A stretch of DNA of 40,189 bases, from the IMG/VR virus record IMGVR_UViG_3300021961_000226, positions 1 to 40,189 of that record; one strand, given 5' to 3'. The notes under the pieces were generated by a model, which was given only the letters and a program-made list of their open reading frames with translations, ran no database searches and was not told where the DNA came from. Below are positions 1 through 40,189 of the stretch, piece after piece (within the stretch, counting starts at the first letter, position 1; every line of letters begins with the position of its first letter). The DNA comes from a virus. Position numbers and translations under genes: made by a program.

Positions 1-1
1 T

Positions 2-844
2 TTCATTAACAATATTGCAATTACACCGGGTGGTATGCCGGCTTTAGATTTGGTAATTCAATTACTGAATGTTGAGAACATTTACTTTCCACAATTTTAT
101 TGGGGTTCGTATTCTAAGATGGCAACCATAAGACAGAAGTCTTTTTCTTTTTACGAATCGTTAGAATTCATTGACCCATCGACTTTGAGTGAGTCTTCTT
201 GTATTTTTATCTGTGACCCAAATAACCCTACGGGAGTTAAGATGGATGATAATATACTATTCAGAAAGATATATGAGATATCTATGACAGGAGCCATTAT
301 CATCTTTGATTCACCGTACAGAAAATTATTTTACGATGATGACTTTTTTGATAAGGTGGCCCATTTGGATAACATAATCATTACCGAATCATTTTCAAAA
401 TGGGTGGGGTTATCCGGATTGAGAATGGGTTTTATTTTTTGTAAGGATAAGGACTTTAATTCAGAACTAAACATTAGATTACTCTATGAATTTAATGCAG
501 TCTGTTCACCTTCTCAAATGATTATTGAAAAGGTTTTAACAACTCCCGAGGGAAGAACATCACTCAACATATTCAAGGAAGTTACCACAAATAACATTAG
601 AAAAAATATTGAATACCTCAAAGAAAAAGATTTACTGGTGAAAGAGATTTATGGTGACACGTCACCCATGGGTATTTTTGCTGTTATCAATAAATCAGAA
701 GATTATTTGTTTCAACATAGAATCGGTGCCGTGGGTCTTGATAAGTTTGTTTATCACGACAAGGATTTGTGGTCATCATATTCTCGAATCTGTGTGTCCG
801 TTCAACATGAATTATTCAAAAAATATTTAATAAACATAAAATAA
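2..844 (+). CDS. PLP-dependent class I/II aminotransferase, 5' end cut by window
   Basis: The reading frame is open from base 2, so the start lies before the window. About 280 residues remain of a fold type I aminotransferase, whose members are usually 350-400 aa. Visible motifs, counted from the Met at base 35, are an upstream ITPGG turn, DPNNPTG at 61-67 (the substrate/PLP NPTG loop), FDSPY at 91-95 (PLP ring-stacking Asp and Tyr) and SFSKWVGLSGLRMG at 119-132, where K122 is the expected Schiff-base lysine. The order matches histidinol-phosphate or aspartate aminotransferase-like enzymes. The substrate cannot be read from the sequence. In a phage context it might make an unusual amino sugar or amino acid. 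A 6-nt gap separates it from the next gene. Confidence 0.88.
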   Translation, partial: FINNIAITPGGMPALDLVIQLLNVENIYFPQFYWGSYSKMATIRQKSFSFYESLEFIDPSTLSESSCIFICDPNNPTGVKMDDNILFRKIYEISMTGAIIIFDSPYRKLFYDDDFFDKVAHLDNIIITESFSKWVGLSGLRMGFIFCKDKDFNSELNIRLLYEFNAVCSPSQMIIEKVLTTPEGRTSLNIFKEVTTNNIRKNIEYLKEKDLLVKEIYGDTSPMGIFAVINKSEDYLFQHRIGAVGLDKFVYHDKDLWSSYSRICVSVQHELFKKYLINIK

Positions 845-850
845 AATAAC

Positions 851-1069
851 ATGCAAACACTAGTTTTTAACACAACAAACAAAGAAGTTAAACTTTACGA
901 AGGTGAAAAAAGTCACACCAAATTATTAGACATTATTACTAATGTACCAACCGTTAGAGTATCCGAAAACGGTTATTATGAAGTCATGAAAAAAATGGAG
1001 GTTGAGGAAAAAAATGCACCCGTCTTAAGAGTTCCGATTTCACATACAAATATGTTTATTGAAAAATAA
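851..1069 (+). CDS. Small conserved-looking protein, function unknown
   Basis: A 72-aa protein, not recognised. It is mildly charged with no signal peptide or membrane segment. The C-terminal half contains an EEKNAPVLRVP stretch. It starts 6 nt after the aminotransferase stop and its TAA ends 1 nt before the helicase ATG, so it is almost certainly co-transcribed and probably co-translated with the helicase. Confidence 0.7.
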   Translation: MQTLVFNTTNKEVKLYEGEKSHTKLLDIITNVPTVRVSENGYYEVMKKMEVEEKNAPVLRVPISHTNMFIEK

Positions 1070-1070
1070 A

Positions 1071-2987
1071 ATGGCTAAATTCGTACCGAGCAAATATCAA
1101 AAGGATATTTTTAATTTCATCTTAAAAGACAATCGCAACGCGGTAGTTTCCGCTGTTGCCGGCAGTGGTAAAACAACCACATTGTTGAAAGCATTGGATT
1201 TGATACCTGAAGATAAGTCGGTATTATTTTTAGCATTCAATGTCAGTATTAGAGATGAGTTGAAAAAAAGAATTCCTGAAAATAAAAATATCGACGTAAA
1301 GACCGTCCATGGTTTTGGTTACACAATCATGAGGAATATGTACGATTGTGCTGTAGATGAAAAGAGTTTAAAATACCGTAATCTTTTTTGGGACATAGTT
1401 AATTTTTTCAATGGGGAGAAACCTGATGGTCTTGACAAATATGGTTTTAATGAAGAACAATACAAATACATTAAAAACATATTTGATGCATCACAAGGTG
1501 AGAATATTGACAAATATAAATTTGCTAGTGATGTGGTATCCCTCTGTAATTTATCAAGACAACATTTAGTTAATTTCGAGATAAAACCAATTGGTGTTGG
1601 TGAGATAAACAAGATTGCCGAAGTCCACTCAATTAATAATCAAGATGGGGAATCCACGGTTGCTTGGTACCTCTCAAAATTAGGGATGTCATATCTTAAG
1701 GTTCTTGATTATACTGATATGATTTCTTTACCAATCCTTTTAAATCACCAAGGTGAAACTTATGATTTTGTTTTTATCGATGAGTGTCAGGATTTAAATA
1801 CCTGTCATAGATTTCTGATGCAGAAGGCTATGAAATCTGATGGTGGTAGATTCATTGCAGTTGGTGACCCGAAGCAAGCAATTTATGGTTTCGCGGGTGC
1901 CGACCACGAGTCATATCAGAAATTAAAAGATTTACCAAATACCATTGAACTACCTCTATCTTATACCTATAGGGTTTCACCTGAAATTCTTAATTTGGTT
2001 AGACACTTGAATCCGGCAATCATTGCTCACACTAAGAATAGACCGGGTAGAGTTGTTGAGAACTTTTCTTACAAGGATATACAAGATGGTGACATGGTTT
2101 TATGTAGGAATACATTTCCTGTGGTGGCCTTATGTGTAAGGTTATTGAGTGAGGGTAAAAAATCTTACATCATTGGTTCAGATATCGGTAAGTCTTTGAA
2201 GACTATGATATTGAATTGTAATAGGAAGAGTGAAGAATATAACATGACAAACGTATTATGTTGTTTAATCAAAGACAAAGAAAAGTTAATTGAGAAAATA
2301 ATGTCAAATCATACCATGAAAAGGAATGAAGCTCTCGAAGATAGTCAGGTAATCCTTTTGGGTGAAAAGATTCAAGTTATTGAAGCTTTATCACATGGTA
2401 TTGATGACCCCATGGTTGTGGTTAAAAAGATAGAGGACATATTTTCTGACGATAAGAAAAGTGGTATTTGTCTTAGTAATGTACATAAATCAAAAGGTCT
2501 CGAAGCGGAAAGAGTTTTTATTATTCACCCCGACTTATTCCCATCAAAATATGCAATCTTACCTTGGCAAATTGAACAGGAGAGGAACCTTGAATATGTT
2601 GCTTACACAAGGGCAAAAACAACATTAGGTTTTGTTACCGATTTCGACGCATTCACAAGTCATAAGACAAGAGAAATTGATGCGTCAAAAATTAAAATAA
2701 GTAATCATATTGGTAAACCCGGTATGAAAATGTATTTGGAGTTGACGGTGTCTGATAAAAGAATGGTAGACTCTCAATACGGAGGAAAAGATGTGGTTTA
2801 TGATTTAGTAGATAAAAATGGAAATATCTTTACTAAATGGGGCGAGATAAGTGATGAATACCTATCAGGTCGACACAGCAGTGATGTTGGGGTAAACTCC
2901 AAGGTTTGTTTTTACGCAATAATTAAAGACCACAGCCAATTTAGAGGTAATAAAATCACGAAATTGGGTAAAATATCTCAATACTAA
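1071..2987 (+). CDS. UvrD/Rep-like superfamily 1 DNA helicase
   Basis: A 638-aa ATP-dependent DNA helicase of SF1A. Motifs in order are Walker A AGSGKTT at about 30-36, Walker B IDECQD at about 236-241, motif III VGDPKQAIYGFAGAD at about 264-278, motif V VHKSKGLEAERVF at about 471-483 and motif VI YVAYTRAKT near 509. The length suits a compact UvrD/PcrA/Dda-type enzyme. The last 90 or so residues form an extra beta-rich tail. An in-frame TTG lies at 1059, but the ATG at 1071 starts right at the conserved N-terminus and 1 nt after the upstream stop, so it is preferred. Its likely role is phage replication or recombination. Confidence 0.93.
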   Translation: MAKFVPSKYQKDIFNFILKDNRNAVVSAVAGSGKTTTLLKALDLIPEDKSVLFLAFNVSIRDELKKRIPENKNIDVKTVHGFGYTIMRNMYDCAVDEKSLKYRNLFWDIVNFFNGEKPDGLDKYGFNEEQYKYIKNIFDASQGENIDKYKFASDVVSLCNLSRQHLVNFEIKPIGVGEINKIAEVHSINNQDGESTVAWYLSKLGMSYLKVLDYTDMISLPILLNHQGETYDFVFIDECQDLNTCHRFLMQKAMKSDGGRFIAVGDPKQAIYGFAGADHESYQKLKDLPNTIELPLSYTYRVSPEILNLVRHLNPAIIAHTKNRPGRVVENFSYKDIQDGDMVLCRNTFPVVALCVRLLSEGKKSYIIGSDIGKSLKTMILNCNRKSEEYNMTNVLCCLIKDKEKLIEKIMSNHTMKRNEALEDSQVILLGEKIQVIEALSHGIDDPMVVVKKIEDIFSDDKKSGICLSNVHKSKGLEAERVFIIHPDLFPSKYAILPWQIEQERNLEYVAYTRAKTTLGFVTDFDAFTSHKTREIDASKIKISNHIGKPGMKMYLELTVSDKRMVDSQYGGKDVVYDLVDKNGNIFTKWGEISDEYLSGRHSSDVGVNSKVCFYAIIKDHSQFRGNKITKLGKISQY

Positions 2988-2989
2988 AT

Positions 2990-3019
2990 TGATAATTTAA
3001 AACACTTTTATTATATTTG
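2990..3019 (+). promoter_or_regulatory. Bacteroidetes-type promoter
   Basis: TTG at 2990-2992, a 19-nt spacer, then TATATTTG at 3012-3019, which fits TTG-N19-TAnnTTTG. The ATG at 3024 is only 4 nt further, so the transcript would have almost no leader. Confidence 0.7.
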
Positions 3020-3023
3020 AACC

Positions 3024-3512
3024 ATGGGATGCGATATACATGCTTATTTAGAAAAGTACACTTCGGTAAACGGGGTAAACAAGTGGGTCAATGTGGACCA
3101 TTGGCAGATAAACCCAAACTTTGGTGTTTATGAGGATGAACGCGAATATGAATTAATATCATTTTATTGGGGAAGGAACTATGATTTGTTTAGTATTCTT
3201 GCTGAAGTTAGGGGTTCCCATGACCCAATTGATGAACCTCGTGGATTGCCAGAGGATGTGACGGACACCACACGAAAAGAGTTTGAAAAATGGGGTCGAG
3301 ACGCTCACACGCCATCTTATTATACATTAAAAGAACTCAAAGATTATCTATACAACAACTCAGACAATGAGGAAATTGTAACCACACTATCTTACTTCGT
3401 TCAACCTATGGAAAATAGATTCAGAGAAGAATTTTGGATAACAAATGATGATGAAAAAAGATATACTGTAAAGGAAAACGCATTTAGAGTTGTATTTTGG
3501 TTTGACAATTAA
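3024..3512 (+). CDS. MGCDIH-type phage-associated protein, function unknown
   Basis: A 162-aa protein beginning MGCDIHAYLEKY, the signature start of a family that recurs in phages and some bacterial genomes without assigned function. The body is rich in Trp, Tyr and acidic residues, with FYWGRNYDLFSILAEVRG at about 48-65 and DEPRGLPEDV at about 70-79. No transmembrane segment or catalytic motif is evident. It has its own promoter and is followed after 5 nt by another small gene. Confidence 0.85.
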   Translation: MGCDIHAYLEKYTSVNGVNKWVNVDHWQINPNFGVYEDEREYELISFYWGRNYDLFSILAEVRGSHDPIDEPRGLPEDVTDTTRKEFEKWGRDAHTPSYYTLKELKDYLYNNSDNEEIVTTLSYFVQPMENRFREEFWITNDDEKRYTVKENAFRVVFWFDN

Positions 3513-3517
3513 AACTT

Positions 3518-3772
3518 ATGGACGATAAATTATATAAAGCAGCGGTAGACTTCGTAAACAGATACGAATCAGGAAGTGTTAGTGAACACATAATCAATAT
3601 TATTGTGTCCGTTATGAGGACAAGAGATGGTATTGGTCCTGTTGGTGGTAGTTTTGTACAATGTGTTGTAAATAACGACTTGTACGGAGCAATGGTCAGG
3701 GCGGATGGTGAATGTTTGAAACACATAAAACTAATTGCCCTTTCAAGAAATAATTGTTTCCTTGAAGTTTAA
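3518..3772 (+). CDS. Conserved small protein, function unknown
   Basis: An 84-aa protein with a helical first half (AAVDFVNRYESGSVSEH) and a Gly-rich turn GIGPVGGSF before VQCVVNNDLYGAMVRADGE. It resembles small accessory proteins I associate with phages, but no function is known to me. It begins 5 nt after the preceding stop and probably shares its transcript. Confidence 0.72.
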   Translation: MDDKLYKAAVDFVNRYESGSVSEHIINIIVSVMRTRDGIGPVGGSFVQCVVNNDLYGAMVRADGECLKHIKLIALSRNNCFLEV

Positions 3773-3808
3773 TTTTGTTTTTTGAAAAAAATACATTATA
3801 ATTAGAAT

Positions 3809-4063
3809 ATGAAAAAATTAACACTGATATTATTTCTCGGCGTAATTTTTATGTCTTGTAAATATAAATCCACGTATGAAGACACCAAAGTAAAATGTGT
3901 AATTGATTCCGTAGAATATCACGGTGTTGGTCAAGATAACACCCTACAAACCACACCATATTGGAAAGTATATCTAAGAGAACCAAAAATAAAAATAACC
4001 ACATATAGATGTTACAGCAAAGGTGACACTATCACTATAATTGAAAGAAAAGTAAAAAAATAA
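3809..4063 (+). CDS. Putative small lipoprotein
   Basis: An 84-aa protein with a classic signal peptide: MKK, a hydrophobic core LTLILFLGVIF, then MSC, a lipobox-like site with Cys17. Bacteroidetes lipoproteins commonly end up in the outer membrane. The mature part is basic and beta-rich and carries one further Cys pair. The next gene starts 3 nt downstream. Phage lipoproteins often act at the host envelope, for example in superinfection exclusion, but nothing here proves that role. Confidence 0.75.
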   Translation: MKKLTLILFLGVIFMSCKYKSTYEDTKVKCVIDSVEYHGVGQDNTLQTTPYWKVYLREPKIKITTYRCYSKGDTITIIERKVKK

Positions 4064-4066
4064 TAT

Positions 4067-4939
4067 ATGATTAACAGAACCCTATCACCCGAATGGAAAT
4101 TATGGATTTGGTCAAACATCGTGAACGGATATGATAAAGAATCCATCTTCAATGTTTTACTCAATAATGGTTTCGAATACAATTTGATTAAAAAAGAATT
4201 GGAAATTGAACCAACGAACGCATTAATTTGGCAACGACAGTACACCCAAGAAAATCTGAATCAACCATACGAAGTTGAATTATACCCATATAATAAATCT
4301 TTGTGTGATAATCCGAGAGCGTACAGAATTGAAAATAATTTAGTTGAGATTTATCATTTTCCTGAGATATTAACTATTCAGGAATGTGACGACTTAATTT
4401 CAATGACGGATAAGAAATTAAATTCACAAAAGAAATCAAAAGACGCGAAACAAAATTTAATTTATAATTTGGATAAAAAATCTGACATATATAAAACCAT
4501 CAATGAAAGATTGAATAGTATTGTTGGTATGTTAGATTCTTATGGTGAAGACATTTATATTCAAAAAATAACTCCCGAATTCTTGTATGAGGAAAGGTTT
4601 GATTTTACTATACCTCCTGATGTGGAAAACGATAAACTTTTTCCTCGTATGGGTCACAGGATGTGGAGTATCCAAGTATCATTGAATAACATTACTGATG
4701 GTGGTCACTTAACATTCCACTCTATAGATAGAAGTGTTAAACCGGTAAAAGGAGAGGCGATAATATGGAAAAATATTTACCATGATATGGCACCAAACCC
4801 ATACACAAAACACACACACTTCCAAACAAATGAAGGTGATAAATATGTTTTGTTCAAGTTTTATCGAATGGCTGATGGTAGTCAGGTTATAAAAGATGGA
4901 CAACAAGAAATTGAAATTCAACTAGATGAGATTAATTAA
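4067..4939 (+). CDS. Prolyl 4-hydroxylase-like 2OG-Fe(II) oxygenase
   Basis: A 290-aa protein. Residues about 9-45 form a small helical domain starting EWKLWIWSNI. The C-terminal half (about 160-268) has the prolyl-hydroxylase double-stranded beta-helix pattern: RMWSIQVSLNN, then GGHLTFHSIDRSVKPVKGEAIIW, then HTHFQTNEGDKYVLFKFYR. H251 is the likely distal iron ligand and K259 sits where the 2-oxoglutarate-binding lysine is expected. The usual HxD motif appears as RFD at 177-179, so the first iron-binding His seems to be missing. It may hydroxylate a protein side chain, or it may be a non-catalytic relative. It overlaps the next gene by 14 nt. Confidence 0.7.
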   Translation: MINRTLSPEWKLWIWSNIVNGYDKESIFNVLLNNGFEYNLIKKELEIEPTNALIWQRQYTQENLNQPYEVELYPYNKSLCDNPRAYRIENNLVEIYHFPEILTIQECDDLISMTDKKLNSQKKSKDAKQNLIYNLDKKSDIYKTINERLNSIVGMLDSYGEDIYIQKITPEFLYEERFDFTIPPDVENDKLFPRMGHRMWSIQVSLNNITDGGHLTFHSIDRSVKPVKGEAIIWKNIYHDMAPNPYTKHTHFQTNEGDKYVLFKFYRMADGSQVIKDGQQEIEIQLDEIN

Positions 4940-5162
4940 TATAATATTCATCTTACTTGTTCTAAGTACAAGTTCGTGTGGTGAACCTAACGCTCGTCAG
5001 GTAATGACTGAAAAAAATACACCACAATCAATTAATCTTCCCAATCAATCTGATTACAGAGTGTATGAATGGAACCATAAAGGTCACACATATTTAATAA
5101 TTGATAGAAGTCATGGTTCAGGAATCACCCACGCAGGACACTGTGAATGTAACAACAAGTAA
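4926..5162 (+). CDS. Putative small lipoprotein with His/Cys-rich C-terminus
   Basis: A 78-aa protein with MRLINIIFILLVLSTSSC, a signal peptide ending in a lipobox with Cys18. The C-terminal half reads YEWNHKGHTYLIIDRSHGSG and then ends in HAGHCECNNK, a His/Cys cluster able to hold a metal. The start overlaps the oxygenase by 14 nt, which suggests translational coupling. The exact function is unknown. Confidence 0.72.
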   Translation: MRLINIIFILLVLSTSSCGEPNARQVMTEKNTPQSINLPNQSDYRVYEWNHKGHTYLIIDRSHGSGITHAGHCECNNK

Positions 5163-5256
5163 TTTAACACCTGAACAAGAGGATATCTTGTGGTGGGAAC
5201 ATTACGAAAAAATTTATTATTTAAATACGGATAATGGGGAGTCTCAATTTTCATGA
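5113..5256 (+). CDS. Small acidic protein overlapping both neighbours
   Basis: A 47-aa frame, ATG 5113 to TGA 5254-5256. Its central part, NLTPEQEDILWWEHYEKIYY, reads like a genuine helical protein and fills the gap between the lipoprotein and the nuclease-like gene. A GTG at 5143 would give a shorter form without the part that overlaps the lipoprotein. It overlaps the next gene by 23 nt. Support is only the open frame, composition and tight packing. Confidence 0.45.
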   Translation: MVQESPTQDTVNVTTSNLTPEQEDILWWEHYEKIYYLNTDNGESQFS

Positions 5257-5773
5257 GGATATAAAAATAGGATTGACCAACGAACAAGTTGTAATTGATT
5301 TATTTGAAAAGGAATACAACGCAAAATGTGTTGGTAAAAGTGAAAAAGAAATTGGTAACCACAAAGAGTTTGATTTAATATTCGATTTCCCAACAAAATC
5401 AAACGTAATTGCCGAGGTTAAGACTGAAGATAAGTGGGTACAACCCGGGAAAACTTTACCAAATGGTGCTTATTTTCCTGGTATTGATACAGGGAATCTG
5501 TGTATTGAATTTAGAATGCACGGAAAAGACAGTGGAATCATGGTTACCAAATCAGATTTGTGGGTAATTGTGTTCATGAACATAGGTGAAGTGTGGATAA
5601 TCAAAACTGAAAAATTAAGGAAACTAATTTCCGAAAATAACTTTAATATAAAGATTGGTGGTGATGAGGTTTACGCTGGTACAAACACCCTTATTCCTGA
5701 AGAAAAGAGGTCACACATGTACCTTATCCCAAGAAAGAATTACCAAAGTCATTTCACAATTTTGAAATACTAA
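5234..5773 (+). CDS. PD-(D/E)XK nuclease-like protein
   Basis: A 179-aa protein with the core of a PD-(D/E)XK fold: an N-terminal helix with E24, then FDLIFDF at 46-52 (candidate D47), then VIAEVKTE at 58-65, giving the E61-x-K63 pair. A later segment IEFRMHGKDSGIMVTKSDLWVIVF resembles strands that follow the core in Holliday-junction and recombination nucleases. Its likely role is DNA processing, but substrate and activity cannot be read. It converges on the minus-strand Nudix gene, with the two stop codons overlapping. Confidence 0.65.
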   Translation: MGSLNFHEDIKIGLTNEQVVIDLFEKEYNAKCVGKSEKEIGNHKEFDLIFDFPTKSNVIAEVKTEDKWVQPGKTLPNGAYFPGIDTGNLCIEFRMHGKDSGIMVTKSDLWVIVFMNIGEVWIIKTEKLRKLISENNFNIKIGGDEVYAGTNTLIPEEKRSHMYLIPRKNYQSHFTILKY

Positions 5774-6186
5774 TTAGAACCTGAACTAACAAAGTCACGA
5801 AGTATTTGACCCATCACGTTAGCAAAATTCAATTCTAACAATTCATCCTGAGTAACGAATCTCAGGTATTGACCTTCATTTAACGGGATTTCCTCAATTG
5901 GTTTATTGATTACACCTCGGAAAAGATATTTTACATTGGGGGTTACGTCACCTTCTAAACAAACATATTTTTTCCAAAAAGAAAAACTTCTTAAGTCATT
6001 CGTACTTTGTTCAATTTCTTCCATCATTTCCCTTTTAAGTGCTTCAATTGGTGTCTCTCTTTTTTCAACATGACCACCAACTAAGTCCCAGTGATTAGGG
6101 AATGGGATATCGGGATTATTGTCCCTGAGGTAAACCAAATATTTACCTTCTAAATTTTGGAGAATTATTTGAGATATTTGTACCAT
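5770..6186 (-). CDS. Nudix hydrolase
   Basis: A 138-aa Nudix-fold pyrophosphohydrolase. The Nudix box GX5EX7REUXEE runs from G38 to E57 (GHVEKRE, then REMMEE), with the metal-binding glutamates E53, E56 and E57 present. The usual final Gly of the box is absent (EEIEQ). An aromatic and acidic loop NHWDLVGG precedes the box. Family members hydrolyse nucleotide diphosphate derivatives, such as modified dNTPs or nucleotide sugars. The substrate is unknown. It is the only minus-strand gene in the left half and is transcribed divergently from the small membrane gene at 6225. Confidence 0.9.
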   Translation of the reverse strand: MVQISQIILQNLEGKYLVYLRDNNPDIPFPNHWDLVGGHVEKRETPIEALKREMMEEIEQSTNDLRSFSFWKKYVCLEGDVTPNVKYLFRGVINKPIEEIPLNEGQYLRFVTQDELLELNFANVMGQILRDFVSSGSN

Positions 6187-6190
6187 AGCT

Positions 6191-6220
6191 TTGAATTATA
6201 AAGATAAATATTTATACTTT
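6191..6220 (+). promoter_or_regulatory. Bacteroidetes-type promoter
   Basis: TTG at 6191-6193, 19 nt, then TATACTTT at 6213-6220, one base from TAnnTTTG. It would drive the small membrane gene at 6225 and the following + strand genes. Confidence 0.5.
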
Positions 6221-6224
6221 ACTT

Positions 6225-6395
6225 ATGAAAGTATTTTTAATGACTATAACCGCCTTATTTTTATTAGTTATGTGGTTATTCTCCACATCATTAACTGTAG
6301 GTGGTAAACACGATTTTACGGCATTTAAGTTCAAATCTATTTTTTACTGGGTTTCGATAATAGTATCTTTTATAGCGGGATATTTAATAAGATAA
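6225..6395 (+). CDS. Small two-helix membrane protein
   Basis: A 56-aa protein with two strongly hydrophobic segments, about 2-20 (VFLMTITALFLLVMWLFS) and about 39-54 (IFYWVSIIVSFIAGYLI), separated by a short polar loop GGKHDFTAFKFK. It has its own promoter-like sequence 5 nt upstream. Function is unknown. Confidence 0.6.
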   Translation: MKVFLMTITALFLLVMWLFSTSLTVGGKHDFTAFKFKSIFYWVSIIVSFIAGYLIR

Positions 6396-6409
6396 AGTTT
6401 ATTAATTTA

Positions 6410-6613
6410 ATGAGTAATTCCGAAATTCATGAGCATTATGGTTGGTTAGCATTTAATGGAGGATTTTTCCATGAATGGAGAGACGAGGTTGCTAATAGAT
6501 TAAAATCATTGGACCCCTTTGAAAGTGTTAGAGATGACATTAGGGCTGATTTGTCTGTTAAAGTTTTTAATGAAATGTTGGACCAAAAAGAACAACTTGA
6601 ATTAGGTGAATAA
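6410..6613 (+). CDS. Small acidic protein, function unknown
   Basis: A 67-aa protein, MSNSEIHEHYGWLAFNGGFF followed by a helical acidic half (RDEVANRLKSLDPFESVRDD). There is no membrane segment and no recognised family. It sits 14 nt after the two-helix membrane gene and 8 nt before the ParB-like gene. Confidence 0.65.
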   Translation: MSNSEIHEHYGWLAFNGGFFHEWRDEVANRLKSLDPFESVRDDIRADLSVKVFNEMLDQKEQLELGE

Positions 6614-6621
6614 ATTACTTT

Positions 6622-7080
6622 ATGAATTTTTCGGAGAAAGTTAAATTATTAATTGATAAAAGATATACATCCCCATTTCTTAAAAGACATCAGGGTGATT
6701 ATTTTTGTAATAAATGGTGGTGTCATAAGGTTCAAATTTCTACAATTCCATTGTCTGAAATTAAGAGCAATATAAAATCAATACAATTAAATGAACCCAT
6801 TTATAGACAAATAGAGTACGAAATATTAGAAAAGGGGTTTGACTATAATAAAAGTCACATTTATGTAACCTCAAAAAAATACATTGTAGACGGTCATCAC
6901 AGGTATTTTATATTGAAAAAACATTTTGATGATTCCCTATTAATTACTGTTTATATTTTAACGGAAATGAATAGTCGGTATAGTTACATTTTCAAAGTTT
7001 CTTTAGTCCATTTATTCGTGTGGTTTTATAGAACACTGTTTAGAAGGGAAAAAGGTCAAATTATAGAGTTAGACATGTAG
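6622..7080 (+). CDS. ParB/sulfiredoxin-fold protein
   Basis: A 152-aa protein. The diagnostic stretch YIVDGHHRYFILKK at 87-100 matches the VxDGxHR box of ParB/Srx-like domains, which bind or hydrolyse nucleotides; in ParB this region is the CTPase box. About 40 residues upstream lies ISTIPLSEIK, the usual entry strand. The last 30 residues are hydrophobic and then basic (FKVSLVHLFVWFYRTLFRR), an unusual tail that could attach to the membrane. No ParA partner is visible. A second ParB-like gene lies at 28.8 kb. Confidence 0.7.
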   Translation: MNFSEKVKLLIDKRYTSPFLKRHQGDYFCNKWWCHKVQISTIPLSEIKSNIKSIQLNEPIYRQIEYEILEKGFDYNKSHIYVTSKKYIVDGHHRYFILKKHFDDSLLITVYILTEMNSRYSYIFKVSLVHLFVWFYRTLFRREKGQIIELDM

Positions 7081-7122
7081 TTCTTACAATATTCTAATAT
7101 TTATTATAAAACAATTTAGAAA

Positions 7123-7707
7123 ATGGTTAATTTTAATTTATCAAAAGAAGAAAAAAATAGAATTCTATCTTTACATGAGTCACATAAAAGAATTCATGGT
7201 ACCATCATGTCAGAACAAGTTGCACCCACAGGACAACAACCAACAACCGCAAAACCTACACAATCAAAGTATAAATTACCTGAAATTACTGACGACACAA
7301 AATTTACTACGTTTGTGACAGTAAATGGTACAGAAGATATGAGACCGAGTGGTTTATATAATGCGGCAGACAATTGGTGGAAAACAGATGTTGCTCCAAA
7401 AAGAAAGGCGGGTACCTTAACTAATCAACAGATAATTGAGTATACAACATCATATACCAAATGGACAAATTTTATTGACGTAATTGCTAAACAACTTTTG
7501 AGTATGTCTGCTTTCCAAGGTTACAACGCGGAGTCATTTAAAACATTAGACAACAGTATAATAACGAGACACTTAGATTTACAAAAAGTTCCTAAACCAT
7601 ACAACGATACTTGGGAATCCATCATTGAACAATACGTAGGTAGTATGCAATCATTAAAAAATGGTATGTCTCTATTGATTACACAACAACTCAATAGGAT
7701 TAAATAA
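7123..7707 (+). CDS. Phage-type hypothetical protein with conserved N-terminus
   Basis: A 194-aa protein beginning with a helix LSKEEKNRILSLHESHKR and, shortly after, IMSEQ. This EEKxRILxLHE...SEQ lead-in recurs at the N-terminus of otherwise unrelated proteins in large phages, perhaps as a propeptide or packaging tag; that reading is from memory and is an inference. A Thr/Gln/Pro-rich linker at about 32-50 separates it from a helical body. A strong terminator follows. Confidence 0.7.
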   Translation: MVNFNLSKEEKNRILSLHESHKRIHGTIMSEQVAPTGQQPTTAKPTQSKYKLPEITDDTKFTTFVTVNGTEDMRPSGLYNAADNWWKTDVAPKRKAGTLTNQQIIEYTTSYTKWTNFIDVIAKQLLSMSAFQGYNAESFKTLDNSIITRHLDLQKVPKPYNDTWESIIEQYVGSMQSLKNGMSLLITQQLNRIK

Positions 7708-7725
7708 AAATTAATACAATAAATG

Positions 7726-7751
7726 AAAGGGGAGGTAACTCCCCTTTTTTT
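7726..7751 (+). terminator. Intrinsic terminator
   Basis: A perfect 9-bp stem AAAGGGGAG/CTCCCCTTT (7726-7734 and 7739-7747) with loop GTAA, running into a T tract. It ends the 7123 gene's transcript. Confidence 0.9.
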
Positions 7752-7783
7752 ATTTATTTAAGTTTGTTCAGATAATTATTGGT

Positions 7784-8494
7784 ATGAGAATAGATGCTCT
7801 TTTTATTTCAGATGTACATCTTGGAACCAAGGGTTCTAACTCTGAAATGGTTTTAGATGTTTTAAAAAAATATGAACCCGATTATCTTTTTTTAGTTGGG
7901 GATATCATTGATGGTTGGATGTTACAAAAAAGATTCAGGTGGAAACAAAACGACACCAATGTAATCAGAAAGATTTTGTCACATTCAAAAAGAGGTTCTA
8001 AAGTCATTTACATAACAGGTAACCACGATGAATTTTTGAGACAATACAACGACCTATCTTTAGGTAACATTGAAATATGTGACGAATATAAGTACGGTAA
8101 TGTTTTTATCTGTCACGGTGATATGTACGATGGTGTTGTTAAATTGAAATGGCTAGGAATATTGGGTTCAATAGGATATGATTTAGCAATTTCAATTGAC
8201 CAAACCCTAAAGAAATTTGGTCACAAACGTTCTCTGTCTAAGTTTTTAAAAGATAGCGTTAAGGAGGCGGTTAAATTCATTACCAGCTTTGAAGTTGAAT
8301 TGGTGAGACAAGCCAAAAAAAGAGGTTGTGACACTGTGATTTGTGGTCACATACACAATCCCGAAGATAAGATTATTGAAGACATTAGATATCTAAACTG
8401 CGGCGATTGGATTGAAAATAATACGTACATTGTACATAACAATGGTGAATTTAAAATCCATAAATATGACACTTTACCGTCCCCTAAAAATTAA
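7784..8494 (+). CDS. LpxH-like calcineurin-type metallophosphoesterase
   Basis: A 236-aa protein carrying all five metallophosphoesterase blocks: DVH at 10-12, GDIID at 39-43, GNHDE at 79-83, CHGD at 110-113 and GHIH at 188-191. Order and length fit the UDP-2,3-diacylglucosamine hydrolase (LpxH/LpxH2) group of lipid A synthesis, although related enzymes cleave other phosphodiesters. It overlaps by 29 nt a GT2 glycosyltransferase, so the pair may modify host envelope glycolipid or a phage surface glycan. The natural substrate is inferred, not seen. Confidence 0.87.
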   Translation: MRIDALFISDVHLGTKGSNSEMVLDVLKKYEPDYLFLVGDIIDGWMLQKRFRWKQNDTNVIRKILSHSKRGSKVIYITGNHDEFLRQYNDLSLGNIEICDEYKYGNVFICHGDMYDGVVKLKWLGILGSIGYDLAISIDQTLKKFGHKRSLSKFLKDSVKEAVKFITSFEVELVRQAKKRGCDTVICGHIHNPEDKIIEDIRYLNCGDWIENNTYIVHNNGEFKIHKYDTLPSPKN

Positions 8495-9203
8495 AAATAA
8501 AATCACAATCGTGATTCCTTGTTATAATGAGGATAAGTACATAAAAAAAACTATTGACTCAATTTACAAACAAGTTCTAATTGATGGAACAAAGGTCATA
8601 ATCGCCGATAATCATTCAACAGACAGAACAAGAGGTATTATAAATAATCTATCTAACATGTATTCAGATAGATTAAAAATCCAAATGATTGATGGTGGTA
8701 GAGTTGCCCAAGCGAGAAATCTTGGTAGTAACTTAGTGACAACCGAATACATTCTTTTTATGGATGCAGATACTCAGTTGTTTAGTCACACCGCCATCCA
8801 TGATGCGATGGAAGAAATGATGTACCAAGACTTAGACCTTCTAACCTTTAAGCTGAGGTCTATATCCCGTGATTGGAAATCCAAATTAGCGTTCGCTAGT
8901 TTCAACATTGTAAATAAAATAGTGAGTAAATTCACCCCATTTGCCGTCGGTACGTTTTTTATGACAAGAACAGATAGATTCGTAGAGTTGGGTAAATTCA
9001 ATGAAGAGTACCATCACAGTGAAGACTTTGGACTGAGTAAGAAGTACAATCCAAGAAAATTTAAGATATTTGAACATTATATTGGTCAAGACGACCGTAG
9101 ATTCAAGAAAATGGGGTATTTGGGTATGGTCAAATTACTTATCAAATCCTTTTTTAATAGGAAAAACGAAGAATATTTCAAAAAAGATATTGGTTATTGG
9201 TGA
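8466..9203 (+). CDS. GT2 family glycosyltransferase
   Basis: A 245-aa GT-A fold glycosyltransferase. The start of the fold is ITIVIPCYNEDKYI at 13-26. A nucleotide-sugar strand VIIADNHSTDRT lies at 44-55, GRVAQARNLG near 78-87 and FMDADTQ at 98-104, where DAD at 100-102 is the metal-binding DxD motif. There is no membrane segment. An upstream in-frame ATG at 8412 would add 18 unconserved-looking residues inside the phosphoesterase gene, so the ATG at 8466 is preferred. It is translationally coupled to the LpxH-like gene. Confidence 0.88.
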   Translation: MTLYRPLKIKNKITIVIPCYNEDKYIKKTIDSIYKQVLIDGTKVIIADNHSTDRTRGIINNLSNMYSDRLKIQMIDGGRVAQARNLGSNLVTTEYILFMDADTQLFSHTAIHDAMEEMMYQDLDLLTFKLRSISRDWKSKLAFASFNIVNKIVSKFTPFAVGTFFMTRTDRFVELGKFNEEYHHSEDFGLSKKYNPRKFKIFEHYIGQDDRRFKKMGYLGMVKLLIKSFFNRKNEEYFKKDIGYW

Positions 9204-9251
9204 TTTCAAAAAAAATTTTGAAATGTAAAATATTCTTTTTATTATTGTCTC

Positions 9252-9332
9252 ATGATTACATTTTTACTCACTATTGTTTGTATACTATTGTATGCAATCA
9301 ACGAAAACATTACAAGAAATAAAAAACCATGA
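9252..9332 (+). CDS. 26-aa membrane peptide
   Basis: A tiny protein with one membrane helix, ITFLLTIVCILLYAI, and a charged tail ENITRNKKP. It ends in an ATGA overlap with the following gene (ATG 9329, TGA 9330-9332), a classic sign of translational coupling and good support for its being real. Confidence 0.55.
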   Translation: MITFLLTIVCILLYAINENITRNKKP

Positions 9333-9634
9333 CCCACACCAATATACAGGTCCACGAATACTTACAACCACACTACAAGTGGAATCTAATATCAATGGCA
9401 TTCTGTGATAGGATGTTGATTATTATGATTTCAAATGGTTGTAGTGCTAAGGAGATGTTGGATATTGAGAAATACTTAACAGACAACTTGTTTTATAAAC
9501 ATGAAGAAACCAATGTCTATTATCGATTAAAAAGTAGAGGTGGTGATTTTGTAAATCCCATGATTTTTGACAAGGAGAATGGTGATGCTCGTGTGGAGAT
9601 GACAAAAAGATTTTTAGGTAGACAAGTTCAATAA
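9329..9634 (+). CDS. Hypothetical protein
   Basis: A 101-aa protein, not recognised. Residues about 22-38 are hydrophobic with a Cys (ISMAFCDRMLIIMISNGCS) and precede an acidic helix KEMLDIEKYL. The start is fixed by the ATGA overlap with the 26-aa membrane peptide. Confidence 0.68.
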   Translation: MTHTNIQVHEYLQPHYKWNLISMAFCDRMLIIMISNGCSAKEMLDIEKYLTDNLFYKHEETNVYYRLKSRGGDFVNPMIFDKENGDARVEMTKRFLGRQVQ

Positions 9635-9651
9635 TTTTAAATTAACTTTGT

Positions 9652-9948
9652 ATGGTGGTACATAAAAAAATCCGAGATGCTTACAATGAGTATCTAAAAT
9701 GGTTTGATAATTTAGGTATAAACCGAGAGTACATAAGAGAAACAAAAATTAAAAACTTAAGTTCTTTCGCTCAAAAATTAATTGATGATGATGAACTATA
9801 CTTGATGTTTGGGGATGAATGCACCATTCAATTAACGGTTATTGAAAGGCAAGACATATTCAAGGAAAAATATCCACATATGTTAGATATTTTATCTCAT
9901 CGTCACTATGATGATTACTCAATTCCTTCACGAAAACTAATCAAATGA
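9652..9948 (+). CDS. Hypothetical protein
   Basis: A 98-aa, mostly helical and charged protein, not recognised. The N-terminus KKIRDAYNEYLKWFDNLG looks amphipathic. It is linked to the next gene by an ATGA overlap at 9945-9948. Confidence 0.68.
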   Translation: MVVHKKIRDAYNEYLKWFDNLGINREYIRETKIKNLSSFAQKLIDDDELYLMFGDECTIQLTVIERQDIFKEKYPHMLDILSHRHYDDYSIPSRKLIK

Positions 9949-10529
9949 AATATATACTAAAAACCTATGGGTGGAGTGCCGAGTTTATCGGTAAGAAACT
10001 CACCAACGAACAAGTCGAACAGATTGAACTCATTAAAGAAGAAAACGGTTACGACGAACTATGGGAAACCAGATTTGATTTAGAAAGTCTCGACATAGAC
10101 ATCTATGATGGTGATTTGTTCCATATTAATAAGGCGTTGGACAACGACACCATGATTTTTGAGTTGGAAGATGAAAATGGTAATCCTGTTTTGTCTTTTG
10201 GTATTGGAGATATTAAAACCATATCCTCAATAAATGAGGATTGGGACGATTATGTTTCACATCGTGGTTATCCGATTGAGAAAGATGAAAACATATTCTT
10301 AACCGTTGATGAAAATAAAGGTGGTATATTTGAATTCGAGATTGAATCCGAATCGGTACCAACTGTTGAGGACTTCACATATTGCCACGGTTCTGTGGAC
10401 TTTCCCGATGGTGATTGGGATTACATCGATAGAATATTCTATAAGGGTACGGAATTAGAACCATCAGATTTTTTAGACAATTGGGGTAAAGCATCTCAAA
10501 TGAACATTTTCAGATTTGAAGAAGAATAA
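9945..10529 (+). CDS. Acidic hypothetical protein
   Basis: A 194-aa, strongly acidic protein built mainly of predicted beta strands, with repeated DGD, DGDWDY and YDGDLF turns. No catalytic motif is recognised. High acidity could mark a DNA mimic or a binding partner of a basic protein, but that is conjecture. The start codon overlaps the preceding stop, and the 3' end overlaps the next gene by 14 nt. Confidence 0.7.
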   Translation: MKYILKTYGWSAEFIGKKLTNEQVEQIELIKEENGYDELWETRFDLESLDIDIYDGDLFHINKALDNDTMIFELEDENGNPVLSFGIGDIKTISSINEDWDDYVSHRGYPIEKDENIFLTVDENKGGIFEFEIESESVPTVEDFTYCHGSVDFPDGDWDYIDRIFYKGTELEPSDFLDNWGKASQMNIFRFEEE

Positions 10530-10713
10530 CTCAACGTGTAAAGAATGTCCTTGGGTTGTTAAAAGTAAAAACAACGATGTTGTAACCCGTTTCTCCAAGA
10601 GAATGGAAAGACCTCACGCTTGTCACATGATACATAAAAATATTTGGGATGTTTCACCTAACAATATGTGTAAGGGTTACCAAGATTATATAAACAGTGT
10701 GAAAGACCAATAG
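10516..10713 (+). CDS. Small Cys-rich protein, DUF6283-like
   Basis: A 65-aa protein starting at TTG 10516, the only start upstream of the conserved part. It has CKECPWVV near 8-15 and later HACHMIH and NMCKGY, so four Cys and two His could hold a zinc ion. The CxxCPW start and this Cys spacing recall the DUF6283 family of phage proteins; the assignment is from memory. No enzymatic motif is seen. Confidence 0.62.
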   Translation: MKKNNSTCKECPWVVKSKNNDVVTRFSKRMERPHACHMIHKNIWDVSPNNMCKGYQDYINSVKDQ

Positions 10714-10714
10714 A

Positions 10715-11056
10715 ATGTCATTAGGTGAATACAAATTACTTAAAGGTTACACCATTCCACCACCTCCACGTTTTAATATAAACAGTGGACTACATTGGGT
10801 CCCACAACCCTCAATAAGAATTTGTTCATCTCATCACTTCAATAATGAGTATAGGGTTAACGAAAACACATTTCAATGTCGTGTTATTACTGTTGATTCA
10901 ATTAATAGAATAGTTAGTAATCCCAACCTTGTATTATTCTTGTATAAAGCGATATCCATAGAAACGAGAGAAGAATATGGAATTTTAAATAATTTTAATG
11001 TACCAATGGACACACCAATGAGATTGATTGCATATATTTTAGATTTAAATAACTAA
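10715..11056 (+). CDS. Hypothetical protein
   Basis: A 113-aa protein, not recognised. It has a Pro-rich N-terminal part (GYTIPPPPRFNIN) and a hydrophobic stretch LVLFLYKAISI at about 73-83. It begins 1 nt after the preceding stop. A strong promoter starts immediately downstream. Confidence 0.68.
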   Translation: MSLGEYKLLKGYTIPPPPRFNINSGLHWVPQPSIRICSSHHFNNEYRVNENTFQCRVITVDSINRIVSNPNLVLFLYKAISIETREEYGILNNFNVPMDTPMRLIAYILDLNN

Positions 11057-11061
11057 AATAT

Positions 11062-11093
11062 TTTTGGATATTCCAAAATATACATTATATTTG
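11062..11093 (+). promoter_or_regulatory. Bacteroidetes-type promoter inside a near-palindrome
   Basis: TTTGG at 11063-11067, 18 nt, then TATATTTG at 11086-11093. The -33 box lies in TTTTGGATATTCCAAAA (11062-11078), which is almost its own reverse complement. The same 20-odd bases recur before the 14287 gene. It drives the tiny membrane gene at 11111 and the structured RNA. Confidence 0.8.
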
Positions 11094-11110
11094 TAACCAA
11101 ATAGAAATTT

Positions 11111-11230
11111 ATGGTGATTCTACTAACATACATAGGATTTGGTTTATGGTTTATTGCCGGTTACAAAGCGGGCGAATACAAAACAAAGAAAGAATATCTA
11201 AAGAAACGTTCCGAAACAGACAACGGATAG
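11111..11230 (+). CDS. 39-aa membrane protein
   Basis: A tiny protein with one N-terminal membrane helix (VILLTYIGFGLWFIAGY) followed by a basic tail AGEYKTKKEYLKKRSE. It starts about 18 nt after a strong -7 box. Its stop codon touches the first base of the structured RNA element, so it may be the leader gene of that RNA. Confidence 0.6.
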   Translation: MVILLTYIGFGLWFIAGYKAGEYKTKKEYLKKRSETDNG

Positions 11231-11417
11231 TGTGTCCAACACGATGAGAAACGGAGTGATGTCCGTATGGAAGAGTTGGAGATTAGTATACGCAGAATCT
11301 CCCGGTTGACTGCCGAGACGGTAACATCCCTCAGGAAGGAGAGTCAAAAAGTTTATTCCTAACCCGAAAGGGGACAGCCACAATACCTGAAAGTTGGATA
11401 AATTAGGGTATTTTTTT
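11229..11417 (+). ncRNA. Candidate structured RNA with multi-hairpin fold
   Basis: This stretch is far more structured and GC-rich than its surroundings and lacks a convincing + strand frame. GUGUGUCC (11230-11237) can pair with GGACA-gc-CAC (11372-11381), closing a multibranch element. Inside are ACGGA/UCCGU (hairpin at about 11250-11265), GGAGAUU/AAUCUCC (about 11278-11302), UUGACU/AGUCAA (about 11306-11346) enclosing GCCG-AGA-CGGU, and CCC-GAAA-GGG (11363-11372). A hairpin and T tract at 11382-11417 end it. I could not match it to tmRNA, RNase P, SRP, a riboswitch or a group I intron. It may be a processed 3' RNA or an independent regulator. Confidence 0.6.
11382..11417 (+). terminator. 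Probable intrinsic terminator of the structured RNA
   Basis: AATACC (11382-11387) pairs with GGTATT (11407-11412), which runs into a seven-T tract. The loop is long (19 nt), so this is weaker than the other terminators here. Confidence 0.55.
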
Positions 11418-11425
11418 ATGATTTT

Positions 11426-11456
11426 TTTGGATTTATTGAAAATATTATTATATTTG
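11426..11456 (+). promoter_or_regulatory. Bacteroidetes-type promoter
   Basis: TTTGG at 11426-11430, 18 nt, then TATATTTG at 11449-11456. It sits directly after the RNA's terminator and restarts transcription for the 11477 gene cluster. Confidence 0.78.
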
Positions 11457-11476
11457 AGTCAGAATAATTTAATACC

Positions 11477-11632
11477 ATGAACTTATTTAATGTTGGTCAA
11501 AAAGTCAAATACAAAGGAATGGATTGTTTAATTACAAACGCATCCATTGCTCGAGGTAAGTACTATGAGTTATCACCAATTGGTAGAAACCAATATTTTA
11601 CGGTGGGTTGTTGGGAAATTGAAACAACTTAA
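11477..11632 (+). CDS. Small beta-rich protein
   Basis: A 51-aa protein: FNVGQKVKYKGMDCLITNAS, then GKYYELSPIG and YFTVGCWEIE. The alternation of strands and turns resembles a small SH3-like or KOW-like barrel, as in many phage proteins of the type that begin VGxxVxYxG. Function is unknown. It lies 20 nt after a strong -7 box. Confidence 0.6.
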   Translation: MNLFNVGQKVKYKGMDCLITNASIARGKYYELSPIGRNQYFTVGCWEIETT

Positions 11633-11643
11633 AACTTATAGTA

Positions 11644-11769
11644 ATGGAAAATCAAGGTAGAAGAAAGGACCAAATTGAATTTAGTGAAAAAATGATTTTT
11701 TGGTCCGTATCAGGAATTATAATAATTCTTATCATAATACTGATACTTAGATTAGTAGGATTAGCATAA
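11644..11769 (+). CDS. 41-aa single-pass membrane protein
   Basis: A charged N-terminus (ENQGRRKDQIEFSEK) is followed by one long membrane helix of mostly Ile and Leu at about 18-38. It is tightly packed: 11 nt after the previous gene and 1 nt before the next. Confidence 0.58.
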   Translation: MENQGRRKDQIEFSEKMIFWSVSGIIIILIIILILRLVGLA

Positions 11770-11770
11770 A

Positions 11771-12034
11771 ATGAAAATATTTAAATCATCAGGTTACACA
11801 GAAAACGACACCATGTGCACAGGAACTATTTACAAATTTCAGAACCGTTGGTTCTTTCGTTACATTTTAATGTTCGACGACGAGTACACCGATATACCGG
11901 TGTCCGAAGAATCTTTACCAAAATCAAAACACATGACTGATTTTTACTCGTCAGGTGTTAGAGTCAATGCTCGTATTGTTACAAGGCAAGACGAAGAAGG
12001 TATTTCTTTTCACGAAGCAATCCTTGTAGAATGA
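11771..12034 (+). CDS. Hypothetical protein
   Basis: An 87-aa protein, not recognised. It is beta-rich with aromatic patches (FQNRWFFRYILMFDDEYTD) and a C-terminal acidic strand. It overlaps the next gene by an ATGA at 12031-12034. Confidence 0.66.
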   Translation: MKIFKSSGYTENDTMCTGTIYKFQNRWFFRYILMFDDEYTDIPVSEESLPKSKHMTDFYSSGVRVNARIVTRQDEEGISFHEAILVE

Positions 12035-12657
12035 TTGATAACTTCGAATTAATTAAACCACTTCTGAACTTCGAAAATGAGGGTGACTTTTACATGCTCT
12101 ACGTTTTCAAAAGGAAAAAAGACCAAATCACTGATAAGGCAAATCATCAGTCGGTTCGTACAATCAAAACATATTGTGTTGAGAGTATTGAATATCTTGA
12201 AAAGAGATACGAGGAAATCAAACAACTATGTGACATGTTTAAGTCTCGAGCATACATTCATATTCAAAAACAAAATCACCATGATGTGTCTTTGGAGATG
12301 ATGGTTGCACTGGCAAACAAAATTCGTAATGGACAACACAGACAACAACACTTATTTGATTCAGTTGTTGGTCAACTCAAGACTTTGGAAAAACGTTGGA
12401 TTGTTGATATAGATACCAAGGACGAAGAGGCGGTACATAGAATTGCTCGTTTGATTGATAGGTTACGTCCCGAAGGTGCCAAAATTGAATCCGTTATACC
12501 AACTAAAAGTGGGTATCACTTCATCACTAAACGATTTGACGTGATGGAGTTCAATAAGATTATGTCTTTACAGGGAGATGTTCCTGATATTCAAAAGAAG
12601 AACCCAACCCTACTTTATTTACCCGATTGTTTACATCAAGATATAGAACATGTTTAA
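12031..12657 (+). CDS. Conserved phage protein, possibly AEP-primase-like
   Basis: A 208-aa protein. Its centre reads RWIVDIDTKDEE near 129-140, and about 35 residues later IPTKSGYHFITKRFD. An hhhDhD strand followed by an sGxH strand is the order of metal and nucleotide motifs in archaeo-eukaryotic primase (AEP) folds. The protein is short for a full primase and the third carboxylate is not obvious, so it may be a minimal relative with a nucleic-acid role. It overlaps the CCA-adding-type gene by 8 nt, which fits an RNA or DNA end-processing pair. Confidence 0.5.
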   Translation: MIDNFELIKPLLNFENEGDFYMLYVFKRKKDQITDKANHQSVRTIKTYCVESIEYLEKRYEEIKQLCDMFKSRAYIHIQKQNHHDVSLEMMVALANKIRNGQHRQQHLFDSVVGQLKTLEKRWIVDIDTKDEEAVHRIARLIDRLRPEGAKIESVIPTKSGYHFITKRFDVMEFNKIMSLQGDVPDIQKKNPTLLYLPDCLHQDIEHV

Positions 12658-13381
12658 GTTTTACGAAGTTGGAGGAAAAGTGAGAGATGAAATCTTAGAA
12701 TTAGAATCTAAGGATGTGGATTATGTTGCGGTACCATCTGATGAATTACTAAGAGATGTTAGTTCTGCACATTCAATGTTTGACGTTCTTGAAGAATTTC
12801 TTAAACTTGAGGGCTTTGAAATCTTTTTAGTTACCCCTGATTGTTTCACAATTCGAGCAAAGTTCCCAAAAGAACACAAGTACGAAGGTGTTGCCGATTT
12901 CGTCATGGCGAGAAAAGAAGTTGGATATATTCCCGGCACAAGACAACCAATTATCAAACCCGGTACTTTGTTCGATGACTTAGAAAGGAGAGACTTTACA
13001 CTCAACGCATTGGCAAAAGATGAAAATGGTAAGATAATCGATTTCTTTAATGGGTTGGAACATTTAAAGAGGGGTATGTTGGTAACACCATTAAATGTTA
13101 ATGAAACATTTAACGATGACCCGCTTCGTATTCTAAGAGCCATCAGATTCTCTATCACCAAAGGATTTACAATTGGTGCGTTCATGGATTTAGTAATTCA
13201 AGATTATGATTACAACAAAAAAATGAAAGTAGTTTCCGTAGAGAGGATTAGAGAGGAGTTACTAAAATGTTTTAAACACGATACAATTAAAACTTTGAGG
13301 GTTCTCAATGACTACCCAAAATTGAGAAACTATATATTCAAAAAAAATATTCTTTGGTTAAAACCAACATTAGAAAAATAG
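12650..13381 (+). CDS. tRNA nucleotidyltransferase / poly(A) polymerase family (CCA-adding type)
   Basis: A 243-aa class II nucleotidyltransferase. The head domain has GGKVRDEILELESKDVDYVAV at 8-28, with catalytic D22 and D24 in KDVD. Then come RRDFTLNALA near 113-122, DFFNGLEHL, and DPLRILRAIRF near 155-165, the base-selection helix of CCA enzymes. RIREELLK follows. It is shorter than bacterial CCA enzymes (about 400 aa) and keeps only head, neck and a little of the body. In phages such enzymes may repair tRNA 3' ends or tail RNA. The stop at 13379-13381 directly abuts the next start. Confidence 0.9.
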   Translation: MFKFYEVGGKVRDEILELESKDVDYVAVPSDELLRDVSSAHSMFDVLEEFLKLEGFEIFLVTPDCFTIRAKFPKEHKYEGVADFVMARKEVGYIPGTRQPIIKPGTLFDDLERRDFTLNALAKDENGKIIDFFNGLEHLKRGMLVTPLNVNETFNDDPLRILRAIRFSITKGFTIGAFMDLVIQDYDYNKKMKVVSVERIREELLKCFKHDTIKTLRVLNDYPKLRNYIFKKNILWLKPTLEK

Positions 13382-14224
13382 GTGAAGTACATTTATAAAA
13401 TCATTGAAAAATATAAGAAGTCATTATTATTAATTTACTTCTACATATTCATTGCTCAAATCATTTTTTTGGTTGAACCATTTGTGTTAGGTAAATCAAT
13501 TGATGGTTTATTAAAACATGAATACTATTGGATTGGTGGATTCTTATTTATAGAACTCCTATCCAATTTTTTTATTTATAAAAGGATGGTATTCGATACC
13601 AAGATATACACCCAAATATACAATGACATTGTATTCAACTATTTGGACAATTCGGATAGTGCGGACAAATCAACTAGAATGGGTAGAACCGATTTGGCCC
13701 ACAACATTGTAGACTTCTTGGAACATCATATACATTATTATATAATGTCTATTCTCACATTGTTCGGTACACTTTTCTTTATATTCTTTACACATGTTCC
13801 CACAGGATTTATCGTCCTTGGTTGTGTACCAGTAATCTGTTTCGTTGTATGGAAATTCTATAGAAAGATTGCTCAGTCCACAAGAGTTAGTCACACCCAA
13901 CACGAAAAGAAAATGGACGTATTAAACTCGGACAGTAGAGAAGATATTGTTTCTTTTTTTAATAGACGAAGAAGTATTTGGATTATTGCATCCACATTAC
14001 AAGGAAAGAATTGGACCACACTCAACACGGTTAAAACTTTGTTTCTGATTATCGCGTTGATTGTCTTTACCGGTGGTAATGTAAATCTAACCCAAGGTCA
14101 AGCCATTGCCATGTATTCGTATATCAATAACTTTTTACTTTCTCTTTTATCAATCCCTGTTAGTGTGGATATGATAACACGAATGAAAGATGTTATAAAA
14201 AGGTTAACGGAAGAAAAAGTTTAA
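13382..14224 (+). CDS. ABC exporter transmembrane domain without ATPase
   Basis: A 280-aa protein starting at GTG 13382, immediately after the previous stop. Six hydrophobic segments are visible at about 14-34, 48-66, 118-138, 142-160, 216-234 and 245-263. The segment LVEPFVLGKSIDGLL after the first helix is typical of type I ABC exporters. The chain ends at DVIKRLTEEKV, exactly where the nucleotide-binding domain normally starts; no Walker A or ABC signature exists in it or in neighbours. The third-to-fourth cytoplasmic loop is shortened (EKKMDVLNSDSREDIVSFFNRRR). It might be an inhibitor, a receptor mimic, or part of a split transporter. Confidence 0.75.
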   Translation: MKYIYKIIEKYKKSLLLIYFYIFIAQIIFLVEPFVLGKSIDGLLKHEYYWIGGFLFIELLSNFFIYKRMVFDTKIYTQIYNDIVFNYLDNSDSADKSTRMGRTDLAHNIVDFLEHHIHYYIMSILTLFGTLFFIFFTHVPTGFIVLGCVPVICFVVWKFYRKIAQSTRVSHTQHEKKMDVLNSDSREDIVSFFNRRRSIWIIASTLQGKNWTTLNTVKTLFLIIALIVFTGGNVNLTQGQAIAMYSYINNFLLSLLSIPVSVDMITRMKDVIKRLTEEKV

Positions 14225-14230
14225 AATTTT

Positions 14231-14261
14231 TTTGGATATTCCAAAATATAAATTACATTTG
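14231..14261 (+). promoter_or_regulatory. Bacteroidetes-type promoter, copy of the 11.06 kb one
   Basis: TTTGG at 14231-14235, 18 nt, TACATTTG at 14254-14261. The stretch TTTTTGGATATTCCAAAA plus following bases is shared with the 11062 promoter, palindrome included. Confidence 0.8.
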
Positions 14262-14286
14262 TAATTGTAACTTTAAATTAAAAAGA

Positions 14287-14568
14287 ATGAAAAAATTTGA
14301 GGATTTAGATTTCGAAGAAATCAATGAAGCTCCGTTCATGGTGGGTAAGAAATCCCGAATGATGTTCGATAACGGATTCGGTGTTTCAGTGGTTTCCCAT
14401 ACTTTTTCATATGGTGGGAAAGATGGTAAATATGAATTGGCGGTGTTGGATTCCAATGGTGAATTGACATATGAAACACCGATTACCAATGACGTAATGG
14501 GATATTTGGAATCCGAAGAAGTGACCAATATTATGAAAGATATTCAAAATTTAGACAATGGAAAATAG
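14287..14568 (+). CDS. Conserved phage protein, function unknown
   Basis: A 93-aa protein that resembles a small family I associate with phages: MKKFEDLDFEE, then GKKSRMMFDNGFGVSVVSHTF (about 20-40), SYGGKDGKYELAVL, and ETPITNDVMGYLESEEV. It is predicted mainly beta with a C-terminal helix. No catalytic motif is seen. It is transcribed from its own promoter and overlaps the next small gene by 11 nt. Confidence 0.78.
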   Translation: MKKFEDLDFEEINEAPFMVGKKSRMMFDNGFGVSVVSHTFSYGGKDGKYELAVLDSNGELTYETPITNDVMGYLESEEVTNIMKDIQNLDNGK

Positions 14569-14638
14569 GGTATACGATAGAATCTTACATGTTCTTGCGG
14601 GTATTGCCGTGGGTTACTTATTGTTTCAATATTTGTAA
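14558..14638 (+). CDS. 26-aa membrane peptide
   Basis: A tiny protein, MENRVYDRIL followed by one hydrophobic helix HVLAGIAVGYLLFQYL. It overlaps the preceding gene and is followed closely by the next. Support is composition and packing only. Confidence 0.5.
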   Translation: MENRVYDRILHVLAGIAVGYLLFQYL

Positions 14639-14644
14639 TTGACC

Positions 14645-14902
14645 ATGGATTTAGGAAGATTCAATAAAGCGAAAGAACTCAAAGAAAAGATTGATTCGTT
14701 GGAGAGAAAACATAATAAGTTGTCTTCCGCAAAAAAATCTTGCAATTGTAGTGCTTCGGTCGAATTCCTTGTTTTTGGGATTAGTAGACGAGATACAGTT
14801 GTGCTTAACAACACTGATAATATCAGAGAAATGATTGAGAGAGAAATGGTGATTGTATCGGACGAAATAGAAAAATTAAAAAGTGAATTCGAAAGGGTAT
14901 AA
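14645..14902 (+). CDS. Coiled-coil protein, function unknown
   Basis: An 85-aa protein dominated by two charged helices, RFNKAKELKEKIDSLERKHNK and DNIREMIEREMVIVSDEIEKL, joined by a Cys-containing linker. Heptad-like spacing suggests a coiled coil. A TTG at 14639 is in frame, but the ATG at 14645 is preferred. Confidence 0.66.
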   Translation: MDLGRFNKAKELKEKIDSLERKHNKLSSAKKSCNCSASVEFLVFGISRRDTVVLNNTDNIREMIEREMVIVSDEIEKLKSEFERV

Positions 14903-14905
14903 AAA

Positions 14906-15121
14906 ATGACACCGAAAGAGAAGGCATTAAAGGATACAGTAAACAAGTTCACCAACTTATTGGATGGTCAGGTAAAATCCGGTGTTACGGTAAGAGGTAT
15001 CATCAATTACTATGAATCCAAATTGAATAATGAACCGATAGAGATTCCCAAATCAACGGATGGTATCATGGAGAATTTCATTGAGGAATATATTAAACAA
15101 TTTACAGACGAAGATGAATAA
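14906..15121 (+). CDS. Small helical acidic protein
   Basis: A 71-aa protein, not recognised. It has helices TPKEKALKDTVNKFTNLLDG and GIMENFIEEYIKQFTDEDE. It follows the coiled-coil gene by 3 nt and overlaps the next gene by 8 nt. Confidence 0.65.
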   Translation: MTPKEKALKDTVNKFTNLLDGQVKSGVTVRGIINYYESKLNNEPIEIPKSTDGIMENFIEEYIKQFTDEDE

Positions 15122-15305
15122 ACATTTTAACGTAAAAGTATTATTACAATCAGCAACCACCCAAATATGGGCTGAATACACCATATATGATGTGGTCCGA
15201 TTTGATGTGGGTACAAATTTTTATTTGTTGATAGAAGAAGATGGTACTGAGAGTTACTTCCCAATTAACTTCTCAATTGTAAAAGAATTTGAAGATAATC
15301 GATAA
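15114..15305 (+). CDS. Small beta-rich protein
   Basis: A 63-aa protein starting at ATG 15114 (MNKHFNVKVLLQSATTQIW). A longer frame from 15060 lies inside the preceding gene and reads like a shadow. The sequence alternates strands and turns (YDVVRFDVGTNFYLLIEEDG), as in small barrel folds. Function is unknown. Confidence 0.6.
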   Translation: MNKHFNVKVLLQSATTQIWAEYTIYDVVRFDVGTNFYLLIEEDGTESYFPINFSIVKEFEDNR

Positions 15306-15307
15306 TC

Positions 15308-15700
15308 ATGGAACCACAAGACCAATGGGTATTTTTCAGGGACATAGATTGGTTATGTCCAAAAAACAACAGATTCAATGTTGATACCAGAGATTTCCAC
15401 TGTGGATATTTCATGGACCACGCGAATCATTCTGATTGGGAAACTATAAAGAATTACCCACATTTCTTTTTCACCAAAGATGAATTGGTCACACTTCTTG
15501 AGAGGTACTTTACCGAATCAGGTGGTGAAGCTGAGTGGAGATACTTTTCATTGGAAGATTATAGAGAGGGTTGGGATTTGAAGTATCTAAGGATTTACAG
15601 AACTGAACTTGGATTTGTTGTTTGTAATAGTGAACATCGCGCATTGAAAAAATCTCTACTTGATTCAAAGGTATATCAAGATTTATTACATACACATTAA
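15308..15700 (+). CDS. Hypothetical protein
   Basis: A 130-aa, acidic and aromatic-rich protein (WVFFRDIDWLCPKNNRF, EAEWRYFSLEDYREGWDLKYLRIYR). No family is recognised and there is no membrane segment. It begins 2 nt after the preceding stop. Confidence 0.7.
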   Translation: MEPQDQWVFFRDIDWLCPKNNRFNVDTRDFHCGYFMDHANHSDWETIKNYPHFFFTKDELVTLLERYFTESGGEAEWRYFSLEDYREGWDLKYLRIYRTELGFVVCNSEHRALKKSLLDSKVYQDLLHTH

Positions 15701-15710
15701 ATAATAATTT

Positions 15711-15953
15711 ATGGAAAACAAACAAACAATTACCCTTGAAGACTTGAAAGATTTTGATGTGTGGAAATCTTGGAAACACGACGAGGTTCAATTAGAACCA
15801 CTCTATACTGAAAAAGAGGTTGATAGAATTTTGGACACACAAAGAGGGAACTCTTATGTGGCCGTTTATGATAAAACATTAGATGTTGATGTTGCGTCAC
15901 TTGCCAGTAAATCTCCTGAACCTTGGGGATGGAGAAAAAGTAAAAACAAATGA
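15711..15953 (+). CDS. Hypothetical protein
   Basis: An 80-aa protein, not recognised: ITLEDLKDFDVWKSWKHDEV, then LYTEKEVDRILDTQRG. The C-terminus is basic (WGWRKSKNK). It lies 10 nt after the preceding gene. Confidence 0.65.
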   Translation: MENKQTITLEDLKDFDVWKSWKHDEVQLEPLYTEKEVDRILDTQRGNSYVAVYDKTLDVDVASLASKSPEPWGWRKSKNK

Positions 15954-15969
15954 TAAAAAAAACACGACC

Positions 15970-16065
15970 ATGATAATTTTCACAAACCACATTACAAGAA
16001 TTTACAAAAACGTAAAATTTGAAGAATACGGTTTGGAATACCGGGAGAAAAAATGTATATTTTAA
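15970..16065 (+). CDS. Possible 31-aa basic peptide
   Basis: ATG 15970 to TAA 16063-16065 encodes MIIFTNHITRIYKNVKFEEY and a short basic tail. It fills the gap between two genes in the same direction. There is no further support. Confidence 0.35.
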   Translation: MIIFTNHITRIYKNVKFEEYGLEYREKKCIF

Positions 16066-16067
16066 TT

Positions 16068-16148
16068 ATGGGTAATATAGTTGAACAAATCAGTGCTCAT
16101 GAATCAAAAATTTACGATATTAAGATATGTACAAGTCCTTCAAATTAA
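16068..16148 (+). CDS. Possible 26-aa peptide
   Basis: ATG 16068, 2 nt after the previous stop, encodes MGNIVEQISAHESKIYDIKI and six more residues. It overlaps the next gene by 22 nt. Tight packing is the only support. Confidence 0.35.
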   Translation: MGNIVEQISAHESKIYDIKICTSPSN

Positions 16149-16348
16149 CAAAAAGACATTCCGTGGCTTTCCACAAGTTCCGTAAGAGTGCAAAGACGAT
16201 ACAAACCAAAGTACCGGCATACCATAATGGTATATGTAAATCCACGGATGATATAAATGGATTCGACACATATTTCTTTGTGTTGGGTACATTTAGAATG
16301 ATGTGGTATGTTGAACATAAACATAAATGTGGACATAGTACCGGATAA
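16127..16348 (+). CDS. Small basic protein
   Basis: A 73-aa protein with a Lys/Arg/His-rich first third (FKLTKRHSVAFHKFRKSAKT), then aromatic segments and an ending HKHKCGHSTG. It could bind nucleic acid on composition alone. Function is unknown. Confidence 0.55.
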   Translation: MYKSFKLTKRHSVAFHKFRKSAKTIQTKVPAYHNGICKSTDDINGFDTYFFVLGTFRMMWYVEHKHKCGHSTG

Positions 16349-16352
16349 AATT

Positions 16353-16688
16353 ATGGAAAAGAGATTAGGAAAAATTGAATCAGTAAGATTCGGACACGGT
16401 GGATACCAAGACACGTGTATTGGTTTATCAGTTACATTAGGTGACGGTGGTTGGGGTGTTGGTGATTTCAAGGGGACATGGGACCCTGAGATGATTAAAT
16501 GTTCCGAACATTCTAAATGGACAGAAGAAGATAGAACCAATAACATTGGTGAGTCGGTTCGTTTTGTTTCTAAACTTTTAAAACAAGCGAAAGTTAATAG
16601 TGTGGATAAACTAAAGGGTGTTCCCATTGAAGCGATATTCGATGGTAACATGTTAAAAGAATGGAGAATATTAACGGAGGTTTTATGA
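16353..16688 (+). CDS. Conserved phage protein, function unknown
   Basis: A 111-aa protein starting at ATG 16353: EKRLGKIESVRFGHGGYQD, then GLSVTLGDGGWGVGDFKGTW near 29-48. This Gly-rich strand pattern recurs in a small family I associate with large phages. The C-terminal half is helical (VRFVSKLLKQAKVNSVDKLK). A longer frame from 16308 lies in the preceding gene and is not preferred. The stop overlaps the next start. Confidence 0.72.
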   Translation: MEKRLGKIESVRFGHGGYQDTCIGLSVTLGDGGWGVGDFKGTWDPEMIKCSEHSKWTEEDRTNNIGESVRFVSKLLKQAKVNSVDKLKGVPIEAIFDGNMLKEWRILTEVL

Positions 16689-17068
16689 TGAACTTTATTC
16701 GAAATCTACAATTCATTTTTAAACCACATTATTGGATGATGAATAATCCATACAATGAGGAATGGGATAAAAAACTAAACCAATTGATGGATAAATATCC
16801 AGTTGAATTTGGTCCTCGTAATTCCATTGATGGTGCAATTCACACTGTTAGTTTTGATGGAAATTTGGTGTGGGTTGCAAATTATCCATACTCATTTGCC
16901 ACACCACATTCATATGCCCGTGATATTGATGTCCGACCCTCAAGACTAACCATTCAAAGGTTATATAATTTGGTGAGTAATGAAAAACATAAAGTGGTGT
17001 ATAATAGGAATCCTTTGGCTGAGTATTTTGAAAAAGTAAATGAATCTTTAAATGAGGAACATAAGTGA
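16685..17068 (+). CDS. Hypothetical protein, ribosome site visible
   Basis: A 127-aa protein starting at ATG 16685 within an ATGATG overlap of the preceding stop. GGAGG at 16676-16680 is one of very few Shine-Dalgarno-like sites in the window; it may be chance because it lies in coding sequence. The sequence is aromatic-rich at the N-terminus (FIFKPHYWMMNNPYNEEW), with no family recognised. Confidence 0.65.
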   Translation: MMNFIRNLQFIFKPHYWMMNNPYNEEWDKKLNQLMDKYPVEFGPRNSIDGAIHTVSFDGNLVWVANYPYSFATPHSYARDIDVRPSRLTIQRLYNLVSNEKHKVVYNRNPLAEYFEKVNESLNEEHK

Positions 17069-17408
17069 AACACCAGAAAATTGGGTGGTAATGAAGATTG
17101 TTACCGCGGGTATAACCACATATAAAGTATTTGGTAGTTGGCGAGGTGGATATCTCAGCGGTGATTATTGGAGACTAAACAGTGGAATTAAAGACGTTGA
17201 AGAAGATGACGATTATTTCTACTTCAACGGATTCTCAGGTAGTTGTTACAAATGTAGTAAAAAACATTATGGTATTGCAACCACATACTGTTGGAGTGTT
17301 TTTGATTCTATGATTGAGTTAGGACTTTCAAAAGGTGCGGATGTGGTGATTATGGATAAAGATACTAACTGGTTAAATTTAAAGTCCGATGTAATTGAGA
17401 ATGGTTAA
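17052..17408 (+). CDS. Conserved phage protein with NWVVMK start
   Basis: A 118-aa protein. The N-terminus PENWVVMKIVTAGITTYKVFGSWRGGYLSGDYWRLNSGI follows a pattern I know from uncharacterised phage proteins (NWVVxK, then GSWxGGYLxGDxWRxNSGI). CYKCSKKHYG adds two Cys. It is predicted as a beta sandwich. It overlaps the previous gene by 17 nt. Confidence 0.75.
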   Translation: MRNISETPENWVVMKIVTAGITTYKVFGSWRGGYLSGDYWRLNSGIKDVEEDDDYFYFNGFSGSCYKCSKKHYGIATTYCWSVFDSMIELGLSKGADVVIMDKDTNWLNLKSDVIENG

Positions 17409-17415
17409 ATAAGAA

Positions 17416-17517
17416 ATGGAAATACTCAAGACAATAATTAGATTTATTTTGGTTGCATTATATCTAACATTAATTGTGTTGGGTAGTGCTCACGTGGTAA
17501 CAATATTACAAAGATGA
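17416..17517 (+). CDS. 33-aa membrane peptide
   Basis: One hydrophobic helix (TIIRFILVALYLTLIVLGSA) with few charges. It ends in an ATGA overlap with the next gene (ATG 17514), implying coupled translation. Confidence 0.55.
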   Translation: MEILKTIIRFILVALYLTLIVLGSAHVVTILQR

Positions 17518-17768
17518 CAGACAAATCAAAAGATAACTCACCCTATTGTTCCATATGTGATTCATGTGGTGTGGAAGGTTGTTGTTCACCCATGGTGTGT
17601 TACCAACATCCCGATGGTGATTACTGTAAATCTTACTTAAGAGATTTGAAATTTGCTTATGTAATGAATAGGTGGTTTGAAAATAATCTCTTGGACCAGT
17701 TAACGGAAGAACAAAAGGATGCCTACAATAAAGAGTGGGATACCGCATATGATAAAGTTTACGAATGA
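17514..17768 (+). CDS. Cys-rich phage protein, probable zinc binder
   Basis: An 84-aa protein. YCSICDSCGVEGCCSPMVC at 11-29 packs six Cys, followed by HPDGDYCKSYLRDLKFAY. Proteins with the YCxICDSCGxxGCC pattern recur in large phages with unknown function. The helical C-terminal half is acidic. Confidence 0.75.
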   Translation: MTDKSKDNSPYCSICDSCGVEGCCSPMVCYQHPDGDYCKSYLRDLKFAYVMNRWFENNLLDQLTEEQKDAYNKEWDTAYDKVYE

Positions 17769-17793
17769 AGATAAGAAAATACTATATAGATAA

Positions 17794-18072
17794 ATGGAAA
17801 ACGAAACATTTAAAATAATCATCAGTGGAACAATAAAAGAAGACAAAAGAATCCACATTGATATCGGTCAACCTTCAGAGGGTGTTTCAAGGATATTGGA
17901 TATAGAACAAATCCGTAGTTTTCTATGTGGTGCATTATCATTATCAATCAGAGCATCCAAAAATCAGGGGAAAGCCATGAGAGAAACAATAGAACATTTG
18001 GAGAATGAGTTTGTAAATCCAGATTCATTTAAAGATATGGGTGTTGAAGAAAAATTCAGGGTAGAAGAATAA
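17794..18072 (+). CDS. Hypothetical protein
   Basis: A 92-aa protein with a beta-hairpin-like start (FKIIISGTIKEDKRIHIDIG) and an amphipathic helix carrying CGALSLSIRASKNQGKAMRE. No family is recognised. Confidence 0.66.
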   Translation: MENETFKIIISGTIKEDKRIHIDIGQPSEGVSRILDIEQIRSFLCGALSLSIRASKNQGKAMRETIEHLENEFVNPDSFKDMGVEEKFRVEE

Positions 18073-18086
18073 ATTAGGATAATACA

Positions 18087-18431
18087 ATGAACATTGAAAC
18101 ATTCATTGATGAGTTAAGGAATACGGATTTATATATTCGTCACATATACACAGAAGGTGGGTGTTATAAATTCCATATATTGTTATCTAAACTATTCCGC
18201 GGGAGTAAACCATATATATCCCAACGTAAAAATCATATAATAACCAAATATAGAAATAACTACTATGACATATATGGTAAAATAGATAATGTAGATGGAT
18301 ATACCAAATTAAAAGAAGAAGAAAAACATATGGTAGAACAATGGAGTTTCCATAAGAATAATTTACTTCAACTAAATGAATGTCCACATTGTGAAGAACC
18401 AATAACGTATAGTGAAAAAAAATATAATTGA
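18087..18431 (+). CDS. Hypothetical protein with CxxC knuckle
   Basis: A 114-aa basic protein, YIRHIYTEGGCYKFHILLSKLF at the N-terminus and a terminal CPHCEEPITYSEKK. The CPHC pair near residue 101 resembles half a zinc ribbon, possibly completed by Cys26 or a His. Function is unknown. Confidence 0.66.
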   Translation: MNIETFIDELRNTDLYIRHIYTEGGCYKFHILLSKLFRGSKPYISQRKNHIITKYRNNYYDIYGKIDNVDGYTKLKEEEKHMVEQWSFHKNNLLQLNECPHCEEPITYSEKKYN

Positions 18432-18458
18432 GTATTAGAAATTTGTATCTTATATTTG
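18428..18458 (+). promoter_or_regulatory. Bacteroidetes-type promoter
   Basis: TTG at 18428-18430, 20 nt, then TATATTTG at 18451-18458, 13 nt before the ATG at 18472. Confidence 0.7.
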
Positions 18459-18471
18459 AGAAAAAGACAAA

Positions 18472-18711
18472 ATGATTACAGAACAAAATCTCGTTAAGTT
18501 AGGTTTCACAAAATACTATGGTGATAATAATGAATGGTATTATTACACATTGGATATAGGAGATATATCTTTAACATCTACAGAGAGTGATTTGATAGAG
18601 AATGATAATTGGTTGGTCTACATAGATGAACATTCTGATTTTGTAATTAACAATTTGAGTAATCTGAATGGACTGATTAATATCTTACACAGAATATTGG
18701 AAGGAATGTAA
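18472..18711 (+). CDS. Hypothetical protein
   Basis: A 79-aa acidic protein (TKYYGDNNEWYYYTLDIGDISL, then NLNGLINILHRILEGM). The pattern of aromatic strands ending in a helix is common in small phage proteins. It has its own promoter. Confidence 0.68.
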   Translation: MITEQNLVKLGFTKYYGDNNEWYYYTLDIGDISLTSTESDLIENDNWLVYIDEHSDFVINNLSNLNGLINILHRILEGM

Positions 18712-18712
18712 T

Positions 18713-18808
18713 ATGAAATATATAAAACAGTTTTGGAACCATTTGGTGCTGGTAGAAAACCACAGAATGGAATCTATGGTAAGGATGAAAAGACCTCACT
18801 CAGTTTAA
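18713..18808 (+). CDS. Possible 31-aa basic peptide
   Basis: ATG 18713, 1 nt after the previous stop, encodes KYIKQFWNHLVLVENHRMES and a short MVRMKRPHSV tail. It is basic with no membrane helix. Support is packing only. Confidence 0.4.
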   Translation: MKYIKQFWNHLVLVENHRMESMVRMKRPHSV

Positions 18809-18838
18809 ACCTTTTTGTAATACAATTGTTATTAGTGT

Positions 18839-19033
18839 ATGAAAAAATATATGCTACATAGACCACTATCGGATATGGAATCTGATGGTGTTTACTTTGA
18901 GGATTCTATAAAAAAGAAACTGATTGAGGATAGGGAAAAATTAACATGTCAGTATAGTGGGTTACCCTCTGTGGATTTTTATAGGGAGGATAAGGTGGTC
19001 ATTTATGACCCCCATGTAATACAAGAAGAGTAA
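18839..19033 (+). CDS. Small hypothetical protein, last + strand gene of the left half
   Basis: A 64-aa protein, MKKYMLHRPLSDMESDGVYF, then KKLIEDREKLTCQYSG. It is not recognised. It is the final + strand gene before the convergent switch. No clear + strand terminator follows it. Confidence 0.58.
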   Translation: MKKYMLHRPLSDMESDGVYFEDSIKKKLIEDREKLTCQYSGLPSVDFYREDKVVIYDPHVIQEE

Positions 19034-19383
19034 AAAAATCCTTGATTTTAACCCCCTAATCCAGACATTTTTTGTCGTAAGGAATTTTTTCAGAATATAT
19101 ATGGATGTATTACAAAAAATCCCGCTGGTCGTATTACAATCGACAAAAGTGTGTCAAAGTGGTAAATTGTGGGAGATAGTGTAGGATTGTCCCTTTCGTG
19201 AAATAAGAGTTATATTTTTATATTTTCAGAAAAACAGTATTAGATATAAACCATTTAGATGTCATACAAGGGATGGTTTTATATATGTGTATATATGTCA
19301 TACACGGGGTTCGGTGTCATACACCTAAAAAATGCCAACCTAAATTCGTCGGTCATTGTTTTTTTAAACAAAACTTTCAGGAC
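19034..19383. other. Convergent non-coding region with GTCATACA repeats
   Basis: No credible gene. Three GTCATACA copies occur at about 19262, 19297 and 19313, the last two flanking CGGGGTTCG. A GCCAACCTAAATT half-site follows at 19334-19346. This is the boundary between the + strand and minus-strand halves. The same GTGTCATACA sequence recurs beside GCCAA sites at 35.4 and 37.4 kb, so the region belongs to the right-half repeat family. Confidence 0.6.
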
Positions 19384-19416
19384 AAAAAAAAATCCTGTGA
19401 AACTAATCACAGGATT
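19384..19416 (-). terminator. Intrinsic terminator
   Basis: Stem AATCCTGTGA/TCACAGGATT (19391-19400 and 19407-19416), followed on the minus strand by a run of nine T. It ends the AP2/histone-like gene's transcript. Confidence 0.9.
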
Positions 19417-19439
19417 CAGTTAAGAGATTTTTTGTAAAA

Positions 19440-19712
19440 TTACATAGTACTCAAAATACTCTTACGGAACGCGAACGCTTTCTTCTTAGAAGAGAAGTTC
19501 TGAGAGTAACGGGTTCCGTTAACACTAGCGCGAACTCGGTAAGAGAAACCATCGTAGTAGATGTGGTGAGAAACTGCTACATAAGTACTAACAGTTGTTC
19601 TCGCCACGGGTGTAGCTACGGCTTTTTTAGACCCACCCTTCTTAGGGGCTGGTGCTGGTTTCGCTGCGGGTTTGCTAGCGGGTTTTTTTGTTGTGGACTT
19701 CTTTGTTGCCAT
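19440..19712 (-). CDS. Histone-tail-like basic protein fused to an AP2/arm-type DNA-binding domain
   Basis: A 90-aa protein starting at the ATG at 19712 (MATKKSTTKKPASKPAAKPA); a longer frame adds a hydrophobic leader that reads like upstream promoter DNA. Residues 1-40 are Lys/Ala/Pro repeats like histone H1 tails. Residues about 41-88 (STYVAVSHHIYYDGFSYRVRASVNG, split here as YYDGFSYRVRASVNG then TRYSQNFSSKKKAFAFRKSI) predict three strands and a helix, as in AP2 and integrase arm domains that bind DNA. It probably coats or regulates DNA. Four GCCAAACTAAAT copies sit just upstream of its promoter, suggesting self-control. Confidence 0.75.
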   Translation of the reverse strand: MATKKSTTKKPASKPAAKPAPAPKKGGSKKAVATPVARTTVSTYVAVSHHIYYDGFSYRVRASVNGTRYSQNFSSKKKAFAFRKSILSTM

Positions 19713-19793
19713 AATATAATAATTTTGTATATAAATAATAAACAAGAAAATCCTAAAAACCAAATCCTGTATAAAATATTTTAAAGAACTTGT

Positions 19794-19945
19794 GCCAAAC
19801 TAAATCGGGGATTCCAGGGTCACCTGTCATCTGAACCCCCGCCAAACTAAATCCACCATCTCAGGTCCCGTCGACCGATTCTGATTCGGCCAAACTAAAT
19901 CGGGAATTCCGGTATCACCTGTCGTCGGACTTAGCCAAACTAAAT
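19794..19945 (-). repeat. Four direct copies of GCCAAACTAAAT at 45-48 bp spacing
   Basis: The 12-mer is exact at 19794-19805, 19841-19852, 19889-19900 and 19934-19945. The 33-36 nt between copies are GC-rich, carry GTCGAC and GAATTC palindromes, and twice contain CACCTGTC, a stretch seen again in other right-half cassettes. The array fills the gap between the zinc-ribbon gene and the AP2/histone-like gene and overlaps the former's last codons by 6 nt. The first copy's GGC (minus strand) is 29 nt upstream of a TTTGG box. It is likely a protein-binding array controlling the AP2/histone-like gene. Confidence 0.85.
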
Positions 19946-20260
19946 GAACAGTATGATTCCCTCCTCAGGGTCCTCATAATATCTCGGGTCACTTAGACAG
20001 ACGTTACATGTGGATGGTAACAATTGTTGTTTACCCTTTAAACCGTCCACCTGAAACTGTGATAATGGTTTCGGGATTATACATCCACATACGTAACATT
20101 GCATCCGATAGATATTTAAATCTCCTCTCTCGTGTAACGATGTCAAGTCACGGTCTCTTCCCATTATAACCTGTTCGTCGACATGTGTTATAGTGTCTTC
20201 AAAGAACTCTCCTGTAGTAGGGTCCGTAAAGTATACCTTATCTCTGATGAACAGTTTCAT
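19940..20260 (-). CDS. Zinc-ribbon-like hypothetical protein
   Basis: A 106-aa protein starting at ATG 20260 (MKLFIRDKVYFTDPTTGEFF), 4 nt after the upstream stop; an earlier ATG at 20287 overlaps the previous gene. CYVCGC near 61-66 and CNVC near 89-92 form a four-Cys knuckle pair. The N-terminal part looks like a small beta barrel. Function is unknown. Confidence 0.68.
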   Translation of the reverse strand: MKLFIRDKVYFTDPTTGEFFEDTITHVDEQVIMGRDRDLTSLHERGDLNIYRMQCYVCGCIIPKPLSQFQVDGLKGKQQLLPSTCNVCLSDPRYYEDPEEGIILFI

Positions 20261-20264
20261 AACG

Positions 20265-20732
20265 TTACAGATGCGTATTGTATACATCGAAATCCCTGAT
20301 TCCCATATTCAATCTTTCTGCTCTTGCGTTGTGTTGTAAGTATGCCTGAATTCCTTCACCCTCTTCTACGGCCTGAAATATTAATTCATGTTTAAATTGT
20401 TCTGAGGTCATCACTCTTACAATTGATAACCCGAGGAGTCTCATCCAGAATGGTTCATCCACCATTACAGATTTAATCCTGAAGTACTGAACCGATTCAC
20501 GAGTCACACTGAAGACTCCTTTACGTTCAACAACACAGTCATCATAGAATTCATACCTCCAACAGTCTACTTCGAAATATTTGTAGATGTATATGACCAC
20601 AGCCAGTGCACATGCATATGGGTGGACGAAATATGATACAGGTACCATGGTTAGCCAACCAAAATTCATCCACTGAGATGGACTCAAGATATGATTCGGT
20701 TTTGATGCGTGTTGTTTATTGAACATAGTCAT
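20265..20732 (-). CDS. Membrane protein with bacterial PH-like domain
   Basis: A 155-aa protein. Two hydrophobic helices at about 24-54 (WLTMVPVSYFVHPYACALAVVIYIY) precede YEFYDDCVVERKGVFSVTRE, then VQYFRIKSVMVDEPFWMRLLGLSIVRVMTSEQ. This strand order, with the RIKSVxVDEPFWxRLLG segment, is typical of DUF304/bPH2 domains next to membrane helices. Its role at the host inner membrane is unknown. It overlaps the lipoprotein gene upstream. Confidence 0.72.
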   Translation of the reverse strand: MTMFNKQHASKPNHILSPSQWMNFGWLTMVPVSYFVHPYACALAVVIYIYKYFEVDCWRYEFYDDCVVERKGVFSVTRESVQYFRIKSVMVDEPFWMRLLGLSIVRVMTSEQFKHELIFQAVEEGEGIQAYLQHNARAERLNMGIRDFDVYNTHL

Positions 20733-21013
20733 TATTTTAATTTAGCATACCCTCTTTGATTACATCCACATGGTATGGATTTCTTGGACAATGCATTAAA
20801 TGGGATACTGTCCAACAAATAAACACTCTTAATTGTTGAGTCACAGTAAACATCATTCTTCCAATAATTATAAATCATCGGACCGTGTCCCTTATTGCAT
20901 ATATAAAGGATGTCACCCGATACGATTGCTACATCCGAGTGTTTGATGTATGTTGAGGTACTTCTGCACCCAACCACAAATAAAATTGGCAATATCAATA
21001 GTAATTTTTTCAT
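20732..21013 (-). CDS. Putative lipoprotein
   Basis: A 93-aa protein: MKKLLLILPILFVVGC, a signal peptide ending in the lipobox VVGC with Cys16. The mature part has two further Cys near the C-terminus (IPCGCNQRG). It probably lies in the envelope. Its stop overlaps the PH-like gene's start. Confidence 0.78.
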   Translation of the reverse strand: MKKLLLILPILFVVGCRSTSTYIKHSDVAIVSGDILYICNKGHGPMIYNYWKNDVYCDSTIKSVYLLDSIPFNALSKKSIPCGCNQRGYAKLK

Positions 21014-21036
21014 GATTCAAATCTAAATAAAATTTA

Positions 21037-21636
21037 TTACTTCTCTAGTTGGATATCGCGAAAAAAATCAAAATCGATTACACCTTCTTCTTCAACTTGA
21101 AAGTCCACACACATTGCCACAATCTTTCCTCTTTTCTTTGCGACATATAAACTGTATGAACCGTCACCAAAACCTGATGAGGATACGACTCCACTGTCAT
21201 ACACACCCCAAGATTTTTCACCTAAGGTTCGAGAACACATACTAACATACCATATTTCTCCTTCTTCCTCTTTACGACCATCAGTCATTTCTTTCCAAGG
21301 TGAAACACCAAAGAATGAAATGTCCCCATCACCCAAACCAATTTTCTCGGTGATTGAATCGTTACGGTAAGTTTCTTTTGAGAAGATACCACACTGACCT
21401 GAATCGACCCCGATGGTTGCGGAATGTTCCTCCCATCTTAGGATATCATCTTTATGGTCCTCGTGTATGACAAGTAACATTGAACATCTCTTACCCCAAT
21501 CACCTGCGTCGTGTTTCTTCAGGTGGGTGTCATACATACCGGGTTTTACTTTGTCAACTACAGCTTGACACCAGGTTGGGATTGTGTAACAAGGGTCGGA
21601 TACGACGACCTTACTGTTTAATTTAATCTTGTCCAT
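21037..21636 (-). CDS. DUF4241-like phage protein
   Basis: A 199-aa protein. VVVSDPCYTIP near 10-20, GVDSGQCGIFSKETY near 76-90, EIWYVSMCSRTLGEKSWG and GVVSSSGFGDGSYSLY near 147-164 match the strand pattern of DUF4241 and related phage proteins with SDPCY and VDSGQ boxes. Function is unknown. It overlaps the upstream gene by 14 nt. Confidence 0.8.
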   Translation of the reverse strand: MDKIKLNSKVVVSDPCYTIPTWCQAVVDKVKPGMYDTHLKKHDAGDWGKRCSMLLVIHEDHKDDILRWEEHSATIGVDSGQCGIFSKETYRNDSITEKIGLGDGDISFFGVSPWKEMTDGRKEEEGEIWYVSMCSRTLGEKSWGVYDSGVVSSSGFGDGSYSLYVAKKRGKIVAMCVDFQVEEEGVIDFDFFRDIQLEK

Positions 21637-21940
21637 TGTTATCGGTTTTAAATTGATTTGATATTAGTAAATCTAAAATGTATGACAACTCATATATGTC
21701 GAGTTCCCCTAATTGAATTTCTTCTTCCTCAACCTCACTGGTACAGATAACAAACTCACCCCGTAACCCGACCGCCGCGTATGACACACGAACATAATCA
21801 TCGTCCCAAGTTGATATAGTTACCCAAACTCTAAACATCTCGTTAAAATGTAATTCATCTTGACCGAGTTCACCTACGAATCGTTTGATATTGTTTATAA
21901 TATCATTCTGTAAATCCTGTACTTGTTGTTTATATGACAT
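21623..21940 (-). CDS. Hypothetical protein
   Basis: A 105-aa protein with an N-terminal coiled helix (YKQQVQDLQNDIINNIKRFV), a beta middle containing VWVTISTWDDDYVRVSY, and an acidic helix EEEEIQLGELDIYELSYIL. It is not recognised. It has its own promoter and begins the run to the terminator at 19.4 kb. Confidence 0.7.
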   Translation of the reverse strand: MSYKQQVQDLQNDIINNIKRFVGELGQDELHFNEMFRVWVTISTWDDDYVRVSYAAVGLRGEFVICTSEVEEEEIQLGELDIYELSYILDLLISNQFKTDNNGQD

Positions 21941-21959
21941 AATATTTTGGTTCTTGATT

Positions 21960-22013
21960 CAAACTTAATACTAATTCTAGAATATTCCAAATTTTTTTGT
22001 GATATTTTTCGCC
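21960..22013 (-). promoter_or_regulatory. Promoter with upstream TGGC element
   Basis: On the minus strand, GATTTTGTCTGGC ends at 22011, then 19 nt, TTTGG (21987-21991), 19 nt, TAAGTTTG (21960-21967). This is the first right-half promoter with the phased half-site, here in a variant form (TCTGGC). Confidence 0.72.
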
Positions 22014-22021
22014 AGACAAAA

Positions 22022-22324
22022 TCAGTACATCTCCTCCATCACCTTCTTTGCTTTCTCGAAATGTTTTTCAATCTGTTTTGCAAAAGACACTAAACGTGCT
22101 TTGGTTTTTGCGTATGCAAAGAACTGACAATACTCACTGTCGAAATCGATTCCGTTGCAATTAACATTTCGTTTAATACAATCCTCGAAATCATATGCTG
22201 AATCAAAGTCGTGACTAATCACATCCTTTTTAGGGAAACCAGTGATGGTCCAAGTTGCACCGTCCCAATCTCCTTTGAAGATTGATAAACCAATGTTTGT
22301 TTTGATGTCTTCTGTTCTTTTCAT
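22022..22324 (-). CDS. Hypothetical protein
   Basis: A 100-aa protein, IKTNIGLSIFKGDWDGATWTIT at the start and a charged helix FAKQIEKHFEKAKKVMEEM at the end. It is not recognised. It lies 4 nt from the next gene upstream in transcription order. Confidence 0.7.
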   Translation of the reverse strand: MKRTEDIKTNIGLSIFKGDWDGATWTITGFPKKDVISHDFDSAYDFEDCIKRNVNCNGIDFDSEYCQFFAYAKTKARLVSFAKQIEKHFEKAKKVMEEMY

Positions 22325-22328
22325 GACT

Positions 22329-22814
22329 CTACTTTTTAAATGATGAATTGAATGTTTTGATATTCTCTAAAATCTCAAGGTCCATTGCTTGGGCCAACTT
22401 GTTTTTTGCTTTCTCCATGAAGTCCTTGTTGCCAAGCAAAATCTCGAGGTTACCGTCCGACTCAGGATGGAATTCAATTTTGTCGACAATGACACGGACA
22501 TCTTTTGACTTCTTATCCTTACGGTAGAATGGAGTCCTTGCGTAGATGTACTCACGGACTTGGGTCAACTTGATATCACTAAGGTCCTCACGAATCCTCA
22601 TTTGGATTATAATCTCCTCGAGTGATGCAAGTTTTTCGAACATCACTTTACTCTTAGTAACCTCCTTCTTATACAGGGCTGTAAGTTCTTCCAACTCCTT
22701 GGAATATTTCTTACCACCTCCATGGTTAATGAATTGGTCATATGAACTAAGTTCACTTGAGGACCCTACGATGTCGATGAAGACACCTTCGATTGTTTTA
22801 TTTACTCGTCCCAT
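22329..22814 (-). CDS. Hypothetical helical protein
   Basis: A 161-aa protein with a predicted coiled coil near 37-80 (YSKELEELTALYKKEVTKSK, EEIIIQMRIRED). The C-terminal part contains KDVRVIVDKIEFHP and LEILLGNKDFMEKAKNKLA. No family is recognised. Confidence 0.7.
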   Translation of the reverse strand: MGRVNKTIEGVFIDIVGSSSELSSYDQFINHGGGKKYSKELEELTALYKKEVTKSKVMFEKLASLEEIIIQMRIREDLSDIKLTQVREYIYARTPFYRKDKKSKDVRVIVDKIEFHPESDGNLEILLGNKDFMEKAKNKLAQAMDLEILENIKTFNSSFKK

Positions 22815-22817
22815 AAT

Positions 22818-23078
22818 TTAAAATAGGTTTATTACTGTTCTTAACATGCCAAACAAAATCCGAGGTTCAGCTGTCCCGTCGGAAACTTTTTCTTCAGAGG
22901 TTTCCATTTCTCTTTTTAGTTGAATTGCTTCATCCACCCGTATACGCTGCTCAATTGTTCTTGAGTGGTATTTGGATGAAACAATTACATTTTCTTTTAT
23001 CCTCAATTCGTCAACCCATTCTTGATAGGTTAATTGTACCTGAGGTTCTGCTGTCGACATTACTTTTAAGTTATCCAT
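22818..23078 (-). CDS. Hypothetical protein
   Basis: An 86-aa charged, helical protein (VQLTYQEWVDELRIKENVIV, TIEQRIRVDEAIQLKREMET). Its C-terminal codons RILFGM contain a full GCCAAACAAAATC-type motif (22849-22861), one of the few coding copies. Function is unknown. Confidence 0.65.
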   Translation of the reverse strand: MDNLKVMSTAEPQVQLTYQEWVDELRIKENVIVSSKYHSRTIEQRIRVDEAIQLKREMETSEEKVSDGTAEPRILFGMLRTVINLF

Positions 23079-23080
23079 CG

Positions 23081-23692
23081 TTATTTATTTTCAATTAATT
23101 TTTCTTCGTAAATCTTTTTAATTTCTTTTAGGTCATCTTCGGATACGAAATTAAACTTCTCCGCAAACTCATCTACACTCATACCCTCATCATTTGCGTA
23201 CTCTATTTCATTGTCCAATAATCCTTCCCAAAAGTATTCATCATTGAAGTGATAGATACCTTCCATATAACCATAGTCATTTTCTGTTATGGTTCTATTT
23301 TTAATAATAGTTTTACCGCAGAAATCACAACCAGGTTCTTCGTAATATAACTCAACATCCACACCATACATCTCGTGCAACCTAGCACCAAATCCTATTG
23401 GTGGTGACCACGCCGTGTCGGGATACATTGTAATACACTCATCCTCAAAGTTAAAGTTGCAATCGTCGTAGGATACATCCCACTTGGTGCCAAACCAACC
23501 GATGTTTGATTGGTACCATCCACCTTGTTCGTATTCATCTTTTGACATATCGGGCTCACGACCGATTAAGGACTCAAAAACGATACACTCTTGGGGTTTG
23601 GATTTTGGTACATCCTCAAGAACTTTGGTAAGTAGAGCTATTTGCTCTTTAGTACCTGTTATCTCTATTTTATTTGAACACCAGTTTGGCAT
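23081..23692 (-). CDS. Api92/DUF1281-like phage protein
   Basis: A 203-aa protein beginning MPNWCSNKIEITGTKEQI, the hallmark MPNWCxNxxxIxG start of Api92-like/DUF1281 proteins found in many phages. FTKWDVSYDD-type strands follow (GTKWDVSYDDCNFNFED), then TAWSPPIGF, and a GCDFCG pair near 121-126. The C-terminal 50 residues are acidic and helical. Function is unknown. It is transcribed from a promoter overlapping a long palindrome. Confidence 0.82.
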   Translation of the reverse strand: MPNWCSNKIEITGTKEQIALLTKVLEDVPKSKPQECIVFESLIGREPDMSKDEYEQGGWYQSNIGWFGTKWDVSYDDCNFNFEDECITMYPDTAWSPPIGFGARLHEMYGVDVELYYEEPGCDFCGKTIIKNRTITENDYGYMEGIYHFNDEYFWEGLLDNEIEYANDEGMSVDEFAEKFNFVSEDDLKEIKKIYEEKLIENK

Positions 23693-23720
23693 ATCTCTAA
23701 TTTTTTAAGCTTTCATTATA

Positions 23721-23765
23721 CAAAGGTAAAACTGGGATATCATTTTACCAAATAATATCCCAGTT
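23721..23765 (-). promoter_or_regulatory. Promoter with -33 box inside a perfect 11-bp inverted repeat
   Basis: TTTGG (23748-23752), 19 nt, TACCTTTG (23721-23728). AACTGGGATAT (23730-23740) and ATATCCCAGTT (23755-23765) flank the -33 box with a 14-nt loop. On the + strand the hairpin runs into a T tract, yet no + gene precedes it. It is best read as an operator, possibly also a + strand stop for antisense transcripts. Confidence 0.75.
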
Positions 23766-23773
23766 ATTTTTTT

Positions 23774-24322
23774 TTACCAGGATGACTGATAGTAGAAGTC
23801 ACCATCCCCTTCTTCTTGTAGAAGTGGTTCAATTTGATTGATGGTTTCATCTAAACCATGAACATACCATTGGTCGTACTCCGTTCCACCGAAGAAGAAA
23901 CCGGGTTGAGTTGGAAGTAATTCTTCTGCGAGTTCGGTATCCTCAAACACCTCAACATCGTCATACATCTTTTCTCCGTTCTGCCAACCAACTTCCATCT
24001 TCACGGTCTTCTTACCTGATTTCTCCAAACTCTCTTTCACTTGTTTACAGATATTGACCAACTCCTGAAGTTGACCTCTGTCCACATATGACTCCTGACA
24101 TTGGTCTTCACCACCTTGACAATTCGTTACGAACCATTGGTGAATGTGATTTGATTTTCTCCAATACGCCACACTCTCTGTGATGTATGACACACGTTCA
24201 GGTTTGATGTCGGTGCGAACCTTACTACCCTTTTTAACAGTCACCTTGTGCTGTTGTGATTTGTCTTGGAAGTCCCAGTTCTTAACGTAGGTCTTCTTGC
24301 TGAGATACATGTCTAGTCCCAT
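23774..24322 (-). CDS. MGLDMYL-type phage protein
   Basis: A 182-aa protein beginning MGLDMYLSKKTYV, the signature start of an uncharacterised family common in phages. The middle has VAYWRKSNHIHQWFVTNCQGG near 51-71 and ESYVDRGQL, then a helix, and finally GFFFGGTEYDQWY near 141-153. The order is typical of the family. Function is unknown. Confidence 0.85.
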   Translation of the reverse strand: MGLDMYLSKKTYVKNWDFQDKSQQHKVTVKKGSKVRTDIKPERVSYITESVAYWRKSNHIHQWFVTNCQGGEDQCQESYVDRGQLQELVNICKQVKESLEKSGKKTVKMEVGWQNGEKMYDDVEVFEDTELAEELLPTQPGFFFGGTEYDQWYVHGLDETINQIEPLLQEEGDGDFYYQSSW

Positions 24323-24326
24323 GATT

Positions 24327-24638
24327 TTATTGATTTAAAATGTTAAAAAATTCGATACCTTTTTGAATTAAGTTCTCCGTTCTTTCCAAACGTTTACTAC
24401 TGTCACATACGTAGTTACTCCTATCAGGGGTTACCCCTAAATCTTCCATTGAGAAGTTAAACTCCCACTTACCACCCACAAGTCGTTCACCTGTAAATCG
24501 TTCAACCGCGTTGTAACATTCGTAGGTCATTTTTAATTTACATCCACTTACTCTTGTAGTGTCTTGGATGATTACCACATCATGAGATTTATCTCGACCA
24601 TGTAGTTTACTTCGATAAAGTTCTTTTACTTTTTTCAT
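24327..24638 (-). CDS. Hypothetical protein
   Basis: A 103-aa protein, basic N-terminus KKVKELYRSKLHGRDKSHDV, then TYECYNAVERFTGERLVGGKWEF. It is not recognised. It is co-transcribed with the MGLDMYL gene (4 nt apart). Confidence 0.7.
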   Translation of the reverse strand: MKKVKELYRSKLHGRDKSHDVVIIQDTTRVSGCKLKMTYECYNAVERFTGERLVGGKWEFNFSMEDLGVTPDRSNYVCDSSKRLERTENLIQKGIEFFNILNQ

Positions 24639-24660
24639 GTCTATTGGTTTAATTGTAATA

Positions 24661-24722
24661 CAAAGATATAATGATTATTTCTTTTTACCAAACTTTTTTT
24701 CTACTTTGTTGCCAAACTAAAT
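24661..24722 (-). promoter_or_regulatory. Promoter with phased TTGGC element (N18)
   Basis: Minus strand: ATTTAGTTTGGC (24711-24722), 18 nt, TTTGG (24688-24692), 19 nt, TATCTTTG (24661-24668). The half-site lies inside the last codons of the SprT-like gene. A near copy of the whole promoter lies at 28.02 kb. Confidence 0.82.
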
Positions 24723-25183
24723 TTCGGATTTATCCTGAACTCAAGTTTGAACTTCTCGTTGTAACGGCCACCCGAACACGGACGACATGATGATGACGAC
24801 CATTTACTCAAACGGTTCTTACTATGTTGTTTACCACATCCCACACAGGTCGCAACATATCTTGGTTCAGGGGTTGCAACTATTTTAGAACTGTAACAAC
24901 GACTTCCATTACATCCTATTTCAATTGCTTTCTGTCTCCACACCCAATCATGGTGATGACCTGGTGTTAATGCGTGTGCAATTTCATGTAGAATAGTATT
25001 CTTTACTTCTTTCTCATTGTTTAGTAAAGTCAATACTTTGGATAAAGTAATTTGTTTACTTCTGTACTTACAACATCCGAACCTACGTCTTGCGTTATCA
25101 AATGAAAATCTCCATCCTTTAACATCAAGGTCGTGTCTGTGGATTAGTTTCTCTGCGAGTTGTTGTGCTTTGATGAGTTCCAT
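24701..25183 (-). CDS. SprT-like zinc metallopeptidase
   Basis: A 160-aa SprT/Spartan-like protein. HEIAHALTPGHHHDW at 66-80 gives the HExxH zinc site (H66, E67, H70) with the distal His in HHHDW. A C-terminal zinc ribbon follows (CVGCGKQH, then CRPC). Length fits the minimal SprT family. Spartan enzymes degrade proteins cross-linked to DNA; the phage role is inferred. The last residues KFSLATK are encoded by the promoter element of the downstream gene, so this end may have been reshaped by that cassette. Confidence 0.88.
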   Translation of the reverse strand: MELIKAQQLAEKLIHRHDLDVKGWRFSFDNARRRFGCCKYRSKQITLSKVLTLLNNEKEVKNTILHEIAHALTPGHHHDWVWRQKAIEIGCNGSRCYSSKIVATPEPRYVATCVGCGKQHSKNRLSKWSSSSCRPCSGGRYNEKFKLEFRINPKFSLATK

Positions 25184-25194
25184 GTTGTTTTATT

Positions 25195-25593
25195 TTATGC
25201 CAAACAATTTTCACCTTTTCCTTCTGTGATATAAACGCCACTTTCAATTGTGTGTAATTTCGGTACCCCATCATTATCCATGATATGACCATCGAATATC
25301 CAGTTAGGTTGGACACGTGGATTATAACGAACCCTTCTACTTTCATCCGTGATTGGTTTACCTGTGTAAATCTTAATGTCCTTACATAGTATCCACGCAC
25401 AAACTGTTTTGTGTGCACCATCGAAAATTTTCTGTGCGGTACTCTTGTGGTTTTTAAATGTACACTCGGTCATTACCATTTGTACTTCATCAGGACTATA
25501 GTAGATAACATCACCATCAGGATGTGTTACCTTCCACTTCATGTAGTTTTTACCCTTGCCGAGGTTAAAACGAACTTTAATACTTTTTGACAT
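25195..25593 (-). CDS. Conserved protein, function unknown
   Basis: A 132-aa protein: IKVRFNLGKGKNYMKWKVTHP, then GDVIYYSPDEVQMVMTECTF and KTVCAWILCKDIKIY. I associate this sequence pattern with uncharacterised phage proteins. Three Cys and several His could bind metal. The final codons (ENCLA) contain another GTTTGGC half-site at 25199-25205. Confidence 0.74.
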   Translation of the reverse strand: MSKSIKVRFNLGKGKNYMKWKVTHPDGDVIYYSPDEVQMVMTECTFKNHKSTAQKIFDGAHKTVCAWILCKDIKIYTGKPITDESRRVRYNPRVQPNWIFDGHIMDNDGVPKLHTIESGVYITEGKGENCLA

Positions 25594-25619
25594 ATCGATT
25601 ATTTAATTGGTTTATGATA

Positions 25620-25681
25620 CAAATATAAAACAAATATCTTTATATTCCAAATTTATTTTACACTTTGTTGCCAAACAAAAA
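25620..25681 (-). promoter_or_regulatory. Promoter with phased TTGGC element (N18)
   Basis: Minus strand: TTTTTGTTTGGC (25670-25681), 18 nt, TTTGG (25647-25651), 19 nt, TATATTTG (25620-25627). The half-site begins within the T tract of the preceding terminator. Confidence 0.85.
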
Positions 25682-25703
25682 TCCCCCTGTCACGGGGGAA
25701 TTT
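25676..25703 (-). terminator. Intrinsic terminator
   Basis: Minus-strand stem TTCCCCC/GGGGGA around loop GTGACA, then five T. It ends the 25706 gene and is fused to the next promoter element. Confidence 0.85.
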
Positions 25704-25705
25704 TT

Positions 25706-26308
25706 TTACTCTTTCAAATCAAAAATTAATTCGGTATAATCCGTTGTACCAATCATGACTAACGGACTTTCCTTTTCTATTGAGATAACATCCCTCGCCC
25801 ACGAACCAATAATTTCATTTTCATCTTCTCCCCTAAAATCACCACCACCTTGTCCGTTACCCTCACTAGTTAAAAGTGGTAAAGGGTGAATTTTTACACC
25901 TTCCCAATCTTGAATTTCGGGTACTTTGTTTTTATCTACGAATTGTTTTTTAGTGTGATTTACAATAAAAGGGTAGTCATCCGTTTTTGCAACCTTTGGT
26001 TTGATTTCGTTTTCATCATTACAAAGTGAATACAAATTTGCGTCGTACTCTTTCCCTTCACTAATAACTTTTACCCCCGGTTCTTCATCGGCGTAATCAC
26101 CACCCCACACTACACGACTTTTGTAATGTGACCCTCTTCGGGTTAATTCTTTTTCAAACGTTGAAACAAAGTTGTTTCCTTGATAGGAATGTTCCATTAG
26201 TTTGAGACCATTGTCATATGAATGTGAATACATCCACGCCTTTACGGTTTCGTTTTCACCGTCTTTCGGTTTTTCACCGAGAATAATTGGTTTAAAATAC
26301 TGTCCCAT
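25706..26308 (-). CDS. MGQYFKP-type conserved protein
   Basis: A 200-aa protein beginning MGQYFKPIILGEKP, then WMYSHSYDNGLKLMEHSYQGN at 26-46. I associate this start and the GLKLMEHS box with an uncharacterised family in phages and bacteria. RVVWGGDYADEE near 65-76 and NLYSLCND near 90-97 are other conserved-looking parts. Function is unknown. It forms a single-gene unit with its own promoter and terminator. Confidence 0.78.
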   Translation of the reverse strand: MGQYFKPIILGEKPKDGENETVKAWMYSHSYDNGLKLMEHSYQGNNFVSTFEKELTRRGSHYKSRVVWGGDYADEEPGVKVISEGKEYDANLYSLCNDENEIKPKVAKTDDYPFIVNHTKKQFVDKNKVPEIQDWEGVKIHPLPLLTSEGNGQGGGDFRGEDENEIIGSWARDVISIEKESPLVMIGTTDYTELIFDLKE

Positions 26309-26327
26309 TTTTAATTGATTTAGGATA

Positions 26328-26390
26328 CAAATATAATATGAATAATTTTATATTCCAAATATTTTTTAAACTTTGTTGCCAAACTATTTT
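26328..26390 (-). promoter_or_regulatory. Promoter with phased TTGGC element (N18)
   Basis: Minus strand: AAAATAGTTTGGC (ending at 26378), 18 nt, TTTGG (26355-26359), 19 nt, TATATTTG (26328-26335). Confidence 0.85.
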
Positions 26391-26577
26391 TACCATCCCA
26401 GCCCTGAACGACAGTAACCAGAGCAAATAGCTAGTTTTTCACCAGCTGCTCACCAGCTGCAACAGCGCAGCTTCCAGGTCGATTTTGTTTGGCGTTACAC
26501 AACCCTAATAAAATCAACACTTTACTCACGCCAAACTAAATTAGGGGCCAGCGCGCAACCAGCAGCACAGCTGCGCT
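26378..26577 (-). repeat. Three-half-site regulatory cassette with GC-rich palindromes
   Basis: GCCAAAC at 26378, inverted ATTTTGTTTGGC ending at 26493, and GCCAAACTAAAT at 26530; 36 nt separate the inverted pair. Outside the pair AGCGCAGCT (26464-26472) matches AGCTGCGCT (26569-26577), extending the palindrome. The left arm also repeats CACCAGCTGC twice. The spacer holds AACCCTAATAAAATCAACA, shared with the 31.7 kb cassette. No gene is visible. Confidence 0.8.
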
Positions 26578-26584
26578 TAAGCAT

Positions 26585-26608
26585 AAAAAAACCCCTCATT
26601 GTGAGGGG
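26585..26608 (-). terminator. Intrinsic terminator containing the GP88 stop codon
   Basis: Minus-strand stem CCCCTCA/TGAGGGG with loop CAA, then seven T. The TGA of the gene at 26596 forms the first bases of the 3' arm. Confidence 0.9.
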
Positions 26609-27366
26609 TCTACTACAAACTTGCTATTTTTATCGGGTCGTTTTCGTGTGACTTTATACTTTAACCCCACAATAACATCTTTCTCATCTCGATATCTCAT
26701 ATCATATAAGTCACCATCGATAACCTTTCTACCCCAAAATGTTTTTGGTAATTCTTTTTTGAAAACAACCGCAACTCTTACTCCACCATTCAACATGTTT
26801 ACACAATCGGTGAAGTTGTCTCCACTAAATGAAAATGTCAAATCATAGTTGGTATACTTTTTAACAAGTTCAACTCTCTTCGGTACTTTGGTGTAATCAT
26901 AAAAAGTAACATCGGGAAACAATTGTAAAATGTTTTTTCTTTCGCCGTTTACATCCATATGAAAGGATTCGGGTGTAATGTCTGAAGTGTTATTTAAACG
27001 AACACTGAAGTGAAAACCTAATTTTTCCGCCTTATTTTTTGCGGTGATAATTTCTTCAACCATCCATTCCATAAAATACTGACGTTGTTCAAAAAACAAT
27101 TTTGTCTTTTTAATCCTACTTTCAGTAATCATGTCATTATTCATGTTCATACGATTCATACCAGATTCGTTTAAACATAGTGCGGTACACTCTTTATTCC
27201 TCGTAGGACAAACCTCATAACCACTCAACTTTGCGGGTGCGAGGTAAAGACTGTAGGTTAATTCATCATACTTATACGCCTTAGCGTGTTTAGTAGTCAT
27301 GTTAACAGAACCTAAATAATTGATTCCCGTTTCTCTTTTTGCTTGGGTCTTGTTTCTATATTTCAT
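26596..27366 (-). CDS. GP88 family phage protein
   Basis: A 256-aa protein matching the GP88 family. LYLAPAKLSGYEVCPTRNKEC, then CLNESG near 64-69, RIKKTKLFF, VRLNNTSDIT near 122-131, FYDYTKVPKR near 155-164 and YDLTFSFSGDN near 174-184 are the family's boxes, in order. The three Cys in CPTRNKECTALC resemble a metal or Fe-S cluster site. Function is unproven; the family is found mainly in phages and plasmids. The 3' end runs into its own terminator. Confidence 0.9.
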   Translation of the reverse strand: MKYRNKTQAKRETGINYLGSVNMTTKHAKAYKYDELTYSLYLAPAKLSGYEVCPTRNKECTALCLNESGMNRMNMNNDMITESRIKKTKLFFEQRQYFMEWMVEEIITAKNKAEKLGFHFSVRLNNTSDITPESFHMDVNGERKNILQLFPDVTFYDYTKVPKRVELVKKYTNYDLTFSFSGDNFTDCVNMLNGGVRVAVVFKKELPKTFWGRKVIDGDLYDMRYRDEKDVIVGLKYKVTRKRPDKNSKFVVDPSQ

Positions 27367-27387
27367 AATAGTATTGGTTTAACAATA

Positions 27388-27419
27388 CAAATATAAAACG
27401 AATATTTTTATATTCCAAA
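27388..27419 (-). promoter_or_regulatory. Bacteroidetes-type promoter without a near half-site
   Basis: TTTGG (27415-27419), 19 nt, TATATTTG (27388-27395). No TTGGC at the usual distances; the nearest pair begins about 40 nt further upstream. Confidence 0.82.
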
Positions 27420-27460
27420 TTTATTTTTATTTTTTTTTCACCTGTCGACGGATTCTGGAT

Positions 27461-27486
27461 ATTGGTTGGCCCACGCCAAACTAAAT
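27461..27486 (-). repeat. Compact inverted pair ATTGGTTGGC-CCAC-GCCAAACTAAAT
   Basis: The same inverted half-sites as in other cassettes but only 4 nt apart, giving a near-perfect palindrome. CACCTGTCGACGGATTC lies just before it, as at other cassettes, and CCTGAACAG follows. Confidence 0.8.
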
Positions 27487-27520
27487 CCATCCTGAACAGT
27501 ATCCTGAAAATTTCAGACAT

Positions 27521-27548
27521 AAAAAAACCCCCACATTTCTGTGAGGGT
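27521..27548 (-). terminator. Intrinsic terminator, AGAAAT loop
   Basis: Minus strand CCCTCAC-AGAAAT-GTGGGGG then seven T. It ends the gene at 27554. Confidence 0.92.
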
Positions 27549-27553
27549 TATGA

Positions 27554-27988
27554 TTATATTTTACTTGTCGTCTTTCGAAAAACCACGAGTAGAATACCTA
27601 ACAAAAATCCTATTGAAATCGGTAGAACACCATATTTGAATGTTACTGAATTTCGAAATACTTTAATACTTCTAATCATTTTTTCGAAAGATGATTCGTT
27701 TTCTAATTTGTAATATAATTCCAATTCATCCAAATCCGCTTTTCTGTCAACTTCAATTATTTCCAAATCTACTTTTTTAGATTCAGTATAATCAATAGTT
27801 CTCCAACCAGAACTATATTCTTTGATTACTTCCTCTTTTTTAGAATCATAATACTGATTCAATTCCTTTTTGTGGAGTTGATAAGATTTCTCATCAAAGT
27901 TATTCCAATCATACTCAGGTTTCATCATTTGAGCCATTGACGTGGTTGTTACTAAAGTGAACAACAAACTTGCAAATATTGTTTTCAT
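27554..27988 (-). CDS. Exported protein with C-terminal membrane anchor
   Basis: A 144-aa protein, start taken at ATG 27988 (MKTIFASLLFTLVTTTSMAQ), a signal peptide with likely cleavage after SMA; ATGs at 27997 and 28009 are also in frame, but the -7 box is at 28013-28020. The mature part is charged and coiled (KKEEVIKEYSSGWRTID, VDRKADLDELELYYKLENE), followed by a membrane helix GVLPISIGFLLGILLVVF. It is probably anchored in the inner membrane with the coil outside. Function is unknown. Confidence 0.75.
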   Translation of the reverse strand: MKTIFASLLFTLVTTTSMAQMMKPEYDWNNFDEKSYQLHKKELNQYYDSKKEEVIKEYSSGWRTIDYTESKKVDLEIIEVDRKADLDELELYYKLENESSFEKMIRSIKVFRNSVTFKYGVLPISIGFLLGILLVVFRKTTSKI

Positions 27989-28012
27989 GTCTTTCATTTT
28001 TAAATTCATATA

Positions 28013-28073
28013 CAAAAATATAATAATTATTTCTTTTTACCAAACTTTTTTCTACTTTGTTGCCAACCTAAAT
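28013..28073 (-). promoter_or_regulatory. Promoter with phased TTGGC element (N17)
   Basis: Minus strand: ATTTAGGTTGGC (28062-28073), 17 nt, TTTGG (28040-28044), 19 nt, TATTTTTG (28013-28020). It is nearly identical over about 55 bp to the promoter at 24.66 kb. CCTGAACCGTGACTC and a closing TTCAGG hairpin lie further upstream (28078-28104). Confidence 0.82.
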
Positions 28074-28106
28074 CCGTCCTGAACCGTGACTCGAAATCTT
28101 CAGGCA

Positions 28107-28135
28107 TAAAAAAACCCCCACATTTCTGCGAGGGC
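28107..28135 (-). terminator. Intrinsic terminator, AGAAAT loop
   Basis: Minus strand CCCTCGC-AGAAAT-GTGGGGG then seven T. It ends the 28168 gene. Confidence 0.9.
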
Positions 28136-28167
28136 TTCTTGAACCGAACATTAAATCAATATACTAA

Positions 28168-28539
28168 TTACAGAACTCCTTCTATTGAATGTCCCTTTTT
28201 GGTGAGGTTTTTACCTTTACGCTCAAAGTTATTGTAGCCAACCAAAAACATGTCAGCTTTAGTTCCCATAACCATTGAACCTTCCAGCTTCATTCCACCA
28301 TAGTTTACTTTCAGCTTACGCATAAAATCATTGAAAGAACGTTCAAGCTGTACACCAATCTTATCGGTAGGAGGAACTGGTGCATTTTCGATGTGATAAC
28401 GAGTACCAACTCTTGAGAACTTAATTCCCACCATTTCTTTCTTCTCAAAGTTTGGTAAACTCTCATTAAGGCATTCACGAATTTCGTGTAAAGACTTCTT
28501 CAGAGAATTAGCCGTAGTCTTTCTTGGTTTTTTTATCAT
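28168..28539 (-). CDS. Hypothetical protein
   Basis: A 123-aa protein starting at ATG 28539 (MIKKPRKTTANSLKKSLHEI); upstream in-frame codons fall in the promoter. It has a basic N-terminal helix, CLNESLPNFEKKEMVGIKFSR, then KLKVNYGGMKLEGSMVMGTKAD. It may bind nucleic acid on charge alone. No family is recognised. Confidence 0.7.
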   Translation of the reverse strand: MIKKPRKTTANSLKKSLHEIRECLNESLPNFEKKEMVGIKFSRVGTRYHIENAPVPPTDKIGVQLERSFNDFMRKLKVNYGGMKLEGSMVMGTKADMFLVGYNNFERKGKNLTKKGHSIEGVL

Positions 28540-28562
28540 ATTCAAGTTTTTGAAGTATGGTA

Positions 28563-28593
28563 CAAAGGTAATAAGAATATTTTCTAAAAACAA
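28563..28593 (-). promoter_or_regulatory. Bacteroidetes-type promoter
   Basis: TTG (28591-28593), 20 nt, TACCTTTG (28563-28570). No phased TTGGC element. Confidence 0.65.
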
Positions 28594-28688
28594 CAAATAT
28601 TTTTATTTTGTTCAGGTTTTTTTAGTCAAACATTAAACAAAAAGTGTCTTTTTTATTGGATTACAAACATTTGTGTGTTGAAAACTAC

Positions 28689-28712
28689 GCCAAACAACAT
28701 CCAGAATCCGTC
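28689..28712 (-). repeat. Single half-site with CCGTCGACAGGTG
   Basis: GCCAAACAACATCC at 28689, followed by AGAATCCGTCGACAGGTG, the reverse complement of the CACCTGTCGACGGATTCT seen at 27.44 kb. The inverted orientation of the same block supports cassette shuffling. Confidence 0.7.
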
Positions 28713-28744
28713 GACAGGTGAGAACATCTTGTGAATTTTTCGCA

Positions 28745-28776
28745 TAAAAAAGGGGATAACCTTTCGGTCACCCCCA
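28745..28776 (-). terminator. Intrinsic terminator
   Basis: Minus strand GGGGGTGACC-GAAA-GGTTATCCCC then six T, with one mismatch. It ends the ParB-like gene. Confidence 0.88.
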
Positions 28777-28799
28777 ATTACTAACCCTAAAACTTAAAG

Positions 28800-29552
28800 T
28801 CAGAAACGAAGATTCAACTTTTCGTCAGTACGACGCTTATAGTTGTAAATGTCCTCAATCATTTCCGCGTATGATTTTTTATCACCACACATAAAGATTG
28901 AACTTGGACGAAGTTTTACTTTGTGAAGAAACTCCTCAAACTTGAAGTCGGTCTTCTTTTCCATAATGGTAAGAAGTGTACGAACAAATACTGATTTGTT
29001 GTAACCCTTTTCAAAGTAAGGTTTGAGTTGAAGTAGGTTGTTCGCCCATTCTTTCGCCTTATCCATATCACCCACGATAAACTTTCCATCGGCGAAATCT
29101 TGTTTGTCCACATGACGAGTACCCGAATTTTGAAGTAACATAATTCGTTCAGTCAATGAGAACATTGGGAACTCTTTTGAAAAATCCTCCAAAGTTTTGT
29201 AGGATTTGTTTCCTTGTTCAGAGAACCCGTGAATGTAATCTTTCTTACCCCACTCTTTCATGTTCTGATTGAACTTACGTGCGGCTTCAAAGATTCCTTT
29301 CGTAGTGTTCGGGATAGTAACATCTACAATAAAGTAGATTCCTTTACCCGCTTCTTTTGCTGCAGTTAGTCGGTGTTGTCCGTCAACTACAACATAGTTA
29401 GAGTTAACAATGATTGGGACGAGTTTTAATCCGTCTTTCTTCATTGAGTCGGTAATACGCTTAACGCGTGGAGTGTCAACCTCACGATTTACGTTGTGAA
29501 GTTTGAACATACCCAAATTTTGGGTGAACTTTACTTGAACATTTTTTGTCAT
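28800..29552 (-). CDS. ParB-like N-terminal domain protein
   Basis: A 250-aa protein. The ParB/Srx domain occupies about 1-90: LGMFKLHNVNREVDTPRVKRI, then SMKKDGLKLVPIIVNSNYVVVDG, with the VVVDGQHRLTAAKEAG box near 54-69. The rest is helical and lacks the ParB HTH and dimer domain I would expect. Such stand-alone proteins are frequent in phages and plasmids, with roles from nuclease to regulator. It is a single-gene unit. Confidence 0.83.
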   Translation of the reverse strand: MTKNVQVKFTQNLGMFKLHNVNREVDTPRVKRITDSMKKDGLKLVPIIVNSNYVVVDGQHRLTAAKEAGKGIYFIVDVTIPNTTKGIFEAARKFNQNMKEWGKKDYIHGFSEQGNKSYKTLEDFSKEFPMFSLTERIMLLQNSGTRHVDKQDFADGKFIVGDMDKAKEWANNLLQLKPYFEKGYNKSVFVRTLLTIMEKKTDFKFEEFLHKVKLRPSSIFMCGDKKSYAEMIEDIYNYKRRTDEKLNLRF

Positions 29553-29593
29553 GTCGTTTCTGAATTAAAAGTTAAATGATTTAATTTCGGGTA

Positions 29594-29625
29594 CAAAGAT
29601 ATAATAGTTTTTCTTTTTTTCCAAA
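29594..29625 (-). promoter_or_regulatory. Bacteroidetes-type promoter
   Basis: CCAAA/TTTGG at 29621-29625, 19 nt, TATCTTTG (29594-29601). No phased half-site; an A/T tract lies upstream. Confidence 0.78.
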
Positions 29626-29803
29626 TTTTTTTTAAAGTTTTTTTCAAAAAAGTTTTTCCACATACATCTTTGACTTTATGTATGACAAACATAATAAAGA
29701 TTTTAAGAATATACAAATAAAATACTAGTGTTTTTTGCCAAACAAAATCGTCCAGTCGTCCCGCCTGGTGGATTATAAGTGATTGATTTTTAAAGATTTA
29801 GAC
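29626..29803. other. Non-coding gap with one half-site
   Basis: AT-rich, no gene longer than 16 codons. GCCAAACAAAATC at 29737-29749 is followed by GTCCAGTCGTCCCGCCTGG, an imperfect GC-rich palindrome of the type seen in other cassettes. Nothing else is recognised. Confidence 0.6.
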
Positions 29804-29834
29804 ATAAAAAAAGGGATTCCGTAGAACCCCTTTA
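29804..29834 (-). terminator. Intrinsic terminator
   Basis: Minus strand AAAGGGG...CCCTTTTTTT, with an inner TTCTACGGAA hairpin. It lies 85 nt after the stop of the gene at 29919. Confidence 0.8.
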
Positions 29835-29918
29835 AGTGTCAAACCAAACACAAATTACAACTATGAAATGTAATCTATCAAAAACTTACACATTCTTTTT
29901 TAACTTATCAAGTGTTTT

Positions 29919-30170
29919 TTAGATTACAGGTAATACATCAAGTTCCTTACCTTTTTCTTGATAGAACAAACTTCCACCATCATTACCCTCATCATCCATT
30001 GAAGGAATACAAAGTGTTCCGTTGTCCAATTCAAAACAAATAGGTCTTTTGTACCAACCCATAAGTTCCATTTCCTCATCAGTAAGATAACGAACTGATT
30101 TAATAACACGTCCCTTTAGGACTTTCTCACATTGGTTTACCCAATACGTGGTTAATTCTTGGTTTGTCAT
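29919..30170 (-). CDS. Conserved small phage protein
   Basis: An 83-aa protein: VIKSVRYLTDEEMELMGWYKR near 22-42, then PICFELDNGTLCIPSMDDEGN near 43-63 and GGSLFYQ. I associate the MGWxxRP and PSxDDEGNDGG boxes with an uncharacterised family in phages and bacteria. Function is unknown. Confidence 0.8.
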   Translation of the reverse strand: MTNQELTTYWVNQCEKVLKGRVIKSVRYLTDEEMELMGWYKRPICFELDNGTLCIPSMDDEGNDGGSLFYQEKGKELDVLPVI

Positions 30171-30185
30171 ACGTTTAGTTTTTTA

Positions 30186-30237
30186 CAAATGTATAATTAT
30201 TATTTTATTCTACAAGTTGTTTTTTGCCAACCAATTT
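30186..30237 (-). promoter_or_regulatory. Promoter with phased TTGGC element (about N9)
   Basis: Minus strand: AATTGGTTGGC ending at 30226, 9 nt, CTTGT as -33, 18 nt, TACATTTG (30186-30193). The half-site is one helical turn closer than in the N18 class. It is squeezed into the 74 nt between two genes. Confidence 0.68.
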
Positions 30238-30244
30238 CGAGGGA

Positions 30245-30565
30245 TTACCAGGTCATCGGATATTTCTCCAACACATCTTCGGTATACAAAACACCATTAC
30301 CATTACGTAATACATCCTCCCACCAACGAATACCCATAGACAAACGAGGTATTGCAAATTTATCAATGTCCTCATTGTGTACATAGAAGAACACATCGTT
30401 ACGTCCACCTGTATCAGGTTCACCATGTGTTGGTTGTGTTTCAATTTCTTCCAAGTACTTTACTCGAGTACCCATTTCTTCTTTGAAGAATTTTTCGAAA
30501 TCTTTTACTTGGTCTTTTCCTACGAGAGTTCCCTCCCATACGCAGAGTTGATTGTAGTTTTTCAT
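30245..30565 (-). CDS. Conserved phage-type protein
   Basis: A 106-aa protein: WEGTLVGKDQVKDFEKFFKEE, GTRVKYLEEIETQPTHG near 32-48, GGRNDVFFYVHNEDIDKFAIP near 53-73, then IRWWEDVL. I associate this box order with an uncharacterised phage family. Function is unknown. It is the last gene of a three-gene unit starting at 30997. Confidence 0.8.
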   Translation of the reverse strand: MKNYNQLCVWEGTLVGKDQVKDFEKFFKEEMGTRVKYLEEIETQPTHGEPDTGGRNDVFFYVHNEDIDKFAIPRLSMGIRWWEDVLRNGNGVLYTEDVLEKYPMTW

Positions 30566-30570
30566 GGTTT

Positions 30571-30774
30571 TTACAAATAATTAAGTTGACAATAATCTTC
30601 AAGGTCACTTAAGTGAATTCGTCCATACTTTACGGAAGAATAATAACCTTGGGTTTCATAACCTTTTTTCCATTTTGCGAATGCCTCCGCCGCAGCTCTG
30701 TGCGACTTGTAGTAGGGAACATCCCTTTCAAGGGTGAACCCATCGGGTGACAATATTTGAATTTTCTTCGCCAT
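30571..30774 (-). CDS. Conserved small protein
   Basis: A 67-aa protein: KKIQILSPDGFTLERD, then AAAEAFAKWKKGYETQGYYSS and a terminal DLEDYCQLNYL. The SPDGF start with a KWKxxYExQGYYSS helix recurs in small phage and Bacteroidetes proteins as I remember them. Function is unknown. Confidence 0.78.
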   Translation of the reverse strand: MAKKIQILSPDGFTLERDVPYYKSHRAAAEAFAKWKKGYETQGYYSSVKYGRIHLSDLEDYCQLNYL

Positions 30775-30778
30775 ATGA

Positions 30779-30997
30779 TTAACGATAAAGAGTTACATAT
30801 TCACCGAAATACTTTTCAATTACGCCAATCAAATTCTCGTAATCCCCACTCATCATCTCCTCCTGAATTTTTTTGGAGTCCAATCCAAGTTGTTTCGCCC
30901 ATTTACCCGCGTACCCGATAAGAACGAACGCGTTCCCTTCAGGTCCTGTGAGGTCAATCTCAACCCCACTCTGTTTTTCATTAATTGATTTTATCAT
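30779..30997 (-). CDS. Conserved small protein
   Basis: A 72-aa protein: VEIDLTGPEGNAFVLIGYAG near 12-31, KWAKQLGLDSKKIQEEMMSGD, then VIEKYFGEYVTLYR. The IDLTGPxGNAF box is typical of an uncharacterised phage-associated family. It is the first gene of the unit. Confidence 0.8.
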   Translation of the reverse strand: MIKSINEKQSGVEIDLTGPEGNAFVLIGYAGKWAKQLGLDSKKIQEEMMSGDYENLIGVIEKYFGEYVTLYR

Positions 30998-31017
30998 GTC
31001 CTTGTTGATTTATAATA

Positions 31018-31080
31018 CAAATATAATACGAATACTTTTATAATCCAAATTTATTTTAAACTTTGTTGCCAACCTAAATC
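31018..31080 (-). promoter_or_regulatory. Promoter with phased TTGGC element (N18)
   Basis: Minus strand: GATTTAGGTTGGC (31068-31080), 18 nt, TTTGG (31045-31049), 19 nt, TATATTTG (31018-31025). CCTGAACCGGGGTCACC lies just upstream, as at 28.08 and 38.29 kb. Confidence 0.85.
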
Positions 31081-31114
31081 CACCCTGAACCGGGGTCACC
31101 AACATCTGTGGTAA

Positions 31115-31145
31115 ATAAAAAACCCCCACATTTCTGTGAGGGTTT
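31115..31145 (-). terminator. Intrinsic terminator, AGAAAT loop
   Basis: Minus strand CCCTCAC-AGAAAT-GTGGGGG, then T tract. It ends the 31150 gene. Confidence 0.92.
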
Positions 31146-31149
31146 CAAG

Positions 31150-31557
31150 TTACTTGGTGTACTTGTCATAAAAGACTTCCATCCGTTCCATTACCACATC
31201 TAAACTCCAACCACTTGTATCGTGGTCGTTCCAATGAAAGTAACCCATTTGCAACTTTTCAATACTAGTGGGAATTGACTTGTCGTGTGAAAATTCGGGT
31301 AAACCACCATCAACAAAATCATCTTGGTAGTTACAACGATACTCAATTACGATATCTTTACCATTGAACTTTTTGGTGTAGAATACTTTTTGAGTAAATT
31401 TTCTATCTTTACCCCCATTCTTTCGTGTCCAACCATGTTCGGACATAAAAACATCCATTTGTTGAAGAACACTTTCTTTTGTTTTTAAAAGGAACTCTTC
31501 CTTTTGTTTTTTCAATTCATTTAAGAACTGATAATACTCTTTGACTGATTCGTACAT
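31150..31557 (-). CDS. Hypothetical protein
   Basis: A 135-aa protein. The N-terminal 40 residues form a charged helix (VKEYYQFLNELKKQKEEFLL), then GWTRKNGGKDRKFTQKVFYTK and an acidic C-terminal half with YFHWNDHDTSGWSLD. It is not recognised. It is a single-gene unit with promoter and terminator. Confidence 0.72.
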   Translation of the reverse strand: MYESVKEYYQFLNELKKQKEEFLLKTKESVLQQMDVFMSEHGWTRKNGGKDRKFTQKVFYTKKFNGKDIVIEYRCNYQDDFVDGGLPEFSHDKSIPTSIEKLQMGYFHWNDHDTSGWSLDVVMERMEVFYDKYTK

Positions 31558-31582
31558 AACGTGTTGTTTTAATTGGTTTATA

Positions 31583-31643
31583 CAAATATAGTATCTATTC
31601 TAATATAAACAAAATTTTTTTATACTTTTTCGCCAATCAAATT
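31583..31643 (-). promoter_or_regulatory. Promoter with phased TTGGC element (N18)
   Basis: Minus strand: AATTTGATTGGC (31632-31643), 18 nt, TTTGT (31609-31613), 18 nt, TATATTTG (31583-31590). Confidence 0.82.
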
Positions 31644-31813
31644 ATAGAAGACCAGCTAACAGCGCTGGTTAAACCAGTAAAACTAGCAGAAAGACCTGGA
31701 ATCGCCCAGATGCCGCTCCAGGGAAATTTGTTTGGCATATAGAAACCTAATAAAATCAATACTTTACGGAACGCCAAACAAAATCAGGACCTGGTGTTGT
31801 TGACTGGTCTTCT
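31632..31813 (-). repeat. Three-half-site regulatory cassette with long-range palindrome
   Basis: GCCAATCAAAT at 31632, inverted AAATTTGTTTGGC ending 31736, GCCAAACAAAATC at 31773; the inverted pair is 36 nt apart. AGAAGACCAG (31646-31655) is the exact reverse complement of CTGGTCTTCT (31804-31813), and CAGCGCTGG and CCTGG/CCAGG palindromes fill the left arm. The spacer contains AACCTAATAAAATCAATAC, as at 26.5 kb. No gene. Confidence 0.8.
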
Positions 31814-31823
31814 GTTGTGAGCA

Positions 31824-31853
31824 ATAAAAAACCCCCACATTTCTGCGGGGGTT
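31824..31853 (-). terminator. Intrinsic terminator, AGAAAT loop
   Basis: Minus strand CCCCCGC-AGAAAT-GTGGGGG, then T tract. It ends the four-gene unit 33902-31875. Confidence 0.92.
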
Positions 31854-31874
31854 CTAACCAATAAACCAAACCAA

Positions 31875-32564
31875 TTAACTTTCTGCGACCAATAACTTCA
31901 AGTATTCTTTTTCAGTTAAGTGTCTAACCGAACCTCTTTCACTATTCTTTTTCTTTTTGATAAGAACACAATCACCTTGACGAACAATTTTCTCAATACC
32001 ACCTTCTTTGATGTCTGTTTGAATTGTCCACGCAATTGCTTGAATTGGGTTAATCTCTTTACTGAAATTGGAACTACTTGACAACCATTGGTTAGGGTTG
32101 TTAGTACGATAAACACTTTGTGCGTCCACCCAAATAAAATACTCTCTATCGGTTGATGTGTCCTTACACTTCACAAAGTAAACATCTTCGGGTTTCCGCC
32201 AACCAAAGTCTGAACCTTCACCCCAAACATCTCCTTTTACTTCATAAAGTTCGTAGGTGTCCTCAAAGTTGTTTTTGATAAGTTCACTATTCTCACCAAC
32301 CCAAAAGGTTTCCTTTGAAATAGTTTTTGAACCTACCAATTTTGGGTTCACTTCTTTGTAAATGTTTTCCAAACCCAAACAACCTATCGCAATTCTTCGT
32401 TGTTCAATGTTTTCAAGTTCCTTTGTAATTTCTTTGAAAGTAATAGGAACAATATCTTCCCAAATATCTTCCAAACCTTTGAAAGGAACATTACGATATT
32501 TTGTTTTCAATAAACGACAACCAATGTTGTAGTCAAAACGAGTGTTTTCAATTATTATTTTCAT
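31875..32564 (-). CDS. Hypothetical protein
   Basis: A 229-aa protein. It contains FWVGENSELIKNNFEDTYELY, a DVYFVKCKD strand, and near the C-terminus PIQAIAWTIQTDIKEGGIEK followed by IVRQGDCVLIKKKK. The last block suggests a small beta barrel. No family is recognised. It is the last gene of a four-gene unit. Confidence 0.72.
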   Translation of the reverse strand: MKIIIENTRFDYNIGCRLLKTKYRNVPFKGLEDIWEDIVPITFKEITKELENIEQRRIAIGCLGLENIYKEVNPKLVGSKTISKETFWVGENSELIKNNFEDTYELYEVKGDVWGEGSDFGWRKPEDVYFVKCKDTSTDREYFIWVDAQSVYRTNNPNQWLSSSSNFSKEINPIQAIAWTIQTDIKEGGIEKIVRQGDCVLIKKKKNSERGSVRHLTEKEYLKLLVAES

Positions 32565-32576
32565 CTCTTTAATTTT

Positions 32577-33227
32577 TTATAGTTCACTATCAGTATAAAC
32601 CAAAAATTGTTTTGTTAAGGAAACGAATAGTGTGTTACCCACAATTTTAGGTAATACATCACTATCAACCTCATCTGTGTTATATTGAAACCACTCTTCT
32701 TCATCACCCTCTGCGTTTTCAAATTCGTGGTTCATTACAACATCACTAATCTTTTGTGATATAGTGTCAGAAATTTGTTCTTCCTCATTGTTTAAGATAC
32801 AATCACCTTTATAGTTAATCGCATTACCATCTTGGCTGCCAACCAAATTGAGGACTTTACTTCTGACGAACTCAACTTCTTTCTCTGTTAGTTCAACGGC
32901 AACTTCATCAGTAAAACTCTCTGACCATTCGGCTTGTGCATTCTTGTAATACACAAAATCGGGGTTTTCCTCATCTTCGCTTAGTTCAATACTGACATTA
33001 CCAGACTCACCAATGTAGTGTCCATCAGAATTGACATAGAACTCAACTCTTTTGAATACATCATCATCAAAGAAACTTTCAAGTTCCCCACTTTGTACTT
33101 CTTTGTTTTCGGAATTGTAGAATGAAAAGTGGTAATCATTCATACTATCACCACCGCAGGAAAACTCCATATTTGCGGTTGTAATACCTAACTCTTTCCA
33201 GAGTGCGATTGCTTCGTTAGTTTGCAT
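32577..33227 (-). CDS. Acidic protein, possibly DUF6878-like
   Basis: A 216-aa, very acidic protein. FSCGGDSMNDYHFSFYNSEN near 23-42, then FYVNSDGHYIGESGNVSIEL near 63-82, resemble DUF6878-type proteins with a GDSG turn; this is recalled, not checked. Codons for LNLVGSQ carry a GCCAACCAAATTGAG copy at 32839-32853. It overlaps the next gene's stop by 11 nt. Confidence 0.65.
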   Translation of the reverse strand: MQTNEAIALWKELGITTANMEFSCGGDSMNDYHFSFYNSENKEVQSGELESFFDDDVFKRVEFYVNSDGHYIGESGNVSIELSEDEENPDFVYYKNAQAEWSESFTDEVAVELTEKEVEFVRSKVLNLVGSQDGNAINYKGDCILNNEEEQISDTISQKISDVVMNHEFENAEGDEEEWFQYNTDEVDSDVLPKIVGNTLFVSLTKQFLVYTDSEL

Positions 33228-33621
33228 ATTCGTGGATTTTTTGGTTTAATTGTTTAACTACTTCGTACGCTTCGGGGTTGTCCAAGTCCTTTACCCCATT
33301 ACACATCCAGGGTTGAACTTCTAAATGTTTAAGGTAATCTTGTGGGGTTGGAACAAACTTCATTCTGAAATCTTCGGCGATATGTAACATCGCAATATCA
33401 ACGACATCAACTGACTTTCCGTCGCTATTAACAATGTTGTAACCAAAAATCTTTGGAATGATAGTGTAGGCGAACCAAGTGTTATGGGTTAATAAACGAG
33501 AACTATTATTGTTCATTGTCGCCTTCGGACTATCAATAAGTTCGTGGATAGGTAGATAATCTTCTACCTTACCACCCCAACGCTTAACGCTGGACTTTGA
33601 GTGAATTAGTGGGTTCGCCAT
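33217..33621 (-). CDS. DUF6915-like protein
   Basis: A 134-aa protein starting at ATG 33621 (MANPLIHSKSSVKRWGGKVE); a longer start at 33633 is possible. The opening ANPxxHxxSSxKxWGGKxEDYLPIH, a central SRLLTHNTWFAYTIIPKIFG, VNSDGKSVDVVDIAMLHIAED and FVPTPQDYLKHLEVQPWM follow the DUF6915 pattern box by box. In relatives the middle box reads HRALRHH, so two His are replaced here. Function is unknown. Confidence 0.78.
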   Translation of the reverse strand: MANPLIHSKSSVKRWGGKVEDYLPIHELIDSPKATMNNNSSRLLTHNTWFAYTIIPKIFGYNIVNSDGKSVDVVDIAMLHIAEDFRMKFVPTPQDYLKHLEVQPWMCNGVKDLDNPEAYEVVKQLNQKIHEYAN

Positions 33622-33623
33622 AG

Positions 33624-33902
33624 TTAGTCCCAAATTTGAGTTACACGACCTTCAAAAGGATTGTATTCAACTTGTTTCCCCATAACCCAATCACCCTTTT
33701 CAACTTTGAGTGGTTTATGTTCGTTTGAGAAACTTCCGTCTGGTTGTTCGTGTCTTAAAACACTATCCTCTTTAACCCCAACATCTGCGAAATCTGTTTG
33801 AGGTTCGTCAATCACAAACTCACCATAGAGAGTGTGTTGGTTCATACCTTCACCTTTTAGTAAGGTGTGTTTCTTCTTGGTTGTTACTTTGTTCTTTTTC
33901 AT
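33624..33902 (-). CDS. Conserved small phage protein
   Basis: A 92-aa protein: basic start KKNKVTTKKKHTLLKGEGMN, then HTLYGEFVIDEPQTDFADVG, SVLRHEQPDGSF and VEYNPFEGRVTQIWD. I associate the HTLYG and HEQPDGSF boxes with an uncharacterised phage family. It is the first gene of the four-gene unit. Confidence 0.8.
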   Translation of the reverse strand: MKKNKVTTKKKHTLLKGEGMNQHTLYGEFVIDEPQTDFADVGVKEDSVLRHEQPDGSFSNEHKPLKVEKGDWVMGKQVEYNPFEGRVTQIWD

Positions 33903-33922
33903 TTTTTGAATGTTTTATGGTA

Positions 33923-33995
33923 CAAATATAAATCTATATTTTGTATAAACAAATTTTTTTTTTACTTTTTTTCAAACTTTGTTGCCAAACTATTT
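33923..33995 (-). promoter_or_regulatory. Promoter with TTGGC element at the long distance (N30)
   Basis: Minus strand: AAAATAGTTTGGC ending at 33984, 30 nt, TTTGT (33949-33953), 18 nt, TATATTTG (33923-33930). The half-site lies about one turn further than in the N18 class. Confidence 0.75.
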
Positions 33996-34038
33996 TCCAC
34001 CTGACGACGGTCATCGTATCCAAGACATACTTATTACT

Positions 34039-34173
34039 ATGATAGAAGGAATTATATACACATTATGGATTGAAGGTTTATTCGTTGTTCTTTATTACAT
34101 GTATAGATTACATAAGGAAATAAAAAAAGATGAAGAAGAATACCGAAATAGATTTTTAGATGATATGATGTAA
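34039..34173 (+). CDS. 44-aa membrane protein on the opposite strand
   Basis: The only + strand candidate gene in the right half. ATG 34039 encodes MIEGIIYTLWIEGLFVVLYYM, one membrane helix, then a charged tail YRLHKEIKKDEEEYRNRFLD. The composition looks genuine and resembles the tiny membrane proteins of the left half. It lies inside a regulatory cassette between two half-sites. No clear + strand promoter is visible. Confidence 0.5.
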   Translation: MIEGIIYTLWIEGLFVVLYYMYRLHKEIKKDEEEYRNRFLDDMM

Positions 34174-34201
34174 GAAAGAGCAGCGCAAACGCAGCTCATG
34201 C

Positions 34202-34281
34202 GCAGCTCCCGATATTGGTTGGCGTTCATAAACCATTGATTTTATTACGTTTCATCCACGCCAAACAAATTCACGAGCTGC
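34202..34281 (-). repeat. Inverted half-site pair with GC-rich flanks
   Basis: ATTGGTTGGC ending 34223 and GCCAAACAAAT from 34260, 36 nt apart. Outer GCAGCTC (34202-34208) matches GAGCTGC (34275-34281). The spacer carries TTGATTTTATTA, the reverse complement of the spacer block at 26.5 and 31.7 kb. Upstream lie repeated GCAGC and GCGCAGCTC blocks. Confidence 0.8.
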
Positions 34282-34312
34282 AACTGTGCAGCTCCAGTGC
34301 ACACATAACAGC

Positions 34313-34341
34313 ATAAAAAAACCCCACATCTCTGTGGGGTC
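34313..34341 (-). terminator. Intrinsic terminator, AGAGAT loop
   Basis: Minus strand CCCCAC-AGAGAT-GTGGGG then seven T. It ends the DUF932 gene. Confidence 0.9.
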
Positions 34342-34367
34342 CCTATTAATTGAGTACCGAACCAATC

Positions 34368-35222
34368 TTAAACCAACTCAACTAACTCCTTAAATATTTC
34401 ACGTTCACGTTGTCCGTAGGTCCCGAACATCTTGTTTTCGGAATTGTCACCTTTGGAAAGTGAGTGAGTAGTATACTTGGTAACCCCACTAAACAGACCC
34501 CAAAGGTTATCTCCTTTCTCTTTCAACTCACCGTTAAGGTCAATATAGAAACGAGAAAGACGATTACGTGTAACGGTAGACACTGACTTCTCATCGTTCA
34601 TGTCAACATCTTTCATGATATTGAACAATGTACGAGTCACCCAATCCTCTTGTTTTTTGGTCATCTTCGTTTCAGAAAGTTTCTTAATGTCTTCGAACAT
34701 TATCTTTTCTTCCTCGAGTACTCCCTCCAAACCTCTACAGATATCATCGATTCTCATCTCCATGTTCTTAGTGTGACGAACTTTCGCATTTAAATTACGG
34801 AAGGCCGCGAAGAATGTGTTCTGACAACTGATAGTAATATTACTAGGTCCGAATGCCAAACTAGTTGTACCATCGAAGGAATTCACACCGGTGATGAAAC
34901 CTTCAACACGGTCGTTACCCAACTTAAGGTCGTTGGACTTCAATTGTAAATAAACCTTTTCACCGTTACCAAAGTAACCTCCTTTGTGAATTGGTAAACC
35001 AACTTGTTGAGATACTTTATCTAGTAACTCAACCATCTGATGATTCTGATACGGAAAGTACCCGTCACCATGTACAGAAAGAACAGTGTTAGTGTCTTCA
35101 CGTACAATTGCTTTACTCTTAGGAACAATGATACCACTTTCAGTAGTAATTGTTTCTTCTCTTACGGTCCAATTTAAACCTACTTGGTCAAGGACTTCTT
35201 GTGTGCGATTTTGATTTGACAT
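34368..35222 (-). CDS. DUF932 (TIGR03299) phage/plasmid-like protein
   Basis: A 284-aa protein with the DUF932 layout: an N-terminal VGLNWTVREETI, VVREDTN-type strand (KAIVREDTNTVLSVHGDGYF near 38-57), PYQNHQMVELLDKVSQQVG, then a sheet with GYFGNGEKVYLQLK, and SLAFGPSNITISCQNTFFAA near 120-139. The family is widespread in phages and plasmids without a settled role. It is a single-gene unit. Confidence 0.9.
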   Translation of the reverse strand: MSNQNRTQEVLDQVGLNWTVREETITTESGIIVPKSKAIVREDTNTVLSVHGDGYFPYQNHQMVELLDKVSQQVGLPIHKGGYFGNGEKVYLQLKSNDLKLGNDRVEGFITGVNSFDGTTSLAFGPSNITISCQNTFFAAFRNLNAKVRHTKNMEMRIDDICRGLEGVLEEEKIMFEDIKKLSETKMTKKQEDWVTRTLFNIMKDVDMNDEKSVSTVTRNRLSRFYIDLNGELKEKGDNLWGLFSGVTKYTTHSLSKGDNSENKMFGTYGQREREIFKELVELV

Positions 35223-35244
35223 ATGGATGTTTTTTAATTTAATA

Positions 35245-35276
35245 CAAATGTAAAACGTTTTGCGTTATAATCCAAA
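35245..35276 (-). promoter_or_regulatory. Bacteroidetes-type promoter
   Basis: TTTGG (35272-35276), 19 nt, TACATTTG (35245-35252). No phased half-site near it; A/T tracts lie upstream. Confidence 0.8.
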
Positions 35277-35335
35277 TAAATCTTTATTTTTTTTTTAAAA
35301 AATTTTACGACCCCGGATTCACCGTCCCATCTCAG

Positions 35336-35436
35336 AAATTGTTTGGCTTGTTTTGTTTAATGTTTAAGACAAAAGATTAAAAAGTGTAATACGTTTATAT
35401 TGATACGTAAGGTGTCATACAACGCCAACCTAAATT
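35336..35436 (-). repeat. Inverted half-site pair with GTGTAATAC and GTGTCATAC
   Basis: AAATTGTTTGGC (35336-35347) and GCCAACCTAAATT (from 35424), 76 nt apart. AGTGTAATACG at about 35383 and GGTGTCATACA at about 35411 lie inside. CCCATCTCAGAAATTG precedes the first site, as in the 38.8 kb cassette. Confidence 0.78.
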
Positions 35437-35473
35437 CACAGTCGGACGAGCAAACGGTCAAAAGTTTTAGCAA

Positions 35474-35505
35474 ATAAAAAAACCCCCACATTTCTGTGAG
35501 GGCTT
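35474..35505 (-). terminator. Intrinsic terminator, AGAAAT loop
   Basis: Minus strand CCCTCAC-AGAAAT-GTGGGGG, T tract. It ends the 35617 gene, about 110 nt after its stop. Confidence 0.9.
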
Positions 35506-35616
35506 TCCACTAACCAATTAAACTAATCTATGAACGACAAACAAAGTGTAATACACTCTATAACCAAAAGGTATCAATTAAAGTTGAGATAATCAAGTGA
35601 TGTCTCTCAAAATAAT
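35506..35616. other. 3' untranslated stretch with palindrome AGTGTAATACACT
   Basis: There is no gene. AGTGTAATACACT at 35545-35557 is a near-perfect palindrome containing the GTGTAATAC word that recurs in the cassettes. It could be an operator or a small RNA structure in the 3' UTR of the 35617 gene. Confidence 0.55.
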
Positions 35617-35970
35617 TTAGTAGTTGTCTTGACTATCAAACCTATTATATGTTCTACCACGAAACACAGGTCGCTTCGGACGCTCTTCGTTGTAGTTATC
35701 TCTCTTGTTTTGATAGAATGAACTATTAATCATATCATCAACGGTTGGAACTACGAAGTCCATATCACAACTTCCATTCATCATCTTCCATTGAATTTCG
35801 TAAATCTCTTTTACACTTTCAACCACATTAACGAAAGTACCATCAATGTAGTCAATCTTAGTTGCAACAGTATCAGTTCTTTTATCGTGAATAGGATAAA
35901 TGTTTTTCACATTTTGAAGGTTCACGAGTGTTGGGGTTCCTTTACCTTGATAGGTGAGTTTAATTAACAT
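35617..35970 (-). CDS. FlbD-like small protein with Arg-rich tail
   Basis: A 117-aa protein. Residues 1-60 (LIKLTYQGKGTPTLVNLQNV, TKIDYIDGTFVNVVESVKEI) follow the FlbD-type pattern: an N-terminal strand, NLxxV, then DGTxxxVxES. The last 35 residues are polar with Arg (ERPKRPVFRGRTYNRF) and probably disordered. Function is unknown; nucleic-acid binding is possible. Confidence 0.65.
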   Translation of the reverse strand: MLIKLTYQGKGTPTLVNLQNVKNIYPIHDKRTDTVATKIDYIDGTFVNVVESVKEIYEIQWKMMNGSCDMDFVVPTVDDMINSSFYQNKRDNYNEERPKRPVFRGRTYNRFDSQDNY

Positions 35971-35997
35971 TTTAGTTTTGAGTTTTTAATTATTGAA

Positions 35998-36049
35998 CAA
36001 ATATACAAACTGATTTTAGAATATACAAATGATTATGCCAATCAAAATC
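35998..36049 (-). promoter_or_regulatory. Promoter with phased TTGGC element (N7)
   Basis: Minus strand: GATTTTGATTGGC (36037-36049), 7 nt, TTTGT (36025-36029), 19 nt, TATATTTG (35998-36005). Confidence 0.78.
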
Positions 36050-36065
36050 GAGGGTTCACGGTCCC

Positions 36066-36314
36066 TCAGATATTTCCCGAGAAGACAAGAAAATTATTGG
36101 GTGGTAATTGGGTATCGATAGGGTCAAAGATTTCAAACCTATCTTCATCTTCGATAACTCCGATATCTCTACCATTGTCCCAAACCACATTGATGACTCC
36201 ACCACCAATGTATCTTATAGTTCCCATTTCTCCTTTTTCAATTGGGTACTTTTCGTTGGTCATTGTTTCAACCATACGAATTCTTTTTCCGATGATTTCT
36301 TTTCCGTATTTCAT
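36066..36314 (-). CDS. DUF4314-like protein
   Basis: An 82-aa protein: IGKRIRMVETMTNEKYPIEKG near 8-28, then GTIRYIGGGVINVVWDNGRD near 31-50 and EDRFEI. This is the DUF4314 pattern, a small SH3-like barrel with the VxWDNGR box. Function is unknown. Confidence 0.83.
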   Translation of the reverse strand: MKYGKEIIGKRIRMVETMTNEKYPIEKGEMGTIRYIGGGVINVVWDNGRDIGVIEDEDRFEIFDPIDTQLPPNNFLVFSGNI

Positions 36315-36335
36315 TTTGTTATTGGTTTATATATA

Positions 36336-36397
36336 CAAATATACAAAACATTTCGTGATATCCAAATTTATTTTAAGAATATTTTGCCAACTTGAGT
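36336..36397 (-). promoter_or_regulatory. Promoter with phased TTGGC element (N19)
   Basis: Minus strand: CAAGTTGGC ending 36386, 19 nt, TTTGG (36362-36366), 18 nt, TATATTTG (36336-36343). Confidence 0.82.
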
Positions 36398-36493
36398 AAA
36401 CTGAAGATGACTTCAGATGGGCCCTGACGGAAAATTGGTTGGCGTGGTTTACAATATATTCAGTCACAATACTTTGTACCGCCAAACAAAATC
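36386..36493 (-). repeat. Three-half-site regulatory cassette
   Basis: GCCAACTTGAG at 36386, a CTGAAGATGACTTCAG hairpin, AGATGGGCCCTGACGG, then AATTGGTTGGC ending 36443, and GCCAAACAAAATC at 36481; 37 nt inside the pair. AGATGGGCCCTGA is shared with the 39.4 kb cassette. Confidence 0.8.
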
Positions 36494-36526
36494 ACGTCTG
36501 GTCCGGGCTGGGCGAAACATCCAAGA

Positions 36527-36557
36527 ATAAAAAAACCCCCACATTTCTGTGAGGGCT
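36527..36557 (-). terminator. Intrinsic terminator, AGAAAT loop
   Basis: Minus strand CCCTCAC-AGAAAT-GTGGGGG, T tract. It ends the 36585 gene. Confidence 0.92.
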
Positions 36558-36584
36558 TCTTTCTTAAACCAAACCAAACCAAAC

Positions 36585-36992
36585 CTATTCGTATTCTTCT
36601 TCGTACAATTCACCCGTTAGGTACATGTCAAAAGTTTTTACTTCACCAACCAAAACTTCTGTTACTTTCTCAATTAGTTCTTGACTAATACGTTTTACTC
36701 CGTATTCTTCCCTAACTTTTTTCTTTGAGACAAATGTCCAACCAACTTGTCCACTATCCCAAGGACAACTGAACCCTGTGGTATTCATTGTAATTCCCGA
36801 GTGGTCGTACAAGTAAAGTGGTAAAATAACACAAACATCATTTTCTTTGATAATTGCGTTCTTCATTTCTTCCCAACCATTGTAGTCGTTGTGGTTGTAA
36901 TTGTGGTCGTCTCCAAGGTCGTAACGTCCATGAAAACAAACCATTTTTCCGAGGTTATCCCAACTGCGGGGATTGTCAATGTCTTTGTACAT
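36585..36992 (-). CDS. Conserved phage-type protein
   Basis: A 135-aa protein starting at ATG 36992 (MYKDIDNPRSWDNLGKMVCF); a frame from 37031 runs through the promoter. FHGRYDLGDDHNYN near 20-33 and LPLYLYDHSGITMNTTGFSC near 60-79 with PWDSGQVGW are boxes of an uncharacterised family I associate with phages. Function is unknown. Confidence 0.82.
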   Translation of the reverse strand: MYKDIDNPRSWDNLGKMVCFHGRYDLGDDHNYNHNDYNGWEEMKNAIIKENDVCVILPLYLYDHSGITMNTTGFSCPWDSGQVGWTFVSKKKVREEYGVKRISQELIEKVTEVLVGEVKTFDMYLTGELYEEEYE

Positions 36993-37017
36993 AATTGTTT
37001 TATTTAATTGGTTAATA

Positions 37018-37069
37018 CAAATATATAACAATTTTATTCGTTTACCAAATCTTTTTTGCCAAACTTTAT
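37018..37069 (-). promoter_or_regulatory. Promoter with phased TTGGC element (N8), inside a gene
   Basis: Minus strand: AAAGTTTGGC ending 37058, 8 nt, TTTGG (37045-37049), 19 nt, TATATTTG (37018-37025). Half-site and -33 box encode the last residues of the 49-aa gene upstream. Confidence 0.75.
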
Positions 37070-37183
37070 TCGTCTGTACGTCTTTCCCGAAGGTTTCGTT
37101 TTCTGTAACATCTTCCTACGGATAATTTGTGCGACGTGTCGTTGAGACAAACCACATAAACTATTCTTCTTTTGAGTATCCAT
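37034..37183 (-). CDS. Basic 49-aa protein
   Basis: MDTQKKNSLCGLSQRHVAQI at the start, then IRRKMLQKTKPSGKTYRRIK and FGKKDLVNE. It is strongly basic, and the SQRHVAQIIRRKML helix could bind nucleic acid. The start overlaps the 3' end of the upstream 51-aa gene in another frame by 23 nt. The final codons double as the TTGGC element and -33 box of the next promoter. Confidence 0.5.
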   Translation of the reverse strand: MDTQKKNSLCGLSQRHVAQIIRRKMLQKTKPSGKTYRRIKFGKKDLVNE

Positions 37184-37316
37184 TTTCTAACTCTTTAATT
37201 TTTGTTTCAAATTCATTGGTCATTTCATCAATATCAAATTGAGGTAAACCAGTTTCTTCATCAATGTAATAGTAAACACCGATTTTAATTTCCGTTGGAA
37301 TTTTGTTGTTGTCCAT
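37161..37316 (-). CDS. Small acidic protein
   Basis: A 51-aa protein: MDNNKIPTEIKIGVYYYIDE, then ETGLPQFDIDEMTNEFETKI and a short acidic end. It is well formed, has its own promoter and a start 20 nt after the -7 box. Function is unknown. Confidence 0.62.
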   Translation of the reverse strand: MDNNKIPTEIKIGVYYYIDEETGLPQFDIDEMTNEFETKIKELENGYSKEE

Positions 37317-37336
37317 AATGATTAAGTTTTATTATA

Positions 37337-37368
37337 CAAATATAAATCTATTTTGATTATAAACCAAA
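37337..37368 (-). promoter_or_regulatory. Bacteroidetes-type promoter
   Basis: TTTGG (37364-37368), 19 nt, TATATTTG (37337-37344). No phased half-site at the usual distances. Confidence 0.8.
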
Positions 37369-37400
37369 TTTTTTTTCATACCTGTCGTCGGATTATGAAA

Positions 37401-37461
37401 ATTGGTTGGCTAATAGTGTAATACAACTTTACATAGTGTCATACAGTGCCAACCAAAATTA
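37401..37461 (-). repeat. Inverted half-site pair with GTGTAATAC and GTGTCATAC
   Basis: ATTGGTTGGC (37401-37410) and GCCAACCAAAATT (from 37449), 38 nt apart. AGTGTAATACA and AGTGTCATACAGT lie inside. ACCTGTCGTCGGATTATG precedes the pair, as at other cassettes. Confidence 0.82.
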
Positions 37462-37498
37462 GGTTCTGCGCGCAACAGACGAACAATCTTTCGAGCAA

Positions 37499-37530
37499 TA
37501 AAAAAGGGTAACATTTCTGCTACCCTTTCC
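37499..37530 (-). terminator. Intrinsic terminator, AGAAAT loop on a different stem
   Basis: Minus strand GGGTAGC-AGAAAT-GTTACCC, then six T. The stem differs from the common one but the loop is kept. Confidence 0.9.
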
Positions 37531-37552
37531 ACCACAACCGATGTTAAACCAA

Positions 37553-38101
37553 TTAAATCGACAAGTAGAGGCGGTTGTGATTATACAATGCAACTGCGTT
37601 TTCTTCCGCAATTTTACCATACTCTCTTTTTATGTTTTCGTACATAATGTCTTGTGGTTCGTTGATACACTCCGATAAAAGTTCACAAAAACCATAGTTA
37701 CTTTCATCAACTTCATCTTGTTTAGTACCAGGTAAACCACAATAGTATGCCTCCCCAACTTCGGAGATAAACATTCCACTATAAAAACCTTTTAGTCCAA
37801 ATTGGTTAACGAATTGGTCTGCGTTACACCAAATAAAGATTGAGTTATCTTTTTTAGATAAAATGTCAACCATTGATTGGTCAATAATAAAACCTCCCGT
37901 TTTAGGAAATTGTCCAACCGAGAACAACCCCATAGGTGCGCCGTGTCCACACATCATTACTCGGTCGTGTTCTTCAATCAGTTTTCGGAGTTCGTCTTTT
38001 GTTACACCACCCGTAATAATTGTCTTATTCGGTATTGGATTGTACACAATATCCAAGAATTGTGTTGATTTGTCTTTTGGGTGAATTACCAATGTTTTCA
38101 T
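37553..38101 (-). CDS. Conserved protein, possible clan CD (caspase-fold) relative
   Basis: A 182-aa protein. DRVMMCGHGAPMGLFSVGQF at 46-65 places a His-Gly after a hydrophobic strand, and SIFIWCNADQFV at 87-98 places a Cys after the next. This is the order of the His/Cys dyad (H53, C92) in caspase-like clan CD peptidases. FIIDQSMVDIL lies between. GFYSGMFISEVGEAYYCGL follows. I know similar GHGxPxGLF proteins only as uncharacterised. Peptidase activity is an inference; the pocket residues are not identifiable. Confidence 0.6.
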   Translation of the reverse strand: MKTLVIHPKDKSTQFLDIVYNPIPNKTIITGGVTKDELRKLIEEHDRVMMCGHGAPMGLFSVGQFPKTGGFIIDQSMVDILSKKDNSIFIWCNADQFVNQFGLKGFYSGMFISEVGEAYYCGLPGTKQDEVDESNYGFCELLSECINEPQDIMYENIKREYGKIAEENAVALYNHNRLYLSI

Positions 38102-38121
38102 TTATTGTCGATTTTAGAATA

Positions 38122-38183
38122 CAAAGATATAACGAGTTTTTTATTTTACCAAATTTATTTTTGTATTTGTTGCCAATCTACCA
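38122..38183 (-). promoter_or_regulatory. Promoter with phased TTGGC element (N18)
   Basis: Minus strand: GGTAGATTGGC ending 38172, 18 nt, TTTGG (38149-38153), 19 nt, TATCTTTG (38122-38129). Confidence 0.84.
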
Positions 38184-38216
38184 AATTTTCTGAGGAGAAG
38201 ACGCTGCGTCGGAAGA

Positions 38217-38288
38217 AATTAGGTTGGCTCACTTTACATATTAGTAGGTTTTTACTTTACACTTTGCAAGATTCCGCCAACCAAAATT
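38217..38288 (-). repeat. Inverted half-site pair, 47-nt spacer
   Basis: ATTAGGTTGGC ending 38228 and GCCAACCAAAATT from 38276. The 47-nt spacer is about one turn longer than the usual 36-38. AGACGCTGCGTCGG forms a small hairpin on the left. CCTGAACCGTGACTC and GTCAGG form another on the right. Confidence 0.8.
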
Positions 38289-38320
38289 CCCCCTGAACCG
38301 TGACTCATTGTCGTCAGGTA

Positions 38321-38352
38321 AATAAAAAACCCCCACTTTTCAGTGAGGGTTT
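38321..38352 (-). terminator. Intrinsic terminator
   Basis: Minus strand CCCTCACT-GAAA-AGTGGGGG, T tract. It ends the 38358 gene. Confidence 0.9.
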
Positions 38353-38357
38353 CAAAC

Positions 38358-38672
38358 TTAATCTTCAAACTCAAACTCAATTCTTGGGATACCCAACAAC
38401 TCATAATCTTCAAACTCACCCCAATCGGGTTCGGTGTAGTAACGATAACGAATATCCATTGTACCATTTTCGTTCCACCAAATACGGACTTGGGTTCTGT
38501 GGTCGGATATGAAAAAACCTTCCATCCTACTCAACTGATGAATTAGAGGATTCAACACATCATCATCAATAGATACTTTTTCGTTTTCAATAACGAAATC
38601 ATCTACACATTCACATTCCCCATTATAGTCAATGTAAAAATCAATGTAACATTCTTTGTTTGTAGTTGTCAT
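38358..38672 (-). CDS. Hypothetical acidic protein
   Basis: A 104-aa protein: ECYIDFYIDYNGECECVDDF, HQLSRMEGFFISDHRTQVRI, then WWNENGTMDIRYRYYTEPD and EDYELLGIPRIEFEF. It is beta-rich with no recognised family. It is a single-gene unit. Confidence 0.72.
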   Translation of the reverse strand: MTTTNKECYIDFYIDYNGECECVDDFVIENEKVSIDDDVLNPLIHQLSRMEGFFISDHRTQVRIWWNENGTMDIRYRYYTEPDWGEFEDYELLGIPRIEFEFED

Positions 38673-38700
38673 ACGTTTTCAATTAATTGGTTTAACAATA

Positions 38701-38731
38701 CAAATATAAAACAATTCTCAATATAAACAAA
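38701..38731 (-). promoter_or_regulatory. Bacteroidetes-type promoter
   Basis: TTTGT (38727-38731), 18 nt, TATATTTG (38701-38708). No TTGGC close by; TGTATTACAG lies about 17 nt upstream of the -33 box. Confidence 0.78.
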
Positions 38732-38793
38732 TTTTTTTTTTAAAATATTCTGTAATACAATCATACCTGTCGTCTGTACCTTCCCATCTCAGA

Positions 38794-38855
38794 AATTGGT
38801 TGGCACACTTTGGTTTATTTTAACCAAACTATTCCGTTCACGCCAACCAAAATTT
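38794..38855 (-). repeat. Inverted half-site pair, 37-nt spacer
   Basis: AAATTGGTTGGC ending 38804 and GCCAACCAAAATTT from 38842. The spacer contains TTTGGTTTATTTTAACCAAA, itself nearly palindromic, and shared in part with the 39.4 kb cassette. GTTGCG...CGCAAC lies to the right. Confidence 0.82.
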
Positions 38856-38895
38856 CACATGTTGCGCTGCTGTCGACGCAACGTAACCTTCAGAG

Positions 38896-38930
38896 CAAAA
38901 AAAATCCCCGACTTTCGCCGAGGACTTTCC
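38896..38930 (-). terminator. Intrinsic terminator
   Basis: Minus strand GTCCTCGGC-GAAA-GTCGGGGAT, then eight T. It ends the 38952 gene. Confidence 0.85.
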
Positions 38931-38951
38931 ATTCATGAACCAACAAACCAA

Positions 38952-39323
38952 TTACCTACCAAACCTTGTACTTAACGCGACATCAAACGCGGACATGAAC
39001 TTCACTTGATTTTTGATTTCTTCGATTGAAAGTTTGGTGTCTCCATTATCACCAGTTTCATCATCGAAACCCATAATCAATCCATTACCCGCTAAAGGTT
39101 GAGGATAATTCCCCAACTTAAAGAACTTTGTGTCATCATTCATGTACATCAATCCCTCTTCATCTACATAGACATCGTTCTCTTCGTTGTATTGAACTAC
39201 TTCAAAGGTTGAACATTTAAGGTGTCCATAGATACTTGGTAACTGACTACCATTTTCGTTTCTAACAACTTCTACTTCTGAAATTGTTTTGTTTTCAACG
39301 TCGATTAAAATTGCTCTTGACAT
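38952..39323 (-). CDS. Conserved phage-type protein, DUF3846-like
   Basis: A 123-aa protein starting at ATG 39323 (MSRAILIDVENKTISEVEVV); a frame from 39347 runs into the promoter. It has LIDVENKTISEVEV, IYGHLKCSTFEVVQ, VYVDEEGLMYM, FKLGNYPQPLAGNGLIMGFDD. The VDEEGL and PLAGNGLxxG boxes recall DUF3846-type proteins; the family name is tentative. Function is unknown. Confidence 0.72.
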   Translation of the reverse strand: MSRAILIDVENKTISEVEVVRNENGSQLPSIYGHLKCSTFEVVQYNEENDVYVDEEGLMYMNDDTKFFKLGNYPQPLAGNGLIMGFDDETGDNGDTKLSIEEIKNQVKFMSAFDVALSTRFGR

Positions 39324-39349
39324 AATTTGTTTTTTTTGGTTTAACAATA

Positions 39350-39407
39350 CAAATATAAAACGATTATTTAATTATACCAAATTTATTTTCATCTTTTTTG
39401 CCAACTT
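39350..39407 (-). promoter_or_regulatory. Promoter with phased TTGGC element (N18)
   Basis: Minus strand: GTAAGTTGGC ending 39400, 18 nt, TTTGG (39377-39381), 19 nt, TATATTTG (39350-39357). Confidence 0.85.
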
Positions 39408-39444
39408 ACCCAACTCAGGAATTCGGGAGATGGGCCCTGAACGA

Positions 39445-39505
39445 AATTTGATTGGCGGACTTTGATTTATTTTAACCAAACTTATACCTACCGCCAAACA
39501 ATTTT
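39445..39505 (-). repeat. Inverted half-site pair, 36-nt spacer
   Basis: AAATTTGATTGGC ending 39456 and GCCAAACAATTTTT from 39493. The spacer has TTTGATTTATTTTAACCAAA, matching the 38.8 kb cassette. To the left lie CAGGAATTCGGG and AGATGGGCCCTGA. Confidence 0.82.
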
Positions 39506-39538
39506 TGGGATACCCGCTGCAGGAACCACATCTTCTCC

Positions 39539-39566
39539 AAAAAAAAAGAGTGGATTTCTCCACTCT
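39539..39566 (-). terminator. Intrinsic terminator, AGAAAT loop on a different stem
   Basis: Minus strand AGAGTGG-AGAAAT-CCACTCT, then nine T. The loop is the same as in the CCCTCAC terminators, but the stem is unrelated. Confidence 0.93.
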
Positions 39567-39571
39567 CTAAT

Positions 39572-39787
39572 TTAACTTGTCAAAAACCTTTTGTCTTTTA
39601 CAAACTTTAGGTGTCTACACTCCTCAATGGTCAGTCCAACAAACTCATTGGGTGTAAAACTGATTTCATCGGGATAATACTCAAAAAGAAATTGTTCTTC
39701 CCCATTTTCCATTGTAACGAATACTTGGGGCATCGGGTCAAAGAAACTTTTTGGTTGGTCGGTGATACGGGATGATACTACTTTCAT
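39572..39787 (-). CDS. Conserved small protein
   Basis: A 71-aa protein: MKVVSSRITDQPKSFFDPMP at the start, VFVTMENGEEQFLFEYYPDE, then ISFTPNEFVGLTIEECRHLK. The SSRITxQPKSxFDPMPxV start is one I associate with small phage and Bacteroidetes proteins. Function is unknown. It is second in a unit behind the 26-aa membrane peptide. Confidence 0.8.
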   Translation of the reverse strand: MKVVSSRITDQPKSFFDPMPQVFVTMENGEEQFLFEYYPDEISFTPNEFVGLTIEECRHLKFVKDKRFLTS

Positions 39788-39790
39788 GAT

Positions 39791-39871
39791 TTAAATAATT
39801 AAAAGTAAAACAAATGATACGATTAAAATCATATGGATAAAAAATCCTAATAAGTCAATGTTGATTTTCAT
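39791..39871 (-). CDS. 26-aa membrane peptide
   Basis: MKINIDLLGFFIHMILIVSF plus six hydrophobic residues: essentially one membrane helix. It begins 4 nt after the -7 box and ends 3 nt before the next gene, so it heads a two-gene unit. Confidence 0.52.
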   Translation of the reverse strand: MKINIDLLGFFIHMILIVSFVLLLII

Positions 39872-39875
39872 AATA

Positions 39876-39907
39876 CAAAGGTAAAACAATTTTATCATTA
39901 TACCAAA
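39876..39907 (-). promoter_or_regulatory. Bacteroidetes-type promoter
   Basis: TTTGG (39903-39907), 19 nt, TACCTTTG (39876-39883). No half-site at N18; an AGATGTGCATCT hairpin lies upstream. Confidence 0.8.
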
Positions 39908-39951
39908 TTTTTTTTTGATTTTTTTCTGAAGGAGATGTGCATCTTGAAAAA

Positions 39952-40007
39952 CTTGGTTGGCGTACGTAATACGATACTACTCATGTGTAATACCGCCAAC
40001 CAAAATC
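39952..40007 (-). repeat. Inverted half-site pair, 33-nt spacer
   Basis: CTTGGTTGGC ending 39961 and GCCAACCAAAATC from 39995. GTAATACG and GTGTAATAC lie in the spacer. TTCCCGCCGCGGGAA to the right is a hairpin. Confidence 0.82.
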
Positions 40008-40044
40008 TCGGATGGATGTTCCCGCCGCGGGAATTTTTCTAAAA

Positions 40045-40075
40045 ACAAAAAACCCCACCATTTCTGGTGAGGTCT
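40045..40075 (-). terminator. Intrinsic terminator, AGAAAT loop
   Basis: Minus strand CCTCACC-AGAAAT-GGTGGGG, T tract. It ends the partial gene at the window edge. Confidence 0.9.
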
Positions 40076-40099
40076 TTCTTGTTGAACCAAAAACAAAGG

Positions 40100-40189
40100 T
40101 TAATTCATACAAAGGTTTTTCATCAAATCGGAAATATGATGTGGTTTGTTGTAGTTAAATTCTTCAAAAGTAACTTCATCAGTCAACTC
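40100..40189 (-). CDS. C-terminal fragment of a gene cut by the window edge
   Basis: The last 29 residues and the TAA (40100-40102) of a minus-strand gene: ELTDEVTFEEFNYNKPHHIS, then DLMKNLCMN. The frame is open to the window edge. The fragment is too short to identify. Confidence 0.6.
   Translation of the reverse strand, partial: ELTDEVTFEEFNYNKPHHISDLMKNLCMN

Follow-up and report, generated by a model that had tools for sequence, protein, structure and literature searches.

Why does the same short TTGGC box stand before so many promoters in one half of this viral DNA, and what might read it? The window, meaning the whole 40,189-base IMG/VR virus record IMGVR_UViG_3300021961_000226, carries its genes on the plus strand up to ~19 kb and, from 19.4 kb onwards, on the minus strand. 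GKTTGGC occurs in it 46 times against 4.1 expected (~11-fold; 0 of 100 shuffles reach 46), with nearly all copies in the right half. Using TTTG-N17-20-TAnnTTTG as a strict promoter pattern, 13 of the 21 right-half promoters on the minus strand were found to have TTGGC within 40 nt upstream, compared with 0.32 in shuffles (maximum 4), at gaps (GGC to the -33 box) of 7–8, 17–19 or 30 nt. Five further right-half promoters have no proximal box but are preceded by an inverted TTGGC...GCCAA pair. All three left-half promoters on the plus strand are without TTGGC or GCCAA within 250 nt.

These counts bear out a first-pass annotation of the sequence, which had noticed the box upstream of many right-half promoters and its absence from left-half ones, and which had assigned them to a Bacteroidetes phage; that the promoters are of the Bacteroidetes sigma-A type is likewise supported. 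Its distances are correct for gap 17 at 28.04 kb, gap 18 at 24.69, 25.65, 26.36, 31.05, 31.61, 38.15 and 39.38 kb, gap 19 at 36.36 kb, gaps 7–8 at 36.03 and 37.05 kb, and gap 30 at 33.95 kb; a site at 29.74 kb (gap 19) and the inverted pairs had been overlooked. Three entries need amendment: the promoter at 21.99 kb (gap 19) is preceded by a degenerate TCTGGC rather than the TTGGC claimed, the box at 30.2 kb is present but its promoter departs from TTTG, and boxes do lie upstream of an AP2-like gene near 19.77 kb but without a clear paired -7 box. The promoter-linked features are as follows.

21960–22016, minus strand: degenerate box TCTGGC and promoter, gap 19 (read from the sequence)
24661–24722, minus strand: box and promoter, gap 18
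25620–25681, minus strand: box adjoining a terminator hairpin, and promoter, gap 18
26328–26389, minus strand: box and promoter, gap 18
28013–28073, minus strand: box and promoter, gap 17
29686–29748, minus strand: box and promoter, gap 19 (the added 29.74 kb site)
30199–30237, minus strand: box near 30.2 kb, downstream promoter off the strict pattern
31018–31079, minus strand: box and promoter, gap 18
31583–31643, minus strand: box and promoter, gap 18
33923–33995, minus strand: box and promoter, gap 30
35998–36048, minus strand: box and promoter, gap 7
36336–36397, minus strand: box and promoter, gap 19
37018–37069, minus strand: box and promoter, gap 8
38122–38183, minus strand: box and promoter, gap 18
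39350–39411, minus strand: box and promoter, gap 18

Relatives of the window (W below) were found by a pattern scan for box–promoter couples, which many contigs matched; those fetched were A (G006, 288 kb), B (G011 and G012), C (G005), D (G015), E (G018), F (G019), X (G017, 310 kb) and N (G016). The assembly of relative B was used with an erroneous 369-nt duplication for the box consensus, orthology and pair list, and in corrected form for the phasing and spacing statistics. Intergenic sites gave the asymmetric consensus AWWTWGKTTGGCR. In the window, 31 of 41 boxes lie on the minus strand, and the 10 reversed copies belong to pairs; promoter-linked boxes have a fixed orientation, all facing the same way. 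Among 253 strict boxes, 144 stand 5–260 nt upstream of a consensus promoter and 109 elsewhere, while promoter cores and the 80 nt that follow them contain none. No reverse box was found in the 36 nt adjoining true promoters, the sole one nearby belonging to a spurious promoter match.

The spacing of box and promoter is sharply quantised. Across seven genomes (W and A–F), 80 couples have gaps of 7–9 (18 couples), 17–19 (43), 28–30 (17), 40 (1) and 55 nt (1), which places 79 of the 80 promoter-linked boxes at 7–9, 17–19, 28–30 or 40 nt. The helical phasing relative to RNA polymerase suggested by the window holds for 40 dereplicated couples, with a Rayleigh R of 0.93 at 10.5 bp; 100,000 uniform draws gave at most 0.52. 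The three distance classes recur outside the window in 29 of 29 dereplicated couples with a gap of 35 nt or less (binomial p 3e-16, with 9 of 31 positions allowed); the phasing p-values are optimistic because orthologous promoters are not fully independent. Class switches within orthologs point in the same direction, being always whole helical turns: the gaps across genomes are 18, 29, 19, 29, 29, 18 and 19 in the W25 family and 18, 9, 9 and 29 in the W01 family. Block promoters without a box also exist, as in the W30 family. The spacers between box and promoter are 72% A.

Since the sigma-A -7 box sits at -12 to -5 (PMC9723704), box centres fall near -50, -60 and -71. Documented positions of the activator CRP include -61.5, and -49.5 at aer (PMC2859248). 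The boxes resemble such class I sites in their centres, in their helical-turn steps upstream of the -35/-33 element and in the same-face requirement (PMC2859248), and differ in being asymmetric, fixed in orientation and without a CRP motif. Sigma-54 promoters were discarded on sequence inspection only, the -12 GC element being absent.

The boxes are confined to one part of the genome, in agreement with the earlier proposal of a site dedicated to one transcription class. In relative A, all 53 strict boxes, together with 23 of 50 consensus promoters, lie within some 26 kb, between 210.0 and 236.5 kb, and across the clade the box-bearing block is one stretch of ~20–26 kb with small genes. We consider it probable (roughly 0.6), judging from sequence, that the boxes are double-stranded DNA sites of one regulator, likely an activator, set within mobile promoter cassettes of one block. 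On this reading, AWWTWGKTTGGCR would be bound as double-stranded DNA by a single sequence-specific, putatively phage-encoded regulator serving one transcription block of a Bacteroidetes-type jumbo phage. From centres near -50, -60 or -71, the regulator would lie on the side of the helix where RNA polymerase sits and would most likely activate from upstream, touching the alpha C-terminal domains over the A-rich spacer in a class I-like manner.

A repressor would give the boxes the opposite meaning. Cluster A mycobacteriophages carry tens of stoperators, 13-bp sites that are asymmetric, lie mainly in one orientation and diverge in sequence from relative to relative (PMC6550527, PMC9283540), and a phage silencer could similarly keep the block off through many asymmetric, mostly same-oriented sites whose sequence varies by lineage. 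The number and 13-bp asymmetry of the boxes fit this idea, as do the copies at operon junctions and the divergence of the site among relatives; their predominant orientation with transcription may do so as well, the 10 reversed copies in the window forming pairs. Such a system would nevertheless be expected to spread genome-wide and to place operators in promoter regions, and what was found is one block, 0 of 253 strict boxes in promoter cores or in the 80 nt after them, helically stepped upstream positions and convergent pairs; none of the proteins that were inspected was recognisable as a repressor. We regard silencing as unlikely, and activation remains our preferred reading.

The promoter-proximal position, which was all that had been described before, is real but only one of several arrangements, the others being pairs, tandem arrays and junction copies. 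The window contains the following convergent TTGGC...GCCAA pairs, listed without strand unless one is given.

26482–26541: convergent pair, spacing 41
27388–27486, minus strand: convergent pair, spacing 9 (TTGGC-N4-GCCAA), then the GP88 gene promoter without proximal box
31725–31784: convergent pair, spacing 41
34212–34271: convergent pair, spacing 41
35336–35435: convergent pair, spacing 81; the promoter of the DUF932 gene follows, without proximal box
36432–36492: convergent pair, spacing 42
37399–37459: convergent pair, spacing 42
38217–38287: convergent pair, spacing 52; between the boxes the sequence is inverted with respect to relative A
38793–38853: convergent pair, spacing 42
39445–39504: convergent pair, spacing 41
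39950–40006: convergent pair, spacing 38

Pair spacings cluster at 9, 19–21, 28–33, 39–43 and 50–52, with a long class at 77–82, one pair at 94 and two short exceptions at 14 and 15. For 54 dereplicated pairs R is 0.71 (null maximum 0.44), and 0.61 without the 39–43 class. Phasing is weaker in distant clades (R=0.46, p=0.01, from a list entered by hand); convergent pairs account for most boxes of the distant genome X. No phase of the pairs relative to the promoter was evident by eye. Two bound copies of the regulator would probably touch across whole turns, as a dimer at spacing 9 and through small loops at 20–51. Helical quantisation thus appears in two independent geometries, which is rarely visible from sequence alone.

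In some of the 41-spaced pairs WATCAANNNNTTR occurs in the inner segment, and these segments are members of one repeated family. IHF/HU was set aside as the binder, a phage HU/IHF not having been found and the WATCAANNNNTTR segments being one repeated family; it is kept as a lead.

At three loci the inner segment matches its ortholog better when inverted (A21787/B20598 and A21787/W13655; A17120/W8412; A9888/W1909), and at other orthologous loci the segments are collinear. Bacteroidales possess invertible promoters, in which inverted repeats stand beside promoters and the inner segment occurs in both orientations. The pairs here share both traits, but their inner segments hold no consensus promoter and are mostly shorter than 50 nt, which is below the length that recombinases ordinarily invert. 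Integron attC sites were rejected by sequence inspection only, the RYYYAAC/GTTRRRY order being absent.

The inversions bear on whether the boxes might mainly be cassette boundaries for a recombinase, promoter proximity being a by-product, and gene exchange speaks to the same point. The genes W14/C19 and W00/C06 are 96% identical, compared with 52–84% for most other W/C pairs, indicating a mosaic with exchange among distant members. Where the close relatives A and B differ by gain or loss of a gene, the junctions share ~20–73 nt of common sequence with a terminator–arm–box or box–promoter part; a TTGGC cassette was seen by inspection at 7 of 7 such junctions, of which a strict script accepted 4, the other three having the box at the segment edge with a slightly degenerate flank. 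Ordinary homologous recombination explains common stretches of this length, and the strict promoter phasing demands a role in transcription, so that a primarily recombinational function seems to us distinctly improbable, more so than silencing.

Under the activator reading, terminator, box pair, box and promoter would form an intergenic cassette, and recombination from cassette to cassette would swap genes together with their control signals. The window has 30 terminator-like sites against 11.9 in shuffles. Arbiol in 2010 and Comeau in 2014 reportedly dealt with PeSLs (promoter-early stem-loop cassettes) of T4-like phages. PeSLs (PMC4503421) are intergenic cassettes of terminator and host-type promoter, situated in a plastic small-gene region and tied to gene shuffling; the block likewise has host-type promoter and terminator stem-loop between genes, and gene gain or loss that breaks in these cassettes. 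The likeness drawn here is one of architecture, and there are differences: the cassettes here use Bacteroidetes sigma-A promoters and add a phased protein-type box, often as an inverted pair with G+C-rich arms. New here are the box consensus, the convergent pairs, tandem arrays and junction copies, the cassette-bounded indels and the lineage-specific boxes, and together they suggest how giant phages trade small genes with ready-made control signals.

The box sequence itself differs by lineage. Relative N has orthologs of W03, W29, W30, W32, W35 and the DUF932, ParB-like and AP2-like genes, yet AWWTWGDTTGGCR matches once in its whole 70.8 kb record and not at all in the block. Its most over-represented 9-mer is TTGTTTCGC (13 copies against 0.2 expected), which lies in the same block, where it forms pairs and flanks the AP2-like gene on either side. 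Box types of related lineages in this block include TTTCGC, TTACTGGG, GACTGGC and CTGTGGC. A pattern scan for TTTCGC pairs returned only relative N and apparent chance matches, and the alternative boxes had few promoter matches, from which promoter phasing could not be demonstrated.

The AP2-like gene and its boxes are arranged in the window as follows.

19333–19345, minus strand: box beyond the AP2-like gene's terminator, on the downstream side
19440–19712, minus strand: AP2-like gene, with a K/A/P-rich tail and a three-strand-one-helix domain
19793–19945, minus strand: four boxes in tandem, upstream of the AP2-like gene (TTGGC at 19938, 19893, 19845 and 19798)

The array advances in steps of 45, 48 and 47 nt, and boxes flank the gene in nearly all relatives examined. 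A wider search returned 49 AP2-like loci, around which the leading word was TGTTTGGC in many, TTACTGGG in L135–L140, TGACTGGC in L141 and TCTGTGGC in L147; no box could be named around L151–L154, L172, L174, L178, L181 and L182. Genomes with a named box have at least one within 500 nt upstream of the gene, and most also have one downstream. The protein had no match among 50,697 GenBank phage records or in GTDB genomes and no significant match in a fold search, and W32, another core neighbour, is well modelled (pLDDT 86) with no structural relative.

We first favoured the AP2-like protein as the binder, as a change of HH to DN matched that of TTTGGC to TTTCGC in relative N. This clue weakened when L135, L141 and L145 proved to share DN yet carry other boxes. 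Moreover, the AP2-like domains of L134, L135 and L141 are more than 80% identical and go with different boxes, so the protein may not set box specificity; it is a candidate for the box-binding factor and should be regarded as such.

The same gene enters an architectural explanation, in which the boxes would organise phage DNA for nucleoid formation or segregation through the histone-like AP2 or a ParB-like protein. Tandem and inverted phased arrays would suit it, as would the lysine-rich tail of the AP2-like protein and the presence in the block of a ParB-like gene. The ParB-like protein is, however, kept at 65% in relative N despite the different box, and promoter phasing would be left unexplained, making this the least credible of the alternatives and very improbable. 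Returning to a dedicated regulator, we suggest tentatively, and at rather less than even odds, that one phage-encoded trans-acting factor and its dozens of boxes in mobile cassettes, helix-quantised to promoters and to one another, change specificity together by lineage. Box change among close relatives would then be a natural experiment on the joint change of a regulator and dozens of sites. For giant phages whose only records here are metagenomic, the analysis offers a base-by-base prediction of a regulatory code.

Two features fall outside the activator model. The first, and the main one, is formed by boxes at operon junctions, where an activator at -60 has no obvious role. Among the 96 same-orientation boxes that have no consensus promoter nearby, 35 lie in coding sequence, and several stand at operon junctions 21–39 nt before the next ATG, including two in the window.

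22847–22859, minus strand: box at an operon junction, lacking a consensus promoter; the next ATG follows after 39 nt
25198–25210, minus strand: box at an operon junction, lacking a consensus promoter; the next ATG follows after 21 nt

The second, which our best explanation does not account for, is a G+C-rich arm of ~22 nt. As a hairpin it folds no better than shuffles (mean z -0.05), and no known RNA family in Rfam matched at the gathering score. The arm stands 5' of the box in either box orientation, and arm words such as CCTGA/TCAGG are over-represented.

A second recurrent word, GTATKACA (TGTATTAC/TGTCATAC), is present within many of the convergent TTGGC...GCCAA box pairs and is possibly the site of a second factor. 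In other lineages, it is over-represented around the AP2-like gene. Its locations in the window were:

37406-37452, GTATKACA inside a box pair
35343-35428, GTATKACA inside a box pair
39957-39999, GTATKACA inside a box pair
19.0-19.3 kb, further location of GTATKACA

Four loci recovered in the wider search for the AP2-like gene (L135, L138, L139 and L140) carry an alternative box, TTACTGGG, at ~30 copies per 20 kb, frequently arranged in tight convergent pairs with a spacing of 12-25.

In the window, boxes also form the ends of 36-nt inverted repeats (27435-27470 and 28689-28724; 92% complementary), which lie 1.2 kb apart and enclose two genes. The Api92-like gene W30 has its promoter within a 16-pair hairpin, AACTGGGATATTATTTGGTAAAATGATATCCCAGTT (23730-23765). 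This promoter has no box, and its orthologs in relatives A, B, C, D and E are likewise without one nearby. Finally, the protein encoded at 25195-25593 matched Pfam Phage_L5_gp82 (E 3.8e-8), a family whose name is taken from a mycobacteriophage.
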